Of a DNA stretch of 52,608 bases, positions 1-52,608 are shown in pieces. Under the pieces are notes generated by a model. It searched no databases, was not told the origin of the DNA, and saw nothing but the letters and a program-made list of their open reading frames with translations. Position 1 is the first letter of the stretch. Every line of letters begins with the position of its first letter. The position numbers and the translations under genes are program-made. The DNA comes from a virus: IMG/VR virus record IMGVR_UViG_3300031344_000200, positions 1-52,608 of that record. The stretch is one strand, 5' to 3'.

Positions 1-232
1 GCAAACGACTGTATGATAATTTAAGATGTCCTTGACGATGTAATTCATCAACTACTTCAATCAAAGCCATTTGTTTGATGTAGTAAAGTTCCTGAATCTG
101 TGGCCATAAAGCTTCCATAAATGCTTCAAAGCGGGCCTTTCGCTTGATACCACTAATCTGACCCGGCGACAATTTTTGTTCTTTATTGTCCGCAGAAGAA
201 GTTATGCCGCTCACCGACTGATCATAACCCAC
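1..232 (-). CDS. Partial gene at window edge, unknown function
   Basis: The 3' part lies outside the window. About 77 codons are visible from a GTG at 232. They give a charged, mostly helical soluble protein with an aromatic stretch (EALWPQIQELYYIKQ). Codon use is clearly richer in A and T than in the following genes, which hints at recent transfer. The start is uncertain: the GTG follows a G-rich stretch and the upstream gene ends 14 nt away. No family was recognised. Confidence 0.6.
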   Translation of the reverse strand, partial: MGYDQSVSGITSSADNKEQKLSPGQISGIKRKARFEAFMEALWPQIQELYYIKQMALIEVVDELHRQGHLKLSYSRL

Positions 233-245
233 CCCCGGGTGAAGG

Positions 246-503
246 TCAATTCTGTTGCTTCTTCAGGTAGTCTTGTGCGACCTGCGTGGTGTCACTAGTG
301 ATGAAGCGGCGCCCGTCTGCCAGCGTGAACAGCAACACGGGCTGCGAAGGTTGCTGCGAGACGGCGGCGACGAAGCGTTGACACTTTGACAACAACAAGT
401 GTTCACCGATGTCAGCGTAGGGCACGTCAGCGCGGACGATGATGTTGTGACCGTTGAGTTCGTAGAAGACGGCGTCGCTTAGATCGAGGTATTCTTTGGT
501 CAC
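246..503 (-). CDS. Hypothetical small protein
   Basis: 85 aa, soluble, unknown function. The GTG start overlaps the stop of the upstream gene as GTGA, the coupling used throughout this window, and this decides the start. Alternating hydrophobic residues (GHNIIVRADV, QPVLLFTLADGRRF) suggest a small beta-rich fold. It is the penultimate visible gene of an operon running down from the glycosyltransferase genes. Confidence 0.75.
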   Translation of the reverse strand: MTKEYLDLSDAVFYELNGHNIIVRADVPYADIGEHLLLSKCQRFVAAVSQQPSQPVLLFTLADGRRFITSDTTQVAQDYLKKQQN

Positions 504-862
504 GTGTCCTCTACGTCGACATGATCAGCTAACACTTTCATGGTTGTACTTGCCACGTTTTTGGTCACCACGACGCGTTGATCATTGATGTGTAACAATA
601 CGTGTTGCTCATAACGCTTGACTGCGTCGATTGCCTTTGTTTGCGCCACACCGTCCTTGATGGCTTGTGCCAACACATCATCGCGTGACAATGGTTCAAG
701 TTGTTCGATGCGAACTGAATTAGTAGTCGGATTCTTGCTCCACTCGTCAGTGATGAAGCTGTACGTGTGTTCCTCAAGCAGGTCATAGATCCGCCTATAC
801 GTGTCACTATCGCGCGACAACACAGTCTTAGGCGTCGCCCTTTCATTTACGTGCTTGACCAT
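500..862 (-). CDS. Hypothetical protein
   Basis: 120 aa from ATG 862 (MVKHVNER), 8 nt after the stop of the glycosyltransferase gene. The open frame extends further upstream but would overlap that gene. The protein is charged and helical in the middle, with a beta-like C-terminus (QHVLLHINDQRVVVTK). No family was recognised. The following gene overlaps its stop by 4 nt, so the two are probably co-translated. Confidence 0.75.
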   Translation of the reverse strand: MVKHVNERATPKTVLSRDSDTYRRIYDLLEEHTYSFITDEWSKNPTTNSVRIEQLEPLSRDDVLAQAIKDGVAQTKAIDAVKRYEQHVLLHINDQRVVVTKNVASTTMKVLADHVDVEDT

Positions 863-870
863 GAATAACA

Positions 871-2169
871 CTACACCTTCGTGAACAGTTCTACATAGCG
901 GACGCCAACCCGAGCCCAAGTGTTGTCGTTCAAGTAAGCTAGTTGCCGATCGACCTGCACTTTGCGAGCGATCGGATTGGAGAACATCGCGTCAAGAGCA
1001 TCGGCGATCTGTTCAGGGGTGTCTGCTTTCAACGTCGGCAAGTCGCTGAAGTGATTGACACTCGTAGTGACGATGGGTGCCATCTTCGACATCGCCAGCC
1101 GCGCGGCGCCCGAGGCACCGAAGACTTCGTGTTCCGGGTGACTGATGTAGGGAAACAGGATCGCCTGATTCGTCCGCATGTAGGAGTCAAGCGAAGTGTC
1201 GCTTTGGTAACCCCGGATGATTGCCACGTTGTTATGGAGATCGAGGTCATCGACGAGGTGCATCAATTCGTCGTAATAGACCTGGTGATCGATCAAGTTG
1301 TAAGGCGACTCGCTGAACAACGCGGTGAAGAAGACGTCGGGGTACCTGCGCCGCAGCACGTCGGTCGCCTTGATCGCCAGCTCAAACCCCTTGTATCTAA
1401 AGCCAAATCCGAATTGCATTAGCGTTCGATCTGACTTATAGAAATTCCACAGGCGCTCAACGTCAGTGACTGGAGCACACCCGTGTGGGATGACATAGAC
1501 CTCACCGGGCACCCCCTTCTCCTCTTTCAACACTCGCTTGGCGCCCTCGAGGTGCACCACGATCTCGGGGATCGCCGCCTCGACGATCGTCTTGTCACGG
1601 TGTCGAAACACACTGTGCATCGTCACAATGACGCGGTAGTTGCTCAACTGGCTCATCAGCGACAGCCAGTGTCCTGCGTTGGGCCACAGGCCAAATTCGT
1701 GTTGAATTAGCACCACGTCAGGTTCATAGTCCTTGATCGCCTTCACCAGCTCGGCCAGCGGCTCGCCCCTCCGCCAGCACGCCAGCACCTTCTCAGGTGG
1801 GACAGCGACGTCGCCGATGACGTTGGTGGGCCCAGTGGGTTGCTCATTCTTCTCGATGAACAGCTTGAAGTCGCCGACGTGTTTGGCGATTTCGGGCCAC
1901 AGGTTCTCGCTGTACGTGGCAATGCCGCACCGCATCTTCCAGTTGCCGACCAGCGCCAACTTCAACGCACTGGCGGTGCCGGGTGAGCCCCGTCGCGGTT
2001 GTACCTTGCCGCCGCGCACCCGAAAGTGTGTGATCAACATGGCGGTGTCGACGTCAGCGTGGACGTCTGGTACTTCAACGACTTCGGTGTCGACAGCATC
2101 GGGAGCCACGATGGGGGCACTGGAGACTGCATAGATGCTGCCTCTTCGTGATGCAACGAACCTGTTCAT
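871..2169 (-). CDS. Glycosyltransferase, GT4/GT-B type
   Basis: 432 aa. A disordered N-terminus of about 60 residues precedes a GT-B-like protein. LALVGNWKMRCGIATYSENL is the typical N-terminal Rossmann start with the glycine loop. PDVVLIQHEFGLW and VIVTMHSVFRHRD are N-domain strands. YVIPHGCAPV opens the C-domain, and HPEHEVFGASGAARLAMSKM is the nucleotide-sugar binding EX7E-like region. It probably transfers a sugar from an NDP-sugar in the cytoplasm. The ATG overlaps the stop of the pyruvyltransferase gene as ATGA, so both likely act on one glycan. Confidence 0.85.
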   Translation of the reverse strand: MNRFVASRRGSIYAVSSAPIVAPDAVDTEVVEVPDVHADVDTAMLITHFRVRGGKVQPRRGSPGTASALKLALVGNWKMRCGIATYSENLWPEIAKHVGDFKLFIEKNEQPTGPTNVIGDVAVPPEKVLACWRRGEPLAELVKAIKDYEPDVVLIQHEFGLWPNAGHWLSLMSQLSNYRVIVTMHSVFRHRDKTIVEAAIPEIVVHLEGAKRVLKEEKGVPGEVYVIPHGCAPVTDVERLWNFYKSDRTLMQFGFGFRYKGFELAIKATDVLRRRYPDVFFTALFSESPYNLIDHQVYYDELMHLVDDLDLHNNVAIIRGYQSDTSLDSYMRTNQAILFPYISHPEHEVFGASGAARLAMSKMAPIVTTSVNHFSDLPTLKADTPEQIADALDAMFSNPIARKVQVDRQLAYLNDNTWARVGVRYVELFTKV

Positions 2170-3125
2170 GTGTGCCCACTCTTTCTTCCGCCGGTGACGA
2201 CGCTGATGATCTGATCGACCATGTCATCGTACACCTTGCGCGGGACACGGTGCGGCGCGATGGGCGTGGTGCGAGCCAATTCCAGTGCATCCGTCAGCAT
2301 GTCTTTATTCATGGCGTGGTATGCCAAGTGCTGGCCTCGGTGTGGTTGCGCGAGCTTCAATTTGTCGTGGTGGGCGATGCTGACGTAGGGCACCCCCGCC
2401 AGTTCTGACAGGATGATGCCGTGATAACGCTGCGTGACAACACACTCAAAGTGTCGCATCAAGCGAGTGATCGACAGGTCAGTCGCTGCATACGTCCACA
2501 GGCGAGGCGCTCGTCGCAGCATCCTGCCCATCAGCTCGGCCGCAGGCCATGCGTCCTGCTTCTGTTCGCCGTTGCACATCAGCAGGAAGGAGACGGGCAC
2601 GCCGCGATCGATGAACTGATCGAGGCACTGTGCCACCTCGTTCTTGAAGTGCTCCCACGCCACGTGGGCCCAGTGTGGCTCGGCATGGGTGGGCACCACC
2701 TCAACGTTGGGCACGAAGAGCACGCCCTTGGGCGGGTGGGCCAACGTGCTGAGGTCGGGCTCCAACGCATAGACCAGGTCAGGTACATCGAGCTCCCGAA
2801 AGAAGGTGAGCTCGGCGACGTCGAGTAATTGTTGGTGTACCCGGCCCACCGCCGTCTCGCCGCCCACGCCGACGTAGAAGGTGGGCACTTCACGTGCCAA
2901 CAACGCCGCCAACACTCCGGCATCGATGACGGGATCATCGTAGAGGATGCTGCCACCACCGAACACGACGGCATCGACGCCCACCAATTGTTGGGTACTG
3001 ATGTGATCGACGAAGCGCAGGTCGACGCTCTTGGGCTCAAAGATGACGCGGAGTGCCTGCTTCATCAGCTCATCGCCGACGTTTTGCTTGTTGAACCAGC
3101 CGTAGACAAGGAAGGTGAGGCTCAT
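2166..3125 (-). CDS. Polysaccharide pyruvyl transferase family protein
   Basis: 319 aa. The N-terminus YGWFNKQNVGDELMKQAL and the following VDAVVFGGGSILYDD match the CsaB/WcaK pyruvyltransferase family. Those enzymes add a pyruvate ketal from phosphoenolpyruvate to sugar residues. QRYHGIILSELAGVPYVSIAHHDK near residue 245 is the conserved C-domain substrate loop. Length is normal for the family. It precedes and overlaps the glycosyltransferase gene. A role in decorating a host or viral surface glycan is inferred. Confidence 0.85.
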   Translation of the reverse strand: MSLTFLVYGWFNKQNVGDELMKQALRVIFEPKSVDLRFVDHISTQQLVGVDAVVFGGGSILYDDPVIDAGVLAALLAREVPTFYVGVGGETAVGRVHQQLLDVAELTFFRELDVPDLVYALEPDLSTLAHPPKGVLFVPNVEVVPTHAEPHWAHVAWEHFKNEVAQCLDQFIDRGVPVSFLLMCNGEQKQDAWPAAELMGRMLRRAPRLWTYAATDLSITRLMRHFECVVTQRYHGIILSELAGVPYVSIAHHDKLKLAQPHRGQHLAYHAMNKDMLTDALELARTTPIAPHRVPRKVYDDMVDQIISVVTGGRKSGHT

Positions 3126-3129
3126 GACC

Positions 3130-3441
3130 TCACTCTATCTCAAACACCTTCCAATTGATCGTGCGTGCACATGACACGCGCCAATTGATCTTCAGGTACA
3201 GCTCGCCACGGTGACGCTCGATCGTCTCCCACGACAGCTCATCAGGCGCTGATGAGCTGCAGGGCGGGCACGGGGGATCGTCGGCACTAAACGCAACATA
3301 GACGGCTTCAATCGATCTCACCAGCAATGCACGGCTACGTCGCAGTCGTTCTTCAATGATGACATGGCCATGGCCGGTGACCAGCAAATTACCGTGGCCC
3401 AGCACGCGTTGCTTTGGGTGGGGGTAGTGCCGATCGTCCAT
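3130..3441 (-). CDS. Hypothetical protein, paralogue of the next gene upstream
   Basis: 103 aa from ATG 3441, preceded by TAAGG. It aligns along its whole length with the C-terminal two thirds of the gene at 3446-3910: shared LLVTGHGHVIIEE versus VLVTGSGELIIDE, a proline/cysteine patch (PPCPPC versus PPPC), and YLKINWRV versus KLKIEWRV. The pair is therefore a tandem duplication. Function unknown. It lacks the glycine-rich N-terminus of its paralogue. Confidence 0.75.
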   Translation of the reverse strand: MDDRHYPHPKQRVLGHGNLLVTGHGHVIIEERLRRSRALLVRSIEAVYVAFSADDPPCPPCSSSAPDELSWETIERHRGELYLKINWRVSCARTINWKVFEIE

Positions 3442-3445
3442 TGCC

Positions 3446-3910
3446 TTAGACCGGGAAGTAGATCCGCCAGGTGAGGAAACGCGCAGCCGCCACTCGCCAC
3501 TCAATCTTCAACTTGAGTTCTTCGTGGCGTTGTTTCGGATCGATGTGAGTGTCGTCATGGACGTGCTTAAAACACAGCGTCCAATCGCACTCATCGGGCA
3601 AACCACCAGCGCAGGGAGGCGGTGCAGGTGCGTTCGGGTCAAACTCAATGACGATGTAGATGTCGGGGTTTTCGAGGATCGTCTTGATCGCCGGCAACAC
3701 CTCGTCAATGATGAGTTCGCCTGAACCAGTGACCAGCACTGTGCCCGATGCAAAGAGCCGCGTGGCGGGTTTTGATCGAGGCGGGAAGCTCACTCCGTCC
3801 ACACTCGGCGCCGGCCCACCGTACATCTTCCTGAAAACAGCGCCAGCAAAGCCTGCGCCAGCACTGATGCCAAGGAAGCCGGCACCAATGAGATCGGACA
3901 TAGAAAACAT
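3446..3910 (-). CDS. Hypothetical protein with glycine/alanine-rich N-terminus
   Basis: 154 aa. Residues 5-35 are small and hydrophobic (IGAGFLGISAGAGFAGAVF), which suggests a membrane-inserting or packed helix. The rest is beta-rich with LVTGSGELIIDE and a Pro/Cys patch. It is duplicated, without the N-terminus, in the neighbour at 3130-3441. The gene begins an operon leading to the pyruvyltransferase and glycosyltransferase. A possible promoter lies directly upstream (CTAACT, then AGTTAAGATC, then ATG), but its -35 is poor. Confidence 0.75.
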   Translation of the reverse strand: MFSMSDLIGAGFLGISAGAGFAGAVFRKMYGGPAPSVDGVSFPPRSKPATRLFASGTVLVTGSGELIIDEVLPAIKTILENPDIYIVIEFDPNAPAPPPCAGGLPDECDWTLCFKHVHDDTHIDPKQRHEELKLKIEWRVAAARFLTWRIYFPV

Positions 3911-3961
3911 GATCTTAACTAGTTAGCCGCGTCGCCAATCATCCACACAAAGCGACTATAG

Positions 3962-4183
3962 TTACGGTGCGCCGATGACGTCAAAGCGCATGGCCTCGAG
4001 TTCCACCGATGCCAAGATCGCCGACAGCGACACGTGTTGATCAACCGTCAGCTCGCGCGTGGCCAGCGCTTTTTGTGCCTCGGCGATGAACAGGTCGAGG
4101 CCAACACGAGCATCGACCAAACGCATCCGGACCGACGCCAATTTCCGGGGCAATCCCACCAATTCGGTGCTCAAGGTTTCCAT
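3962..4183 (-). CDS. Hypothetical small helical protein
   Basis: 73 aa, predicted helical (LASVRMRLVDARVGLDLFIA), unknown function. An upstream GTG at 4207 is in frame. However, the promoter at 4191-4219 places the -10 hexamer 7 nt before ATG 4183, so ATG 4183 is preferred as the start of a leaderless message. It is a single-gene transcription unit. Confidence 0.75.
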   Translation of the reverse strand: METLSTELVGLPRKLASVRMRLVDARVGLDLFIAEAQKALATRELTVDQHVSLSAILASVELEAMRFDVIGAP

Positions 4184-4190
4184 GGGCTCC

Positions 4191-4219
4191 ATCTTAGGCC
4201 ATGTCACCGGCGGCTTGCA
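4191..4219 (-). promoter_or_regulatory. Leaderless-type promoter
   Basis: -35 TGCAAG, 17-nt spacer, -10 TAAGAT, then 7 nt to ATG 4183. Confidence 0.75.
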
Positions 4220-4230
4220 CCGTCTCTGCG

Positions 4231-5181
4231 CTAGGTGCTCACCAATTTATCGTGGATGCCCACCACCGGGCCCTGTGCCAACAACAGCCTGAGGCCCTCG
4301 GTCGCGTACCACTGTGCATCGTGGCCCGTGGGCAAGGTGCCCACCCGCAGCATCTGCTCGAGCCCGTCGCGGACGAGGTTCAACGCGGGGCCCACGGGCA
4401 GCACCCGACGTTCGATGATGAGGCCCATCGTGCCCTTGGGTAGCTTCGGCGCCGCATCAGCCGCGAGCACTGCCCGCACCCGTGCTTCGAGCTCATCGCC
4501 GCGGCGAACACAGTTGGCGCGTTTCGTCGGGTTCTTGGTCGTCAGGTCGGCGCGTGACAACTGCATCAGGCGCTCAAAGCCCTCGAGCCCGCCGACGTCG
4601 ACGAGCAGGCGCCTGACCCCCGAGTCGGTCCACGTTTTCTTGTAACCCGCGGGCCGCAGGTGGTTCAACACCAAGCTGCGGACAGTCGAGAACAGTGCAC
4701 CGTCGTCACCAAACAGGCCGAGGCGTAGCTCGACGTTGAGGACGAGGCGTGCGCCGACGACGTCGTGGTTGTGAAAGGTGACCTTGCGACCGTCGAACTT
4801 GCGGGTCAGCGCCTTGCCGACATCGTGGAAGAGCGCAGAATACCTCAGTTCCACCACGGCAGGCACGCCCATCACCACGTTCTGTGTGTGCGTCCACACG
4901 TCCTTGTGCAGCGTGGAGGCGGGGTCATCGCCCAAGTCCTTGATCGCCACCAACTCTGGCAACAAGGCGTTCAGCGCACCCGACTTCATCAACAGGTCGA
5001 GGCCGTCATCGGCGTGAACACCGCACATCAGTCGATCGAGGATCTGACGCACCTTGTCGGGGTCACGCCGCCACATCGCCTCATAGTCACCCGAGGTGAA
5101 GACGTGCGGGACGAGGACGTCGGAGGGCGCGCCTTCGTCGCTAGCACGTGCACACAGTTCGAGGACTTCGATGGGATCCAT
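4231..5181 (-). CDS. HD-domain phosphohydrolase, CCA-adding enzyme HD-like
   Basis: 316 aa. The core HKDVWTHTQNVV...RYSALFHDVGK...FHNHDVVGARL gives the H...HD...H metal-ligand pattern. Its arrangement resembles the HD domain found after the nucleotidyltransferase of tRNA CCA-adding enzymes. The nucleotidyltransferase domain itself is absent: the protein starts about 90 residues before the first histidine. Likely a metal-dependent phosphohydrolase on nucleotides or RNA ends; the substrate is unknown. It is transcribed alone from a canonical leaderless promoter. Confidence 0.8.
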   Translation of the reverse strand: MDPIEVLELCARASDEGAPSDVLVPHVFTSGDYEAMWRRDPDKVRQILDRLMCGVHADDGLDLLMKSGALNALLPELVAIKDLGDDPASTLHKDVWTHTQNVVMGVPAVVELRYSALFHDVGKALTRKFDGRKVTFHNHDVVGARLVLNVELRLGLFGDDGALFSTVRSLVLNHLRPAGYKKTWTDSGVRRLLVDVGGLEGFERLMQLSRADLTTKNPTKRANCVRRGDELEARVRAVLAADAAPKLPKGTMGLIIERRVLPVGPALNLVRDGLEQMLRVGTLPTGHDAQWYATEGLRLLLAQGPVVGIHDKLVST

Positions 5182-5187
5182 GGTTCC

Positions 5188-5216
5188 ATCCTAAACCGGT
5201 GGTGGGTGTTCTTGCA
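5188..5216 (-). promoter_or_regulatory. Leaderless-type promoter
   Basis: -35 TGCAAG, 17-nt spacer, -10 TAGGAT, then 6 nt to ATG 5181 of the HD-domain gene. Confidence 0.8.
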
Positions 5217-5217
5217 C

Positions 5218-6156
5218 TCACGCGTCGGGATCGGTCAGCAAGTTCACACCGTGTTCGGTCCATGTTACATCATCTTTGAACAGGTCGTTGACGTGTGTCT
5301 TGTTGTCGGCGTACCAGTCAAGCGCAATCTTACGAGCGCGCGTCTTCTCGCCCGCTCCCAACGCACGCATCAGCGATAACAGCAACTTGTCACTATCGTC
5401 AAATCCATGACGTGCATTGCGTAGCATGGCGCTGAAGTCAGAGGCCTCGACGGCCTTGCGACCCGTCTTGTCAGGATCGGCAAAGGCCGCTCCAAAGCCC
5501 TGTTCGCCGACGATGCGGATCCAAGCCCTGGTACGCTTCTCATCCTTGACGGGTGGGTTGGTAGGGTCGGTGGCAGATGCCACTGCATCATCACCCGCCT
5601 TGATGACTGCATCAAGGTTGAATCCCGGGACAGGCCCCAAGTATGCGGCCCAGCGCCATGGCGCCTCCTTGTAGTCACGCGTTTCCTCAAAGCTCATGTC
5701 GCGGTCAAAACACTGTTTGACGCGTGTTGGGTCGCCCTTGTACATCTCGTAGTAGCGCTTGATGACGGCGGACACGGCAGGACTGACGCTTGTGTCGGGG
5801 ACGATGACGCCCCAGCGTGACAACGCCGTGGCCAACAGCACCATCATCGTGCTAGGATTGTCAGCATAGAGCGTCTTCAACTGCCACACCTGCTTGCCCT
5901 TGACTGGCGACTTCTCGATGCCAACAACGGCTCCGAGCACCTTGGGTAGTTCTGCATCGTGTGCAATCTTGTACGCTGCTTTGACGCTCGTTGACACCGC
6001 GACAAAGTGCGATGCATGACCGTCCTCAGAGCGACTTGAGTCGGTGACGATGCCCTTTCCGTTCGCACCGCGGGTTGCCATGGCCCCGACGTTCAACGCC
6101 TCGAACATCAGTTCGAGGGCGATGAATTCACGTAATTCGCCGAGTCTACGCAACAT
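5218..6156 (-). CDS. Hypothetical protein
   Basis: 312 aa from ATG 6156; an in-frame TTG lies 6 nt upstream. Soluble. The N-terminal third has alternating small and hydrophobic residues (NVGAMATRGANGKGIVTDSS, AVVGIEKSPV). The C-terminal half is helical and charged (KTRARKIALDWYADNK). No signal peptide, membrane segment or catalytic motif was recognised. It ends just upstream of the promoter for the HD-domain gene. Its own promoter is not obvious. Confidence 0.75.
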   Translation of the reverse strand: MLRRLGELREFIALELMFEALNVGAMATRGANGKGIVTDSSRSEDGHASHFVAVSTSVKAAYKIAHDAELPKVLGAVVGIEKSPVKGKQVWQLKTLYADNPSTMMVLLATALSRWGVIVPDTSVSPAVSAVIKRYYEMYKGDPTRVKQCFDRDMSFEETRDYKEAPWRWAAYLGPVPGFNLDAVIKAGDDAVASATDPTNPPVKDEKRTRAWIRIVGEQGFGAAFADPDKTGRKAVEASDFSAMLRNARHGFDDSDKLLLSLMRALGAGEKTRARKIALDWYADNKTHVNDLFKDDVTWTEHGVNLLTDPDA

Positions 6157-6185
6157 GCCCAATAAGTAGCAAGAATTTCATGAAA

Positions 6186-6395
6186 TTACGGCGTCAACCT
6201 CTTCATGATCTTCTCGCGCAGCGCATTCATCTGATCGTAAACATGCACTTCATGCATGTTGCCGCGTAACCTATCGCCGGTCAACATGCACTTTTTCAAC
6301 GTTTCCCACTCGTCGAGCAACGCTTGATCTTCGGCATCATCGGGCTCGAAGTGGATGAGGCCGTCGTTTGTCTGTGTACACTTGATGAGTTTCAT
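6186..6395 (-). CDS. Hypothetical small acidic protein
   Basis: 69 aa. The ATG has a good ribosome binding site (GGAGATCGA). It is separated by 28 nt from the preceding gene at 6424-6720, with which it is probably co-transcribed. Charged, helical, no recognised family. Confidence 0.7.
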   Translation of the reverse strand: MKLIKCTQTNDGLIHFEPDDAEDQALLDEWETLKKCMLTGDRLRGNMHEVHVYDQMNALREKIMKRLTP

Positions 6396-6423
6396 TCGAT
6401 CTCCGTGATCACCTGCACCTGAT

Positions 6424-6720
6424 TTACTTGGTGAAGCGCTGTGCCTCGGCGGCCGCCTCTTCGTTCATCTTCGATTGAGCGGCGACGATGAGGGCAACGT
6501 GTTCAAGGCGAGACAGGCCCAACAGTCCCTCAAGACGCTCGAACGTGGTGTCGAGAATGTAGCGGGCATTGAGGTCCCACTCGCGCTTGAAGCCTTTTTT
6601 CTCGACGTCGGCTTCGGTGCCCGTCGCCCGGACGGTGATGCCGTAGGTCTTGCGTCCGCCGTCGGTGTGGAGGACGTGGATGCCGTTGACGATCGTTGCT
6701 TTTGCCGTCTGCTTTGCCAT
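6424..6720 (-). CDS. Hypothetical protein under palindrome-controlled promoter
   Basis: 98 aa, basic N-terminus (MAKQTAKATIVNGIHVLHTD), beta-rich first half and helical second half. Function unknown. It starts 6 nt after a TAGGAT -10, so the mRNA is probably leaderless. It is one of five genes carrying the 23-bp palindrome upstream of the -35. Confidence 0.8.
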   Translation of the reverse strand: MAKQTAKATIVNGIHVLHTDGGRKTYGITVRATGTEADVEKKGFKREWDLNARYILDTTFERLEGLLGLSRLEHVALIVAAQSKMNEEAAAEAQRFTK

Positions 6721-6726
6721 GATCTA

Positions 6727-6755
6727 ATCCTACCATGGTCAGGGGTGAACTTGCA
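6727..6755 (-). promoter_or_regulatory. Leaderless-type promoter
   Basis: -35 TGCAAG, 17-nt spacer, -10 TAGGAT, then TAGATC and ATG 6720. Confidence 0.85.
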
Positions 6756-6764
6756 CTTGTCTCG

Positions 6765-6787
6765 GGATTACACCTCGGGTACAATTC
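6765..6787 (-). promoter_or_regulatory. 23-bp palindromic operator-like site, copy 1
   Basis: An imperfect palindrome with arms GAATTGTAC and GTGTAATCC when read on the minus strand. It sits 9 nt upstream of the -35 of the 6424-6720 gene. Four further copies (22476, 25877, 33387, 39582) have the same spacing to their promoters. Confidence 0.75.
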
Positions 6788-6835
6788 CACGAGCCGCCCT
6801 AGGATGATGCACTCGAACGAAGGTAGTTTCCCCTA

Positions 6836-7177
6836 TCATAGGTAGCGCCGGCGCGGCTGGCCATGGCCCCGAGCACCTTCGGTCATTCGCCTGGGTCGTG
6901 CAGGAGACGTATGAACAATGGCGATGCTACACAATCCCATACGATCCGGGCCGTCGCCCAGTGGCAACCACGTCATCTCCCACCATGCAAGTCCAAGGCC
7001 GACGCGGAGACTGACCAACAGGTGGACGCCGCCGATCGCCACCGACGACTGCATCTCTGGTGACCACATCATGTCGTCAGCATAGACGAGGTCCCTGCCG
7101 ACGGTATAGACCCACTCGATCAAGTCGCCAGGACGTAGTGTCCCGCCGCCCTTCAGCTCATGTTGAGGTTGTGGCAT
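6836..7177 (-). CDS. LGW-family relative, PGDLIEW subgroup
   Basis: 113 aa. LRPGDLIEWVYTVG at the start and IGGVHLLVSLRVG in the middle define a subgroup shared with 17342-17680 and 34407-34673, where KPGD(M/L)I(E/K)W and IGGV(H/N)LLV recur. The Ser/Arg-rich C-terminus differs from the others. The ATG overlaps the end of the upstream gene by 20 nt. It is last in the operon led by the methyltransferase. Confidence 0.7.
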   Translation of the reverse strand: MPQPQHELKGGGTLRPGDLIEWVYTVGRDLVYADDMMWSPEMQSSVAIGGVHLLVSLRVGLGLAWWEMTWLPLGDGPDRMGLCSIAIVHTSPARPRRMTEGARGHGQPRRRYL

Positions 7178-7439
7178 CGACGTACGCCGACAGCGTGTTC
7201 ACCATGGTCAACATGGCAGCCATCATCTTCTCATTGTCGAAGGCATCCGTGTTAGCTGCATACAGCACGCTCATGCGGCTCATGATGCCGTAGGCAACCC
7301 ACGCCATGGGCCCACCTTCGGTGCTGATGCACAGCGCCTTGTCATAGGTCGTCTGTGCCGACGGCGGGAAGACGGGCACCTTGGGTTGCTTGTGCTTCTG
7401 CATTGCGTCGAGGCGCTTGGCGATGCTCTTGGTGACCAT
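7158..7439 (-). CDS. Hypothetical small protein
   Basis: 93 aa from ATG 7439 (MVTKSIAKRL), which lies 5 nt after the stop of the peptidase-like gene. The longer open frame would overlap that gene. A basic N-terminus is followed by a methionine-rich helical C-terminus (EKMMAAMLTMVNTL). Unknown function. Confidence 0.7.
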   Translation of the reverse strand: MVTKSIAKRLDAMQKHKQPKVPVFPPSAQTTYDKALCISTEGGPMAWVAYGIMSRMSVLYAANTDAFDNEKMMAAMLTMVNTLSAYVDATTST

Positions 7440-7444
7440 GTGAC

Positions 7445-7879
7445 CTACCTCTTGCCGGTGACGACGATGACGCGAAAGTTGCTCTTGCGCCACAGCTTGG
7501 TGTACCTGTTGTTGGGCGCCGGGTCGTTGTGATCGGGCCCGGGATCAATGTACTCTTCTCCGAAGGGATCCCAGACGACGCAGTGGATCCAATTGGGATC
7601 GGGCGGGAACCACGCGAAGGGCACCAGCACCGGGCACCTGAAGTGCCCGTAGGTCCCATGGTGGAAGTGCGCCTTGAAGCCCAACTTGTGAATGACGCGC
7701 AGCATGTGGTGACCGCGCACGCACAGCGTTCGGTTGTCGTCGAAGTCGCGCCGCTTGGGAAAGAACTCGGCTCGCGCTCGACCATAGGTGACGCCGCAGA
7801 CCGTCGCCACCGACGCAATGGCACAACCGTAGTTGTCATCCTGCTCGACGCGGGCCAGCGGAAAGTACCACTGCTTCAC
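7445..7879 (-). CDS. Papain-like cysteine peptidase, C39-like
   Basis: 144 aa from a GTG at 7879 that overlaps the methyltransferase stop as GTGA; a longer frame from 7960 exists but would overlap more deeply. EQDDNYGCAIASVATVCGVTY places the catalytic Cys at 19. WIHCVVWDP gives His 99 and Asp 104, the usual C39-like triad order. It is small with no signal peptide, so it probably acts in the cytoplasm on an unknown substrate. It is co-transcribed with the methyltransferase. Confidence 0.75.
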   Translation of the reverse strand: MKQWYFPLARVEQDDNYGCAIASVATVCGVTYGRARAEFFPKRRDFDDNRTLCVRGHHMLRVIHKLGFKAHFHHGTYGHFRCPVLVPFAWFPPDPNWIHCVVWDPFGEEYIDPGPDHNDPAPNNRYTKLWRKSNFRVIVVTGKR

Positions 7880-8496
7880 GGCTGCACTCGACTGAAGAAC
7901 TTCCAGACCTCGACGACGTCGGGCCCGAACATCTGCGACGGCGTCCGCATCGTCAGCCACTCTTCATTGTACAGGCTGCGATCACCGTCCTTGCCCAACA
8001 GTTGGTTGGTCTGCCAGCTGACGATGCCACCCGCCTCGCTGACCTTGCGGTCGCCCATACGCTCATTGTCATAGTAGAAACCTGCCGACATGCCGAACTG
8101 CAGCGACGGCAACTCCCTGAACAGGCGATCGTACAGCTCGTAGCGATAGTACGCGCCCCGCATTGGCTCGATCGAGAACACGCTGACGAAGGTGTTGGGC
8201 TCGAAGGGTAGCTGCTTGCTCCATGCATCGACGTCGACGCTGGAGGCCTTGATCACCTTGGCGCCCTGCCAGGCAATGCGTGGATTGAGATCGATGCCGA
8301 CGTAGTCGCGGTGATAACCCCGCTCGTAGAACTCACCGGTACCACAACCCAGGTCGACGACGCGAGGAGCGTAATCGATGGGCCCGTCGGTCATCAGGCC
8401 GATGAGGTGATCGAAGGCTCGCCTGTGGTTCTTCCTGACGAGGGTCTCCTGCAGGTAGGCGCGGTAGGCGGTGAAGAATGCTTCGTCGTATGCCAT
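7876..8496 (-). CDS. Class I SAM-dependent methyltransferase
   Basis: 206 aa. VVDLGCGTGEFYERGY is motif I, the SAM-binding glycine loop, and YVGIDLNPR ends strand 2. SVDVDAWSKQLPF precedes motif IV, which is degenerate (FVSVFSIEP). The acceptor is unknown; the aromatic-rich C-half suggests a small-molecule or sugar acceptor. First gene of a four-gene operon with leaderless-type initiation. Confidence 0.8.
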   Translation of the reverse strand: MAYDEAFFTAYRAYLQETLVRKNHRRAFDHLIGLMTDGPIDYAPRVVDLGCGTGEFYERGYHRDYVGIDLNPRIAWQGAKVIKASSVDVDAWSKQLPFEPNTFVSVFSIEPMRGAYYRYELYDRLFRELPSLQFGMSAGFYYDNERMGDRKVSEAGGIVSWQTNQLLGKDGDRSLYNEEWLTMRTPSQMFGPDVVEVWKFFSRVQP

Positions 8497-8502
8497 GATC
8501 AG

Positions 8503-8531
8503 ATCCTATCACTGTTGGGTGTTAACTTACA
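8503..8531 (-). promoter_or_regulatory. Leaderless-type promoter
   Basis: -35 TGTAAG, 17-nt spacer, -10 TAGGAT, then 6 nt to ATG 8496. Confidence 0.8.
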
Positions 8532-8533
8532 CT

Positions 8534-8995
8534 TCACGGCGCGATGCAGAAGACGCCGGCTTTGGGATCGTGGGAGACTGCACTGGGCCACAACTTCGTC
8601 CACGCCCCGACCCCTTCGGGTTGAGTGCCATCGTTGCAGTCATAGACGTACTGGGTGCCTGGTGGGCAATTCGCGCCGAGGTCGCCATCGGCGTAGGCCT
8701 GTCCCGCACAGTCGCCGCTCTCATCGACCGCCTCGGGGACGGTGCCACCCTTCACCGGCACGAAGCCGTACCAGTGGGCCACACACGTCGTTTGCTGTTG
8801 CTCCGATGGCGATTGTGCTGGGTTGGTGACGGTGACGCAGGTCTGTTGCGGCGTCTGCGACGTGATGGCCCAGGTGTACGTGAACCTGCCGGCCTTGTAG
8901 GTGCCTGACGACTGTGATGCTGCACTGGTGAAGGCCGAACCCCCGCAGTGGATGAGGGCGAGGGATGCAAGGGTGAGGGCAATCTTGGTGTTCAT
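8534..8995 (-). CDS. Cysteine-containing lipoprotein
   Basis: 153 aa from ATG 8995 (MNTKIALTLASLALIHCGGS). The signal peptide ends in lipobox LIHC with the modified Cys at 17. The mature part has several cysteine pairs (QTCVTV, TTCVAHW, GDCAG, ANCPPG, YDCND, VFCIAP), consistent with disulfides outside the cytoplasm. It is expressed from its own promoter with a leader of about 14 nt. Confidence 0.8.
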   Translation of the reverse strand: MNTKIALTLASLALIHCGGSAFTSAASQSSGTYKAGRFTYTWAITSQTPQQTCVTVTNPAQSPSEQQQTTCVAHWYGFVPVKGGTVPEAVDESGDCAGQAYADGDLGANCPPGTQYVYDCNDGTQPEGVGAWTKLWPSAVSHDPKAGVFCIAP

Positions 8996-9015
8996 TGGTA
9001 TTCTCTGTTGATCTA

Positions 9016-9044
9016 ACAGTACCACGGATCGGTGGAGACTTGCA
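9016..9044 (-). promoter_or_regulatory. Promoter with short leader
   Basis: -35 TGCAAG, 17-nt spacer, -10 TACTGT. The start codon at 8995 is 20 nt further on and has AGAGAATACCA before it, so this message is not leaderless. Confidence 0.75.
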
Positions 9045-9063
9045 CTGCACACCGCGCCGGCGT

Positions 9064-9153
9064 TTATGGTGGTCTCACGTTCTCGCCGGGTTGTCGATCA
9101 AGAAGGAAACACGCTACGATGACTACTAGTACAATCGCCAGAAAGATGAACAT
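9064..9153 (-). CDS. Tiny single-pass membrane protein
   Basis: 29 aa. Residues 1-20 (MFIFLAIVLVVIVACFLLD) form one hydrophobic helix, followed by a short polar tail. It has TAGGGG before the ATG and lies 7 nt after the stop of the lipoprotein gene 9161-9682. Unknown function. Confidence 0.6.
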   Translation of the reverse strand: MFIFLAIVLVVIVACFLLDRQPGENVRPP

Positions 9154-9160
9154 GGTACCC

Positions 9161-9682
9161 CTACTTGCTGACGGTCAGTGCCAAGTCAGCGTTCATCGTG
9201 TAGTGCACGTCGACGGCGCTGGTCGGAATGCAGGTGCTCAAGTCGACGGTGACGTTGACCTTGCCCCGGGCCACGTCGGCAACGAGCACCGCGTGATCGA
9301 GCAGGATGGGCAGGTTGACGTGGCCGTTGACGGGCACGAAGTCGGTCTCCGACAACAGTGCCGGGGGCAACCCATCGTTGTTGATGAAGATGCGGGCGTG
9401 CTTGAATGCCGACAGGTCGCCGCTGATGCCGTTGTCAGTGAAGTCGACGGCGAGGGTGCCCTGCTTCTGCAACTGCGACACCACGTCGCTCATGTCGAAT
9501 GAGGTGCCCTGCGTCGTGGTGAAGACGGGCGCGTTGGCCGACCCACAGATGGGTGGGCTAAAGCCGCCGATGACGGGCACCGCGAACTGCATGTCTTCGG
9601 TGACGTGGACGGTGTCGGACAGCGTGCCGGTGACACAGCCACCCAGCGTAGCGACCAGCGCGAACAGACCTAGAGTTTTCAT
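9161..9682 (-). CDS. Lipoprotein
   Basis: 173 aa from ATG 9682, with GGAG 7 nt upstream. Signal peptide MKTLGLFALVATLGGC has lipobox LGGC, Cys 16. The mature part is beta-rich (GKVNVTVDLSTCIPTSAVDV) with two cysteines. It follows the outer-membrane barrel gene by 11 nt and is probably co-expressed with it. Confidence 0.8.
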   Translation of the reverse strand: MKTLGLFALVATLGGCVTGTLSDTVHVTEDMQFAVPVIGGFSPPICGSANAPVFTTTQGTSFDMSDVVSQLQKQGTLAVDFTDNGISGDLSAFKHARIFINNDGLPPALLSETDFVPVNGHVNLPILLDHAVLVADVARGKVNVTVDLSTCIPTSAVDVHYTMNADLALTVSK

Positions 9683-9693
9683 CGCATGCTCCT

Positions 9694-10488
9694 TTAGAAC
9701 AACCAATCAATGCCGAATTTACCCGCGGGAGCGACGAGGCTCATGTTGGGTTCGCCGATGCTGACGCCGTTGGGCAGCGTGAAGGCGGTGCCGAAGTTGC
9801 TGACGCTGGCATCGACGTGGCTGATGCCGCCCCGCAGGAAGAAACGCAGGTGACGCTGTGAGCCAAGCTCGAGGCCCAGCAACGCACTCTCGTAGGTATA
9901 GGCGACGGTCGGGCTGTTCTTGATGCCCGGGATCGTCGACGGAAAGAAGCCGCCCGCCTCACCCGTCAGCGTCAGCGACACCGGGAAGTGGAAGGGATCG
10001 AGGGTGACGTGGCCCGACAGGCCCTCACCCACGTAGTTGTAGTTGCCGCCCACGCCCAGCTTCAACCACGGGAGCCAGGGCGACACCAGCACGCCGGCGC
10101 TGGCACCGCTCGGGAAACCCGCGTCGAGGTACAGGCCCGCGTGGAGCTGGTGCGGGTGCAGTGAGGCGCGGATGTCGGGGTGGTACTCGGTGGGAGAGTA
10201 GTACTCGTAGTTGCCCCGATGGTACCACTGATCGTGGGTGTGATCGCCGACGGGTGCCACGGTCGCGGGGGCAGGCACCACGGGTGCAACTGCTGGCGGT
10301 GCAACCACGGGCTCTTGCGTGCCGACTTGGTTCACCAGATCGTTCGCAACCTGCACGTCGTTGTGCACGACGGTCGACGCCTGATCCGCGACGTCGGCGC
10401 TGTTGGTACCCTTGTCCTGTGCCATGGCGTTGGTCGCAACACCCACGCAGCACAGGGCAACGCACAGACCTATCAACGTACTCTTCAT
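9694..10488 (-). CDS. Outer-membrane beta-barrel protein
   Basis: 264 aa. The Sec signal peptide ends AMA-Q near residue 24. A Pro/Ala-rich linker follows to about 95. The rest alternates amphipathic strands (LHAGLYLDAGF, LKLGVGGNYNYVG, LRFFLRGGISHVD) and ends in Phe (GKFGIDWLF), the C-terminal signature read by the outer-membrane insertion machinery. GGAG precedes the ATG. Role inferred as a surface barrel; the substrate is unknown. Confidence 0.8.
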   Translation of the reverse strand: MKSTLIGLCVALCCVGVATNAMAQDKGTNSADVADQASTVVHNDVQVANDLVNQVGTQEPVVAPPAVAPVVPAPATVAPVGDHTHDQWYHRGNYEYYSPTEYHPDIRASLHPHQLHAGLYLDAGFPSGASAGVLVSPWLPWLKLGVGGNYNYVGEGLSGHVTLDPFHFPVSLTLTGEAGGFFPSTIPGIKNSPTVAYTYESALLGLELGSQRHLRFFLRGGISHVDASVSNFGTAFTLPNGVSIGEPNMSLVAPAGKFGIDWLF

Positions 10489-10515
10489 GAACGAACTCCT
10501 TGGGTAGAGAGTTAG

Positions 10516-10544
10516 ATCCTAAGTCGAGCTGCGTCCAATTTACA
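10516..10544 (-). promoter_or_regulatory. Promoter of outer-membrane barrel operon
   Basis: -35 TGTAAA, 17-nt spacer, -10 TAGGAT. The ATG lies 27 nt further on with a GGAG site, so a leadered mRNA is expected for 10488-9161. Confidence 0.75.
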
Positions 10545-10549
10545 CCCGC

Positions 10550-10801
10550 TCAATGGGCGCGGGGTGACTTGAAAGTCTTGACGATGACGTGCTGTACGAA
10601 GTACGACACGACCCACGCGTTGTAGGAAAGTGTCAACAGCCTGATGATTGTCAACGCATTAACGTGGGGCGGCGAGTGTGCCAGACACCAGCCCGTGTAG
10701 AGCCCGATGAGCAGGTTGACCCACAGCGACAGGCGAGGCGACGGCTGCTTGAGCTTGTTGATCCATGCGCATTGTGATGAGGGTGGCTTGATGAAGTTCA
10801 T
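10550..10801 (-). CDS. Small two-helix inner-membrane protein
   Basis: 83 aa from ATG 10801. Two hydrophobic segments, about residues 23-40 (LWVNLLIGLYTGWCL) and 48-70 (ALTIIRLLTLSYNAWVVSYF), are followed by a basic tail. Unknown function. It sits between the OmpA-like gene and the beta-barrel gene. Confidence 0.65.
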   Translation of the reverse strand: MNFIKPPSSQCAWINKLKQPSPRLSLWVNLLIGLYTGWCLAHSPPHVNALTIIRLLTLSYNAWVVSYFVQHVIVKTFKSPRAH

Positions 10802-10865
10802 ACTTCTTAACGGCGAAGGCCCGGCCACCGTGAGATGACCGAGCACACCGAGACGTCTACGTCTG

Positions 10866-11906
10866 TTACTTCTGGATCTTCACGAGGCGAATGACAATCG
10901 TGTCGACGCGTCGGTTGCTCGCATCGTTCGGGGCGCCCACGCCGCCGAAGGCGACCGGGTGGATCATGGTGCGATCGACCTTGCCACTGTTGACGAGGAC
11001 GTCTGCGACCGCGTTGGCGCGGCTATTCGACAGTACGAGGTTGTGCGTAACTTCGCACGCACTGCACTCCGACGAGGCATAACCCTCGACCATCAGCATG
11101 TAGTTCTTCGCACCGGGAGCAGCATTGTACTGCGAGGCGAAGTCGGTCAGCATCGCCTGAGCGTCTGCGCTGACAACGAAGCTGTCCTTGTCGAACTGTA
11201 CCGACGGTGCCAACAGTGCCGTGCCGTCGTCGGCCGCGGGAGCGGGCGCTGCGACAGGGGCAGCGGGAGCGGGCGGGCAGGCGGGTGCCGGTTCCTGCAC
11301 CGTGATGACGCCGAGGGTGCGCTTTGCGTGCTTCGACGGGAAGTCGAACGACATGCTGACGCCTGCGGTGCCGACGCTGGTGTCTTGGCGAGAGAGCAGC
11401 GCCGTCTGCTTGTCAGCGGCGTTGTAGGTGTCGAGCACTTTGTCCCAGCCCACGTAAAGGCCGAGCCACGACGAGTGCTCCTGATTGAGGGCGAAGTCGA
11501 CGCCGACCTGCGTCATGAAACCCGGGTTCCAGATCGCCGCCTGTTTCGCAGCGCCGAGCGAACCTTGAATGTAGGGCGACCAGCCGGCCGAGCGCGCGCC
11601 CTGCAGGCGGACGGTGCCGTCGAACTGCCACATGACAGCGCCTTCGGTATTGGGGGTGGACTGCGGCAGAAACACCGCCGACACCGTCGGACCGACTGCG
11701 AGGTTGGGGATCAAGGCGATGAGGCCGTCGACCTCACCACTAGCGCCGAACTTGAAGCGATTGTGGTCGACGATGTCGCCGTTGGGGGCGCGGAGCTGAA
11801 GCGCCGGGCCGCCTTCGACGTGGAGCGAGAAGTCCTCGGCCGATGCGGCGGAGGTGACTGATGCCAGCGCGATTGCGGCGAGCACCGTGATGATACGTTT
11901 CGACAT
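10866..11906 (-). CDS. OmpA-family outer-membrane protein
   Basis: 346 aa. Signal peptide to ASA (residue 23). An N-terminal beta-barrel of about 170 residues with alternating strands is followed by a Pro/Ala-rich linker (PACPPAPAAPVAAPAP). The C-terminal OmpA-like peptidoglycan-binding domain contains the core YASSE...SNSRANAVADVLV...PVAFG...NRRVDTIVI, with the NRRVD arginine. It probably anchors the outer membrane to peptidoglycan. GGAGAG precedes the ATG. Confidence 0.85.
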   Translation of the reverse strand: MSKRIITVLAAIALASVTSAASAEDFSLHVEGGPALQLRAPNGDIVDHNRFKFGASGEVDGLIALIPNLAVGPTVSAVFLPQSTPNTEGAVMWQFDGTVRLQGARSAGWSPYIQGSLGAAKQAAIWNPGFMTQVGVDFALNQEHSSWLGLYVGWDKVLDTYNAADKQTALLSRQDTSVGTAGVSMSFDFPSKHAKRTLGVITVQEPAPACPPAPAAPVAAPAPAADDGTALLAPSVQFDKDSFVVSADAQAMLTDFASQYNAAPGAKNYMLMVEGYASSECSACEVTHNLVLSNSRANAVADVLVNSGKVDRTMIHPVAFGGVGAPNDASNRRVDTIVIRLVKIQK

Positions 11907-11927
11907 GTGTTGTTCTCTCCTTGGAAT

Positions 11928-11956
11928 GGTTTAGTTGTATGCTGTAACAACCTACA
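11928..11956 (-). promoter_or_regulatory. Possible promoter of the OmpA-like gene
   Basis: -35 TGTAGG, 17-nt spacer, -10 TAAACC. It diverges from the consensus at several bases. Confidence 0.4.
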
Positions 11957-11985
11957 CCATGTAGGTTGTGGTGTTCACTGACCGA

Positions 11986-12186
11986 TTACGGATTGGGCGG
12001 CGGAATATACTCGGCCGGTTTCTGGTAAGGTAGGAAGGCCAGTGAGTAGGGACCGCGGGTCGGGTTGGCGCGCGACAGGTAGTCATGCCAGAACTCGGCG
12101 CGGAATTTCTCCTCGTCGCAGAAGGGCATGCAGCAGTCAGCTCCCGCGTTGTCGAGGATGTACCAGTAGTGATTGGGAGTGGTCAT
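11986..12186 (-). CDS. Hypothetical small protein
   Basis: 66 aa from ATG 12186 (MTTPNHYWYILDN). Aromatic and cysteine-containing (ADCCMPFCDEEKF), with a proline-rich C-terminus. No signal peptide. It follows the polysaccharide operon by 32 nt and may be its last gene. Confidence 0.65.
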   Translation of the reverse strand: MTTPNHYWYILDNAGADCCMPFCDEEKFRAEFWHDYLSRANPTRGPYSLAFLPYQKPAEYIPPPNP

Positions 12187-12218
12187 CGTAAATCTATGCA
12201 ATGATATCGAATGCGCAT

Positions 12219-13178
12219 TTACTTCATCTGACGATACGAACGATACTGCTCAATAGCACAACCCCACCATACCCTGTCTGCACCGTGCTTCATTGTATAG
12301 AATTGCGAAACGCTGGCCAGGCTAGACTGCATGTGCGCCTCATCACCCACCTGTAGTCTATTATAGGAATAGGCATGAGCTAGTTTCGATGGCTCACTAA
12401 CTTCTGATGCCAACACCAAACCAACATTTCTACCGGTAGAAACTGCAAAATCAAACCACGGATTGAAATGTTCAATCTGTTTTTGTGGATCACTAAAATA
12501 GTCCTGCACTACAACGTAGTCCGCAACATAAATCATGTGCTGACCTTCTTTCATTGTGTGTCCATCATAAACAACGTCCAGCGCTTGATTATTTTTAGGA
12601 TCTGCAAACCAGTACGGAGGGCTAAATCCAACTGGCGTGCCAGTTTTTATTTTTAGTGCCCTTATTAGATCCATCATGCCTATCGCATCGGCTTGCGTAT
12701 GATGTCCAGCACTACCAGACCAATACTCAGCGTCTAGCAACACACCATCGATTTTATCAGATGATACTGAATTATATTGAACTACTGCTTCGCCAACGTT
12801 TTCAACAACCCATTGTTTTTTGGAACCGTAATCTGAATTACCAAACAATGCATGAACTTTTATTCCGTTGGAATGCAAACTATTGAGTAGATTTTGAACT
12901 GCGACAAAATCTTTTTTTACAAGTAAGTGACTATACAATGATGCATATACTACGTTGATTTCCTTTACTTTACAAAAAGTTACTAAACTGGTAATTTCCT
13001 CTTCTGAGTTAGCAACATCATCCCACACAAATAGTCCACGCACAGAATCGTTGTTTATGACTGTCATTTTTTTCTCCTCTAATGAAAATGTTGGCTTTTT
13101 AGCGTGAACTTCTCTAAAATAGAGATTGCTACTTACACACGAAGACAGTACTAGAGCTATAAGCGATAAAATTTTCAT
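12219..13178 (-). CDS. Lipoprotein, putative TIM-barrel glycosidase-like
   Basis: 319 aa. Lipobox LSSC at Cys 14. The mature protein has barrel-like alternation of strands and helices: VRGLFVWDDV, INVVYASLYSHLL, IKVHALFGNSDYG, KIDGVLLDAEYW (possible acidic catalytic pair D..E), GTPVGFSPPYWF and ADYVVVQDYF. The fold assignment is inferred from this pattern. Base composition is clearly AT-richer than the surroundings. The ATG overlaps the GT2 synthase stop, so it likely trims, binds or exports the same polymer. Confidence 0.7.
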   Translation of the reverse strand: MKILSLIALVLSSCVSSNLYFREVHAKKPTFSLEEKKMTVINNDSVRGLFVWDDVANSEEEITSLVTFCKVKEINVVYASLYSHLLVKKDFVAVQNLLNSLHSNGIKVHALFGNSDYGSKKQWVVENVGEAVVQYNSVSSDKIDGVLLDAEYWSGSAGHHTQADAIGMMDLIRALKIKTGTPVGFSPPYWFADPKNNQALDVVYDGHTMKEGQHMIYVADYVVVQDYFSDPQKQIEHFNPWFDFAVSTGRNVGLVLASEVSEPSKLAHAYSYNRLQVGDEAHMQSSLASVSQFYTMKHGADRVWWGCAIEQYRSYRQMK

Positions 13179-14917
13179 TTTAGCACGTATTGACTGTTCT
13201 TTTTGTTAGACCAATCTGCATAACCGTTACGAACATAGGGCACTCTTTCATACCAAGATCCCCACCAAAGACCGAACGGAACATCACCATATCGTAATGA
13301 ACGAATACACATTGATAGGAATCGCTGAACACGAAATGCAATTGCAATTCGCTGACTTCCACCAGTTATCAACGTAGAAGCTGGTGTGAATTTAACATTG
13401 TTTCCTTTCCACAATACGTCTTTCATAAATCCCCAAATACCTACGGTTGCACCGAACACGAGAGAAAACAAACCAGCCGTTGGTAACGCAAGCAACACCG
13501 CCCAATATCTACGTCGTTCAGTATCCATTGCAAGTGCGGTCAATGTAAGAATGAGATTACAAATAAAACTCAACGTCATACCCACCATCAAACAATAGAA
13601 GACGTTGGAGGCTTCACCAAATATGACGAATGGAATTATAACGTATGTCAGCAACACTCGAAAGAAAATTATTCCAACAATAGATAGCTGAAACATAAAC
13701 GGAAATCCAGTGTCCCAGCAAAACAAAAATGCTTTTGAGAATCTCAAATTTAATTCAATTCTCGAGCTGTTCCATCGTTTTCGTTGAAGCCACAATCCCT
13801 TAATAGAAGGAGGAACATAAGTATAAGCTTTCGATTCTGGATCGTGATTATGCGTTCGTTCAATAAACCAAGAGCGAAGCAATCTGCCAAACGCATGAAG
13901 TGGAGATCTTGGCAACTCAAGAACAAACCTATTGTCTTGCCAAGTAGAGATTGAAATTACAACCGCCATACTTGTATCATCTGTGTTTCCTGTCAACAAT
14001 TGAGGAATTGGCTCAGCGCTAGATTCTGCAAACGTAGGAAGAGGAATTCCCACCCACCAACGTAGCCAGTCAATAAATGTAATGGATCTTATGTAACCCA
14101 TAAACTTAGGAGCATCCAATAGAATCTCACTCCAAGTAGCGTAAATAGCTCCTGGCACTCCAATGTAAGGAATAACACCCAAATTGCTACGAGCAACACC
14201 TGACATCATAAACATACGAGCAACATTGAGATAGATCTGATTTTCAATCGTAAAGAATGAGCGCCAACCTTGCCATAACACGTGCGAGTGAACCATCGGA
14301 GTTCCGGCAATAGTTCGCCTTTTGTTACCGGTAATTGGGTGTGGAGTATTTAGCTGAGATGCCATTCTATTGAGAGCTTGCTCACTAAGAATAGAGTCAG
14401 CGTCGATGCTAAAATAGATGGTGGGAAAGGATGACACCGCGCCACTAGCAACAAGGGCTTTCATATACTGTGCCCCACGATCGATAGCCATCATTTTGCT
14501 ACGACGAACCTCATCATATGTGAGGTGCAGTTTTACAGTGTTAGAGTACGATCTTGAATCGAGCCAGTTAGCTAGTTGTGCAAATAATTTTTGATTCTCG
14601 TTCTTCCCATCAATACTAACTATGATATACAAATCATTGGGGTATTGATTAGAAGCACAACTTTCTACTGTGGCAATGATGGCGGTATAATCTTCTTCGT
14701 TTCTAAGCAGCGATGGAATGATTACAAGTCCAGTAGGGCAATTGCCCATATTCTTGGGCGTATGTGAAGAATTGCCAGATACCAACCTTCTGAATGCTGT
14801 ACGAAATACTACAGGAATGTAGTGGACGTTGAGCAAACAAAGACTGACTACGAGTGCAAAAATAACAACCCATGCAAGATGCATGGAATCATGCAAACGC
14901 CAAAGAATAGTATCCAT
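13175..14917 (-). CDS. Processive GT2 polysaccharide synthase
   Basis: 580 aa. N-terminal membrane helix near residues 14-36. The GT2 catalytic domain has Asp in VSIDGKN (103), DAD in FSIDADS (172-174), acidic TDD (312-314), and QRKRW (378-382). The QxxRW motif marks processive synthases such as cellulose, chitin and hyaluronan synthases. Several C-terminal membrane helices follow from about 400 to 510. No PilZ domain is seen. AT-rich compared with the neighbours, probably a recent acquisition. It should extend and extrude a glycan across the inner membrane. Confidence 0.85.
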   Translation of the reverse strand: MDTILWRLHDSMHLAWVVIFALVVSLCLLNVHYIPVVFRTAFRRLVSGNSSHTPKNMGNCPTGLVIIPSLLRNEEDYTAIIATVESCASNQYPNDLYIIVSIDGKNENQKLFAQLANWLDSRSYSNTVKLHLTYDEVRRSKMMAIDRGAQYMKALVASGAVSSFPTIYFSIDADSILSEQALNRMASQLNTPHPITGNKRRTIAGTPMVHSHVLWQGWRSFFTIENQIYLNVARMFMMSGVARSNLGVIPYIGVPGAIYATWSEILLDAPKFMGYIRSITFIDWLRWWVGIPLPTFAESSAEPIPQLLTGNTDDTSMAVVISISTWQDNRFVLELPRSPLHAFGRLLRSWFIERTHNHDPESKAYTYVPPSIKGLWLQRKRWNSSRIELNLRFSKAFLFCWDTGFPFMFQLSIVGIIFFRVLLTYVIIPFVIFGEASNVFYCLMVGMTLSFICNLILTLTALAMDTERRRYWAVLLALPTAGLFSLVFGATVGIWGFMKDVLWKGNNVKFTPASTLITGGSQRIAIAFRVQRFLSMCIRSLRYGDVPFGLWWGSWYERVPYVRNGYADWSNKKNSQYVLK

Positions 14918-14927
14918 CTGATGTCCT

Positions 14928-16016
14928 TTAGTTTCGGATTCTTAGAATCGTACTTTTCATTGAAGCATCATGATCTGCATCATTTAGCTCAACTGCAATA
15001 AATTGTCCTCTTGTTTGCCCCGTTCCAAAAATTGCGGGAAGAACTGCCTCACCAGAGATAATTTCTTTCACTTTTCCAACTTCCTTACAATTGAAAACTC
15101 CCCAAACACAATTCATCACTTTCGCACCCACAACAATATTCTTCAAAGCAGAATATGGTGCAAAGCTCAAATCTACGTTACTATCAATTGCCTTGAAAAT
15201 AGGCCGCGATCGCAGATCGCTCTCTAGCGACTCAATCTTCTTCAATTCTTCCTGATCTTTTTCCTTCTCAGCAATCTTCGTTCTCTGCAATTCTTCCGTC
15301 TGCAACAACTGCACCTCGACCGTAATCAATGAGTTCAATACCATGACCTGATCGGGCATCGGCATCTTGGTGCCCTTACCCGCAAGTAGCGCCTGCTGAC
15401 CCATACTAGCCTGTTTCAACTGTAGGTCGCTAGCCATACGCGTCCTGTCATTTTCGAACTGTGCTAGTTTCAGCGAGTCAAGCGCCTGCACCTCGCGGTC
15501 ATAATCAGGACGCGCGATCAACCCGCCATTCATATTCAATTTAGCGTCTTCAACTAGCTGCTCTTGACGAGCAATCATGTTTTGTAACTCATCCTTCTGT
15601 GTCGCAATGACCTTAACATCGGCGTTACCCATCGTCACTTGCGCACCTGTCAAGTTGCTGGTCCACGTCAGTGCATGACTAATGGTGTCACGCAATTCGA
15701 TCAACTTGATCGTTGCTTGTTCACCTGCATTGATGTCGCCCTCGGCTTCCGTCAATGCCTGTTCGGCAATACCCTTCTGTAACATGATTTGTTCCAGCTT
15801 CAAACGTGCGTCGAGGACGAGATCGTTATTAGGCGACAAAATCGCCGGGGCAACGAAGGAATCGGTAGTGACAAAATAGCCCTCTCGCACCATGGCGCCG
15901 CAGCCACCCACCATTGATGCTAATGCCACAAACGAGAAGACACGCGTCTTCCAAAACCGCCCCACGTTAATTTGTGCAGAGGCGCGTGCAGTTTCCATGG
16001 TCTGTTCCATTGTCAT
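14928..16016 (-). CDS. HlyD-like periplasmic adaptor
   Basis: 362 aa. N-terminal hydrophobic segment (VFSFVALASMVGGCGAM), possibly a lipobox. A beta segment (FVTTDSFVAPAILS) is followed by about 180 residues of coiled coil rich in Glu, Gln and Lys. A C-terminal barrel-like part has two cysteines (NCVWGVFNCKEVGKV). This is the split-barrel/hairpin layout of membrane-fusion proteins that link an inner-membrane synthase to an outer-membrane channel. GAGAGGG lies before the ATG. Operon with TolC-like and GT2 genes. Confidence 0.75.
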   Translation of the reverse strand: MTMEQTMETARASAQINVGRFWKTRVFSFVALASMVGGCGAMVREGYFVTTDSFVAPAILSPNNDLVLDARLKLEQIMLQKGIAEQALTEAEGDINAGEQATIKLIELRDTISHALTWTSNLTGAQVTMGNADVKVIATQKDELQNMIARQEQLVEDAKLNMNGGLIARPDYDREVQALDSLKLAQFENDRTRMASDLQLKQASMGQQALLAGKGTKMPMPDQVMVLNSLITVEVQLLQTEELQRTKIAEKEKDQEELKKIESLESDLRSRPIFKAIDSNVDLSFAPYSALKNIVVGAKVMNCVWGVFNCKEVGKVKEIISGEAVLPAIFGTGQTRGQFIAVELNDADHDASMKSTILRIRN

Positions 16017-16038
16017 ATTCCCTCTCTCGTTACTTTCA

Positions 16039-17157
16039 TCACTTCCACGCCGACAATTGCCGACGTAGTTCGATCAAGTACAACCTATCACTCACCGCAT
16101 CCATGTGCTGAAGCTCAACGACGCCTAATGTGCTCATAGCATTGGGTGCTTCAATATGAAGCTTTAACTGCTCACATAGGTCATTAAGTTCACTGATACG
16201 CTTGTCAAGCGTGACGATTTCGGCATCCGCAGATTCGATGCCCACCTGAATGCCATCTTGTAAACGCCGAACCTGATCAGCAAGTTCGTAACGAGCATAT
16301 TGCAGTTCGTGCTGGCGGGCTGAGAGATACTTGCTCTCATCAGCCCCGCGGACGAAACCCCCGAAATTATACTGCACCGTCACCATGCCAAACCACGCCG
16401 CCGAACCACCGTCGCCCATGGGCGGGACAACGCCGCCTGACACGCTGATAGCCCATGGATCGATCGATCTGAGTCGTGCCGTCTCTTTCTCATATTCCAT
16501 TGAGTAGCGTTGTAATCGCTCGACGATCTCTGTCGACGAGCGTGGTGTAACGACATAATCCTTCGTTTCGATGAGTGACAGTTGACCCTGCGCTGCGGCG
16601 AGCTTGCGTTCAAGCAGATCGATGCCTGCCTGTACAGCAGCGAGTTCGATGATCGTGCTGTGACCAATCACAAGGCGTTTATGCACATTGGTGAGAATGT
16701 CGTTCATATCGTCGGCATGGAACTTGAGGTACGTCACCTCGGCCTGCAATGCAGGTGCTCGGCCGACGTCATTCATCATCTCCAAAAGATTTTGGGCATC
16801 GACCATGGCCGAGTGTTGCAGGCAATCCTTATTTGCGACGGCTTGTTCGACGGTGCCCTTGTAGGCATCGAGCGGGCTCCACAATAGTGAGCTACGAACC
16901 TGATAACCACCGGGAGTTTCTGATCCACCAACCGCGACGACGCCCGGTGCCCCCGCCGGGTACTTGATGCCCTGCACCTGCAGCGACGGCGAGAACAACA
17001 ACCACGCATCAGCATGGGCGCGGGCCTGCACCTTGTCGCAATAATCACGATCGTGAATATCCTTGTCGTGACCCGTTTCCTGCGCACTGGCGGTGCCAAC
17101 GACGCCCAGCCCCACCAGCAGTGCGGCGAGCGAGCTAAACAGTCTCTTCGGGTTCAT
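16039..17157 (-). CDS. TolC-like outer-membrane efflux protein
   Basis: 372 aa. Signal peptide cut after ASA (about residue 25). The mature protein is mostly long helices with heptads (LLERKLAAAQGQLSLIE, DKRISELNDLCEQLKLHIE), separated by short beta segments such as AWFGMVTVQYNFGGFV. This matches the outer-membrane efflux protein fold, although shorter than E. coli TolC. GGAGAG precedes the ATG. It should form the outer-membrane exit for the glycan made by the GT2 enzyme. Confidence 0.75.
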   Translation of the reverse strand: MNPKRLFSSLAALLVGLGVVGTASAQETGHDKDIHDRDYCDKVQARAHADAWLLFSPSLQVQGIKYPAGAPGVVAVGGSETPGGYQVRSSLLWSPLDAYKGTVEQAVANKDCLQHSAMVDAQNLLEMMNDVGRAPALQAEVTYLKFHADDMNDILTNVHKRLVIGHSTIIELAAVQAGIDLLERKLAAAQGQLSLIETKDYVVTPRSSTEIVERLQRYSMEYEKETARLRSIDPWAISVSGGVVPPMGDGGSAAWFGMVTVQYNFGGFVRGADESKYLSARQHELQYARYELADQVRRLQDGIQVGIESADAEIVTLDKRISELNDLCEQLKLHIEAPNAMSTLGVVELQHMDAVSDRLYLIELRRQLSAWK

Positions 17158-17305
17158 CAGCGTACTCTCCGTCTTTGCGTTGAAACAACTTGGTGTGGAT
17201 CGTCATGGGTTGGTTGGCACCGCCCTCGACCACTTCAACTTCGATGTTGAAGGCGGAGAACATGGCCAACACCGCCTGAATTTCCGTGTGCTTATAGACC
17301 TGCAT
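17135..17305 (-). CDS. Small soluble protein leading the polysaccharide operon
   Basis: 56 aa, start ATG 17305, overlapping the TolC-like gene start by 23 nt. Contains EIQAVLAMFSAFNIEVEVVE then a polar tail. Function unknown. It is the first gene after a strong consensus promoter, and its overlap suggests translational coupling to the exporter. Confidence 0.65.
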   Translation of the reverse strand: MQVYKHTEIQAVLAMFSAFNIEVEVVEGGANQPMTIHTKLFQRKDGEYADEPEETV

Positions 17306-17332
17306 TGCACTGCTTTCTAGCGTTGAAAGACC

Positions 17333-17361
17333 ATTATAGACCTAAGTGAGGTGACCTTGCA
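17333..17361 (-). promoter_or_regulatory. Promoter of the polysaccharide operon
   Basis: -35 TGCAAG, 17-nt spacer, perfect -10 TATAAT. The first ATG (17305) is 27 nt downstream. This is the only TATAAT among the set and probably drives 17305 down to about 11986. Confidence 0.8.
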
Positions 17362-17680
17362 CTACGACGGGGTAGCACCCATCGAACACTCGTTTATCTA
17401 AGCGACCCAGGTTGCTGTCACTAACCAGTGCCTTGCCGATGCGCGTGGCACCGGCACTTGTGTAGAGCCACGTCAGCTCGTCATTGTCACGACTGATCAA
17501 CAGGTGTACACCGCCGATGGGCAACCAACGGTTCATCACCGATGACCAGACATATTCATCACGGGCGATGGGCTTATCGCTCGACTCGTAGCGCCATTCG
17601 ATCATGTCTCCGGGCTTCATGTTAGCAACACTGTAGAAAGGATCCCAAGCCGTGAGGTGGGTTGCACGTGCCTTTGCCAT
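17342..17680 (-). CDS. LGW-family relative, PGDMIEW subgroup
   Basis: 112 aa from ATG 17680, or 92 aa from ATG 17620 (MKPGDMIEWRY), which fits the family N-terminus better. VWSSVMNRWLPIGGVHLLIS and ELTWLYTSAG match 34407-34673 (IWSSVEHRFVLIGGVNLLVA, ILTWL). The first start lies in the loop of a 21-bp inverted repeat, so the choice of start matters for regulation. Its end overlaps the polysaccharide promoter. Confidence 0.65.
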   Translation of the reverse strand: MAKARATHLTAWDPFYSVANMKPGDMIEWRYESSDKPIARDEYVWSSVMNRWLPIGGVHLLISRDNDELTWLYTSAGATRIGKALVSDSNLGRLDKRVFDGCYPVVVQGHLT

Positions 17681-17722
17681 GTAGGGAGGGGTCACTTACA
17701 GCCCACCTCACGGCTTGGGATC
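17641..17722. repeat. 21-bp perfect inverted repeat with 40-nt loop
   Basis: GATCCCAAGCCGTGAGGTGG plus one G at 17641-17661 is the exact reverse complement of 17702-17722. The loop contains the upstream candidate start codon of the gene 17342-17680. Confidence 0.85.
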
Positions 17723-17730
17723 AGGGGTTT

Positions 17731-17940
17731 TTACAGGGGTGTGCGGGTGCCTCGTCGGCGGTTCCACTCGGCCAGTGCAGCGTCAGCGAGCACGGCGGCG
17801 TCCTTGATGAATTCATCGCGGTATGAACCGCCAACATCAGAACCCCAGAACTTTGCGGCGATGGGCATCGCCGCCTTCATGAACTCGAGCCATGCCGCAT
17901 CATCGCCATCGAACTTGAAGTCGTCCTTGAACTTTTCCAT
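17731..17940 (-). CDS. Small acidic helical protein
   Basis: 69 aa from ATG 17940, one base after the stop of the lipoprotein gene. Contains MEKFKDDFKFDGDDAAWLEF, a second helix, and a basic end (NRRRGTRTPL). Unknown function. Confidence 0.7.
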   Translation of the reverse strand: MEKFKDDFKFDGDDAAWLEFMKAAMPIAAKFWGSDVGGSYRDEFIKDAAVLADAALAEWNRRRGTRTPL

Positions 17941-17941
17941 G

Positions 17942-18181
17942 TCAATGGCACTCCAGCACGGTGCAGTCGAAGGGGGCGACGTCACCGGTGCACCGCATGG
18001 TGCAGAAACCCCCGCGACTGCCGCACGACAGGGGCCCGCTGCACGCCTGTTCTTGGTTGGGGACGGTGACATAGTGGGTGGCGACGGGCTTGACGGGGAT
18101 GAGGGGCGCCCCCGCGCTTGAGGCGCAGCCGGCGAGGATGATGAACGCGGTGACAGTGAAAGTTCGAAGGTGATTGTTCAT
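17942..18181 (-). CDS. Small lipoprotein
   Basis: 79 aa from ATG 18181, overlapping the previous stop as ATGA. Lipobox LAGC with Cys 20 in FTVTAFIILAGCASS. The mature part carries six cysteines (QACSGPLSCGS, GFCTMRCTG, DCTVLECH), which suggests a compact disulfide-bonded domain in the periplasm. Confidence 0.75.
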   Translation of the reverse strand: MNNHLRTFTVTAFIILAGCASSAGAPLIPVKPVATHYVTVPNQEQACSGPLSCGSRGGFCTMRCTGDVAPFDCTVLECH

Positions 18182-18330
18182 GGGTGTTTTCTTTCGGCGG
18201 GCGGTGACGCCAGACGACTGTGTCCGTTGCAGGTATTTGTCGCAGTGCAAGACATCGCAAAGTGCAAGACATAGAACGCAAGGCAAACAAGCACGATGAT
18301 GAAGGCCCACGCGAGGAAGCTGTTTTTCAT
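18178..18330 (-). CDS. Small single-pass membrane protein
   Basis: 50 aa. Residues 4-24 (SFLAWAFIIVLVCLAFYVLHF) form one membrane helix, followed by a polar Cys-containing tail. Its stop overlaps the start of the lipoprotein gene, so the two are coupled. Unknown function. Confidence 0.65.
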   Translation of the reverse strand: MKNSFLAWAFIIVLVCLAFYVLHFAMSCTATNTCNGHSRLASPPAERKHP

Positions 18331-18337
18331 GGTGTTC

Positions 18338-18490
18338 TCACAGTGAGGGGCGAAACTTTCGACGAGACGTATTCTGACACATCTTGCAGTACTGTGCGCG
18401 GGGATTGAACCAATCCCACGCCAGTTCTTGGTCGGGTGCCGTGGCGCAGTTGGGCCCGGCCTTGCACTTGCGTGGTTTAGGTTGTTTCAT
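18338..18490 (-). CDS. Small zinc-ribbon-like protein
   Basis: 50 aa, basic (KQPKPRKCKAGPNCAT, AQYCKMCQNTSRRKF). Two cysteine pairs (C-x5-C and C-x2-C) could bind one zinc. Separated by 7 nt from the next gene. Nucleic-acid binding is plausible but not shown. Confidence 0.6.
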   Translation of the reverse strand: MKQPKPRKCKAGPNCATAPDQELAWDWFNPRAQYCKMCQNTSRRKFRPSL

Positions 18491-18508
18491 GGGTTGAACG
18501 GACAGCGT

Positions 18509-18601
18509 TCATTTAGTCACCAGCGCAACAATGACGAAGATGATGACGACGATCCCGACGCCGCACATCGCGCCGAGCATGAGGCCAAAGACGATGTTCA
18601 T
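18509..18601 (-). CDS. Tiny single-pass membrane protein
   Basis: 30 aa, almost wholly hydrophobic (VFGLMLGAMCGVGIVVIIF). Neighbouring reading frames at 18606 and 18709 encode similar glycine-containing helices, so the three look like diverged tandem copies. Confidence 0.55.
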   Translation of the reverse strand: MNIVFGLMLGAMCGVGIVVIIFVIVALVTK

Positions 18602-18605
18602 TTAG

Positions 18606-18707
18606 TCACCAGCACGAAGATGAAATGACCGCCATGATCGCGATGCCAAGCAACACGCCGAGCAACGAGCCGAGCAGAATGCCAAAGCCGATGTTGATGT
18701 TGTTCAT
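18606..18707 (-). CDS. Tiny single-pass membrane protein
   Basis: 33 aa with helix INIGFGILLGSLLGVLLGIA, containing GxxLG repeats like its neighbour at 18509. Unknown function. Confidence 0.55.
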   Translation of the reverse strand: MNNINIGFGILLGSLLGVLLGIAIMAVISSSCW

Positions 18708-18708
18708 G

Positions 18709-18810
18709 TTAGTTGCACAGGTGCAGTGCCCAGAGGCTGACGGCGAAGGCGAGGGCGCCGGCGCCTATGATGGCGATGATGATGGCGTTGTTGTTGATGA
18801 ACTGTTTCAT
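18709..18810 (-). CDS. Tiny single-pass membrane protein
   Basis: 33 aa: MKQFINNNAIIIAIIGAGAL then a second hydrophobic stretch. AAAGG lies before the ATG. First gene of the small membrane-protein cluster 18810-17731. Confidence 0.6.
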   Translation of the reverse strand: MKQFINNNAIIIAIIGAGALAFAVSLWALHLCN

Positions 18811-18865
18811 GATGGACCTTTCTTTGGGTATTCGTGGACACCAAAGGCCCACCCCCTCGCCACCA

Positions 18866-18894
18866 ATCCTACTTTGCCCAACCTCGGTGTTCAA
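18866..18894 (-). promoter_or_regulatory. Promoter of small membrane-protein cluster
   Basis: -35 TTGAAC, 17-nt spacer, -10 TAGGAT. The leader to ATG 18810 is about 50 nt. Confidence 0.6.
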
Positions 18895-18935
18895 TGGCTC
18901 ATGCCTTCCGCGCACACCAGGAAATCCCCACCACG

Positions 18936-19166
18936 TCACACGGGTGTGGTGGTGGCGGTGTAAACCACGTATGCATCATGGTGTATCCAACCCACCTTGT
19001 CGCCGAACAGCACCAGTTCATAACCCCCCGCCCCACGCGTCGCCGACACGATGAGGCCCACTTCACCGCGTTGCACCACCGCCACGAGACCGACCGCCTT
19101 CGCCGTCAGCCACAGGCCATAGTGGTTGTAGCTAGCAACGACGAGGCGACCGGGCAAGTAATTCAT
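18936..19166 (-). CDS. LGW-family protein
   Basis: 76 aa from ATG 19166, TGATG-coupled to its paralogue upstream. Motifs: LPGRLVVA, HYGLW, VGLIVSAT and LVLFGDKVGWIHH. It is very close to 19166-19414 (LPGRLARV, VGLIVSP, ALFGDKWGWIHH), showing a local tandem duplication far from the main array. Confidence 0.8.
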   Translation of the reverse strand: MNYLPGRLVVASYNHYGLWLTAKAVGLVAVVQRGEVGLIVSATRGAGGYELVLFGDKVGWIHHDAYVVYTATTTPV

Positions 19167-19414
19167 CACTGCACCGCTGCCAACGCGCGGTGGTGGATCC
19201 ACCCCCACTTATCACCGAACAGTGCCACGACGTAGCCCGCACCGCCGATCGGCGATACGATGAGGCCCACCATGCCGCAGCGCACGACAGCACCATCGCC
19301 GACGCGAGAGCGGGTGGCGAGGTCGGTGTTCATGTCGATCGTCCACAAGTGATAGTACTCAAAGGCCACGCGGGCGAGGCGACCGGGCAGGTATTCAAGC
19401 TGCTGACTGCTCAT
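19166..19414 (-). CDS. LGW-family protein
   Basis: 82 aa from ATG 19414 (MSSQQLEYLPGRL). Same motif order as the main array: PGRL, HLW, VGLIVSP, FGDKWGWI. Its start overlaps the end of the 45-aa gene upstream by 20 nt. Confidence 0.8.
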   Translation of the reverse strand: MSSQQLEYLPGRLARVAFEYYHLWTIDMNTDLATRSRVGDGAVVRCGMVGLIVSPIGGAGYVVALFGDKWGWIHHRALAAVQ

Positions 19415-19532
19415 TGTCAAGCTTAGCATACAAGCGCCAGAACCCATACAGGATCAGTGCACAACAATCAAGGGGTAGACTACGCAGGTCTTGGTACGCG
19501 TCCGACGCCAACTGTTTTACGCTTCTTTTCAT
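19395..19532 (-). CDS. Small basic/hydrophobic protein
   Basis: 45 aa with GAGGTAG before the ATG. N-terminal polar helix (KRSVKQLASDAYQDL), then CCALILYGFWRLY, possibly membrane-associating. Unknown function. Confidence 0.55.
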   Translation of the reverse strand: MKRSVKQLASDAYQDLRSLPLDCCALILYGFWRLYAKLDNEQSAA

Positions 19533-19562
19533 TTCTACCTCGAGTGTGGTGCCGGCAGCGAA

Positions 19563-19856
19563 TCACAGTGCGCGGGGCAGGTGACCCCTAAAGTCGACTG
19601 CAAAACCCTCGAAGGTGGCGGGCAACGCCGCGGGTCGACCCGCATTGCACCAGACCAACAGCTGATACGTGCCGGTGCACGTGTCGGCCAGGCCGATGCA
19701 GGGCGCGTCGGCCCCTTTCGGGGTGGCCTTGACCAGCTGCGCGCGGAGGTCCTTCTGTGCCTGCAGGGCCCGGGCATAGGTCTCGGCCTGTTCGACGGGC
19801 ATGGGCGGGTGGATGGGTGACAGGTCGCGGCGTTCCTTCTTGCTACGTTTCTTCAT
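19563..19856 (-). CDS. Hypothetical protein with basic N-terminus
   Basis: 97 aa from ATG 19856, AGGAA upstream. Begins MKKRSKKERRDLSPI, then a helix (AETYARALQAQKDLRAQL) and a beta-like C-half with two cysteines. Longer upstream reading is rejected because it overlaps the previous gene out of register. Unknown function. Confidence 0.7.
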   Translation of the reverse strand: MKKRSKKERRDLSPIHPPMPVEQAETYARALQAQKDLRAQLVKATPKGADAPCIGLADTCTGTYQLLVWCNAGRPAALPATFEGFAVDFRGHLPRAL

Positions 19857-20076
19857 GGGATGCGGGTTCCTTTCGTTCGACGAGGGCCTCAAGTTCGAAG
19901 TAGGTGGCCGCGGGGTCCCACTGATTGCGGACGAGGCCACGGACGGGGTAGACGCTGACGACGCGGTCGCCGGGCTGCAGCATGGCCGCCAGCGAGGCGG
20001 CAACGTCGAGGCGATCGAAGGTGTGACCCGACGTAGGCTTGGTCAGCTTCAGTGGGACGACGACATAAGATGCCAT
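19843..20076 (-). CDS. Hypothetical small protein
   Basis: 77 aa, TGATG-coupled to the gene before it. MASYVVVPLKLTKP and LQPGDRVVSVYPVRGLVRN recall a short beta-barrel with a PGDR turn; a distant relation to the LGW family is possible but the GW motif is absent. Charged helical tail. Confidence 0.7.
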   Translation of the reverse strand: MASYVVVPLKLTKPTSGHTFDRLDVAASLAAMLQPGDRVVSVYPVRGLVRNQWDPAATYFELEALVERKEPASHEET

Positions 20077-20309
20077 CAGTTCAACCTCGGATCACGTTCA
20101 ATGGAAACGTCGCGCTGAGCGTGGGCGACATCGTCGCGGGTCGCCGGCACGTCGGGCATGCCGACGATGCCCAGCGTCCACACCCCGGCCGTGTGAGGTA
20201 GCTGCAACGATGCAGTCAGCGCGCGGCCCACTGCATCCAACACCTCGTCAGCGTCGGCGAGCGCATCGGTCGACAGTTCAAGGGTGACAATGAAACGACG
20301 ATTGCTCAT
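20076..20309 (-). CDS. Hypothetical small protein, alpha/beta
   Basis: 77 aa from ATG 20309 with GAGGAA upstream. RRFIVTLELSTDALADADEV then a helix suggest a ferredoxin-like half. Unknown function. Confidence 0.7.
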   Translation of the reverse strand: MSNRRFIVTLELSTDALADADEVLDAVGRALTASLQLPHTAGVWTLGIVGMPDVPATRDDVAHAQRDVSIERDPRLN

Positions 20310-20319
20310 GGGGAATTCC

Positions 20320-20595
20320 TCACTTCTTCGGACGAGGGCACCTGTCGCAGCGAAGGGCGCCGCGGGTGTGCCGCCACGTCGCAGTGCGGTGACACAGGTC
20401 ACAGTCAACGGGCGGGGCGATGGGCGACCACTTGTCGAGGCGAGGGTCGATGGGCCACTGTGGCATCAACGAATAGACGTCGTCGCGGGGAGCAAAGACG
20501 GAACCCTGTGCCTTGATGTTCTCCACGACCTTACGAGTTGACTTTTTCACTGGCCCAACGTCGCTGCGCGACTTGGGTGCATGACGTTTTGTCAC
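20320..20595 (-). CDS. Small zinc-ribbon-like protein
   Basis: 91 aa. The GTG at 20595 overlaps the preceding stop as GTGA, like its neighbours; a GTG six bases earlier is also possible. Basic N-terminus (KRHAPKSRSD), C-terminal CDLCHRTATWRH...RCDRCPRPKK with two CxxC pairs that could bind zinc. Confidence 0.7.
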   Translation of the reverse strand: MTKRHAPKSRSDVGPVKKSTRKVVENIKAQGSVFAPRDDVYSLMPQWPIDPRLDKWSPIAPPVDCDLCHRTATWRHTRGALRCDRCPRPKK

Positions 20596-20705
20596 TGGCA
20601 CCTCAACGCTGCGCGGAGCTCAGGCGCCGCAAAAGCGGTGCACATGAGAACCAGGGCGATGCTGCAAACGGCGATTAGGACGAGTAAAAAGCTGATGTTC
20701 TTCAC
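20592..20705 (-). CDS. Tiny single-pass membrane protein
   Basis: 37 aa from GTG 20705 (GTGA overlap). Helix ISFLLVLIAVCSIALVLM, then CTAFAAPELRA. The pattern MC..(A/P)ELR at the end of the helix is shared with 20929-21147 (MCRPELLDN), so these are related. Confidence 0.6.
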   Translation of the reverse strand: MKNISFLLVLIAVCSIALVLMCTAFAAPELRAALRCQ

Positions 20706-20932
20706 GGGCACCCCGCATCACAGGTATGAAGTTGCTTCTCCAGGCGGTCGAGGCGGTCGTCGACAGTCGCTGACCATTCATGCGGGATATGTTCATGTAG
20801 GGCAGGAGGTGAAGGCGCGAGCTCGGCTCCCGCCCGGGCGGCCAGCCTAATGATGGCGTCGCGCGTGCACATGAAAAACACGGTGCTAGCACAGACGCCG
20901 ATGATGTAGATGAGCACAATGTGGTTCTTCAC
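20702..20932 (-). CDS. Small membrane protein with coiled-coil tail
   Basis: 76 aa from GTG 20932 (GTGA overlap). Helix IVLIYIIGVCASTVFFMC, then a periplasmic or cytoplasmic coiled coil (DDRLDRLEKQLHTC) and terminal AGCP. Paralogue of 20929-21147, which ends DAVEKRLHDIC...LAGCP. Confidence 0.7.
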   Translation of the reverse strand: MKNHIVLIYIIGVCASTVFFMCTRDAIIRLAARAGAELAPSPPALHEHIPHEWSATVDDRLDRLEKQLHTCDAGCP

Positions 20933-21147
20933 GGGCACCCCGCTAGGACGTTCATCGAACAGATGTCGTGGAGCCGTTTCTCGACAGCGTCGAGACGGGC
21001 GGCATCAGACGGTGGAGTGTGATGTTGGACCAGCGTGTTGGTGCCCAACGACGATGGATGATTGTCGAGGAGCTCAGGCCTGCACATGAAAAACAGGACG
21101 AGCGCGCCGGCGCAGAGAATGATGAGAAATGTGCTAGCATTGTTCAT
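20929..21147 (-). CDS. Small membrane protein with coiled-coil tail
   Basis: 72 aa, GAGGAGA before the ATG. Helix FLIILCAGALVLFFMC then RLDAVEKRLHDICSM and AGCP. Tandem paralogue of 20702-20932. Two terminal cysteines may form disulfides. The size and layout recall small phage envelope proteins, but no function can be assigned. Confidence 0.7.
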   Translation of the reverse strand: MNNASTFLIILCAGALVLFFMCRPELLDNHPSSLGTNTLVQHHTPPSDAARLDAVEKRLHDICSMNVLAGCP

Positions 21148-21251
21148 CTATCGTCTCCTCGTGACCGTTTATACGCTACGTGTGACAGCGTGCACATGAT
21201 GACCACCCAAGCGATGGGCACCATGATGATGGCAAAGATCACCCACCTCAC
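21144..21251 (-). CDS. Tiny single-pass membrane protein
   Basis: 35 aa from GTG 21251, overlapping the preceding stop. Helix WVIFAIIMVPIAWVVIMC followed by a basic tail. Confidence 0.55.
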   Translation of the reverse strand: MRWVIFAIIMVPIAWVVIMCTLSHVAYKRSRGDDR

Positions 21252-21409
21252 TGGTGCTCCCGCATGACGACGTCGGAAGTGAGGGTCCCGCCCTCACCAG
21301 CATCACCGAGGTGCTCCACCGCGGAGATGGCCAGGCATGTCAAGTACACCGACAGAGAGGCCCAGGCCAGAATGCACATAACGTTGACGGAAATGGATGG
21401 ACCGCGCAT
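21248..21409 (-). CDS. Small membrane protein carrying a coding hairpin
   Basis: 53 aa from ATG 21409, TGATG-coupled to the gene before. Helix VNVMCILAWASLSVYLTCLA, then a soluble tail. The 19-bp hairpin 21279-21297 lies in frame and encodes EGGTLT. Confidence 0.6.
   Translation of the reverse strand: MRGPSISVNVMCILAWASLSVYLTCLAISAVEHLGDAGEGGTLTSDVVMREHQ
21279..21297. repeat. 19-bp hairpin, GTGAGGG arms
   Basis: Arms GTGAGGG and CCCTCAC around a 5-nt loop, inside the coding sequence 21248-21409. Confidence 0.8.
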
Positions 21410-21603
21410 CATCGGTGTTCACCTCGCGTCTTCGACTTGCCGCGAAACCTGCTGCGAAAAGGGGTAGCGCGTTCGGCGTACAAGGCCCCATACATCGCAG
21501 TGGTGATCACCCACAGGCGTTCGCCGGGGCGCAGAGCCTTTTGTTCGGCGAGAACGCCATGGCGTTCGGCAATGGGAATGATGCGGTACGAGTAGCTGTC
21601 CAT
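21409..21603 (-). CDS. Hypothetical small protein, first of membrane-protein operon
   Basis: 64 aa. MDSYSYRIIPIAERHGVL, then ALRPGERLWVITTAM and a basic tail (RSRFRGKSKTRGEHR). The PGERLW stretch recalls the LGW family N-terminus. Leaderless initiation is predicted. It leads a chain of overlapping genes down to 18936. Confidence 0.75.
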   Translation of the reverse strand: MDSYSYRIIPIAERHGVLAEQKALRPGERLWVITTAMYGALYAERATPFRSRFRGKSKTRGEHR

Positions 21604-21609
21604 GATCAG

Positions 21610-21638
21610 ATCCTAACACGGTTGGTGCAGTGTTTGCA
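21610..21638 (-). promoter_or_regulatory. Leaderless-type promoter
   Basis: -35 TGCAAA, 17-nt spacer, -10 TAGGAT, 6 nt to ATG 21603. Confidence 0.8.
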
Positions 21639-21647
21639 CTTGTTGCA

Positions 21648-21679
21648 GTGGGAGCGAATCGCTAGCGATTCGCTCCCAC
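21648..21679 (-). terminator. 32-bp perfect palindrome, probable terminator
   Basis: Arms begin GTGGGAGCGAATCGCT and are exactly self-complementary with no loop. It lies 8 nt past the stop of the lipoprotein gene 21688-22431. No T-run follows. The outer arm GTGGGAG is the same as in the dispersed 19-bp hairpins. Confidence 0.55.
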
Positions 21680-21687
21680 CTTCGGCA

Positions 21688-22431
21688 TCAATACCAGCAC
21701 GTCTGGTTGGCGATCTGGTCAGCGGTGCACTTGGGCCCGATGCAGTACGGGCGGTCAGCCGGGCCCTCGCCGTCGTTGGCGATGCAGTTGCAGCCCGTCG
21801 GCCCGCAGACGGTAAGGGCCAGCGCGGTGGCAGTGAGGGTGCCGCCCTCACCAGCAGTAACGAAGCACTGGCAAGGCACCGAGGTGCCGGTACCCGCGAG
21901 CCGCGCACAACCGATGCCACCGCCGCCCGGATAGGCACGAGGAACCATGGTGGGGGTGGAACCCCCACTCGCACCAGCACAGGGATCGGGCAGTGGCGCG
22001 GCGTCGGTTTGAAGCACGGCCATAACCGGCGCATCGGGCCCGGCATCGACTTCGGGGACACTGACCATGGTACCTGCATCGATATCGACGGCGGTGAGGG
22101 TTGAACCCTCACTGGCAGCGTCGGGAAGCGGGGTCGATGGTGGGGCTGGTGGGGGCGTTGCCCCCACTGGCACCGTGGCGGCATCAGGTAAAATCCCCGC
22201 CTCAGGCGAAGGGGATTCCTTCGCCGGCACCGACGAAGCGCTTGGGGGCGACACGGTGGGGGCAAGTGAAGGGTCGGTGGGGCTGGTGGGGGTGGAACCC
22301 CCACTGCAGGTATGGCCGGCGCAGGCACTCGTCAGCTCGGGGGGCGCTGCCGGGGGCGCGCCGCCACAGGCAACCAGTGGGAGCGTTGCTCCCACCAGGC
22401 AGGCCATCGTCATGATTCCTATCGTCCTCAT
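21688..22431 (-). CDS. Proline-rich lipoprotein riddled with hairpins
   Basis: 247 aa. Lipobox LVAC (Cys 22), then about 120 residues rich in Pro, Ser, Thr and Ala (low complexity), then a cysteine-rich C-terminus (CARLAGTG, CQCFVTAG, CGPTGCNCIAND, YCIGPKC, TCWY) that probably forms disulfides. Six 19-bp hairpins lie in frame and encode GGSTPT, EGGTLT, EGSTLT and VGAT(P/L) segments. Its promoter carries the 23-bp palindrome. Surface stalk-like protein, inferred. Confidence 0.75.
   Translation of the reverse strand: MRTIGIMTMACLVGATLPLVACGGAPPAAPPELTSACAGHTCSGGSTPTSPTDPSLAPTVSPPSASSVPAKESPSPEAGILPDAATVPVGATPPPAPPSTPLPDAASEGSTLTAVDIDAGTMVSVPEVDAGPDAPVMAVLQTDAAPLPDPCAGASGGSTPTMVPRAYPGGGGIGCARLAGTGTSVPCQCFVTAGEGGTLTATALALTVCGPTGCNCIANDGEGPADRPYCIGPKCTADQIANQTCWY
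21833..21851. repeat. 19-bp hairpin, GTGAGGG arms
   Basis: Loop TGCCG; encodes GEGGTLT in the lipoprotein gene. Confidence 0.8.
21950..21968. repeat. 19-bp hairpin, GTGGGGG arms
   Basis: Loop TGGAA; encodes SGGSTPT in the lipoprotein gene. Confidence 0.8.
22094..22112. repeat. 19-bp hairpin, GTGAGGG arms
   Basis: Pairing extends to 9 bp (GTGAGGGTT/AACCCTCAC); encodes SEGSTLT in the lipoprotein gene. Confidence 0.8.
22149..22167. repeat. 19-bp hairpin, GTGGGGG arms
   Basis: Loop CGTTG; encodes PVGATPP in the lipoprotein gene. Confidence 0.8.
22286..22304. repeat. 19-bp hairpin, GTGGGGG arms
   Basis: Same sequence as 21950-21968; encodes SGGSTPT. Confidence 0.8.
22377..22395. repeat. 19-bp hairpin, GTGGGAG arms
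   Basis: Loop CGTTG; arms GTGGGAG and CTCCCAC; encodes VGATLP inside the signal peptide of the lipoprotein. Confidence 0.8.
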
Positions 22432-22437
22432 GATCTA

Positions 22438-22466
22438 ACTGTAAGCCAGAAGTCAGTGCGCTTGCA
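22438..22466 (-). promoter_or_regulatory. Leaderless-type promoter
   Basis: -35 TGCAAG, 17-nt spacer, -10 TACAGT, TAGATC, ATG 22431. Confidence 0.85.
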
Positions 22467-22475
22467 CTCCCCGTC

Positions 22476-22498
22476 GAATTATACTCGGGGTGTAATTC
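22476..22498 (-). promoter_or_regulatory. 23-bp palindromic operator-like site, copy 2
   Basis: On the minus strand it reads GAATTACAC...GTATAATTC, 9 nt upstream of the -35 of the lipoprotein promoter. Confidence 0.8.
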
Positions 22499-22560
22499 AC
22501 GTCCTGAAGTCCGTGAGGACTGAAGCAATTTCGTCCCTTCATGACAATCACCAGCCCAAC

Positions 22561-22611
22561 GTCCCGAAGGGACTTGGGTGCACCGGGTGCGTGACGTGCT
22601 GGGCACGTCAC
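22561..22611 (-). terminator. Two hairpins at the end of gene 22608-23060
   Basis: 22591-22611 has 9-bp arms GTGACGTGC/GCACGTCAC and overlaps the stop codon. 22561-22573 has arms GTCCC/GGGAC. Neither has a T-run, so termination is only a guess. Confidence 0.4.
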
Positions 22612-23060
22612 CAGCCCAGTGTCTTGCCACAGTTGCCATCGAAACAACCTGACGCCGCCAGGCCCGCCAGGGTGCCGCCGACGAGGACGGTGGCGGCGAC
22701 GGCGATCCACGGCCACTGCACCGAGGCGACGGTGGTGTGGCGCTTGTGGATGGGCGGTACCGCGGCAGGGGTCGCCGCTTGAGCATAGACGATGGCCTGG
22801 TTACTGTTCGTCGGCGACCACGTTGAAGCAGCAAAGCCGGAAGTGGGGTGTGCAGGCGGTGGGGGCTGTGCCCCCACCTGATACTCGAAGACGGGCCCAA
22901 CCAGGGTGCCGCCGCAAGCAGAGACCTGGAGAAGGGTGAGCAACAGGATCAGGGTGCGCGGTGAGGGCCAGTGTCGGGAACCGACATGACCCAAAAGGGT
23001 CACCCAGTTCCTGGGCCCGACACTCACTTCAATGGCCATGCCGGCATCAAGGCACGGCAT
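22608..23060 (-). CDS. Lipoprotein-like membrane protein
   Basis: 150 aa from ATG 23060 (TGATG overlap). A long N-region of about 33 residues precedes a lipoprotein-like signal (LILLLTLLQVSACGG). A linker is followed by a second membrane helix (WIAVAATVLVGGTLAGLAA) and a short Cys-containing end (CFDGNCGKTLGW). The unusually long N-region contains a branched hairpin element (22970-23024), so the true start is uncertain. Confidence 0.6.
   Translation of the reverse strand: MPCLDAGMAIEVSVGPRNWVTLLGHVGSRHWPSPRTLILLLTLLQVSACGGTLVGPVFEYQVGAQPPPPAHPTSGFAASTWSPTNSNQAIVYAQAATPAAVPPIHKRHTTVASVQWPWIAVAATVLVGGTLAGLAASGCFDGNCGKTLGW
22859..22877. repeat. 19-bp hairpin, GTGGGGG arms
   Basis: Loop CTGTG; in frame in gene 22608-23060 (encodes VGAQPPP). 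Confidence 0.8.
22970..23024. repeat. 55-nt branched inverted-repeat element
   Basis: Outer 9-bp arms AGTGTCGGG/CCCGACACT enclose two inner hairpins, TGACCC-AAAA-GGGTCA and CCCAG-TTC-CTGGG. An alternative small hairpin TGTCGG-GAA-CCGACA competes with the outer stem. It falls in the 5' part of gene 22608-23060. Confidence 0.65.
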
Positions 23061-23398
23061 CAATAGTTCCACATGCGCCAAGTTTTGTCGTCGGGGTACC
23101 ACAGGTACAGGGCATCGATCGACGGTTGGTAGGCCATCAGGGCCTTGTCGCCGCTGACCGAGGGCCCGTCGGCGTCGGTGATCTCCTGATCGGGATCGCG
23201 TTCGGCGAGGTCTTCTTCGTCGTCGTCGGTCGTCGCGCCGCTGGGCCCGATGTTGGGGATGACAGTGGAAGCGAACTCCGTCGGCGCGTCACCGAGAAAG
23301 TCCTGCCTGGCCGCGGCCAGCGAAGGTGAATTCTTCAGCTGGCCCACGGCCAACTTGTCTTGCGGCGGGACGGTGGCCCAAAATGCTGTCATGTCCAT
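23060..23398 (-). CDS. Hypothetical acidic protein
   Basis: 112 aa. N-terminal helix (FWATVPPQDKLAVGQLKNSP), an acidic middle (TTDDDEEDLAERDPDQ), and a tryptophan-rich end (LYLWYPDDKTWRMWNY). No signal peptide. Unknown function; translationally coupled to the next gene. Confidence 0.7.
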   Translation of the reverse strand: MDMTAFWATVPPQDKLAVGQLKNSPSLAAARQDFLGDAPTEFASTVIPNIGPSGATTDDDEEDLAERDPDQEITDADGPSVSGDKALMAYQPSIDALYLWYPDDKTWRMWNY

Positions 23399-23716
23399 GG
23401 TGGTAAGTATGCCTCACTTTGCTTCACGGGATTTTCGTGTGGGCGCGGTGAATGTGGTGAAGTGGGAGCTTCACTCCCACCTGCTCTCGCGCTACATCAT
23501 ACATCACAAAGCCACACAGATGCACACAGATGGGCTGATTAGGCGCGGGAATTGCACGTGATTTGTGCGATGAGGTCAAGCTCGAGCCTCCCCCAGAAAG
23601 GCCCCACAAAGGTTGCCTGCCCCTCCAGGGCCATGGGGTGGGGCCATGGGGTCTCGACGGGGCCCCGCCGTGGCTCTGCGGTGGGCCCTCAACCGGCCGC
23701 CCGCTCAGGGGGTCGC
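23399..23716. other. Intergenic gap with hairpins and GC-rich tract
   Basis: About 320 nt without a convincing gene. It contains one 19-bp hairpin and a CCACACAGATGCACACAG stretch. It also holds a very GC-rich tract at 23630-23710 with repeated GGGGCC blocks that may form strong RNA structure. A minus frame of 98 codons starts with a GTGA overlap at 23720 but looks like chance coding (Pro/Arg/Ser-rich). Confidence 0.5.
23462..23480. repeat. 19-bp hairpin, GTGGGAG arms
   Basis: Loop CTTCA; lies in the gap 23399-23716. Confidence 0.8.
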
Positions 23717-23992
23717 TCACCCGTGGTGCCGCGGGTCGTGCTGCAGCATGTCCATCCCCCGCTCGTCGGCCGCCGGCTCCACCGAGCCCGTCTCACAGCA
23801 CGCGGCATCGACGAAGGCGACCCTGACCCGTGCCGTCACCTCGAGGGGTTGATGGCAGTGCCCGCAGTAGGCGTCGACGGTGTCGCCGTCGCAGTAGCTG
23901 GCCGACACCCGCGCCCAGACGTGGCCCTGCACTCCGCAGCTCGGGCACTGCAGCTCCAGTTGGCGCGCCGGGAAGGGTGGTTGCCAGTGCAT
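23717..23992 (-). CDS. Zinc-ribbon protein
   Basis: 91 aa. ELQCPSCGVQGHVWARV and DAYCGHCHQPLEVT form two CxxC knuckles of one zinc ribbon. The C-terminal part is acidic with a CC pair. Possibly a nucleic-acid or protein adaptor. Start ATG 23992. Confidence 0.7.
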   Translation of the reverse strand: MHWQPPFPARQLELQCPSCGVQGHVWARVSASYCDGDTVDAYCGHCHQPLEVTARVRVAFVDAACCETGSVEPAADERGMDMLQHDPRHHG

Positions 23993-24019
23993 GCTGTATT
24001 TATGGTCTCGGCGCGTTAT

Positions 24020-24226
24020 CTATCCCTGCTGTGCCTTCTGCTGCGCCAACTTCACTGCCAGCTTCACCTTGACGTGGTTGTTCTTGTGGGCGGCCAGTTG
24101 AGCGTGCTGCTCGTCGGTCAGCGTGTCCCACTGCTGGCTGATCAGTCTTTCTGCTCGCGCCCTCGTCAGCCCCTGCTGCGAGGCCTTGATCTTGAAGCTG
24201 TTGAGCTGTCTCGCCTTTTTATTCAC
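24020..24226 (-). CDS. Small basic helical protein
   Basis: 68 aa from GTG 24226 (start uncertain; no ATG is available and the ribosome site is weak). LNSFKIKASQQGLTRARAER then a helix and a Lys/Gln-rich tail (KVKLAVKLAQQKAQQG). Unknown function, possibly nucleic-acid binding. Confidence 0.55.
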   Translation of the reverse strand: MNKKARQLNSFKIKASQQGLTRARAERLISQQWDTLTDEQHAQLAAHKNNHVKVKLAVKLAQQKAQQG

Positions 24227-24281
24227 CGCGCACCGTGACTTTCTGGATCTGTGATCCGAAGAATGTTCAACTTTGGGAGGC

Positions 24282-24581
24282 CTATTTGGGATCGATGCTG
24301 CCGGTGACGCGCTGGGTGAGGGTGACCTGTGGGTCGGTGGCGTCGGACTGCGGTGGGCAAAATGGGCCGGCGCTCTCGTCGAGGCCGAGGGACACCGCAC
24401 CCGGGTGCTCGTCATCGAAGAAGCCGATGGGCACCGCGTCCGCCAGCCTGCCGATGAAGGTGCAGCGGCGCTTGACGGCGTCGACCTCGGGCTCGGTGGG
24501 CTTGTCGGCTCTGTTGTAGTCCTGGCCCTTGCTCAGCAGGTTCGACAGCAGCAGTTGGTGGCAGAATTCTTTCCTGGTCAT
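24282..24581 (-). CDS. Hypothetical protein
   Basis: 99 aa; GAGGAGCAACG precedes the ATG. N-terminal helix (EFCHQLLLSNLLSKGQD), later RCTFIGRLADAVPIGFFDDE. Soluble, unknown function. Follows the secreted protein gene by 16 nt. Confidence 0.7.
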   Translation of the reverse strand: MTRKEFCHQLLLSNLLSKGQDYNRADKPTEPEVDAVKRRCTFIGRLADAVPIGFFDDEHPGAVSLGLDESAGPFCPPQSDATDPQVTLTQRVTGSIDPK

Positions 24582-24597
24582 CCGGCGTTGCTCCTCT

Positions 24598-24831
24598 TCA
24601 CTTCGGTGTGGCTTCGGCGCGGCACAGCTGCCGCAGGTCGTGGTTGTGGATCAGCTCGCACTCGAGGGGGTCGTGGCCCACCACCGCTCGGCAAAAGTGC
24701 CGGTGGTCGGGGTCACTGATGGCCTCACACTGTGTCGTCGAATTGTGGGTGGGAGACGGGTGGGCCTGAGCGGGTGACAGCAAAGTGGTGCCGACGAGTG
24801 CCGGCACCACCCACTGCAACATCACCTTCAC
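24598..24831 (-). CDS. Small secreted cysteine protein
   Basis: 77 aa from GTG 24831 (GTGA overlap with the H1-like gene). Signal peptide MKVMLQWVVPALVGTTLLSP cut near AQA-H. The mature part has repeated C-x7-C spacing (CEAISDPDHRHFC, CELIHNHDLRQLC), so it is probably a tiny periplasmic disulfide protein. Confidence 0.7.
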   Translation of the reverse strand: MKVMLQWVVPALVGTTLLSPAQAHPSPTHNSTTQCEAISDPDHRHFCRAVVGHDPLECELIHNHDLRQLCRAEATPK

Positions 24832-25460
24832 GCCGATGCGGACTGTTCGGTCGCTTCGTCATTCGCGAGGACTGCGTCGCTGGTGAACAGGTAGACGGGT
24901 TTCTTGACGCCGTCGAGCTGCACGTACATGCGGATGCGCTGCGACTTGGTGACGGTGCCCGTGCGGCCCACGTAGCGGGGGTCGCCCGACACGATGGTGA
25001 CAGTCTGGCCCACCGACGGGCGGGTCGCCGCGGCGCGGGACGTCGCCTTGACGCGGTTGAAGTGCTGCAGGTGGCCGGCGAGGATGCCCAGCTCGAGGGC
25101 CGACAGGCTCGCCGTCGCCTCGTTGAAGATGAGGGAAGCGGCGTCGGACAGGGTGCCTAGGCGCTCGGCGGCCTTCTCGACCTTCTTCATGTGGGCCGTC
25201 GCCTTGGGCGCTGCGGCCGCTTTCTTTGCCTGGCGCGCTGCACGTTTGGCGGCGGCGGTGGCTGCCTTCGCTGCCTTGAGGGCGAGCTTGGCCTCGTCGG
25301 TGGCCTTGGGAGCGCGGGGTGCCCGGGGCGCCTTCGCGGCCTTGGGGGTGCCGTCGGCAGAGATGACCTTCTCACCGCGCGCGGCCTTGCGTGCCTTGGC
25401 AGCGTTGATGGCCTTGTCGATCTCGGACGTGCTGGTCGGGTCGTTCTGCGTGTCTGACAT
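24828..25460 (-). CDS. Histone H1-like protein with C-terminal KOW-like domain
   Basis: 210 aa from ATG 25460. Residues about 25-115 are Lys/Ala/Pro-rich with H1-type repeats (KAAKAPRAPRAPKA, AAKRAARQAKKAAAA). A helical segment follows. The C-terminal 60 residues have a KOW-type strand-turn pattern (VGQTVTIVSGDPRYVGRTGT...MYVQLDGVKKPVYLF). The N-part should bind DNA nonspecifically. The combination suggests a nucleoid-associated or transcription-linked protein. Confidence 0.75.
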   Translation of the reverse strand: MSDTQNDPTSTSEIDKAINAAKARKAARGEKVISADGTPKAAKAPRAPRAPKATDEAKLALKAAKAATAAAKRAARQAKKAAAAPKATAHMKKVEKAAERLGTLSDAASLIFNEATASLSALELGILAGHLQHFNRVKATSRAAATRPSVGQTVTIVSGDPRYVGRTGTVTKSQRIRMYVQLDGVKKPVYLFTSDAVLANDEATEQSASA

Positions 25461-25501
25461 GGGATGTTCCTTTTCCTGTGTTCCTGTTGGAGGGAGTTCT
25501 G

Positions 25502-25520
25502 GTGAGGGGAGCGCCCTCAC
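25502..25520. repeat. 19-bp hairpin, GTGAGGG arms
   Basis: Loop GAGCG; lies in the mRNA leader of the H1-like gene, about 40 nt before its ATG. Confidence 0.8.
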
Positions 25521-25552
25521 TGTGTGGACTGCTTCATCCACCATCAAGTACC

Positions 25553-25581
25553 ATTCTACCACGTACGGTGAGGAGTTTACA
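25553..25581 (-). promoter_or_regulatory. Promoter of the H1-like gene, long leader
   Basis: -35 TGTAAA, 17-nt spacer, -10 TAGAAT. The leader to ATG 25460 is about 85 nt and holds a hairpin. Confidence 0.75.
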
Positions 25582-25822
25582 CCGTTGAGGCGCGGAAGTC
25601 ACGTCGTCGGCGAATGTCGTAGACCACACCGGTCAGCTCGGCAGCGACCCGAGCGTCTGACTTGTAGTGGTAACCCTGCGCCTGGTAGATGTTGGTGGTG
25701 ACCCGGGTGTCGACGTTCACGTTGGTCAAGTAGACATTGGGTAGCTTGGTGATCACCGAGGGCGCCGGCTGCAAGTTGATGCAGATGATCCACTCCATCT
25801 CGAAGCTGCTGTTGGGGTCCAT
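25577..25822 (-). CDS. Hypothetical small protein
   Basis: 81 aa: beta-rich start (EWIICINLQPAPSVITKLP), then a helix with basic end (YDIRRRRDFRAS). Leaderless initiation is predicted. Its 3' end overlaps the -35 of the next gene. Unknown function. Confidence 0.75.
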   Translation of the reverse strand: MDPNSSFEMEWIICINLQPAPSVITKLPNVYLTNVNVDTRVTTNIYQAQGYHYKSDARVAAELTGVVYDIRRRRDFRASTV

Positions 25823-25828
25823 GATCTA

Positions 25829-25857
25829 ACTGTACCACGGTTTACTTGAGACTTGCA
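25829..25857 (-). promoter_or_regulatory. Leaderless-type promoter
   Basis: -35 TGCAAG, 17-nt spacer, -10 TACAGT, TAGATC, ATG 25822. Diverges from the plus-strand promoter at 25908. Confidence 0.85.
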
Positions 25858-25876
25858 CTACTCACGTTGTCTGCCA

Positions 25877-25899
25877 GAATTACACTCCGGGTATAATTC
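25877..25899 (+). promoter_or_regulatory. 23-bp palindromic operator-like site, copy 3
   Basis: GAATTACAC...GTATAATTC, 8 nt upstream of the -35 at 25908, between divergent promoters. Confidence 0.8.
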
Positions 25900-25907
25900 A
25901 TGGACAG

Positions 25908-25936
25908 TGCAAGAGACCACCCGTTCCTGGTAGGAT
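25908..25936 (+). promoter_or_regulatory. Leaderless-type promoter
   Basis: -35 TGCAAG, 17-nt spacer, -10 TAGGAT, TAGATC, ATG 25943. Confidence 0.85.
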
Positions 25937-25942
25937 TAGATC

Positions 25943-26125
25943 ATGGACCCCACTTTCTGCCCCGGTGACCACCTCTGGCACACCCGGCTCATCAACAACA
26001 TTCCCACCGAGCCCCTCATCGAGCTCGAGTGCTGCTGGTACTGCGACGGCCAGTGGGTCCACACCGTCACCCTCGACAGCGACGGCAACCTCATCGCCCA
26101 GTCACACGTCATCGAGGTGCCGTAG
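25943..26125 (+). CDS. Small Trp/Cys-rich protein
   Basis: 60 aa: MDPTFCPGDHLWHTR, then ELECCWYCDGQWVHTVTLD. CPGDHLW recalls the N-terminal motif of the LGW family, and the second half is beta-like, so it may be a distant member. First plus-strand gene; its promoter carries the palindrome. Confidence 0.75.
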   Translation: MDPTFCPGDHLWHTRLINNIPTEPLIELECCWYCDGQWVHTVTLDSDGNLIAQSHVIEVP

Positions 26126-26403
26126 GGGTCACCCCGTAAGGTCGCATAAACCCCTGCACGCCCGGGCGCCACGTGCGACCCGATACGCGATCTTTCGGGT
26201 GCACGCAGGCGGACGACACGCGTCGTTGTAGCGACCTGCGATGCGAGCACACACGCTCGACGACACCCCTGCTCGCGAGCGAGCGCTCGAGTGAAGTGCG
26301 CCCAAACCCACGAGTTGTTGTCGGGCGCACGACGACACGACACGTGCTCGCGAGAGCAATTGAACATCTTCAGATCACCACAACGCCCGGAGCAGAGACC
26401 ACC
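26126..26403. other. Structured non-coding stretch
   Basis: 278 nt without a gene. GC-rich with many short inverted repeats (for example GCTCGCGAGCGAGC) and the motif GCGACCTGCGA at 26229, which recurs at 27189. Could be a long leader or a cis-acting replication or packaging site. Confidence 0.5.
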
Positions 26404-26679
26404 ATGAAGAACGCACAAGACCACATCCCCATCACCGTCGTCACCGCGAAGCTCCACTGGGTCGCCAACGACGCGGTGACCAAGGCACTGCAGGCCGCCC
26501 TGCAGCGGAAGCCCACCATGGTGGCAGTCGATGGCCAGAGCTACTACTGGGCACAGCGAGCCACCACCATCAGCTTCCACAGCAAGCAGTCGCTGGCCGC
26601 CCGTCGCCACAACACGCTGGGCCGCGTCATGGCAGTGGGCAGCTACCTGGGCATCGACGGCAACTTCTACATCGTGTAA
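26404..26679 (+). CDS. Hypothetical protein
   Basis: 91 aa with GGAGCAG 10 nt before the ATG. ITVVTAKLHWVANDAVTKAL, TMVAVDGQSYYWAQR, and GRVMAVGSYLGIDGNFYIV suggest an alpha/beta domain ending in a beta hairpin. Unknown. It is isolated between two non-coding stretches. Confidence 0.7.
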   Translation: MKNAQDHIPITVVTAKLHWVANDAVTKALQAALQRKPTMVAVDGQSYYWAQRATTISFHSKQSLAARRHNTLGRVMAVGSYLGIDGNFYIV

Positions 26680-27219
26680 GGTGCACCCAATGCCTGGACC
26701 AGCAGCGCCTTGCAACGAAGGACGCGATGCGCGAGCAACGTGCGAGACAATCCCACCCGCATGAGCGGAGGTGCAGTTGGGTCGGCTATTTGCAGCAGCC
26801 AGACTGAGCACGTGGGCGGCAGATTTGGCGGACGCACCGTGTGACGCAGAGGGGATGGGTGAAGTCACTTCACTTGGCGACGAGCTCTCTCGCTGCGACC
26901 TCGCAGATCGACAGCGAATATATTCGTTACGAATGCTCTCGCAATGCTCAGCCGTCACGCGGTTCACCTCCACGCTTCATGGTGCCCCTTTCACCCCTTC
27001 ACGCAGCCTCCAGCGCCCGTCAAACCGTGGACACCGTAGCCTATCACCATACGTGCCTACCACACATCAGTGCCCCTCTCGCACCCTCAAATGATCAATC
27101 ATCACATGCACGCGCCTGCGTGTGGTGCGACCACACGCCCGCCCAATCTTAACGCGCGGGTCCAACCCCCACCTGGGTTGGCTCGGCCGCAGCGACCTGC
27201 GAGATGTGTTGCTAGCCCC
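26680..27219. other. 540-nt non-coding stretch before the gene array
   Basis: No reading frame here shows protein-like composition. It contains an AT-rich point with nested inverted repeats (AGCGAATATATTCGTT, ATTCGTTACGAAT) near 26916-26935 and GCGACCTGCGA near 27189. No tRNA was recognised. Confidence 0.5.
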
Positions 27220-27576
27220 ATGATCATCACCCCAGTGTCGATTCCCGACGACGAACGAGTTCATCGCACGACGACCGACATGCCAGTGGGAGCCAAACTC
27301 CCACCGAAGGCGCCTCGGTTCCCGAGGCCAGGTACGTTGGTCTTCACCGATCCGACCCCCGCCTTGCTGTTTGCCTGTTCGCACGTCATTGCCTGGCCCG
27401 ATGGTTGCTCAGTCACGGCGAACGATGACGCACTTAGTGCACTCGAAGTGGGTGACACCTGCCTGTTGTTGGCAGTGAGTCCCTTTCCCGGCGCGAGCAC
27501 GTCCTATGCCCGTGTCTTTGTCTCACGTTTGCAGCGAATCTGTTGGGTTCGCCTCGATTCTTTGGGGGAGGTCTAG
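27220..27576 (+). CDS. LGW-family protein, first of array
   Basis: 118 aa from ATG 27220, with an extra N-terminus of about 35 residues before RPGTLVF. DTCLLLAV is the middle strand and YARVFVSRLQRICWV the C-terminal signature, with CW in place of GW. The 19-bp hairpin at 27286 lies in frame and encodes PVGAKLP. Confidence 0.75.
   Translation: MIITPVSIPDDERVHRTTTDMPVGAKLPPKAPRFPRPGTLVFTDPTPALLFACSHVIAWPDGCSVTANDDALSALEVGDTCLLLAVSPFPGASTSYARVFVSRLQRICWVRLDSLGEV
27286..27304. repeat. 19-bp hairpin, GTGGGAG arms
   Basis: Loop CCAAA; in frame in the first array gene. The easternmost copy and the only one on a plus-strand gene. Confidence 0.8.
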
Positions 27577-27838
27577 ATGCAGATGATGCCCCCGGTCCAG
27601 ACCCTGTTCTTCACCGCGCAGCCCGGCCTCCTGTGGCGTCGCATGCACCCCGAGGGCCCGGGCTGTGGGATCTCCACACCGATGACTTGTGGGCCGGCGA
27701 CGCCTGTCTGCTGTTGTCTACATTCAACCGGGGGTCACCCCCGACCAGCGCAACGTCGCCTATGTCTGCGTCCTTGCCTCCCGCCTCATGAAGGTCGGCT
27801 GGGTTCGGCACGACATTCTGTCATGGTCATCACGGTGA
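27577..27838 (+). pseudogene. LGW-family gene with two frameshifts
   Basis: The family motifs are spread over three frames: PVQTLFF and GLLW in the ATG 27577 frame, DLWAGDACLLLS in the second, and VCVLASRLMKVGWV in the third, ending at TGA 27836. Both shifts are the same direction (one missing base each), in GGGCCCGGGC near 27650-27662 and CGGGGGTCACCCCC near 27730. Either a decayed gene or homopolymer sequencing errors. Confidence 0.75.
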
Positions 27839-28077
27839 TGCAACCCTCCTCCTCCTCCTCACCGCCGGGCACCCTCAAGAGGGTTTGCAGCGTGAACCTG
27901 TTGTGGCTCGGTGCGCGGCCTGGCGCGGGCTACGGCATTGACACCGAGGTCCTGCGGGTGGACGATGTCTGCCTGGTGCTGTCGGTCGGCCGTGACGTCG
28001 ATGATGCCTATGTCTTTGTCTCGCGCTTGCACCGGTGCGGTTGGGTCAAGTTGCGGTACCTGTGTGACATCACCTGA
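27838..28077 (+). CDS. LGW-family protein
   Basis: 79 aa, TGATG-coupled to the broken copy. Ser-rich start, then PPGTLKRV, LLWLG, DDVCLVLSV and YVFVSRLHRCGWVKL. Best intact example near the array start. Confidence 0.8.
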   Translation: MQPSSSSSPPGTLKRVCSVNLLWLGARPGAGYGIDTEVLRVDDVCLVLSVGRDVDDAYVFVSRLHRCGWVKLRYLCDIT

Positions 28078-28078
28078 G

Positions 28079-28107
28079 TGCATACTGTGCCAATACTGGC
28101 TTACCAT
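28079..28107 (+). promoter_or_regulatory. Promoter-like site inside the array
   Basis: -35 TGCATA, 17-nt spacer, -10 TACCAT, 8 nt to ATG 28116. Confidence 0.5.
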
Positions 28108-28115
28108 TGACCATC

Positions 28116-28313
28116 ATGGCCACCTCCTCCCCTTCTTTCGAAACCAATGAACTGCTGACCACCGACGACAGGGGCACCATCGTGTCCTTCGACTGTGCCA
28201 GTGCCGAGCGCTATGCCTTTTTGCCCGGGCACATCTCGCGGGGCACTCAGGTGCTGGCCAAGGTCGCCTATCATCCCGATGCCCAGCGTGCCTTTTATCG
28301 CAGTCGCAGGTGA
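28116..28313 (+). CDS. Hypothetical small protein within the array
   Basis: 65 aa. RGTIVSFDCASAERYAFLPG and GTQVLAKVAYHPDA are beta-like and loosely recall a cold-shock domain, but the RNP motifs are not clear. An upstream in-frame TTG (28107) lies in the promoter. Not an obvious LGW member. Confidence 0.6.
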   Translation: MATSSPSFETNELLTTDDRGTIVSFDCASAERYAFLPGHISRGTQVLAKVAYHPDAQRAFYRSRR

Positions 28314-28320
28314 GTGCACC

Positions 28321-28566
28321 TTGTCTTCCGTCAAACTTCAACCCGGTCACCTCGTCCCACCCCTCGGTGGCCTGTTGTGGCCACGGGTGCCGTCGCCTGA
28401 TTCAATCACTAGTGCTGACTACGCGAACCTGCGCGCTGCTGGTAACACCGTCGCCCTCGCCGCGGCCCAGGTCGTGAGGAGACTAGACGGGCAGGTATTT
28501 GCCTTCATCGTCACCGGTGAGGGTCAGTTGGGTTGGCTCAACACCTTCCACTTGGAGGTGTTGTGA
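28321..28566 (+). CDS. LGW-family protein
   Basis: 81 aa from TTG 28321. LQPGHLVPP, GLLW, NTVALAAAQ and VFAFIVTGEGQLGWL. The middle strand is alanine-rich, unlike CLVI in neighbours. Confidence 0.7.
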   Translation: MSSVKLQPGHLVPPLGGLLWPRVPSPDSITSADYANLRAAGNTVALAAAQVVRRLDGQVFAFIVTGEGQLGWLNTFHLEVL

Positions 28567-28784
28567 TGTCTGGGTTCGAGCCCGGCACCCTGTTCTTCGC
28601 CAACATCGGTGCTGTGCTGTGGGACACCGATCCCATACTGGCCACAGTCGGCACCAATAAGCGGGGCTACGTTACACTCAACGGTGCGGTGCTCATCGTG
28701 GGCATGGTCGACCGCGACTGTGGTTACGTCTTCGTCCTCGCTGCAGGTTGCTTTGGTTGGCTCAACAAGTGGGTGCTGTCGTGA
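28566..28784 (+). CDS. LGW-family protein
   Basis: 72 aa, TGATG overlap. EPGTLFF, AVLW, AVLIVGM, YVFVLAAGCFGWL. Confidence 0.8.
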   Translation: MSGFEPGTLFFANIGAVLWDTDPILATVGTNKRGYVTLNGAVLIVGMVDRDCGYVFVLAAGCFGWLNKWVLS

Positions 28785-28990
28785 TCTTCCTCGTCAATCA
28801 GACCGCCTTCCTGTGGCCCGAGCTCCCCCGCGCCGCCCATGGGCACGGGCCGATTGAAGTTGTCCACATGGATGACGTCTGCCTGTTGTTGGAGGCCTGG
28901 CCTCCGCGTCGTGAGTACATCCGTGTCTTTGCCTCACGGCACCAGCGAGCGGGTTGGCTCCGGACCAGCGCTGGGAGGGTGGTGCCGTGA
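28781..28990 (+). CDS. LGW-family protein
   Basis: 69 aa from GTG 28781 (GTGA). It lacks the PG motif at the N-terminus but has AFLW, DDVCLLLEA and VFASRHQRAGWL. Closest to 28987 and 27838 by the VF(A/V)SR pattern. Confidence 0.75.
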   Translation: MIFLVNQTAFLWPELPRAAHGHGPIEVVHMDDVCLLLEAWPPRREYIRVFASRHQRAGWLRTSAGRVVP

Positions 28991-29199
28991 TCCGCGTCGT
29001 CGATTGCGATGGATCCGGCCGCCTGTGGGATCGCAACCCTGGAAACTTTCGGGGGCTTGGTGCCCTGAAGGTTGGCGACATGCAGCGTGGCGACGTCTGC
29101 CTGGTATTGGGATTCGACGGTGCCTACGTGCACGTCTTTGTCTCGCGCCTGGAACGCAGTGGTTGGCTCCACACGTTCGGTATGAGGGACGCCACGTGA
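28987..29199 (+). CDS. LGW-family protein
   Basis: 70 aa from GTG 28987 (GTGA). RLWDRN, RGDVCLVLGF, VHVFVSRLERSGWL. No N-terminal PG. Confidence 0.75.
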   Translation: MIRVVDCDGSGRLWDRNPGNFRGLGALKVGDMQRGDVCLVLGFDGAYVHVFVSRLERSGWLHTFGMRDAT

Positions 29200-29411
29200 T
29201 GTTGGTTCCGGGTGACCTGCACGCCGTCAAAAGCCCCCACTTTGCCCTGTGGCGGTTCAGGAATGATAACGGAGGCTCGACTTACGTCATAGGTGATGTG
29301 GCCGTGGGTTGCCTGTGCCTCATCATCGCCAAGCGCAGCGACGTCGGCGAGTATGTCGACGTCATCATCGGCGACCAGATCGGTTGCCTTCACTACCTCG
29401 CACTGGCATGA
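29199..29411 (+). CDS. LGW-family protein
   Basis: 70 aa, TGATG overlap. VPGDLHA, FALW, GCLCLIIAK, YVDVIIGDQIGCL; Cys replaces the usual Trp. Confidence 0.75.
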   Translation: MLVPGDLHAVKSPHFALWRFRNDNGGSTYVIGDVAVGCLCLIIAKRSDVGEYVDVIIGDQIGCLHYLALA

Positions 29412-29617
29412 TGATATCACCGGGCACCATCACCCGGCCCGAGAGGCCCGTGTGGGCGCTCGACATGAATGAACTGCGAAACGCAGGCCCCAACTGGAGC
29501 ACCAGGCTCCCTGCTGGCACTGTCTGTTTGATCGTCTCGGGCCCCGGGCACCGTGGCTACTTCTGTGTTCTTGCCCTAGGGCGCCTGGGTTGGCTGACCG
29601 TCGAGGCATTTTGGTGA
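29408..29617 (+). CDS. LGW-family protein
   Basis: 69 aa, ATGA overlap. SPGTITR, VWALDM, GTVCLIVSG, YFCVLALGRLGWL. Confidence 0.8.
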   Translation: MMISPGTITRPERPVWALDMNELRNAGPNWSTRLPAGTVCLIVSGPGHRGYFCVLALGRLGWLTVEAFW

Positions 29618-29841
29618 TCGCCCCCGGTCAACTCAGGAAGGTGGGTGACCTCGAAGGAGGCGCATGGGCGCTGTGGACGTGCGCCGACGGCGCGGACGGC
29701 GTGAACCTTGGTTCTTTGCGCCCCGGAAGCCTTGTCTTCATCGTTGAAGTGAACCCGATTGAATTCCGCGTCCGGGTGCTGGCGACCGGACGGCTGGGCT
29801 GGTGTCACCGACACGCCGTCGAAGGGGAGGAAGTCAGGTGA
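29614..29841 (+). CDS. LGW-family protein
   Basis: 75 aa from GTG 29614. APGQLRK, AWALW, RPGSLVFIVE, RVRVLATGRLGWC. Confidence 0.8.
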   Translation: MIAPGQLRKVGDLEGGAWALWTCADGADGVNLGSLRPGSLVFIVEVNPIEFRVRVLATGRLGWCHRHAVEGEEVR

Positions 29842-30038
29842 AGCTGCAACCTGGCACCTTGGCCGTTATCACCCAACTGCCTTGTCTGTTGTGGTGGTTG
29901 GGCGACTGTGACCCCAACAACGCCGTTCACGGCGAGCCTTGCCTCATCATTGGTGCCGGCTATTCCCCCAAGTACGTCATTTGTATCGCACGGGGGCGAC
30001 TGTGCGAGGTTGCATATGCCTGGTTAAAGTCGCTGTGA
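29838..30038 (+). CDS. LGW-family protein, CEV variant
   Basis: 66 aa from GTG 29838. QPGTLAV, CLLWW, GEPCLIIGA, YVICIARGRLCEV. GW is replaced by CE, as in 30082-30327, so these two are sisters. Confidence 0.8.
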   Translation: MKLQPGTLAVITQLPCLLWWLGDCDPNNAVHGEPCLIIGAGYSPKYVICIARGRLCEVAYAWLKSL

Positions 30039-30050
30039 ATGTTCAACGCT

Positions 30051-30079
30051 TGAACACTGACCGACACCAGGGGTATGAT
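30051..30079 (+). promoter_or_regulatory. Promoter-like site inside the array
   Basis: -35 TGAACA, 17-nt spacer, -10 TATGAT. ATG 30082 is only 2 nt beyond the -10, so GTG 30085 or TTG 30088 may be the real leaderless start. Confidence 0.45.
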
Positions 30080-30081
30080 TA

Positions 30082-30327
30082 ATGGTGTTGTCACCCGCCG
30101 ACGTGAAGTTCTCTCCGGGCACCTTGACCATGCCGACGCACGCCGCCTGCACATTGTGGTGGATGACAACAGACATCATCGCTTTCGTCAACGAAATGCC
30201 CAGCACTGCTTGGCCTGGCGAGTGTTTCTTCGTCATCACCCATTCTAAGGTTGATGCTGATTACGTGATTTGCCTTGCGCGCGGCAAACTGTGTGAGATC
30301 AATCGTAACTCCATAGTGGGAGTATGA
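30082..30327 (+). CDS. LGW-family protein, CEI variant
   Basis: 81 aa from ATG 30082; internal starts are possible (see promoter). SPGTLTM, CTLWW, GECFFVITH, YVICLARGKLCEI. Sister of the preceding gene. Confidence 0.8.
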   Translation: MVLSPADVKFSPGTLTMPTHAACTLWWMTTDIIAFVNEMPSTAWPGECFFVITHSKVDADYVICLARGKLCEINRNSIVGV

Positions 30328-30542
30328 TGCCGTCACCCACCGCGCCCGTCCCAGGAGCACTGATTGAGATCACGGCACCCATCATGGTCAGTTCATCTGA
30401 TCAGAACGGCACCGTCATCGAAGCCGGCCGGGTCGCGCTGGTCGTCGGTCGTCGATCAAATCACGGTCACCCGACGTTGTTGTTGATCGACGGTCGATTG
30501 GGCCTGACGTGGGCCCACCCCGGACGTTGGAGGCTGTTGTGA
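30324..30542 (+). CDS. LGW-family protein
   Basis: 72 aa, ATGA overlap. VPGALIEI, GRVALVVGR, PTLLLIDGRLGLTW. Confidence 0.75.
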   Translation: MMPSPTAPVPGALIEITAPIMVSSSDQNGTVIEAGRVALVVGRRSNHGHPTLLLIDGRLGLTWAHPGRWRLL

Positions 30543-30775
30543 CAGGTGACGATTGGCTCTATCAACCGGGTCAACTGACATTCCTGATCCCAGGTGCGGG
30601 TCTGTGGTTCAATCAAACACTGATCGATTATGTTCGCCGCGTCTGGCGTGAAGAACTGTGCCTCGTCATCGGCACCTCTGCTGGTGTCATTTCTAACAAC
30701 TGGCGGCCGACACTCGTCGTCACTAGTGATGGGCGATTGTTGTGGACTAGTGAACACTACCTGAGGCAGGTATGA
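30539..30775 (+). CDS. LGW-family protein
   Basis: 78 aa from GTG 30539. QPGQLTFL, GLWFN, EELCLVIGT, WRPTLVVTSDGRLLW. Near the minus-strand copy at 31220-31492 by NNWRPTLV versus NIWRPTLV. Confidence 0.8.
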   Translation: MTGDDWLYQPGQLTFLIPGAGLWFNQTLIDYVRRVWREELCLVIGTSAGVISNNWRPTLVVTSDGRLLWTSEHYLRQV

Positions 30776-30993
30776 AACTGGTGCCCGGACAGCTGGTCCT
30801 CTGCGACGCCGGGTGGAGAACTTGCGACGACGGAAGGATGCGTGGCTTTAACGTATTGAACAAGCCCGATAGCGTGTCACTCATCATCGCTGTGATCAGG
30901 ACATCAAAAAAATGGCAACTGGCACTCGTCCTCACCGGTGATGATCAGCTACTGTGGTGTAGCCACGTGTACCTGCATCGGGTGCCGACATGA
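30772..30993 (+). CDS. LGW-family protein
   Basis: 73 aa, ATGA overlap. VPGQLVLC, DSVSLIIAV, LALVLTGDDQLLW. Confidence 0.8.
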   Translation: MKLVPGQLVLCDAGWRTCDDGRMRGFNVLNKPDSVSLIIAVIRTSKKWQLALVLTGDDQLLWCSHVYLHRVPT

Positions 30994-31250
30994 GCGTGCT
31001 GCGACCCGGACAATTGATCACCGTCGTCCCGGGCGCGGTGTTGTGGAGCAATGAGACAATGCTACCCGCTGACTATGTCACCCAGGTGCAGCGCCCCACG
31101 CTGTGCCTCGTCATCTCGTGCCAAGATATCACCGGTGACCACCCGTTCATCCTGTTTGGTGATCAATTGCTGTGGGTCAGCTGTTTCGGCGTGCGCGAGG
31201 CCTGGGCACTTGAGCGAAGTCACGACCTAACGGTCGTCGGCTCCAAATAG
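30990..31250 (+). CDS. LGW-family protein
   Basis: 86 aa, ATGA overlap. RPGQLITV, AVLWSN, PTLCLVISC, PFILFGDQLLWV. Last gene of the first sub-array; its 3' end overlaps the convergent gene by 31 nt. Confidence 0.8.
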   Translation: MSVLRPGQLITVVPGAVLWSNETMLPADYVTQVQRPTLCLVISCQDITGDHPFILFGDQLLWVSCFGVREAWALERSHDLTVVGSK

Positions 31251-31492
31251 AAGGCTGAGCCAAACAGCACCCCTCCGTCGAGCGCACTGACCAACGTGGG
31301 TCGCCAGATGTTGCCATTGCACACCTCGCCGACGATGAGACACAGAAAATTGGTGCCCACCACGGGTTGCTGTAGGTCTACGTCGTGCCAGAGGGCACCG
31401 GCGATGGCCAGGGTACCGGGCAGCAGGTTCGCATCCGTTCGATCATTTGAGTCACCGTGAGGAATGTGTACCCGGGGACCTGTGTGAATCAC
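31220..31492 (-). CDS. LGW-family protein, inverted copy
   Basis: 90 aa from GTG 31492. LPGTLAIA, ALWHD, NFLCLIVGE, WRPTLVSALDGGVLFG. It lies head-on to the plus-strand sub-array and is most like 30539-30775, which suggests inverted duplication. Confidence 0.75.
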   Translation of the reverse strand: MIHTGPRVHIPHGDSNDRTDANLLPGTLAIAGALWHDVDLQQPVVGTNFLCLIVGEVCNGNIWRPTLVSALDGGVLFGSAFYLEPTTVRS

Positions 31493-31495
31493 GAC

Positions 31496-31735
31496 CTAAC
31501 CACGCGGGGTGCAGGGCACCTTGACCTGCGGCCACACTTCGGTGATGCCCTTGGCGTGAGCACGGCGCTGCACGATGGTGCATGTCCCGTCGCCGTTGCC
31601 GGTGATGCGGACGGGGGTGTCGAGGCGCACCTTGGTGTCGCCGTTGGGGCCGAAGACGGTGCCGGCGAACAGCACGTGGACGACGTTGTTGCGGGAGTAG
31701 ACACGGCGGGGAGAGTTGGTGGATCGCATCGACAT
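31496..31735 (-). CDS. Hypothetical small basic protein
   Basis: 79 aa. Basic N-terminus (MSMRSTNSPRRVYSR), then VVHVLFAGTVFGPNGDTKVR and TPVRITGNGDGTCTIV, a beta-rich body. Unknown function. Promoter with a 27-nt leader. Confidence 0.75.
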   Translation of the reverse strand: MSMRSTNSPRRVYSRNNVVHVLFAGTVFGPNGDTKVRLDTPVRITGNGDGTCTIVQRRAHAKGITEVWPQVKVPCTPRG

Positions 31736-31767
31736 GGCTTCATTCCTTGATTATGGGTGGAGAGATC

Positions 31768-31796
31768 AGGATACCACGAGTGACGGAAGACTTGCA
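31768..31796 (-). promoter_or_regulatory. Promoter with short leader
   Basis: -35 TGCAAG, 17-nt spacer, -10 TATCCT; ATG 31735 follows after about 32 nt with AAGGAA upstream. Confidence 0.75.
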
Positions 31797-31802
31797 CTGC
31801 TC

Positions 31803-32234
31803 CTACGAAGTCAAGCGCTGAATGGCGGCGTGCACTGCATCTTTCATGATGATCATCGCCCCATCGTGTTCAATGAGCCCGGGCGACACGGGAGTCAATT
31901 CACTGAGCGCGTTGCTGACCTCTCGGTTGAACGCATTGCACACCGCCAGTGCAATGTGATCGACGAGCGCCGCGCGTCTCTTGTTACAGCTTTGCTTTGT
32001 GAAGCCAAAGTCAGTGAGCAGCGTTTGAAACTGTGAATGTGACACGGGCTGTTTCCACGGTGGCTCGCCGACACCACCGGGCGAATAGTGCCACGTGTAA
32101 GACACCGAGTTAGAGGTGACAGCTACTACCCGGATGTGCACTCCCGCGTTGTGGTCGGAGTGTACAAATGTGTCGCCGACGCAGTAGTGAGACGGTGTCG
32201 CCTTGGATGACTTCTTTGCTACTTTCTTTGCCAT
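31803..32234 (-). CDS. Hypothetical protein
   Basis: 143 aa. Lys-rich start (MAKKVAKKSSKATPS), a beta segment (VGDTFVHSDHNAGVHIRVVA), and a helical C-half. VGDTF...VRVV resembles a short SH3-like start. Leaderless initiation. Unknown function. Confidence 0.75.
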   Translation of the reverse strand: MAKKVAKKSSKATPSHYCVGDTFVHSDHNAGVHIRVVAVTSNSVSYTWHYSPGGVGEPPWKQPVSHSQFQTLLTDFGFTKQSCNKRRAALVDHIALAVCNAFNREVSNALSELTPVSPGLIEHDGAMIIMKDAVHAAIQRLTS

Positions 32235-32240
32235 GATCTA

Positions 32241-32269
32241 ACTCTACCACGATCAGGCGGTGACTTGCA
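32241..32269 (-). promoter_or_regulatory. Leaderless-type promoter
   Basis: -35 TGCAAG, 17-nt spacer, -10 TAGAGT, TAGATC, ATG 32234. Confidence 0.85.
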
Positions 32270-32495
32270 CCGGGTGATAGGTGAAGCCCTCGCCTTCGAG
32301 GAACTTGAAGGTGCCGCTGACCGAATTGACGCCGGCCATTTCACGGCCACAATGGTCCGCTTCGCGGCGGCCATTGGCCTCGACGACCCACACGTAGCGT
32401 ACCGGGAACCTGCCCGGGTTCTCGAGGGTCATCACCCGCACAATGCACAGGCCCTTGTGGAATTCGTCGCCGACTTTGAGGGTTCTCTTTGCCAT
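32253..32495 (-). CDS. Hypothetical small protein
   Basis: 80 aa. LKVGDEFHKGLCIVRVMTLE and VRYVWVVEANGR suggest a small barrel; the gene at 31803 has a similar VGD(T/E)F...VRV(V/M) opening, so the two may be distant paralogues. Its end covers the next promoter's -35. Confidence 0.75.
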   Translation of the reverse strand: MAKRTLKVGDEFHKGLCIVRVMTLENPGRFPVRYVWVVEANGRREADHCGREMAGVNSVSGTFKFLEGEGFTYHPVQVTA

Positions 32496-32501
32496 GATCT
32501 A

Positions 32502-32530
32502 ATCCTATGCCAGTTGCAGGGCAACTTGCA
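32502..32530 (-). promoter_or_regulatory. Leaderless-type promoter
   Basis: -35 TGCAAG, 17-nt spacer, -10 TAGGAT, TAGATC, ATG 32495. Confidence 0.85.
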
Positions 32531-32572
32531 CTGCAACCACCAGGTTCGAAGTTGAACTTGCACAGATCTTCC

Positions 32573-32869
32573 TCAGACTTTCTCTTCGACGGAGGTCGCT
32601 GACGTTTCCTGGAGTTGTTTGATGTAAGCCCTCAGTTCCTGAGCTCTCGCCTCAAGCGCTTCGAGCTTTTTCTGGAGCTTCTTGATCTCCTTGGGACGTT
32701 GTTTCTTGACTGACTCGATCGCCTCCGGGAGAGTGGGACACCAGTCTCCTGTCACGTCCATGAAATGGTTGTCACGGTAATCCTGGTTGACCGCGCCCGG
32801 GTATGGGAGCTTCTCGTCTGTGAAGAACTGGGCAATGTACCCGGCAGGGGCACGCTTGTATTTGATCAT
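32573..32869 (-). CDS. Coiled-coil protein
   Basis: 98 aa. An N-terminal 50-residue domain (KRAPAGYIAQFFTDEKLP, DNHFMDVTGDWCPTL) is followed by a long coiled coil (KKLQKKLEALEARAQELR) with a lysine-rich first part. It probably oligomerises. Unknown partner. Confidence 0.75.
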   Translation of the reverse strand: MIKYKRAPAGYIAQFFTDEKLPYPGAVNQDYRDNHFMDVTGDWCPTLPEAIESVKKQRPKEIKKLQKKLEALEARAQELRAYIKQLQETSATSVEEKV

Positions 32870-32875
32870 GATCTA

Positions 32876-32904
32876 ATCCTACCAGGTTCGGAGTTGAACT
32901 TGCA
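32876..32904 (-). promoter_or_regulatory. Leaderless-type promoter
   Basis: -35 TGCAAG, 17-nt spacer, -10 TAGGAT, TAGATC, ATG 32869. Confidence 0.85.
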
Positions 32905-32906
32905 CT

Positions 32907-33206
32907 TCAGTCGTTGAAGATTATGATGCGCATGTCGGGCACCCAACCCCCAAAAGCGCACGACACGTAGGTCTCCGACACCAACTCACCATCGTGCCGT
33001 TCTTCTTCACACAACGTGAACAGCACCTGTTTACCCGTCCGCGGTGATTCACAGATGAAACCCACGTCCGCGGCATCGGTGTACACCCGCGAGCTGATTG
33101 TTCGGCTGAAGTCAGACACCTCGGCACTGCCGGTGAAATCGTTGCTCCACCTGAACTTGCGAGCACTGTGGATGGGCACGTTGAGGCGAGACCTATTTGC
33201 TACCAT
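32907..33206 (-). CDS. Hypothetical protein
   Basis: 99 aa. Beta-rich (VGFICESPRTGKQVLFTLCE, TYVSCAFGGWVPDMRIIIF). Soluble, unknown function. Single-gene unit with predicted leaderless initiation. Confidence 0.75.
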   Translation of the reverse strand: MVANRSRLNVPIHSARKFRWSNDFTGSAEVSDFSRTISSRVYTDAADVGFICESPRTGKQVLFTLCEEERHDGELVSETYVSCAFGGWVPDMRIIIFND

Positions 33207-33212
33207 GATCTA

Positions 33213-33241
33213 ACTCTACCACGATTCACCGGGGACTTACA
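33213..33241 (-). promoter_or_regulatory. Leaderless-type promoter
   Basis: -35 TGTAAG, 17-nt spacer, -10 TAGAGT, TAGATC, ATG 33206. Confidence 0.85.
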
Positions 33242-33386
33242 CCGTCCACGTGCCTTGTCACCGGGCACCCACAATAATCGAAGGGGTGGAACTGCCTCCC
33301 GCCCGTGGCAAGGTGACCTGGGCCGTCCTGTGGGCCGTCGGGCCGCACCTGGGTGGGTCCGGGGGTGTCCCGGGACAGGCAGGCTA

Positions 33387-33409
33387 GGATTACACCCGGG
33401 GTATAATTC
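33387..33409 (+). promoter_or_regulatory. 23-bp palindromic operator-like site, copy 4
   Basis: GGATTACAC...GTATAATTC, 8 nt upstream of the -35 at 33418. Confidence 0.8.
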
Positions 33410-33417
33410 GGGGACAG

Positions 33418-33446
33418 TGCAAGTTCGCCGGCGACCGTGGTAGGAT
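33418..33446 (+). promoter_or_regulatory. Leaderless-type promoter
   Basis: -35 TGCAAG, 17-nt spacer, -10 TAGGAT, TAGATC, ATG 33453. Confidence 0.85.
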
Positions 33447-33452
33447 TAGATC

Positions 33453-33566
33453 ATGATGAAGGAAGCAAAGGCAAGTCGGGCCGAGATGGTGATGTTCTGG
33501 AGCGCTGCCCTCGTCGTCTGTGGCGCCTCGTGGGTCGCACTGGGCATGTTCATCCTGGCTCGGTGA
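33453..33566 (+). CDS. Tiny single-pass membrane protein
   Basis: 37 aa: polar start (MMKEAKASRAEM), then helix FWSAALVVCGASWVALGMFI and LAR. Its promoter carries the palindrome. Too short for most gene finders, but the promoter supports it. Confidence 0.7.
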   Translation: MMKEAKASRAEMVMFWSAALVVCGASWVALGMFILAR

Positions 33567-33569
33567 TAG

Positions 33570-33598
33570 TGCAAGTTCCACCACGAACCTGGTAGAGT
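33570..33598 (+). promoter_or_regulatory. Promoter of the RecA-like ATPase gene
   Basis: -35 TGCAAG, 17-nt spacer, -10 TAGAGT. ATG 33629 is 31 nt beyond the -10, with GGAGATGCC as ribosome site. Confidence 0.8.
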
Positions 33599-33628
33599 TA
33601 GATCTCAACCGACGGAGATGCCGAGACA

Positions 33629-34420
33629 ATGGCCGAGATGAATCTGCACGTTGGGCGTGGTTTCAAGGCTGGGACGAAGATCAGCACCATCGCGGTGCCA
33701 CCCGAACTGCGGGTCAAGCACTCGACGGGCCTCGATTGGATCGACGAGGCGTTGGGCGGCGAAGGTGGCTTCACCGCGACGACGACGCTGATGCTGACGG
33801 GTGGCCCGGGCACCGGCAAGTCAACGCTGGTGCGCCAGTTGGCGTCGACGCTGACGGGTGCGGGTCACATCGTCGTCTACAACACGGGCGAAGAGAGCCT
33901 GTTTCAGGCCAAGCTGGCCGTTGAACGGTTGCAGTTGAAGCACGACTTCATGGTCGCCGAGGAGACTAACCTGCCTAAGCTGTTGAAGTTCCTCGACGGC
34001 GTCAAGAAGGCCAACCCGGGCAAGGTCATCGTCCTACTGCAAGATTCACTGCAGACGTTGAACGACATGAAGTACAAGGACGGTGGGACGACGGGCAACA
34101 CCCCGGTGCGCTGCACTGAGATGTTGGTCGCCTGGTGCCAGCAGAACTTCGCCTTCTGCATCTTCGTGGGACAATGTACCAAGGGTGGAGAATTCGCGGG
34201 CAAGAACACCATCCGCCACGCCATCGACGTCCATGCCCACCTGTCGTACGACGAGAACAAGAAGAGCCCGACGTTTGGGGGCCTGTTGTTCGAGGTCAGC
34301 AAGAACAGGTGGGGTTGTAGCGGGAAAACGTTCGTCGTCGCCTTGACCAAGACGGGCATCGAGAACCGCGGTTCATTCACCAAGGGTCAGGATTGGGTTG
34401 CACCTGATGACGCCGAGTGA
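33629..34420 (+). CDS. RecA/RadA-fold ATPase
   Basis: 263 aa. Walker A GGPGTGKST at 58-66, acidic loop NTGEES at 85-90 (RadA-like catalytic Glu), Walker B VIVLLQDS at about 133-140, followed by a sensor-like LVAWCQQNFAFCIFVGQCTK. This is the ATPase core of RadA/Sms. It lacks the N-terminal zinc finger and C-terminal Lon-like domain; TGLDWIDEALGG is the KaiC/RadA entry motif. Likely involved in recombination or helicase loading. Confidence 0.85.
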   Translation: MAEMNLHVGRGFKAGTKISTIAVPPELRVKHSTGLDWIDEALGGEGGFTATTTLMLTGGPGTGKSTLVRQLASTLTGAGHIVVYNTGEESLFQAKLAVERLQLKHDFMVAEETNLPKLLKFLDGVKKANPGKVIVLLQDSLQTLNDMKYKDGGTTGNTPVRCTEMLVAWCQQNFAFCIFVGQCTKGGEFAGKNTIRHAIDVHAHLSYDENKKSPTFGGLLFEVSKNRWGCSGKTFVVALTKTGIENRGSFTKGQDWVAPDDAE

Positions 34421-34673
34421 ATTGAAGCCCGGCGACCTCATCAAGTGGGTGTACACCCGTAACGGCAATGAGGTTGTCACGCATGAAGAGATATGGTCAT
34501 CCGTCGAGCATCGCTTCGTGCTCATCGGTGGCGTTAACCTGTTGGTCGCCCGCGCCGAAGGCATCCTGACGTGGTTGAACTGTAATGGGTTATCTCGCGC
34601 GCTCGAAGGCAGCCACGTGATCGGAGCGATCTTCCGCGCCGTTCGCATAGCGAAGACGAGTGATGTTCCATGA
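34407..34673 (+). CDS. LGW-family relative, PGDLIKW subgroup
   Basis: 88 aa from ATG 34407, overlapping the ATPase gene by 14 nt. LKPGDLIKWVY, IWSSV, IGGVNLLVA and ILTWL match the minus-strand relatives at 6836 and 17342. Starts the second sub-array. Confidence 0.75.
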   Translation: MTPSELKPGDLIKWVYTRNGNEVVTHEEIWSSVEHRFVLIGGVNLLVARAEGILTWLNCNGLSRALEGSHVIGAIFRAVRIAKTSDVP

Positions 34674-34945
34674 TCTCCACACCAACCCCAGCACCCTTTG
34701 TGCAGCCTACGATCCATGCACGTGGGACGTTGATCTTTCTCTACAATAAGAGGAAGTTGGTAACGGTCAGCATCCGCACTAGGCACCCCAAAGATGAGGT
34801 ACCATCACTGGTGATATATGCCCGGTGTGGCACTGCTGGTTTGATCATTGACTACGTGTGGTCAGCCAACATCTGGTGGATCTGTGTGCTAACGTCAGAC
34901 GGCATTGTTGGGTGGATCTTCGACAGTGACTTGGTGTTGGCATGA
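34670..34945 (+). CDS. LGW-family protein
   Basis: 91 aa, ATGA overlap. ARGTLIFL, TAGLIIDYV, WWICVLTSDGIVGWI. Confidence 0.8.
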   Translation: MISTPTPAPFVQPTIHARGTLIFLYNKRKLVTVSIRTRHPKDEVPSLVIYARCGTAGLIIDYVWSANIWWICVLTSDGIVGWIFDSDLVLA

Positions 34946-35157
34946 CGCCGCATGACGTCATTCCCGGAATGCTGGCAGTCTTCATGCACGCGTGGATTGG
35001 GTGGAAAGATCGCAAGACGTTGGCGCTGGGACACGCACACGAGGCAGGTGACGCGTGCCTCATTGTTCAGCAATGGGACGCCCTCCTGGACTATGTTCTC
35101 GTCCTGCACGCGGAGCGCTTGGTTTGGGTTTCAGTGTACTTCCTCGAAAACAGATGA
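34942..35157 (+). CDS. LGW-family protein
   Basis: 71 aa, ATGA overlap. IPGMLAVF, DACLIVQQ, YVLVLHAERLVWV. Confidence 0.8.
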   Translation: MTPHDVIPGMLAVFMHAWIGWKDRKTLALGHAHEAGDACLIVQQWDALLDYVLVLHAERLVWVSVYFLENR

Positions 35158-35429
35158 CAATGACCAACGAGGAGAAGTTGCTGCCCGGCACACTAGCGTG
35201 CCTCCGAAGAGACTATGGTGACAAGATTGCCGTTCGGATCGTGCACCCCGATCTGGGCACCCACCAAGGCCTGCCGATGGAACGCGTCGTCGTCTGGTAT
35301 GCTGCTGGCGTGGTGTGTCTGGTCATCAACAGTTGGCGGTTTGGCCTGTCATCCACGAGATGGGTCTGCTTGTTATTTGCCGATGCCTCGCTGGGTTGGG
35401 TCTTTCTTACTGACCTGGAACCGCTCTGA
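35154..35429 (+). CDS. LGW-family protein
   Basis: 91 aa, ATGA overlap. NEEKLLPGTLACL, KIAVRIVHP, GVVCLVINS, WVCLLFADASLGWVF. Clear tandem sister of 35483-35755. Confidence 0.8.
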   Translation: MTMTNEEKLLPGTLACLRRDYGDKIAVRIVHPDLGTHQGLPMERVVVWYAAGVVCLVINSWRFGLSSTRWVCLLFADASLGWVFLTDLEPL

Positions 35430-35441
35430 TTGAGTGTACCG

Positions 35442-35470
35442 TGCAAGTCGACGCCATGGTGTGATAGGAT
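35442..35470 (+). promoter_or_regulatory. Promoter inside the array
   Basis: -35 TGCAAG, 17-nt spacer, -10 TAGGAT; 12 nt to ATG 35483. Confidence 0.75.
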
Positions 35471-35482
35471 GAAAAGAACTCG

Positions 35483-35755
35483 ATGACCCATGAGGAGCAA
35501 TTCCTGCCCGGGACGCTGTGTTGCCTCCATGGGTCGTCGCACGCGCGGCGACACGGCGAGGATGTTGCAGTCAGGATCACTCATCCCGGGGAAAATAGTA
35601 GTGGCCTCCGATGGTATCGCCGTGGTAAACGGTGCCTCGTCATCAATTACGTGAAGGACGTATCCCACATCTTTTCACCAGGCACTCAATGGATCTGTGT
35701 CTTGCTCGGCCATCGCGTGGGGTGGGTGTTTCCCACCGACCTGGTGCGCGCATGA
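35483..35755 (+). CDS. LGW-family protein
   Basis: 90 aa. HEEQFLPGTLCCL, DVAVRITHP, GKRCLVINY, WICVLLGHRVGWVF. Shares the (N/H)EE..LPGTL and (D/K)(V/I)AVRI segments with 35154-35429. It has its own promoter. Confidence 0.8.
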   Translation: MTHEEQFLPGTLCCLHGSSHARRHGEDVAVRITHPGENSSGLRWYRRGKRCLVINYVKDVSHIFSPGTQWICVLLGHRVGWVFPTDLVRA

Positions 35756-36057
35756 TCACCCCCGCTCAGGCCACACCGGGCGCGCTGGTGACCTTCAGGC
35801 ACCCAGGTTATTCGTGGACGGCACTGCCCCCGCGCATCATGGGACACGCATACTATCCGGGCGACGTGTGCATCATCGTTCATACGGATGTATCCGGCCA
35901 CGTGTACGACAGTCATTACACGTACATTGATTCGCTCTACGTCGGAATCGTCGCTAGCACAGTTATGGCGACGGTGATGGGACATTATGTCTTCATCGTC
36001 ACCGCGCAGGGCATGGGTTGGATCAACAGCACCTTCATCAAGGTGATCACCCCATGA
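35752..36057 (+). CDS. LGW-family protein
   Basis: 101 aa, ATGA overlap. TPGALVTF, GDVCIIVHT, YVFIVTAQGMGWI, with an insertion of about 25 residues between the middle and last strands. Confidence 0.8.
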   Translation: MITPAQATPGALVTFRHPGYSWTALPPRIMGHAYYPGDVCIIVHTDVSGHVYDSHYTYIDSLYVGIVASTVMATVMGHYVFIVTAQGMGWINSTFIKVITP

Positions 36058-36335
36058 AGTTTGAACCGGGTGACCTCATCACTTCCCTGACGATGATGCA
36101 TGCACGACTCGTTGATAATCGACCTCTCAATCACTTCACGCTGGGCAGGTTCACGGTGTTCAACGCAGACACCCTTGCCATGATCATCAGCAGGCGAAGA
36201 TTGCGGTCCGACGACGTAATCGAATTGATCCTATTAATGCGCGGTCGTCTGTACATTCACGAAATCAGTGAAGAGGTGATGGGACGTGGCACCCACTGGC
36301 ACGGTGTAACCGAAATAGTTGTCGGTGTAGGATAA
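36054..36335 (+). CDS. LGW-family protein, diverged C-terminus
   Basis: 93 aa, ATGA overlap. EPGDLITS, DTLAMIISR, ELILLMRGRLYIH, then a histidine-containing tail; no GW. Confidence 0.75.
   Translation: MKFEPGDLITSLTMMHARLVDNRPLNHFTLGRFTVFNADTLAMIISRRRLRSDDVIELILLMRGRLYIHEISEEVMGRGTHWHGVTEIVVGVG
36305..36333 (+). promoter_or_regulatory. Leaderless-type promoter, GTG start
   Basis: -35 TGTAAC, 17-nt spacer, -10 TAGGAT, 6 nt to GTG 36340. The promoter lies in the 3' end of the previous gene. Confidence 0.7.
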
Positions 36336-36339
36336 GATT

Positions 36340-36597
36340 GTGGTGACCCGCATTTTCCATCCTGGTGACCTGATCTGGTACCCGACATCACTTCACGCGT
36401 CTTCTTGGCGTCCGGGCGTCTATGGTGATATGGGACATAGACGACGCCTGTGTGACTTCAACTTTGGTCTTGTCATTGCGATTACGTTCGATACCGGCGG
36501 CGACCGACGGGCACAGGTCATTGAGTCACTAACTAGCGCGGTGGGTTGGATCTACACGTCGGTGATTCAACGCGTCGAGCACTTGGAGCGCCGGTGA
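36340..36597 (+). CDS. LGW-family protein
   Basis: 85 aa from GTG 36340. HPGDLIWY, FGLVIAIT, AQVIESLTSAVGWIY. Confidence 0.8.
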   Translation: MVTRIFHPGDLIWYPTSLHASSWRPGVYGDMGHRRRLCDFNFGLVIAITFDTGGDRRAQVIESLTSAVGWIYTSVIQRVEHLERR

Positions 36598-36839
36598 ACA
36601 CTGTATCCGTCGCGTTGATCGGCCAACTAGCAGTGACGCGCGTGTGGTGTCAGTTGTGGCCACGTGGCACGATCAGTGACAGTGATTACGGTAACATCCC
36701 CACGGCGATCGCGCTCGGCTCGTTGGTGCTCATTCTAGGTGCGTCGGACTCATATACTCTCGAGGTCATCGTCTACGTGTCAGCGTTGAACAGGGTAGGT
36801 TGGATGAGTCAATCATGGCTCAACGTGGTGTCGAAATGA
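36594..36839 (+). CDS. LGW-family protein
   Basis: 81 aa from GTG 36594. No N-terminal PG; VWCQLWPRG, GSLVLILGA, VIVYVSALNRVGWM. Confidence 0.75.
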   Translation: MNTVSVALIGQLAVTRVWCQLWPRGTISDSDYGNIPTAIALGSLVLILGASDSYTLEVIVYVSALNRVGWMSQSWLNVVSK

Positions 36840-37078
36840 GCACTACTCGCCTTGTGCCCGGCACCTTTGTCACTAGCCGAACGGAGGGCATCAAACGCGT
36901 CACTCCGAAAAGGGGCGTGGTTCACGGCGACAATCCTGTTCTCTACGAAATGTTACCAGACATCGATGTTGCCTTCATCATCTACGTTGAGCCAGACGTA
37001 GCATGGCGTCCTGAAACGCTGGTCATGGTGGGTGGGATCTTGGGGTGGATCGATGCGCGCAAGTTGTGTCCGGTGTGA
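36836..37078 (+). CDS. LGW-family protein
   Basis: 80 aa, ATGA overlap. VPGTFVTS, VAFIIYVE, LVMVGGILGWI. Confidence 0.8.
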   Translation: MSTTRLVPGTFVTSRTEGIKRVTPKRGVVHGDNPVLYEMLPDIDVAFIIYVEPDVAWRPETLVMVGGILGWIDARKLCPV

Positions 37079-37080
37079 GG

Positions 37081-37109
37081 TGCAAAGTGCCCTGCAATTG
37101 GCATAGGAT
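37081..37109 (+). promoter_or_regulatory. Leaderless-type promoter
   Basis: -35 TGCAAA, 17-nt spacer, -10 TAGGAT, TGAACC, ATG 37116. Confidence 0.85.
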
Positions 37110-37115
37110 TGAACC

Positions 37116-37430
37116 ATGAAGGTCAAGTGCATTGATGTCAGTGGGTTGGCCTCCGACAAGCTGACCGAGGGTCACGTCTACAGCGTCCTCGAAGATGATG
37201 GTGCCACGCGCGTCTACACGCTCGTCGACGTGCCTGGGTATTGGAATCGCAATCGCTTTGAAATCATCGATGGTGAACCAATTGAGAACGTTGAGCTCGC
37301 CGTCGTGGTGGGTGAACCACAGGTCGATCACGAGGAGGAGCGCATCTGGAAGCTGTTCAGGCGGCGCGTCGCTCCCGGCAATTGCAACTGCGACATTCCC
37401 CGTGATCAGTGCAACCTTCACCGCCCGTGA
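37116..37430 (+). CDS. Small barrel-like protein with Cys tail
   Basis: 104 aa. MKVKCIDVSGLASDKLTEGH then VYSVLEDDGATRVYTLVDVP and RFEII look like a compact beta domain in which an entry strand precedes a turn, reminiscent of SH3-like phage proteins. A charged helix and NCNCDIPRDQCNLHRP tail follow. Not an obvious LGW member. Confidence 0.75.
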   Translation: MKVKCIDVSGLASDKLTEGHVYSVLEDDGATRVYTLVDVPGYWNRNRFEIIDGEPIENVELAVVVGEPQVDHEEERIWKLFRRRVAPGNCNCDIPRDQCNLHRP

Positions 37431-37675
37431 TCACGCCCGGCTCACTCGTCACCCTGCTGGTTGGGTATGACTACGACTATCGGTGTTGCATGACGCAGTA
37501 TCCGGGCATGCGAACGGAGGACAATCTTGGCGTCGGCTTCCTGCACGCAAGTGACATCGCGCTCGTCATCAACGTTTGTCAGCCTCGCATCCCGCCGGAA
37601 GAAGTGTTGATCTTGACGTCGAAGAACACGCTGGGTTGGGTATGGAGCAAGAACGTGCGCACGGTGCAGAGATGA
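37427..37675 (+). CDS. LGW-family protein
   Basis: 82 aa from GTG 37427. TPGSLVTL, IALVINVC, VLILTSKNTLGWV. Confidence 0.8.
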   Translation: MITPGSLVTLLVGYDYDYRCCMTQYPGMRTEDNLGVGFLHASDIALVINVCQPRIPPEEVLILTSKNTLGWVWSKNVRTVQR

Positions 37676-37881
37676 CGTACTTCATCAACACAGAATTGAC
37701 GTGCCCGGCATGTGACCGCACCCTCACCAGCAATGAGTCATGGGTCAAGGACGGGCGCGGCAAAATTATGGGTCACGGTCGAGAATACTTGGGCGGCGGG
37801 TGCACCAGCCCCTACTGGTACTGGACCTGCGACTTTCGCCAAGCATGGTACATCGGGGTGTTGAAGTGGTTGGTGAGGTGA
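37672..37881 (+). CDS. Small zinc-binding-like protein
   Basis: 69 aa, ATGA overlap. LTCPACDRTLTSNESW gives one CxxC pair, and GGGCTSPYWYWTC a second, spaced like a zinc ribbon; aromatic C-terminus. Inserted in the LGW array but unrelated to it. Confidence 0.7.
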   Translation: MTYFINTELTCPACDRTLTSNESWVKDGRGKIMGHGREYLGGGCTSPYWYWTCDFRQAWYIGVLKWLVR

Positions 37882-38153
37882 TGGCGCCGCATGGCCGCAT
37901 TCTCCCAGGCATGCTGGTTCGCATACGCAGCAGGTTGCCTGATCAGGACTCTTATGTCAACGTCAGCGCGCGCATAGGCATCTCTGCACTCAGTGCCAAC
38001 CCAATCATCGATCGCATAGAGCCACTCAAAGTGGTGTTAGCTGTCGCCGTCGCGGTGAACTCCAATGGCACGCTCGAGGTGTTGGTGTTGACACCGACAG
38101 GCAAGCTGGGTTGGGGCTATCACCAATTCTTTGAGGACGTGCATGCCCACTGA
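37881..38153 (+). CDS. LGW-family protein
   Basis: 90 aa, TGATG overlap. LPGMLVRI, VVLAVAVA, VLVLTPTGKLGWG. Confidence 0.8.
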   Translation: MAPHGRILPGMLVRIRSRLPDQDSYVNVSARIGISALSANPIIDRIEPLKVVLAVAVAVNSNGTLEVLVLTPTGKLGWGYHQFFEDVHAH

Positions 38154-38406
38154 ACTCAATACCCCTGACGTTGACTTGATCCGCAAACCCGGGGAACTGT
38201 ACGTGGCCAAGGGCTGGGGCTACACCCGCCCGTTTCCGTTCTATACTGTAGGATACGGCGCGGGAGTCGTGGCGCGCAGCGTGTGGTGCAATGGTGAACT
38301 AGCGCTAGTGTTGGCAGTCATCACCATGTCGGGGGTACACCACTCGTATTGCCAGATCGTGTGTGTAGGCCGCACCTGCTACATCAGGAGCAATCGGTTG
38401 ACGTGA
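38143..38406 (+). CDS. LGW-family protein, diverged C-terminus
   Basis: 87 aa, overlapping the previous gene by 11 nt. KPGELYVA, ELALVLAV, QIVCVGRTCYI; no GW. Last gene of the second sub-array; it runs 23 nt into the convergent minus gene. Confidence 0.75.
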   Translation: MPTELNTPDVDLIRKPGELYVAKGWGYTRPFPFYTVGYGAGVVARSVWCNGELALVLAVITMSGVHHSYCQIVCVGRTCYIRSNRLT

Positions 38407-38578
38407 CTGCCTTGTCGACTTCTCTCGCCAGCGCCTCAAGTTCGCCTGCGCACATCAGCAGGCGTTCGCCCCTCGCCCGGCGGATCTCGCTATTGCTACC
38501 CACGTGACTCAACGCATCGCTAGCCACTTGTTTGCGCCACGCCATCGCCAGTTGTCTCAACCTATCGCCGGTGCTCAT
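38384..38578 (-). CDS. Small helical protein
   Basis: 64 aa from ATG 38578 (ATGA overlap). Basic then acidic helices (RLRQLAMAWRKQVA, LLMCAGELEALAREVD). Unknown function. Confidence 0.65.
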   Translation of the reverse strand: MSTGDRLRQLAMAWRKQVASDALSHVGSNSEIRRARGERLLMCAGELEALAREVDKAVTSTDCS

Positions 38579-38982
38579 AGCACGTAACCCTTCGCGTGTG
38601 GCCACCAGCCACCCATGCCATCGAGGTGCCGCACCGCGTCCTGCAGTGCATCGATGGGATCATCGTCAGCAAACCAGATGAGGAACAGGTGTGATCCATC
38701 GTCGCCTGGGTGTTCCATGGGCCGCTCGTCGGAGTGCAGCCACATCATCAACGTGCGCTGTGGAATGCGCCCGCCTGCTGTCACCTTGGGCGGCACCACG
38801 ACGCTGTGACGATTGGGTCCCCATAGGAGTTCAAGCGAGCGGCGAGCATAGTCAATCGCACTGTCGAGCGAGAAGTTACCACCGATGAAGGTGCTGCCTG
38901 TGCCACGGGTGTAATAGCTGTCTACGTAGACGTCAACGCCCCCGCACTTCAGTGAGCGCACGTGATCAGCGCCCCACGTCAT
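38575..38982 (-). CDS. Hypothetical protein
   Basis: 135 aa from ATG 38982, overlapping the previous gene by 17 nt. Contains GVDVYVDSYYTRGTG, IDYARRSLELLWG, HLFLIWFADDDPIDALQDAV: a small alpha/beta protein. No family recognised. Confidence 0.7.
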   Translation of the reverse strand: MTWGADHVRSLKCGGVDVYVDSYYTRGTGSTFIGGNFSLDSAIDYARRSLELLWGPNRHSVVVPPKVTAGGRIPQRTLMMWLHSDERPMEHPGDDGSHLFLIWFADDDPIDALQDAVRHLDGMGGWWPHAKGYVL

Positions 38983-39157
38983 GGGGTTCGAGGGTACACA
39001 GGCCCCTGTCACACTGTTGGGGTGGCCTACAATCAGCGTTGTACTCGCACCGCGAGTGTCCGTTGGGCAGGGAATTGGGCGGCGAGTAGACACAGGCATA
39101 CGAGACGATGACACACGTGATGACGAGTGCCACGAATGTGATCAACGTGGTTCTCAT
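38966..39157 (-). CDS. Small secreted or membrane-anchored Cys protein
   Basis: 63 aa. N-terminal hydrophobic helix (LITFVALVITCVIVSYACVY), then RCEYNADCRPPQQCDRGLC with four cysteines in a small knot-like spacing. Probably exported and disulfide-bonded. Confidence 0.7.
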   Translation of the reverse strand: MRTTLITFVALVITCVIVSYACVYSPPNSLPNGHSRCEYNADCRPPQQCDRGLCTLEPHDVGR

Positions 39158-39163
39158 GCTTCA

Positions 39164-39192
39164 ATTGTACCACCCTCCCGCGCAGAGTGCAA
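39164..39192 (-). promoter_or_regulatory. Leaderless-type promoter, divergent pair
   Basis: -35 TTGCAC, 17-nt spacer, -10 TACAAT, 6 nt to ATG 39157. The -35 overlaps that of the opposite promoter at 39188. Confidence 0.7.
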
Positions 39193-39217
39193 GCGCCGTG
39201 GTCAAGTGTGGTACTGT
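39188..39217 (+). promoter_or_regulatory. Leaderless-type promoter, divergent pair
   Basis: -35 TGCAAG, 18-nt spacer, -10 TACTGT, 6 nt to ATG 39224. Confidence 0.7.
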
Positions 39218-39223
39218 ACATTC

Positions 39224-39496
39224 ATGATGAAGAACAATCGTCACGATGTTCGCACCCTTGCGCTGTCCCACCTGTGGATCTACCAGACGGGCCTCGATGA
39301 CGGCAAGTCAGAGGCCGAAGTCACCGCCATCGCGGGTTCACTGGCGATCCTCCTCGACGATGCGCGAAGAGACGCCGTCAGGAACGCACCAAGCGTCTCC
39401 CGTGACGTCCTGTCACGTTCGACCACGCATCCCGTGGGTGCCCCGGACGACTGGGATGACATGCCCACCCGACAGTATGCCAGGCCCACCTGGTGA
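39224..39496 (+). CDS. Small helical protein, paralogue of 40687-40977
   Basis: 90 aa. RTLALSHLWIYQTGLDDG and the following long helix match RHLAMSHLWLFQAGVDPM in 40687-40977, so the two are paralogues. Unknown function. Leaderless start. Confidence 0.75.
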   Translation: MMKNNRHDVRTLALSHLWIYQTGLDDGKSEAEVTAIAGSLAILLDDARRDAVRNAPSVSRDVLSRSTTHPVGAPDDWDDMPTRQYARPTW

Positions 39497-39581
39497 CGGA
39501 ACCACCACCCACAGACCGCCCACCGTGTCGTCACGGGTGCTGGGACGGGGTATCATACCTCGCCCACATGGGCGGCCCGAG

Positions 39582-39604
39582 GAATTACACCTCGAGTATA
39601 ATTC
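39582..39604 (+). promoter_or_regulatory. 23-bp palindromic operator-like site, copy 5
   Basis: GAATTACAC...GTATAATTC, almost perfectly symmetric around CTCGAG; 8 nt upstream of the -35 at 39613. Confidence 0.8.
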
Positions 39605-39612
39605 GTGGACGG

Positions 39613-39641
39613 TGTAAGTCCCTGGTGAACCGTGGTAGAGT
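39613..39641 (+). promoter_or_regulatory. Leaderless-type promoter
   Basis: -35 TGTAAG, 17-nt spacer, -10 TAGAGT, TAGATC, ATG 39648. Confidence 0.85.
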
Positions 39642-39647
39642 TAGATC

Positions 39648-39839
39648 ATGGTGAAGAGAGCAGCAACGACAACTTTTACCGTCATTGATCCCACGACCAA
39701 CCGGGTCGAGTTCACGCTCCCCAATGGCGTCAAGAGGCAAGCATACGGGGTGAAAGACCCTGCCAACTTGGTCAAGGTGCTGGATGCTACGTGGATGCTG
39801 ACTCACTTCGAACGTTCGCTCGTCAACTCCTGGGTGTAA
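39648..39839 (+). CDS. Hypothetical small protein
   Basis: 63 aa: basic start (MVKRAATTTFTVIDPTTNRV), beta hairpin, then a helix. Under palindrome-linked promoter. Similar basic starts are seen in the other palindrome-linked gene at 6424. Confidence 0.75.
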   Translation: MVKRAATTTFTVIDPTTNRVEFTLPNGVKRQAYGVKDPANLVKVLDATWMLTHFERSLVNSWV

Positions 39840-39863
39840 GTTCGGTCACGTCCGTGGTACAGT
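39835..39863 (+). promoter_or_regulatory. Promoter with lost leaderless start
   Basis: -35 TGTAAG (inside the previous gene's stop), 17-nt spacer, -10 TACAGT, TAGATC, then ATA at 39870 where ATG is expected. The gene uses ATG 39901 behind GAAGGAGAT. Confidence 0.8.
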
Positions 39864-39900
39864 TAGATCATAGGTTGGAACTGCTGCGAAGGAGATTGCA

Positions 39901-40437
39901 ATGAATGAGACCCCTGTGTCAGGGTCGCTCGGCGATGCTGACGATTCAAAACCCGATGCCGACGTGGGTCTATCCCGCGCCGAACGCCACCAGCGCTGGC
40001 AGTCGAAGCGCCCTCCCATCGAGCACCTGAAGGACGGCATCGCCGTGTTAGGCGACGGCTCGTCAGTCGTCCTGTTCGACGTCGGTGATCGCATCGTCGT
40101 CGACACCCGCACCTCCCTGTTGAAGGGCCTGCCGTGGTTGGAGACGATCGTCGGCCGCGTCAGGTCGATCGATGATGACACCGGCATGGTGTCGCTGTAC
40201 GATGAGGACTCCGACTTCAGGTCGCCGCGGGCACGGTGGGCCTCGTTCAAGGACGGACTGGCGTGCTTCAAGTTGGCGCCGGCGAAGGGCAGTCCCTTCA
40301 TCGTCACCGAAGTGAAGGTGCAGCCAACTGTGCCACAACCCGGCAAACGAGGAAAAGGGCGCCCGAAGGGCACCAAAAATCGACCCAAGGCAGTGATTGA
40401 GGCCGAAAAGGCCGCCAAGAAAGGACGTGCAACATGA
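39901..40437 (+). CDS. Putative DNA-binding protein with AT-hook-like tail
   Basis: 178 aa. Acidic N-terminus, a central beta-rich region (SSVVLFDVGDRIVVDTRTSL, RVRSIDDDTGMVSLYDED), and a C-terminal GKRGKGRPKGTKNRPK with the AT-hook core GRPKG. The tail should contact AT-rich minor groove. Regulator or nucleoid role inferred. Good ribosome site GGAG. Confidence 0.75.
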   Translation: MNETPVSGSLGDADDSKPDADVGLSRAERHQRWQSKRPPIEHLKDGIAVLGDGSSVVLFDVGDRIVVDTRTSLLKGLPWLETIVGRVRSIDDDTGMVSLYDEDSDFRSPRARWASFKDGLACFKLAPAKGSPFIVTEVKVQPTVPQPGKRGKGRPKGTKNRPKAVIEAEKAAKKGRAT

Positions 40438-40697
40438 AACAGATCGTTGTCAACAATGTCATCAGGCCGACGCGTCGGGGTACCGAGACGTTGAGTTTCT
40501 CCTTCAACATGGGCCCGATCAAGGTCATCTGCGTCTCCAACATCCCCGAAGAGGGTGCCGACAGCGCACCGACCTACATCAAGTTTCAACTGCCCGACGA
40601 GAACGGCGAATACCCCCGCAAGGAGCAGCGCCACCACACCAACGATGGCGTCGATGACGACACCAATGCAGACCCGGAGGTCTCCGATGAGCGCTGA
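40434..40697 (+). CDS. Hypothetical protein
   Basis: 87 aa, ATGA overlap. Beta-rich start (IVVNNVIRPTRRGTETLSFS, IKVICVSNIP), acidic Asp-rich C-terminus. Unknown function. Confidence 0.75.
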   Translation: MKQIVVNNVIRPTRRGTETLSFSFNMGPIKVICVSNIPEEGADSAPTYIKFQLPDENGEYPRKEQRHHTNDGVDDDTNADPEVSDER

Positions 40698-40977
40698 ACG
40701 CCGTCACCTGGCCATGAGCCACCTCTGGTTGTTTCAAGCCGGCGTCGATCCGATGTCGCTGGACACCAACGGCGAGCCGCTGGCACAATCGCTGAGCAAG
40801 CTGCTGACCAACCAAGTCCGCGATGGACGCCGCGAGGCAGCACGGCTCTTCATGCAGGCGCACCCAACTGCCGAGCATGCGGCGGTGACAGTCCGCGACA
40901 CCGACGTCGATAACACCGGGTCATATGACCTAGGGGAGCTCGAGGCGCTGCGCAATCGGTCGGCGGCTGTCACATGA
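40687..40977 (+). CDS. Small helical protein, paralogue of 39224-39496
   Basis: 96 aa from ATG 40687, overlapping by 11 nt. RRHLAMSHLWLFQAGVDPM followed by LSKLLTNQVRDGRREAARLF. Paralogue of the gene 1.2 kb upstream. Confidence 0.75.
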   Translation: MSAERRHLAMSHLWLFQAGVDPMSLDTNGEPLAQSLSKLLTNQVRDGRREAARLFMQAHPTAEHAAVTVRDTDVDNTGSYDLGELEALRNRSAAVT

Positions 40978-41213
40978 CCACACCTCACAAGACGCCGCAG
41001 GCCTGCATTCAACGCTATAGCGGTCGTGCCTATTGTGGCCGTGACATCGAGACGAAAGACTTCGTCTTCAAGGACGCTGCCCGCGCCATCACCTTCTACG
41101 CCACCAGCAAGGTCATTGAGGCCTGCCCGAACTGCATCGTGTGGGCATTGAAGGACGGCGTCAGCCTCGATGAATACTTGGTACCCCGCACCCGAGGAGA
41201 CGCCGATGGTTGA
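40974..41213 (+). CDS. Small Cys-containing protein
   Basis: 79 aa, ATGA overlap. CIQRYSGRAYCGRD and VIEACPNCIVW provide four cysteines that could bind zinc. Unknown function. Confidence 0.75.
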   Translation: MTTPHKTPQACIQRYSGRAYCGRDIETKDFVFKDAARAITFYATSKVIEACPNCIVWALKDGVSLDEYLVPRTRGDADG

Positions 41214-41457
41214 CATCAATCAGCTCGATGAACCCTTCAGGAGCGTGCGTGGTAAGCTACCATCGTCGGTCGACATTGACATAGACAGTGACATGCTGTC
41301 GATCGTCACCACTCCGACGGGCCAAGAATTGGTGCCCGAGGACACTTGGGATGAGGTGACGACGGAGTACACCCTGCCCGAGCGCGATGTACTGTGCGAG
41401 GCGTCGAACCCGAACACCTGTCCGACGTCGCCCCCGCCTCCCATGGTGCCCGCGTGA
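41206..41457 (+). CDS. Hypothetical acidic protein
   Basis: 83 aa from ATG 41206, overlapping by 8 nt. Acidic beta-like body (SVDIDIDSDMLSIVTTPTG) and a C-terminal CPTSPPPPMVPA. Unknown function. Confidence 0.7.
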   Translation: MVDINQLDEPFRSVRGKLPSSVDIDIDSDMLSIVTTPTGQELVPEDTWDEVTTEYTLPERDVLCEASNPNTCPTSPPPPMVPA

Positions 41458-41555
41458 TCCCGTGGTTGGCAACACTGGCGCCCGCCGTGGTCGGAAGCCT
41501 CATCTTCACGTGCGTGGTACGCGGGTGGGGGTTGCGGAGAGAGGTGTCAAAGTGA
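41454..41555 (+). CDS. Tiny single-pass membrane protein
   Basis: 33 aa from GTG 41454 (GTGA overlap). Helix WLATLAPAVVGSLIFTCVV and a basic tail (RGWGLRREVSK). Coupled to genes on both sides. Confidence 0.65.
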   Translation: MIPWLATLAPAVVGSLIFTCVVRGWGLRREVSK

Positions 41556-41896
41556 AGGCATACAACACCATCATGCACGGGCTGTGGATCAGTGGCCTGG
41601 GCTTAGCTGGAATTGTACTCGCCAGCTTTCTCGTACGTACGCCGGCGCCTGCTCCGCCCGACCCGCCCCGCGCGACGGGTGCCAACGTCACCCTGCGCGT
41701 TGAGGCCGAGTTCTCGCTCCACGGGCAGGACTGCGTCGTCGTCGGCGTCTTCGTCAACAACGGCAACCAGTGGGAACGCCTGCACCGCTTCACCGACTGT
41801 GGCCATGGCATCACGCCGGGTTCGATGCGGCCCGGCGGGCCCGACGGTGGCTCGTACAACGACGGTTGGTGGGATGATCGCCTAGGATCGCGGTGA
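41552..41896 (+). CDS. Membrane-anchored extracytoplasmic protein
   Basis: 114 aa from GTG 41552. Helix LWISGLGLAGIVLASFLV, a proline linker (PAPAPPDPP), then a beta domain with two cysteines (HGQDCVVVGVFVNNG...TDCGHG). Probably anchored in the inner membrane with a periplasmic domain. Confidence 0.75.
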   Translation: MKAYNTIMHGLWISGLGLAGIVLASFLVRTPAPAPPDPPRATGANVTLRVEAEFSLHGQDCVVVGVFVNNGNQWERLHRFTDCGHGITPGSMRPGGPDGGSYNDGWWDDRLGSR

Positions 41897-42279
41897 TGCC
41901 GTCCCAAGTCGTCATGTACCGTAGCAAAGGCCCACGTCATGGGCCTTACAATCGTGAAGAACCGATGTACACCCTCCGCACTCAATTTGATCACGGTGAT
42001 TGGGTGACGATGGGGTCGCGCGGCCAACCTGGAGCCTTTAGCCCGAGCATTGAACGTGTCCGACTACGTGATCCCGACACCAACCAGGACCTAGGCGAAG
42101 ATGCATTCATCTTGGGTGATTGTGTGAGGTCCGTACCAATCGACGGGAGGTTGATCTTCGTCATTTCCCGATGCGGGTTAGGTGCTCCATGGAATGGAGC
42201 CAATCTGGGCTTGGTGCTCGTACTCCTCGGTGGCGAGGTTGGCTATATGTGGGCAGCTGACCTGAAGAAAGTGCCATGA
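41893..42279 (+). CDS. LGW-family protein, long variant
   Basis: 128 aa from GTG or ATG at 41893/41896. FDHGDWVTMG, DCVRSV, LVLVLLGGEVGYMW. Longer loops than its neighbours. Starts the third sub-array. Confidence 0.7.
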   Translation: MMPSQVVMYRSKGPRHGPYNREEPMYTLRTQFDHGDWVTMGSRGQPGAFSPSIERVRLRDPDTNQDLGEDAFILGDCVRSVPIDGRLIFVISRCGLGAPWNGANLGLVLVLLGGEVGYMWAADLKKVP

Positions 42280-42551
42280 TCGACGCCAAAGCTGACCAAT
42301 GGTCGCCTGATGCCTGCATCAAGCCCGGCGACCTGGTGGTGCCCGTGCCCTACATGCCGCGCATCATCTTTAGTCACATCAACGGTGGTGACGACAGCAA
42401 CCTGTTCGCCGGTGGGTTGCAGGGTCGCCTCAATGCCAAGGCGCTGGTCATCACCATGCACAAGAAGGGTGGTGACACCGTCGTCTACGTGTTGTATGAC
42501 GACGGCAAGCTGGGCTGGGTGCTGCTCGAGAGCATCGAGGCCGCGCCGTGA
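42276..42551 (+). CDS. LGW-family protein
   Basis: 91 aa, ATGA overlap. KPGDLVVP, KALVITMH, VVYVLYDDGKLGWV. Confidence 0.8.
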   Translation: MIDAKADQWSPDACIKPGDLVVPVPYMPRIIFSHINGGDDSNLFAGGLQGRLNAKALVITMHKKGGDTVVYVLYDDGKLGWVLLESIEAAP

Positions 42552-42886
42552 TCGATGTCATCAAACACGTGATCGACATTAGGCCCGGTGACATCGTCGC
42601 GTGTAAACACCCCGTGGCGCTGTGGGACGATGTGAGGCTGAATCCCATCCCGGGTCGACAAGTCACGGTGTTTGGTACGGAAGTGCCAGCGCGTGCCCTC
42701 TTGACGGGGCTTATTGAAGGTGCCTTAATGTTCGTCGAGAAGCATGCCCTCGTCCTCGCGGTGATCGCCGTACCGAGCCTTTATTCCGATTACACCTCGC
42801 ATCCCACCTTGGTGCTAGTGAACACCAGTAAGCCGCGGATTAAATGGGTCTGGGGCTCGGCCCTTCGCGTCGTCGGAAGGCACTGA
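42548..42886 (+). CDS. LGW-family protein
   Basis: 112 aa from GTG 42548. RPGDIVAC, VALWDD, HALVLAVI, PTLVLVNTSKPRIKWV. Confidence 0.8.
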   Translation: MIDVIKHVIDIRPGDIVACKHPVALWDDVRLNPIPGRQVTVFGTEVPARALLTGLIEGALMFVEKHALVLAVIAVPSLYSDYTSHPTLVLVNTSKPRIKWVWGSALRVVGRH

Positions 42887-43155
42887 TGGGCCGCAAGTTA
42901 CTACGTACGGGTGACCTGGTGAGGAGCGTACACGTGGGTGGTCATGGTACGTGGGATCAACCATTGCCGTCGGTGTTTGTACCTCGCATGGTGTCAGCGA
43001 CCGGGACATTCAAGTTCGGATTATTGTTGGCAGAGCGAACCATCACCGATGTCGACGGGCGACATGAAAAAGACGTTGCATGGGCGTTTGTCTTTGACAG
43101 TGCATCAATGAAAAAGGGCTGGACGCTGGTCAAGTTCTTGGTGAGGGTCAAGTAA
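42886..43155 (+). CDS. LGW-family protein
   Basis: 89 aa, TGATG overlap. RTGDLVRS, FGLLLAER, AWAFVFDSASMKKGWT. Confidence 0.8.
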   Translation: MGRKLLRTGDLVRSVHVGGHGTWDQPLPSVFVPRMVSATGTFKFGLLLAERTITDVDGRHEKDVAWAFVFDSASMKKGWTLVKFLVRVK

Positions 43156-43186
43156 TGAGCTACACTCAGTCCGAAAGCACTTCGTG

Positions 43187-43429
43187 ATGAGTTACATCGA
43201 CAGGCCACCCGCACCCGGTGACATCGTGTTGGTTCGCGGTGATGAGCCCGTTTCGGTATGGAGCTCCGTTAGCGCCGGCGAGCTCCTCGTCGTGCGCAGT
43301 CGCCTAGGCGTGGTGATGCCGGGTGGCCTAGGCCTCGTCATCAATCGTCGGCGGGACTACACCTACGTGTTGTGGTCAATGCCGTCGGTGTTGGGCTACG
43401 TGTCGGACGGCTACCTGCGTAAGGTGTGA
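43187..43429 (+). CDS. LGW-family protein
   Basis: 80 aa from ATG 43187; an in-frame GTG precedes it. APGDIVLV, LGLVINRR, YVLWSMPSVLGYV (GY for GW). A short duplicated start (MSYTQ... versus MSYID...) lies just upstream at 43154. Confidence 0.8.
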   Translation: MSYIDRPPAPGDIVLVRGDEPVSVWSSVSAGELLVVRSRLGVVMPGGLGLVINRRRDYTYVLWSMPSVLGYVSDGYLRKV

Positions 43430-43433
43430 TGCA

Positions 43434-43700
43434 ATGGTGAAGATGACTAGGTCACATTACTCACGCCTCACCACAAGGCCGGGGAAGTTATATGGCGTGC
43501 GACCGGGTGCTGCGCTCTATGAGAACCTCGATGAACGCCAAGCATGGTGGAACGGTCGGGGCATCGCGGCTAAAAATCACATGGTAGCGCTGGTCATTGC
43601 CATAGAGTCACCGAAAAATAAGGGCACATGCTATTCGCTGTGCCTCGTTGATGACCAGGTGGGTTGGCTGTTCAATGATGAGTTGAGGTTCTTGCCGTGA
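43434..43700 (+). CDS. LGW-family protein
   Basis: 88 aa. RPGKLYGV, MVALVIAI, YSLCLVDDQVGWL. Confidence 0.8.
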   Translation: MVKMTRSHYSRLTTRPGKLYGVRPGAALYENLDERQAWWNGRGIAAKNHMVALVIAIESPKNKGTCYSLCLVDDQVGWLFNDELRFLP

Positions 43701-43936
43701 ACAACGGGTCACTGTTACTACCCGGTGTCCTTGTCAAGGTGGTGCCATTGCCACGCAACAACATCTTTTCACTGTGGGCCTCCAACGATGTCACCAATCA
43801 CGATCGTGTAGGTCGTCCCACCGCGGGGGCGTTGGGCCTCGTCATCGGCCAATGTGACCAGTTCCTCGTCTGTGTCTTTTGGTCGGAGTTGGCCATCATG
43901 GCATGGGTTGACAACACCGTCGTGGCGCCCGTATGA
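43697..43936 (+). CDS. LGW-family protein
   Basis: 79 aa from GTG 43697. LPGVLVKV, SLWAS, LGLVIGQC, LVCVFWSELAIMAWV. Similar SLWAS/VWAS with 43933. Confidence 0.8.
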   Translation: MNNGSLLLPGVLVKVVPLPRNNIFSLWASNDVTNHDRVGRPTAGALGLVIGQCDQFLVCVFWSELAIMAWVDNTVVAPV

Positions 43937-44166
43937 TAGATCACGAATGGTTACCCGGCGACTTCGTGCAACTCGACGCACGTTGGACCTCTCTCAAGGT
44001 GGCCGTGTGGGCGTCGGTCGATGTGGGCGTTAACGACTGTGTGGGCCACGTTGAGCCAAGCGTCATGGGCGTCGTCATCGCTCACCGAGACGGTTTTGTC
44101 TACGCGTTGTGGGGCAATACGCTGGGTTGGATCGTTGAACGCGGCATCATATTGGTGCCGACGTGA
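43933..44166 (+). CDS. LGW-family protein
   Basis: 77 aa, ATGA overlap. LPGDFVQL, VWASV, MGVVIAHR, FVYALWGNTLGWI. Confidence 0.8.
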   Translation: MIDHEWLPGDFVQLDARWTSLKVAVWASVDVGVNDCVGHVEPSVMGVVIAHRDGFVYALWGNTLGWIVERGIILVPT

Positions 44167-44462
44167 CGTTCACCAAGCGCCTCCGTCTACATTTTCACGG
44201 GCGACGGGCGCTACCTGGTGATGTCGTCGTGTTCAATGGCTACGCGTTGCTTTATACCAAGCCCGCCGTGCGCGCTCACATTGGCGGAGCGCCGGGCGGC
44301 ACCAGCGCTCTTGTAATCGGCATCAACCGGCACTTGGACTGGGTGTTGGTCTGGATCATCGGCACCCATGGTGCTCAGGTGAAATGGGGTTGGGTTCGGA
44401 CCGAATACACCAATGTCATCTCATCACCGCGGTTTGCTCAGGTACAGGATGATGATGTATAG
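44163..44462 (+). CDS. LGW-family protein
   Basis: 99 aa from GTG 44163. LPGDVVVF, SALVIGIN, WVLVWIIGTHGAQVKWGWV, acidic tail. Confidence 0.8.
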   Translation: MTFTKRLRLHFHGRRALPGDVVVFNGYALLYTKPAVRAHIGGAPGGTSALVIGINRHLDWVLVWIIGTHGAQVKWGWVRTEYTNVISSPRFAQVQDDDV

Positions 44463-44463
44463 T
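44435..44463 (+). promoter_or_regulatory. Possible leaderless promoter of the aminopeptidase gene
   Basis: -35 TGCTCA, 17-nt spacer, -10 TATAGT, 5 nt to GTG 44469. Confidence 0.4.
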
Positions 44464-44468
44464 GCGCG

Positions 44469-45227
44469 GTGATTGAATATGTTAGAGAGGTGCAGTCCTT
44501 CGACCTAAGCAAGATGCGTAAGGCATGTGCCTCGGCGGCGGACACGCTGCAGGCGGCGGGTGCCATCGTTCGCCCGGGCTCGACGACGGCCGCCCTCAAC
44601 GACTTTGTCCACGATCACACCGTCGCGCGGGGCGGCATCCCGGCACCGCTCAACTACCACGGCTTCCCGCGCAGCGTCTGCACCAGCGTCAATGACGTCG
44701 TCTGTCACGGCATCCCAGGTGCACTCGTCCTATGCGACGGCGACATCATCAACATCGACGTGACGACGATCCTTGACGGCCACTTCGGCGATTGCAGCGC
44801 CACCTTCTACGTGGGCACCCCGTCACCCGACGCACGGCGATTGGTGGAACTGACCCGGCTGGCGTTGGAAACGGCGGTGGGCATTGTCGGGCCCGGGGTG
44901 AGGTTGGGTGCGATTGGCCAAGCGATTGAACCACTGGCAAGGGCAGGGGGCTGCACCGTGGTGCGTGAGTTCGGTGGTCACGGCATCGGCACCCTGTTCC
45001 ACACCAAGCCACACGTCAATCACTGGGCCTGCGGCGACCAGACGGTGCTGAAGGTGGGTGATGTCTTCACCATCGAACCCATCCTGTGCTTGGGAGCGCG
45101 TGACGTCTACGTGGAGGCCGACGGCTGGACAGTGCGGACTTACGACAAGGGTTGGAGTGCACAGTTTGAGCACACGGTGTTGATCACCGACGACGGCTGT
45201 GAGGTGCTGACGTGCTCGAAGAGGTGA
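44469..45227 (+). CDS. map: Methionine aminopeptidase, type I
   Basis: 252 aa from GTG 44469. Removes N-terminal Met from new proteins. All catalytic residues are visible: His 80 (VCHGIP), metal ligands Asp 97 (NIDV), Asp 108 (FGDC), His 171 (FGGHGIG), Glu 203 (TIEP) and Glu 234 (AQFEH). Length fits the cytosolic type I enzyme without extension. It interrupts the LGW array and overlaps the following member by 4 nt. Confidence 0.92.
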   Translation: MIEYVREVQSFDLSKMRKACASAADTLQAAGAIVRPGSTTAALNDFVHDHTVARGGIPAPLNYHGFPRSVCTSVNDVVCHGIPGALVLCDGDIINIDVTTILDGHFGDCSATFYVGTPSPDARRLVELTRLALETAVGIVGPGVRLGAIGQAIEPLARAGGCTVVREFGGHGIGTLFHTKPHVNHWACGDQTVLKVGDVFTIEPILCLGARDVYVEADGWTVRTYDKGWSAQFEHTVLITDDGCEVLTCSKR

Positions 45228-45415
45228 ACCAGTTTGCGTTGATTGTGGCGCATGAGCCGAAGTGCGCCGCGCTTCAAGGGGCTCGTGACATCGCACCCGG
45301 CGCGCTGGTGTGTCGATCCACGGAGTTGATCCCAAGGCGCTTGGGCCTCGTCATTGGGCGCCCACCTTCCCGCGCACGATACCCGTCGTATTATGTCTGG
45401 GTGTTGTGGTCGTAA
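45224..45415 (+). CDS. LGW-family protein, truncated
   Basis: 63 aa from GTG 45224 (GTGA overlap with map). APGALVCR, LGLVIGRP, YYVWVLWS and then stop, so the last strand with GW is missing. Confidence 0.75.
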   Translation: MNQFALIVAHEPKCAALQGARDIAPGALVCRSTELIPRRLGLVIGRPPSRARYPSYYVWVLWS

Positions 45416-45729
45416 AGCCCTGTCAATTGTGGATGTGGACATTCACCTGCGGCGTCGCGCGCGGTTGGTGGCCCTTTCGCCTGGTCGAGCGAGGCTTCTC
45501 ATACAAATACACCACCTTGTCGATGACGACGGGCGACACCTTTGTCATCGTCAGCACCGATGACGTGGGTCCACATGAAGTGCCCGTGCCACAGTTCATG
45601 CCCATTGCGGGCGACGACGGATGCGGGCGCGTCCCTAAGCGGTGGCACGTCTGCCTGAGACAGGGCAAGCTGTTCTGGATCAATGACGGTGAGTTGGAGT
45701 GCGCTGAACTTGTGTGTGACGTGGTATAG
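45406..45729 (+). CDS. LGW-family-like protein, diverged
   Basis: 107 aa from GTG 45406, overlapping the previous gene. Trp-rich start (CQLWMWTFTCGVARGWWPF), DTFVIVST, WHVCLRQGKLFWI. The last two segments fit the family, the first does not. Confidence 0.65.
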   Translation: MVVKPCQLWMWTFTCGVARGWWPFRLVERGFSYKYTTLSMTTGDTFVIVSTDDVGPHEVPVPQFMPIAGDDGCGRVPKRWHVCLRQGKLFWINDGELECAELVCDVV

Positions 45730-45738
45730 GGTGATGCA

Positions 45739-46086
45739 GTGAAGCTGGCAACCACGTGGACGACGTTGATAGTTCACGTCGATCGTCGACAACAGGTAAA
45801 CGAGTTCGAGCGGCTGGCGTGGCAACCCCGTCCCGGTGACCTCGTCTGTGACGTTAGCTTTCGCCATACTTCCTTGGGTGTCGTGGTCAGTGCCGTGGTC
45901 AATGACGACGATGGTGTCGAGCAGGTGAAGGTGCTGTGGTCACGCATGCCCATGCTGTTCGACGATGATGATGTGAACGTGTTTAGACGCAAGCTCGCCG
46001 CGGCGCTTCAAGTGCCCGCAGACTTCCTCGGCCTTACACACCCTTACACACCCTTACACACCCTTACACACCCTTACACGCGGTGA
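45739..46086 (+). CDS. LGW-family protein ending in a repeat-encoded tail
   Basis: 115 aa from GTG 45739. RPGDLVCD, LGVVVSAV, VKVLWSRM, then a polar stretch and a tail translated from five 10-bp repeats (LTHPYTPLHTLTHPYTR). Because 10 is not a multiple of 3, repeat slippage would change the end of the protein. Confidence 0.75.
   Translation: MKLATTWTTLIVHVDRRQQVNEFERLAWQPRPGDLVCDVSFRHTSLGVVVSAVVNDDDGVEQVKVLWSRMPMLFDDDDVNVFRRKLAAALQVPADFLGLTHPYTPLHTLTHPYTR
46031..46080. repeat. Five tandem 10-bp repeats, CCCTTACACA
   Basis: Three perfect central units flanked by two with single mismatches. The minus strand reads repeated GTGTAAG, which equals the -35 variant of this genome's promoters. Confidence 0.9.
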
Positions 46087-46099
46087 CCTGAGCGTGGTG

Positions 46100-46111
46100 T
46101 AAGATCTGAGG
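46100..46111 (+). promoter_or_regulatory. Possible -10 of a leaderless promoter
   Basis: TAAGAT followed by 6 nt and ATG 46112. No recognisable -35 at 17 nt; the 10-bp repeats end there. Confidence 0.35.
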
Positions 46112-46507
46112 ATGGCAGCACCGGGATCGCTAAAGGGGACGCTTGAATCGTGCGAACTACAACTAGGAGATCTCTGCGTCTACACGGTCGACGACAAGTT
46201 GTCGCAATTAAAGAACCACGTCATCTATCAGGTCGTCAAGAAGGATGCTCTCGAATCAACGAGCTATGCCAACCATCGCTACGCTTTCCGTGCGGCGTTC
46301 GACGTGACCAGTCCCGTAGGCGACAGCATCGACTCATTTGTCGTACTAGGCACCCGTGGTTTGCGCCGACTGACACTATTAGATCTCTGCACCATACGCC
46401 TGCACTTGGACGACTTCATCAGGCAATACGCTCGCGAGTGTGGTGCGGAGTCGGACAGTGACCGATCTCAAGACGGGCAACCTAGTACAGCTCTGGCAAC
46501 TCCGTGA
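46112..46507 (+). CDS. Hypothetical protein, possible distant LGW relative
   Basis: 131 aa. ELQLGDLCVYTVDD at residues 15-28 resembles a PGDL start, with DSFVVLGTRGLRRL later; helical C-terminus. Its end overlaps the next gene by about 50 nt. Confidence 0.7.
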   Translation: MAAPGSLKGTLESCELQLGDLCVYTVDDKLSQLKNHVIYQVVKKDALESTSYANHRYAFRAAFDVTSPVGDSIDSFVVLGTRGLRRLTLLDLCTIRLHLDDFIRQYARECGAESDSDRSQDGQPSTALATP

Positions 46508-46766
46508 TTCGTTCTCGATCAAAGCCAAGCGTGTGCCAGAGTTGTTCGATCGCGCGAAGACAAGAACTGAGGTAGATGCCATCATGGTGGGAGTCATCCC
46601 CGCGGGTACCTATTGCCTCTACATCGCCAGCCAGCAGTTGGCGCCCCCGAAGATCAAGTTCAACCTCGGAGCTATCACTGCACACCTCGTCCTGTGGAAG
46701 GGCCGACCAATTTGGGTGTCGTCGAGCGACTGTGAATTACGTGTCATCAATGACAGGCATGCATGA
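46458..46766 (+). CDS. LGW-family protein
   Basis: 102 aa from GTG 46458; an in-frame GTG at 46440 is an alternative. KTGNLVQLW, GTYCLYIA, AHLVLWKGRPIWV. Confidence 0.7.
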   Translation: MTDLKTGNLVQLWQLRDSFSIKAKRVPELFDRAKTRTEVDAIMVGVIPAGTYCLYIASQQLAPPKIKFNLGAITAHLVLWKGRPIWVSSSDCELRVINDRHA

Positions 46767-46975
46767 TGCTGCCCGTGCCAGGTAATCTCCTGCGTCGGAT
46801 ACACTACCGTGGTAAAGGCGACTTGGTGCCATGGCACTTCGCCTTCGTCATTGCGGTGCCCGATGACCCTGACGTCAATAGTTTTGATGATAGGGTGACC
46901 ATTGTGGTTGACAATGGCAAGGTTGAGGCATATAGTTACGCCTATATCGGCACATGGTGTGAGGTTGTCAAGTGA
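46763..46975 (+). CDS. LGW-family protein, diverged C-terminus
   Basis: 70 aa, ATGA overlap. VPGNLLRR, FAFVIAVP, VTIVVDNGKVEAY. Confidence 0.75.
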   Translation: MMLPVPGNLLRRIHYRGKGDLVPWHFAFVIAVPDDPDVNSFDDRVTIVVDNGKVEAYSYAYIGTWCEVVK

Positions 46976-47199
46976 GGTCGGCAAAGAACCTGAAACCGGG
47001 CGACATGTTGCAGAGCTTGCAGAGCTCTGCCTCCAACATCGAGTGGATCACCGCGCTGGTCATCGGTGTTGAGCCGTTCACTGACAGATCTGTGGGCAAC
47101 CTCGCAAAGGCTACCGTCACGGTCTTCACTGACGAGTGTAAACTACGTCACTACACCGACTATGAGTGCAAGTCAACAATGATGGCATTCAATGCGTGA
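46972..47199 (+). CDS. LGW-family protein, diverged C-terminus
   Basis: 75 aa from GTG 46972. KPGDMLQS, TALVIGVE, VTVFTDECKLRHY. Confidence 0.75.
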   Translation: MRSAKNLKPGDMLQSLQSSASNIEWITALVIGVEPFTDRSVGNLAKATVTVFTDECKLRHYTDYECKSTMMAFNA

Positions 47200-47458
47200 T
47201 CGTGAATTTTCCCCCGCTAACATCGAGGTTGGGACATTCTTCTTCTTTATCGCCAATCCGAACGGCGATGGGTGGACCATCTTCTCCATAGATCCGAACG
47301 CCGGCATCGATCGGGCGGTACCGTGGTTGCTGTTGGCGCGTGACTATAAGATGGCAACGGTGGGTGGCTGGTACATGTATCAGTTGCTGGGACCCGGGCC
47401 CACGGTGATCTGGCACACGGGTTCGTTGGGTTGGATCAGGCGGATCGTCACCGAGTGA
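47192..47458 (+). CDS. LGW-family protein, last of array
   Basis: 88 aa. IEVGTFFFF, PWLLLARD, GPTVIWHTGSLGWI. Overlaps the previous gene by 8 nt. Confidence 0.75.
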   Translation: MRDREFSPANIEVGTFFFFIANPNGDGWTIFSIDPNAGIDRAVPWLLLARDYKMATVGGWYMYQLLGPGPTVIWHTGSLGWIRRIVTE

Positions 47459-47488
47459 ACACCGTGTGCACGTGGGTGATGATTGGTC

Positions 47489-47815
47489 ATGCCCTACATC
47501 AAGCAGGAACAGCGAGCACCACTTGACGCGTTGATCGACAACCTAGCGGGTGTAGTAGTGGAGGTCGCCGGCGCTGACGGTCCTCCGTTCGACAGCGCTG
47601 ACTTCGCGGGGGTGCTCAATTACACCATCACGAGGCTCGTGATGCAGGTCATCAACGTGAGGTTCGGTGTGGTCAGGTACCACGTCGTGGCCACAGTGTC
47701 GGGCGTGTTGACCAACGTGGCGACGGAGTTGTACAGGCGGGTGTGGGCACCCTATGAGGACAAGTGCATCACCAAGAATGGTGACTTGCCGTTGTTCGAC
47801 AAGTTGGCGAAGTGA
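47489..47815 (+). CDS. Conserved phage-type small protein (MPYI/YED family)
   Basis: 108 aa from ATG 47489. MPYIKQEQRAPLDALI at the start, GVLNYTITRLV in the middle, and RRVWAPYEDKCITKNGDLP at the end. This three-part signature is recalled from small proteins common in phage genomes; their role is unknown. It supports a viral origin for the window. Confidence 0.75.
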   Translation: MPYIKQEQRAPLDALIDNLAGVVVEVAGADGPPFDSADFAGVLNYTITRLVMQVINVRFGVVRYHVVATVSGVLTNVATELYRRVWAPYEDKCITKNGDLPLFDKLAK

Positions 47816-48130
47816 TTAGCGATTGATGCCAGCTGTCGGTGCCGGCGAGAAGTCCCTCGCAAATGGATCACTGTGGATTGTCACGGGCTCGGCGGTGGGC
47901 GGCACTGGCCCTTCACAGTCCTCTCGGGAAACGAGGGGCTCCTTCAGGTGATCGGGTAAACCATCTGGGTCGTCAACTGTGTCGAGAGCTTTTGCGGTGA
48001 GCGCACCAATTTGCTCACGGTTATTGATGTCAGGACTTAACGTGTTGCGGCCATAAGGTTGCCCGGGCCAGACTTCGGCCAACAACGCCTCGTGCAAGTA
48101 ACGACGCAACGTGCCTAACCTGACCCTCAT
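47816..48130 (-). CDS. Hypothetical protein with LRRYL helix start
   Basis: 104 aa from ATG 48130. MRVRLGTLRRYLHEALLAEV is a basic amphipathic helix of a type often seen at the start of phage proteins. The rest is polar and proline-rich. Its stop abuts the stop of the convergent gene. Confidence 0.75.
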   Translation of the reverse strand: MRVRLGTLRRYLHEALLAEVWPGQPYGRNTLSPDINNREQIGALTAKALDTVDDPDGLPDHLKEPLVSREDCEGPVPPTAEPVTIHSDPFARDFSPAPTAGINR

Positions 48131-48169
48131 GGTCAATAATTAGGCACGTTGCGTGTACTTTCTGATGTC

Positions 48170-48346
48170 TTAGCGGTGATCGTCGTGGTGGTCACCGCGA
48201 TCGTGGTCACCGTGGTCATGGTTGTCACGGTCGTGTCTGACCTCAACTTGTCCCTCAACGTGAACGGGCCGCGTCCTAAGACCTACGTCACACGCCGATG
48301 CTAGAAAGATGATGCCCAATGCTGCGAATACAATCGATGTTTTCAT
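48170..48346 (-). CDS. Small lipoprotein with His/Asp-rich tail
   Basis: 58 aa. Signal MKTSIVFAALGIIFLASAC with lipobox LASAC-like cleavage before Cys 19. The C-terminal 20 residues alternate His, Asp and Arg (HDRDNHDHGDHDRGDHHDDH), a pattern that could bind metal. Confidence 0.7.
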   Translation of the reverse strand: MKTSIVFAALGIIFLASACDVGLRTRPVHVEGQVEVRHDRDNHDHGDHDRGDHHDDHR

Positions 48347-48404
48347 TGCTTACTCCACTAGTAAGTAGTGTACGCAATCAGAAAATCATCGACGATTATT
48401 GAGA

Positions 48405-48676
48405 TCATCGATCATCAACTCTCACCACGTCATTGCCCGAGCCAAAATAGCAGAACCTCTCGGTCACCTGCCCGCTATTGTTGACGACCAAGAAGTAGCA
48501 CCCTTGCGAACGTCTGGTGCCTCTAACTCCAGGTTGCCAATCACCAGCAACAGGCACTGTGCAACGCGCGTCGTCAGCATACTACCGATGCTTGGTAGGT
48601 GTTGTGCCTGCAGGTCGAACAGCAGGTCCCCTGGCCTGATGTCGCGGGCATCGACGTGAGCATAGTGGACGCTCAC
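48405..48676 (-). pseudogene. LGW-family gene with one frameshift
   Basis: From GTG 48676 the frame reads DIRPGDLLFD and CLLLVIGN, then loses the family end. The missing part, YFLVVNNSGQVTERFCYF, follows at once in another frame and runs to TGA 48405. The shift lies near 48500 (CGCAAGGGTGC). Decayed gene or sequencing error. Confidence 0.7.
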
Positions 48677-48677
48677 G

Positions 48678-48782
48678 TTAATCTAAGCGATCGCGCATCG
48701 TCTTGGGCTTGGGCTTCTCCTCACGGTAGACGAAGGCAAAGAATAGGGCGACCAGAATGGCCAGCACAACGATGACTTTCAC
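48678..48782 (-). CDS. Tiny single-pass membrane protein
   Basis: 34 aa from GTG 48782 (GTGA overlap). Helix VIVVLAILVALFFAFVY then a Lys/Glu/Pro tail. Confidence 0.65.
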   Translation of the reverse strand: MKVIVVLAILVALFFAFVYREEKPKPKTMRDRLD

Positions 48783-49024
48783 GGCGTCTCCAGTTCTTCG
48801 ACGTAGGGTTGTGAGTACAGTGCCTTCATTGCCTTGATGCACATCATTACGCAGGCGCCTAGGCACAGCACTGCACCGACGAGGCAGGTGCCTGTCAACC
48901 ACGGGTGCTTGGTGTAGGCGCCGATCGCCACGAAGTTGGTGAATACTTCACCACCCGCGAACAGCGCGACCGGCGCTCGATTGACGGGGTGAAACCAGTG
49001 CCACAGCGTCTTCATAATGGCCAC
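48779..49024 (-). CDS. Small two-helix membrane protein
   Basis: 81 aa from GTG 49024 or ATG 49015. Hydrophobic segments around residues 18-36 (APVALFAGGEVFTNFVAIG) and 44-64 (GTCLVGAVLCLGACVMMC), acidic C-terminus. Confidence 0.7.
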   Translation of the reverse strand: MAIMKTLWHWFHPVNRAPVALFAGGEVFTNFVAIGAYTKHPWLTGTCLVGAVLCLGACVMMCIKAMKALYSQPYVEELETP

Positions 49025-49185
49025 GTTGGTGCTTCCTTTTCACAGTGTTTGCAGTGCCACAGTTCACCGAAAGCATCATCACTGTCGGTGTCGAGATCGA
49101 ATAACAGTTCGTAGTCGTGCCAGCCCAAGCTGCACCTCAGGCGCAGCGCCAGCGCCTTGACCCACTCACTTAGCCTTGCGCGCAC
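49012..49185 (-). CDS. Small Cys/Trp protein, DUF1660-like
   Basis: 57 aa from GTG 49185. RCSLGWHDYELLFDLD then GELWHCKHCEKEAPTW. The C..LG(H/W)..Y ... C..C arrangement resembles small zinc proteins annotated as DUF1660 in prophages. Overlaps genes on both sides. Confidence 0.6.
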   Translation of the reverse strand: MRARLSEWVKALALRLRCSLGWHDYELLFDLDTDSDDAFGELWHCKHCEKEAPTWPL

Positions 49186-49288
49186 GTTGTTTCTTTGCGC
49201 GCCACTGATCGATCATGTCGACCACGATGAGGATGCAAAAGGTGATGAGGGGAATGCCTGACAGCATCGCGGCGATGACGACGATCAT
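49166..49288 (-). CDS. Tiny single-pass membrane protein
   Basis: 40 aa. Helix MIVVIAAMLSGIPLITFCIL then a strongly basic tail (RAKKQRARKAK). ATGA overlap with the preceding gene. Confidence 0.6.
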   Translation of the reverse strand: MIVVIAAMLSGIPLITFCILIVVDMIDQWRAKKQRARKAK

Positions 49289-49515
49289 CGATTGGGCTCC
49301 GATAGTGCTTGCTTGACTTTGTCATGCAGGATAGCACCGCTCCGACCGACGGTACCGCAACTGAACCACCTGTCGCACTCCTCGAGTACGTAGCGCATGG
49401 TGCGGTAGGCATTGAGCAGTTCGGTGCAACGGGCCTGCACTGCCTGCAGGTTGTCGCGAAGCACGATGACCTCATCGACTTCGGCCTTGAGGCGGCGCAG
49501 CTCCGACATCTTCAC
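49285..49515 (-). CDS. Small coiled-coil protein
   Basis: 76 aa from GTG 49515 (GTGA overlap). Coiled coil LRRLKAEVDEVIVLRDNLQA, then RCTELLNAYRTM and three more cysteines. Unknown function. Confidence 0.7.
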   Translation of the reverse strand: MKMSELRRLKAEVDEVIVLRDNLQAVQARCTELLNAYRTMRYVLEECDRWFSCGTVGRSGAILHDKVKQALSEPNR

Positions 49516-49766
49516 GGCGTGCCAACCTTGACATAGGTGATGTGACCACAGGCGCCAGTGGCTAGCACTTCACCCCCGGCGGCGAGGCACCGTTGGTTGT
49601 AGCGCCCGGTACGTTCGCCCAATGTCAGACCCACGCCGAACGCCACGCAGACTAGCAACAAGCCGACCAATACCGTCCACGCGAAGGCGAGCCACAGCGC
49701 GTTCGACAAGTCCCACCACGTATACGCCAGTGCCGTGCGTTCCTCAATCGTCTTGGGTCGTTTCAT
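49512..49766 (-). CDS. Small membrane protein with periplasmic Cys tail
   Basis: 84 aa, AGAGGAAA before the ATG. Helix LWLAFAWTVLVGLLLVCVAF, then a soluble tail with CLAAGG...GACGHI. Confidence 0.7.
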   Translation of the reverse strand: MKRPKTIEERTALAYTWWDLSNALWLAFAWTVLVGLLLVCVAFGVGLTLGERTGRYNQRCLAAGGEVLATGACGHITYVKVGTP

Positions 49767-49855
49767 CGTTTCCTCTTGCCGTCGCGGATCCTGTCGATGA
49801 GGATCGCCAACCCCAGCAACACGGGTAGGCCAACATAGACGACTGCATCACTCAT
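49763..49855 (-). CDS. Tiny single-pass membrane protein
   Basis: 30 aa: MSDAVVYVGLPVLLGLAILI, then DRIRDGKRKR. First gene of the minus-strand membrane-protein cluster; leaderless start predicted. Confidence 0.65.
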   Translation of the reverse strand: MSDAVVYVGLPVLLGLAILIDRIRDGKRKR

Positions 49856-49861
49856 GGTCAG

Positions 49862-49890
49862 ATAATACTGTGGGCAGTGCCAGAGTACAA
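49862..49890 (-). promoter_or_regulatory. Leaderless-type promoter, face-to-face pair
   Basis: -35 TTGTAC, 17-nt spacer, -10 TATTAT, 6 nt to ATG 49855. Confidence 0.6.
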
Positions 49891-49891
49891 T
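49886..49891 (+). promoter_or_regulatory. -10 of the opposing leaderless promoter
   Basis: TACAAT, 7 nt before ATG 49899. Its -35 position (TAATAC, 49863) coincides with the -10 of the minus promoter. Confidence 0.45.
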
Positions 49892-49898
49892 GGATTCC

Positions 49899-50180
49899 AT
49901 GCTAAGACGAATCATCGACAAGCTTCAGGTCTGGTTGTACCTCGCTGACTTTCCGAAGTTGGCCCAATTCATCGGTAATTTCGCGGATGCATCGCCCGAA
50001 GCGCCACCGCAACTACCTCCCGTGGCCATCGCAGCGACGTACGCGGTGAGTGCACGTCCCGAACTACCTAAGTCACTCAAGGTGCTGATCTTCGATCCTA
50101 CCTACGCCGACAATTCGTCACGGGGCATCGATGTCGCCAAGGACGTGGCTTGGCCTGCATCGAAGTATGACGTCAACTAG
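49899..50180 (+). CDS. Hypothetical protein
   Basis: 93 aa from ATG 49899; an in-frame ATG at 49890 lies in the -10 box and is rejected. Helical start (LRRIIDKLQVWLYLADFP), Pro/Ala-rich linker, later LKVLIFDPTYADN. Unknown function. Confidence 0.7.
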   Translation: MLRRIIDKLQVWLYLADFPKLAQFIGNFADASPEAPPQLPPVAIAATYAVSARPELPKSLKVLIFDPTYADNSSRGIDVAKDVAWPASKYDVN

Positions 50181-50197
50181 AGTATATTAAAGGTAGA

Positions 50198-51061
50198 ATG
50201 AGTCACATTTATAAGATTCTTAATATTCTCAATGATAAGCTGTATGTTGGTCAATCAAAAGTCGATCCAGAAATACATTGGCGCAATTACAAATACGGTG
50301 CAACGCATCATAAAAAGTACAATAAATTGGGCAGACCAATTTTGGGTGCGTTAATCAAACATGGATTTGAAAATTTCAAATATGAAGTCATTGAAGAATG
50401 TTCTGATGAACAACTCAATGATCGTGAACGTTATTGGATCGCAAAATTAAATACTAACATCAGAATGGGTGGATATGGTTACAATCTTACTGTAGGTGGA
50501 CAAGACTTCTATACGAGAAAGCCACAAACGCATAAGAAACCAACGCCTGAAACAAATGAGAAAATTCGTCAAGCACATAAATATAGAAGTCACGTTGGTT
50601 GGCGTAAAGCACCGTACACTGATGAAGAAATTCAAAATAGATCTCAAGGTGCTAATCAACAAAAAGTACGCATTGAACGTTGGTCAACTGATGGACAGTT
50701 TTTAGAATTACACGATTCTCGAAGCGCAGTACAAATATGGTTAAGTGAACAAGGATTAACAAAAGCCACCCAACGAGTGATTCCTGTTAAAATAGGTCAT
50801 GTAATGTTGAGTCATGGTTTTTATTGGAGAGTGGCGGGTGATGACGTTCATGTTCCAAAAGTGAAAACGAAATCATCATGGATTGCAGTTGATCAATTAT
50901 CATTAAATGGCAATATCGTCGCCACCTTTTCATCAATTAAACACGCTGTGTTAGCTCTAAAAGAGCTGGGTATTGGTGCCCATAAAGATACAATTAAGGC
51001 GTGTTTGACTGGTGAAAAAGAAACAGCATATGGGTTCAAATGGCAATGCGCACAATTCTAG
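50198..51061 (+). CDS. Free-standing GIY-YIG homing endonuclease
   Basis: 287 aa. SHIYKILN...KLYVGQS is the GIY-YIG strand pair (here HIY and YVG). YGATHHKKYNK, FENFKYEVIEECSDEQLNDR with the catalytic Glu, and YWIAKLNT follow. The C-terminal 170 residues are DNA-binding: two NUMOD-type segments (SQGANQQKV, IEHW-like RWSTDGQFL; LNGNIVATFSSIKHAV...GFKW). AT-rich, unlike its surroundings; a mobile gene inserted before the phosphatase, whose start it overlaps. Confidence 0.88.
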   Translation: MSHIYKILNILNDKLYVGQSKVDPEIHWRNYKYGATHHKKYNKLGRPILGALIKHGFENFKYEVIEECSDEQLNDRERYWIAKLNTNIRMGGYGYNLTVGGQDFYTRKPQTHKKPTPETNEKIRQAHKYRSHVGWRKAPYTDEEIQNRSQGANQQKVRIERWSTDGQFLELHDSRSAVQIWLSEQGLTKATQRVIPVKIGHVMLSHGFYWRVAGDDVHVPKVKTKSSWIAVDQLSLNGNIVATFSSIKHAVLALKELGIGAHKDTIKACLTGEKETAYGFKWQCAQF

Positions 51062-51825
51062 TGGGTGATGTTCAAGGTTGTTATGCAGAACAACAAGAAC
51101 TGCTCGACAAGTGCAAGGCGCGTCCTGAAGACTGGGTCATCTTCCTCGGTGATACCGTCGACCGAGGTCCCGAGAGCGGCAAGTGCGTTGACCTGGCGAT
51201 GCGGATCGAAGCGCGACAAGGCAAACCCGCCTGCATCCTGGGCAACCATGAACACCGGCACCTCGATCATGAAGACGTACTGGCACGCACTGGTAAGCTG
51301 CCGAGTCAGCTACCCCCGTCTCACGTCGTCACCCGGTCACAGCTCCGTCCCGAGCACTACGACTACTTCAGGCGGTTGCCACTGTACCTGCGTCTACCAG
51401 AGTTCAACGCCGTCGCCGTCCATGCCGGCGTCTTCCCAGGGGTGCCCATCGAACGCCAGTCCGTGCGTCACTTGACCCACATACAGTGCATCTGTCCCTA
51501 CGACTTTGGTGCCGATGGTCAGATGAGGATCAACGACAAGTCGATGTGGCCGAGTCGCATTCCTCCCAACGAAGGTTGGCGCTTTTGGCACCACTTTTGG
51601 GACGGGCCTGAGCGCATCTTCTTCGGTCACAGCGTCCTCAATAGGCCATTGATCACCCCGAAAGCGGTGGGCCTCGACGGTGGTTGTTGCTTTGGCGGCG
51701 AGCTGTGGGCCTATGTGCTGCCCGATGAGAGGTTGGTCAGCGTCAAGGCGCGTGCCGTTCACAGTGGCGAGTCACGCTTTGAACGTAAACTGTTCCCGAT
51801 CGGCGATGACGTCTACACGTATTGA
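51040..51825 (+). CDS. Calcineurin-like metallophosphatase, lambda-PP/PrpE type
   Basis: 261 aa from ATG 51040 or 51046. Motifs GDVQGC (Asp 10), GDTVDRGP (Asp 38, Arg 42) and GNHEH (Asn 69, His 70), with a later VAVHAGV and FFGHS, give the full two-metal phosphoesterase set. Serine/threonine-protein or dinucleoside phosphatase activity is likely. The start lies inside the end of the endonuclease gene. Confidence 0.88.
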   Translation: MAMRTILVGDVQGCYAEQQELLDKCKARPEDWVIFLGDTVDRGPESGKCVDLAMRIEARQGKPACILGNHEHRHLDHEDVLARTGKLPSQLPPSHVVTRSQLRPEHYDYFRRLPLYLRLPEFNAVAVHAGVFPGVPIERQSVRHLTHIQCICPYDFGADGQMRINDKSMWPSRIPPNEGWRFWHHFWDGPERIFFGHSVLNRPLITPKAVGLDGGCCFGGELWAYVLPDERLVSVKARAVHSGESRFERKLFPIGDDVYTY

Positions 51826-51830
51826 TGTGG

Positions 51831-51859
51831 ATGACAAGCGCGCGAACACCGTGTAGGAT
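51831..51859 (+). promoter_or_regulatory. Leaderless-type promoter
   Basis: -35 ATGACA, 17-nt spacer, -10 TAGGAT, GACCAC, ATG 51866. Confidence 0.65.
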
Positions 51860-51865
51860 GACCAC

Positions 51866-52492
51866 ATGAAGAGCGCCGATCTAATGCAGTACGTGACACC
51901 CGATGAGAACCCGGGCTGTGGCTTCCTATTTCGCTACAGGGGCACGCGTGTCTCCCAATCACGGCGAATCTTTGAAGCGTTGGATCAGCTCAATGCGATG
52001 TTGCCCATGGGCACGCCCCGCCTGATCGTTGAGATCGGTACTCTGTACGGAGGCTTCACCCGGATCTTGCGTGACCATGACATCAGCACTCACTCACCCA
52101 TCTACACCTTCGACATCAAGGACACCGTGCCCACTGTCTTCGACTTGGGCACCAACGTCAATCGCATCTTGGGTGACGTGTTCACTGTGCAGCGCACGTA
52201 CCTACGGTTGCTCTTGACGCAACCCATACAGGCGCTCGTCTTCTGCGACGGGGGTGCCAAGGAACGCGAGGTCAATGAGTTCTGCGCCTACCTGAAGGCG
52301 GGTGACCTCATCATGTGCCATGATTACGTCAAGCACCCCGATGACCTCAAGGATCAGGCGTTGGTGGGTGACTGGCCGTCGTATGAATCACAGTGGTGCA
52401 ACGTCAAGGACGCACTGACCGCCAATGGCTGTGAGCCCTTCGCTGAGGACGTGATGAGGCGGGCGCTGTGGGGTTGCTGGGTGAAGCGCTGA
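51866..52492 (+). CDS. SAM-dependent O-methyltransferase, CmcI/TylF-like
   Basis: 208 aa. LIVEIGTLYGGFTRIL is the SAM motif I, IYTFDIKD strand 2, IQALVFCDGGAKEREV motif IV region, and GDLIMCHDYVKHP the following strand with His-Asp. The layout resembles the cephalosporin-hydroxylase/macrocin O-methyltransferase group acting on sugars or small molecules. Predicted leaderless. Confidence 0.75.
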   Translation: MKSADLMQYVTPDENPGCGFLFRYRGTRVSQSRRIFEALDQLNAMLPMGTPRLIVEIGTLYGGFTRILRDHDISTHSPIYTFDIKDTVPTVFDLGTNVNRILGDVFTVQRTYLRLLLTQPIQALVFCDGGAKEREVNEFCAYLKAGDLIMCHDYVKHPDDLKDQALVGDWPSYESQWCNVKDALTANGCEPFAEDVMRRALWGCWVKR

Positions 52493-52603
52493 TCACGCTC
52501 GGGTGTAATCAGGATCACCGTACGGTGCCTCGAGCAACGCATCGAGGACGGCTTTCACTTGGTCAGTGGTGAGGCCCGTTCGTTGAGCGTACTGGTGCAA
52601 CAT
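52493..52603 (-). CDS. Small helical protein at window edge
   Basis: 36 aa from ATG 52603, preceded at once by an in-frame stop, so apparently complete. YAQRTGLTTDQVKAVLDALL is a helix-turn-helix-like pair reminiscent of the start of HU-type proteins. Its stop abuts the stop of the methyltransferase gene. Confidence 0.55.
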   Translation of the reverse strand: MLHQYAQRTGLTTDQVKAVLDALLEAPYGDPDYTRA

Positions 52604-52608
52604 CTATT

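What the first reader, a model, noticed from the sequence alone, without database searches (positions are those of the whole stretch)
27220..47458. Array of more than 40 diverged paralogues with a PG(T/D)L...CLVI...LGW pattern
Gene after gene of 65-100 codons shows the same three landmarks: PGTL/PGDL near the N-terminus, a CLVI-type strand mid-way, and a (L)GW motif about ten residues from the end. Spacing is constant while sequence identity is low. Members are joined by ATGA, GTGA or TGATG overlaps, and the array is split into three sub-arrays by unrelated genes. This is an extreme paralogue expansion of what looks like one small SH3/KOW-like barrel. The scale suggests diversification against many targets, such as host proteins, defence systems or surface ligands. 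The function is unknown.
Basis: partly seen in the sequence, partly recalled or inferred. Interest (0 to 1): 0.92.

Follow-up and report, generated by a model that had tools for sequence, protein, structure and literature searches.

The report
Jumbo-phage array of SH3-like paralogues
A giant virus of bacteria carries about forty short genes in a row that are diverged copies of one small barrel-shaped protein, probably a toolkit of binders against host cell targets, and a related virus has grown its own largely separate set.

Summary
The array is real. A profile finds 34 members (E<=1e-3) between 27,280 and 44,462. Three more are tied in by BLASTP, two copies are degenerate and five tail genes stay unproven. 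Two further members lie at 19 kb on the minus strand. HMMs from random halves of 42 candidates place 91% of the other half above the 99th percentile of shuffled decoys. AlphaFold2 gives two members, 25% identical, SH3-like barrels (pLDDT 90 and 87). The window lies inside a 216-kb jumbo myovirus record. A relative (369 kb, tail sheath 67% identical) has 39 members, mostly a separate set. Neighbours are more alike than chance, as tandem duplication predicts. Pfam and PHROGs give no significant match, nor do four members against 50,697 cultured-phage records. Arrays of more than 30 small genes are already published for jumbo phages 121Q and G; the 121Q array read here has a similar layout but another, helical-looking family. 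So: a new family of a known kind. Most likely function, inferred only: early cytoplasmic binders diversified for host take-over or anti-defence. Orthologue pairs show purifying, not positive, selection.

The parts
27280..27576 (+). member 1 of sub-array 1 (start codon uncertain)
   Evidence: profile E 4e-12
27543..27838 (+). frameshifted member (N-terminal and C-terminal halves in different frames)
   Evidence: GDACLLLS half in one frame (by eye), C-terminal half W|27686-27838 E 0.04 in another
27835..28077 (+). array member
   Evidence: profile E 4e-12
28321..28566 (+). array member
   Evidence: profile E 4e-7
28566..28784 (+). array member
   Evidence: profile E 6e-13
28781..28990 (+). array member (lacks PG motif)
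   Evidence: profile E 7e-8
28987..29199 (+). array member
   Evidence: profile E 7e-10
29199..29411 (+). array member
   Evidence: profile E 8e-13
29408..29617 (+). array member
   Evidence: profile E 2e-9
29614..29841 (+). array member
   Evidence: profile E 3e-12
29838..30038 (+). array member
   Evidence: profile E 3e-9
30082..30327 (+). array member
   Evidence: profile E 5e-12
30324..30542 (+). array member
   Evidence: profile E 3e-6
30539..30775 (+). array member; AlphaFold2 model 1 (pLDDT 90.1)
   Evidence: profile E 4e-11; model
30772..30993 (+). array member
   Evidence: profile E 3e-11
30990..31250 (+). array member
   Evidence: profile E 7e-13
31220..31492 (-). array member on the minus strand
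   Evidence: BLASTP 41% over 63 aa to member 30539, E 7e-5; not among the profile hits
33569..33605 (+). promoter-like motif ahead of the ATPase and sub-array 2
   Evidence: motif score 31.5; sequence
33629..34420 (+). KaiC/RadA-like ATPase ahead of sub-array 2; a homologue (70%) lies at 84.4-85.2 kb beside the array of the 369-kb relative
   Evidence: Pfam KaiC E 8e-8
34670..34945 (+). array member, sub-array 2
   Evidence: profile E 2e-9
34942..35157 (+). array member
   Evidence: profile E 3e-10
35160..35429 (+). array member
   Evidence: profile E 2e-11
35441..35477 (+). promoter-like motif just ahead of member 35483 (12 nt between its -10-like hexamer and the ATG)
   Evidence: motif score 22.2
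35483..35755 (+). array member
   Evidence: profile E 4e-13
35752..36057 (+). array member with an insertion
   Evidence: profile E 3e-7
36054..36335 (+). array member
   Evidence: profile E 1e-6
36340..36597 (+). array member
   Evidence: profile E 9e-11
36594..36839 (+). array member
   Evidence: profile E 5e-11
36836..37078 (+). array member
   Evidence: profile E 6e-11
37409..37675 (+). array member
   Evidence: profile E 5e-14
37881..38153 (+). array member
   Evidence: profile E 7e-10
38143..38406 (+). array member
   Evidence: profile E 2e-8
41893..42279 (+). probable member, sub-array 3
   Evidence: BLASTP E 7e-6 over 46 aa to family member G005 7371; not among the profile hits
42276..42551 (+). 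array member
   Evidence: profile E 2e-11
42548..42886 (+). array member
   Evidence: profile E 1e-6
42886..43155 (+). member by orthology
   Evidence: BLASTP E 5e-7, 1e-5, 1e-5 to members of G005, G012, G004; passed only 4 of 12 half tests
43184..43429 (+). array member with orthologues in four other phage records
   Evidence: profile E 5e-13
43434..43700 (+). array member
   Evidence: profile E 1e-12
43697..43936 (+). array member; AlphaFold2 model 2 (pLDDT 87.2)
   Evidence: profile E 2e-10; model
43933..44166 (+). array member
   Evidence: profile E 2e-9
44163..44462 (+). array member
   Evidence: profile E 3e-8
45212..45415 (+). truncated member, stop before the LGW strand
   Evidence: profile E 1e-5 among 17 queries, not listed at E<=0.1; sequence
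   Evidence: profile E 2e-10
   Evidence: profile E 2e-7
46440..46766 (+). unproven member
   Evidence: above the 99th percentile of shuffles in 11 of 12 half tests but profile E 0.016 among 17 queries

Best explanation
A birth-and-death array of about 40 single-domain SH3-like barrel proteins in the accessory, probably early-expressed, region of an uncultured jumbo myovirus. SHOWN: the genes are one diverged family, arranged as tightly packed, often overlapping genes; adjacent members resemble each other more than random ones; two members are predicted with confidence to be the same kind of small SH3-like barrel; a related jumbo phage has its own, largely separate set. INFERRED: tandem duplication creates copies; the hydrophobic core and the PG..L / LVI / GW framework are kept while loops and surface drift; each intact copy is a cytoplasmic binder. 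The set is kept because different copies block or redirect different host proteins, such as defence-system components or take-over targets. Copies are lost, as the frameshifted and truncated members suggest, when a host stops presenting the target. Possibly the first step of each new copy is a dosage amplification of the kind seen experimentally with tifA in T4.
For: One family: half/half HMM test, profile. Fold: two models of members 25% identical to each other, pLDDT 90.1 and 87.2; the top structural matches include bacterial SH3b domains (4krt Z 9.5, 66 residues, 2.0 A, model 2; 4epc Z 8.4 and 5jqc Z 7.6, model 1), Tudor, KOW and SH3. Tandem duplication: mean identity of adjacent members 0.235 against 0.200 in shuffled orders (1 of 5,000 as high) in the window, 0.264 against 0.240 (6 of 5,000) in G004. 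Lineage-specific blooms: of members with a BLASTP hit at E<1e-3, the best lies in the own genome for 21 of 29 in the window and 30 of 36 in G004; on a 99-row tree the window label needs 15 changes against 29.5 shuffled, G004 21 against 30.8 (0 of 500 shuffles each), with a 13-row G004-only fork at SH-aLRT 92. No single charge type: net charge runs from -5 to +5 (36 window) and -7 to +4 (39 G004); the best conserved columns are P, G, W and aliphatics. Promoter motif at score 19 or more: 16 in the window and 12 in the rest of the parent, 11 of these at 195-212 kb and one (weak) at 0-140 kb, where the tail sheath lies. Precedent: T4 amplifies tifA against toxIN (PMC9391042, abstract); the GIY-YIG endonuclease SegB drives amplification of anti-defence loci (PMC13096335, abstract and Discussion).
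Against: No target, binding partner, expression time or phenotype is known. pN/pS of 11 orthologue pairs (10 G012, 1 G003, each with G004) is below 1 (median pN 0.37, pS 0.68) with pS saturated: purifying selection, no sign of positive selection. The tree is poorly resolved (4 of 96 inner branches starred, 55 open), and the labels of the four smaller sets (G012 11 rows, G005 6, G002 3, G003 2) are not clustered at all; in G004 only 6 of 39 members have their nearest relative within two positions (window 15 of 36). Three columns are charged in about half of the rows (D after PG 47 of 84, E/D before LVI 44 of 87, R/K before LGW 41 of 87), so a shared surface feature is not excluded. 'Early' rests on where a motif lies, not on RNA. 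A few members are conserved across five phage records (43184 family), so not all turn over. The 309-kb relative G002 has only four distinct family members, but its contig begins about 11 kb before the gene that follows the array in G004, so its array may be missing from the assembly. The homing-endonuclease link is weak: 4, 1 and 0 GIY-YIG genes in G001, G004 and G002, three genomes only.
Confidence: 0.5

Rival explanations
1. Relic of repeated duplication with little function: copies arise by unequal recombination or homing-endonuclease breaks, and a headfull-packaging jumbo capsid tolerates the extra DNA.
For: Tandem signature; a frameshifted and a truncated copy; 4 GIY-YIG genes in the parent, one downstream of the array at 50198-51061; Hua 2017 proposes jumbo genome growth by tandem duplication (PMC5646251, passages).
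Against: 37 of the 39 copies placed in the span are open and keep the same core columns at about 20% mean identity, which unselected genes would not be expected to do; pN is about half of pS in 11 orthologue pairs.
Confidence: 0.17
2. Nucleic-acid- or RNA-polymerase-binding regulators of one common type (KOW/Tudor-like), many copies with slightly different sites.
For: KOW (5ohq Z 8.1, 4zn3 Z 7.4) and Tudor domains are among the structural matches; phage G has about 35 copies of a zinc ribbon suggested to be transcription factors or DNA-binding proteins (PMC7824862, passage); one column before LGW is R or K in 41 of 87 rows.
Against: Net charge is centred near zero and runs both ways; no KOW or Tudor Pfam family among the hits of 51 members at E<=1, though HMMER's filters drop most weak matches.
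Confidence: 0.15
3. Virion or capsid-surface proteins, or pieces of one hetero-oligomeric assembly built from many barrels.
For: SH3b domains often bind cell-wall material (recalled); many paralogues could build a mosaic assembly.
Against: The array lies far from the tail sheath genes of the parent (6-13 kb) in a region of small genes with its own promoter motif; no signal peptides by eye; in 121Q none of the 27 genes 321-347, a look-alike array, carries the label 'structural protein' that the record gives to other genes.
Confidence: 0.08
4. Toxin or antitoxin-like barrels (MazF/PemK type), a stack of small toxins or decoys.
For: The MazF family also has an SH3-like barrel and an N-terminal GDI/V..V motif (recalled); Iyer 2021 notes an SH3-fold protein in jumbo phages related to those in nucleic-acid-binding toxins (PMC7824862, passage).
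Against: No PemK/MazF or CcdB family among the Pfam hits of 51 members at E<=1; no partner genes alternate with the members; the C-terminal LGW strand is unlike the MazF helix (from memory of MazF).
Confidence: 0.05

Closest known systems
[quoted passage not shown]
   Same: Jumbo myoviruses; a long run of small paralogous genes. In the 121Q array read here (genes 321-347, 156.2-162.5 kb) 22 of 27 genes form one BLASTP family (median identity of the hits 34%), mostly 69-90 aa, many overlapping.
   Different: Different family: helical-looking by eye, with an LGTNYQEYYV motif; the present profile finds 0 hits at E<=1 in 121Q and one at E 0.06 in G. Whether genes 321-347 are the very array Hua meant was not checked, and the array of phage G was not read.
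Phage G expansion of about 35 zinc ribbons (Iyer 2021, PMC7824862, passage read)
   Same: Lineage-specific expansion of a tiny domain in a jumbo phage.
   Different: Zinc ribbon, not an SH3-like barrel; its genomic arrangement was not read here.
Bacterial SH3 domains (SH3_3, PF08239) of autolysins and endolysins
   Same: Among the best structural matches for both models; similar C-terminal G-W strand.
   Different: No sequence membership: 1 of 51 members at E 0.079; stand-alone, no catalytic domain, no signal peptide seen.
T4 tifA segmental amplification against toxIN (Srikant 2022, PMC9391042, abstract) and SegB-driven amplification (Chihara 2026, PMC13096335, abstract and Discussion)
   Same: Duplication of counter-defence loci in T-even phages; in Chihara a GIY-YIG endonuclease drives it, and a GIY-YIG gene lies near this array.
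   Different: Those are recent amplifications selected in the laboratory; here the copies are old and about 20% identical.
Multigene families of poxviruses, asfarviruses and cytomegalovirus (recalled)
   Same: Arrays of small paralogues of one fold serving as diversified host-defence antagonists: the proposed analogy.
   Different: Eukaryotic viruses, other folds; no homology claimed.

Membership tests
Jumbo-phage tandem paralogue arrays (121Q/G kind) | jumbo genome, over 200 kb | tested here: met
   window lies inside a 215,857-bp record; relative of 369,475 bp
Jumbo-phage tandem paralogue arrays (121Q/G kind) | 30 or more paralogous small genes in tandem | tested here: met
   34 members by profile in three sub-arrays
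Jumbo-phage tandem paralogue arrays (121Q/G kind) | copies 'very similar' (Hua's words) | tested here: not met
   mean pairwise identity 0.20 in the window, 0.24 in G004; the hits within the 121Q array read here also have a median of only 34%
SH3-like small barrel fold | small all-beta barrel with a short helical turn before the last strand | tested here: met
   two AlphaFold2 models: 7 and 6 strands of 3 or more residues and a three-residue helical turn before the last strand; VIA-align Z up to 8.4 and 9.5, most rows under 8; predicted, not solved; 2 of 37 members
SH3_3 (PF08239) sequence family | score above the Pfam gathering cut-off | tested here: not met
   1 of 51 members at E 0.079; the other 50 below the listing limit
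Any PHROG family | significant HMM match | tested here: not met
   51 members scanned against 38,880 families, best E 0.0046, each of the 5 families listed hit by one member only
PemK/MazF toxins | Pfam match | tested here: not met
   not among the 14 families listed for 51 members at E<=1
Anti-defence protein array | members neutralise host defence systems | not testable with these tools
   needs expression and plaque assays
Early genes | transcribed early in infection | not testable with these tools
   only the place of a promoter-like motif was tested

The most novel reading that the evidence does not exclude
The array is a phage counterpart of the multigene families of large eukaryotic DNA viruses: a fast-turning repertoire of one small barrel whose copies each antagonise a different host defence or take-over target, re-grown largely independently in each jumbo-phage lineage. 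Unrelated folds (SH3-like here, helical-looking in 121Q) would be used for the same strategy, so 'paralogue array of small early proteins' would be a general marker for undiscovered anti-defence genes in jumbo phages.
Probability: 0.33. Interest if true: 0.9.

Novelty: new variant of a known kind. Interest (0 to 1): 0.68.

Why it matters
Large paralogue arrays in jumbo phages have been noted as signs of genome growth, but in the passages read here their function is at most suggested (zinc ribbons as possible transcription factors). This one has a fold that can be predicted, a relative with its own bloom, and a cultured look-alike in E. coli phage 121Q. That look-alike also differs between relatives: in the 9 other matching records the best place is 80-90% identical, and only 2 cover at least 80% of it; PBECO4, reported 98.26% identical over 95% to phAPEC6, which is itself 98.94% identical over 96% to 121Q (PMC7247149, passage), has 65% of the array at 86%. 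If such arrays are anti-defence repertoires, they mark dozens of untested inhibitor genes per genome, and the idea can be tested in E. coli K-12.

Tried and rejected
Pfam and PHROGs scans of 10, 28 and 51 members: nothing significant. Profiles against PDB sequences: best E 0.19 and 0.37. tblastn against 50,697 cultured-phage records: window members 35483 (E<=1), 43184 and 37409 (E<=0.1) none; one G004 member (E<=10) 24 Gordonia records, the 20 listed at E 2 or above. Bacterial genomes with the best conserved orthologue family: one 28-residue match in a Roseibium contig, read as chance. Foldseek with model 1: no match at E<=1e-3 in PDB or in the viral library, best E 0.10 and 0.013; model 2 was compared by VIA-align only.

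Records without the family: 6 of 10 with the first profile at E<=0.01 and 5 of 13 with the second at E<=1e-3, all of them short contigs (6.5-17 kb) fetched for their sheath gene; none in the two 270-kb phages with a GroEL 41% identical and in two shorter records. These are too short or too distant to show loss.

'Array-poor relative' argument dropped: G002 (309 kb) has four distinct members over two searches, but its contig begins before the place where the array would lie.

dN/dS as proof of diversifying selection rejected: pS saturated, pN below pS; the 'other genes' rows of that call contain spurious antisense frames and are not used as a baseline. Gene 37116-37430 and the genes 34407, 17342 and 6836 were first taken as candidates and set aside: 37116 does not match; the other three belong to a separate dispersed family, profile-profile probability 59% to the array. 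45433 and 47192 have relatives in other records, but these relatives are not in the family. VIA-align ranks SH3b, Tudor, KOW and SH3 close together, so the SH3-like subclass is undecided.

Literature searches: (no paper). Seen: passages of PMC5646251, PMC7824862 (with abstract), PMC13282480 and PMC7247149; abstract of PMC9391042; abstract and Discussion of PMC13096335; all other papers only as listings. No paper on this family turned up in those searches.

Full report
WHAT THE WINDOW IS. The 52,608-bp window is a whole IMG/VR virus record. It lies inside a 215,857-bp record, IMGVR_UViG_3300028654_000384 (G001 below): 100% identical over 20,270 bp and over 2,836 bp, one mismatch in 3,772 bp; a third record agrees with one mismatch in 13,457 bp. 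G001 encodes two tail-sheath-like proteins and a GroEL, so I read it as a jumbo myovirus. Its first sheath is 26-36% identical to the 15 cultured-phage records listed.

IS THE ARRAY REAL? Yes. I collected 49 candidate genes, set 7 aside as doubtful and tested 42. HMMs built from random halves (24 tests of 21 genes) placed on average 91% of the unseen half above the 99th percentile of 2,100 shuffled sequences and 83% above the 99.9th; members 42886, 46763, 46972 and 47192 passed in fewer than half of their tests. A profile of 28 members, iterated over 5,649 stop-to-stop frames of the window and of fetched pieces of five records, settled on 87 frames at E<=1e-3: 36 in the window, 39 in the related record G004, 6 in G005, 3 in G002, 2 in G003 and 1 in the rest of G001. 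Three more span genes are tied in by BLASTP (31220 minus, 41893, 42886). One copy is frameshifted (27543-27838) and one ends before its last strand (45212-45415). The family is dense in one place: the rest of the parent holds one member at E<=1e-3.

ANATOMY. Three runs on the plus strand: 27280-31250 (15 members), 34670-38406 (12) and 41893-44462 (9, two of them by BLASTP only), plus one minus-strand member at 31220-31492. Of 34 same-strand neighbour pairs among the 36 profile members 12 overlap by 4 nt and 5 by 1 nt; 25 lie within 20 nt. A KaiC/RadA-like ATPase stands ahead of the second run and an M24 peptidase (methionine-aminopeptidase-like) follows the third. The best conserved columns are P-G, the L and V after it, a W half-way, the LVI strand and a final G-W; three further columns are charged in about half of the rows.

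FOLD. AlphaFold2 with paralogue alignments gave pLDDT 90.1 for member 30539 and 87.2 for member 43697, which are 25% identical. Both are small all-beta proteins with a three-residue helical turn before the last strand. Structural comparison gives bacterial SH3b domains (4krt Z 9.5, model 2; 4epc Z 8.4, model 1), Tudor, KOW and eukaryotic SH3; most rows have Z under 8, which the tool warns may mean only a common arrangement. The Foldseek E-values of model 1 are weak, best 0.10 in PDB and 0.013 among viral models, as expected for so small and common a fold. The two alignments share rows, so these are not fully independent tests, and only 2 of 37 members were modelled.

EVOLUTION. Neighbours are more alike than in shuffled orders (window 0.235 against 0.200, 1 of 5,000; G004 0.264 against 0.240, 6 of 5,000), though in G004 only 6 of 39 members have their nearest relative within two positions, against 15 of 36 in the window. 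I read this as tandem duplication. The related record G004 (369,475 bp, sheath 67% identical) has 39 members in the 100 kb fetched, and all 34 hits of a search of the whole record lie there. Among members with a hit at E<1e-3, the best stays within the genome for 21 of 29 window and 30 of 36 G004 members. On a 99-row tree both labels cluster far more than shuffled, with a 13-member G004-only bloom, but few forks are firm and the four smaller sets do not cluster. A handful of members have orthologues: 43184 in G004, G005, G012 and G013, 42886 and 41893. Eleven orthologue pairs between G004 and G012 or G003 show pN 0.37 against pS 0.68 (medians), so the genes are maintained; positive selection is not shown.

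EXPRESSION. A motif GTGYAAGT-N13-TGGTAGRRTTAGATC occurs 16 times in the window at score 19 or more and 12 times in the rest of the parent, 11 of them at 195-212 kb and one, weaker, at 0-140 kb. Twelve of the window copies trained the matrix; ten shuffled windows gave 0-4 hits each at the lower score of 14. In 10 of the 12 training copies the motif runs straight into ATG. One copy lies just ahead of member 35483 and one ahead of the ATPase of sub-array 2. I infer an early or middle promoter class; there is no RNA evidence.

HOW IT MOST LIKELY WORKS. Small cytoplasmic barrels with a fixed core and free loops are good binding scaffolds. Lineage-specific birth and death in an accessory region is what counter-host genes tend to show. 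T4 amplifies tifA to beat toxIN (PMC9391042, abstract), and the GIY-YIG endonuclease SegB promotes amplification of anti-defence loci (PMC13096335, abstract and Discussion); a GIY-YIG gene sits at 50198-51061. I therefore favour a repertoire of diversified binders against host targets. The steps shown are family, fold (predicted), tandem origin and lineage-specific turnover; binding, targets and timing are inferred.

WHAT IS KNOWN. [quoted passage not shown] Iyer 2021 about 35 zinc ribbons in phage G (PMC7824862, passage); [quoted passage not shown] I read 121Q genes 321-347: 22 of 27 form one family (median identity of the hits 34%), mostly 69-90 aa and many overlapping, but helical-looking and without similarity to this profile. 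In the 9 other matching records the best place for that array is 80-90% identical, and it is covered to at least 80% in only 2 of them. So the arrangement is known, the family is new as far as these searches reach, and a similar layout has been filled by different families.

Noticed in passing
window 6756-, 9045-, 25858-, 25907+, 32270-, 32905-, 33242-, 33417+, 39612+ and others: A family of near-identical promoter-like sites GTGYAAGT-N13-TGGTAGRRTTAGATC; 10 of the 12 best run straight into ATG, 6 nt after the -10-like hexamer, so leaderless mRNAs are expected. 16 in the window and 12 in the rest of the parent at score 19 or more; two in relative G005, none in the fetched G004 pieces by exact search for TTAGATCATG.
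   Followed up: partly
window 34407-34673 +, 17342-17695 -, 6836-7177 -, and ten places in G001 pieces L006, L007, L009, L012, L013: A second, dispersed paralogue family (MKPGDLIEWVY...LWSS...IGGVHLLIS...LTWLPLG), 13 copies aligned, 33-51% identical to the first. Profile-profile comparison with the array gives 59% probability; no match in cultured phages for the one member searched (E<=0.01).
   Followed up: partly
window 50198-51061 +: GIY-YIG homing-endonuclease-like gene near the array; the parent has four, relative G004 one, G002 none.
   Followed up: partly
window 12219-17157 -: Run that by eye looks like an exopolysaccharide export set (glycosyltransferase 2-like, HlyD-like, TolC-like, glycosidase-like); no Pfam hit at E<=1e-3 for the four proteins. 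An OmpA-family protein lies at 10866-11906.
   Followed up: no
window 44469-45227 +: M24 peptidase (methionine-aminopeptidase-like) directly after sub-array 3.
   Followed up: no
L054 12236-15194 and RCC1-like genes in L055/L054 (phage 121Q): 121Q also has a second run of about twelve 60-residue genes that look alike by eye and a run of genes annotated RCC1-like.
   Followed up: no
L010 5992-7374 (G001 105992-107374): A 460-residue protein whose N-terminus looks like isocitrate lyase (by eye, not searched) in the parent phage.
   Followed up: no
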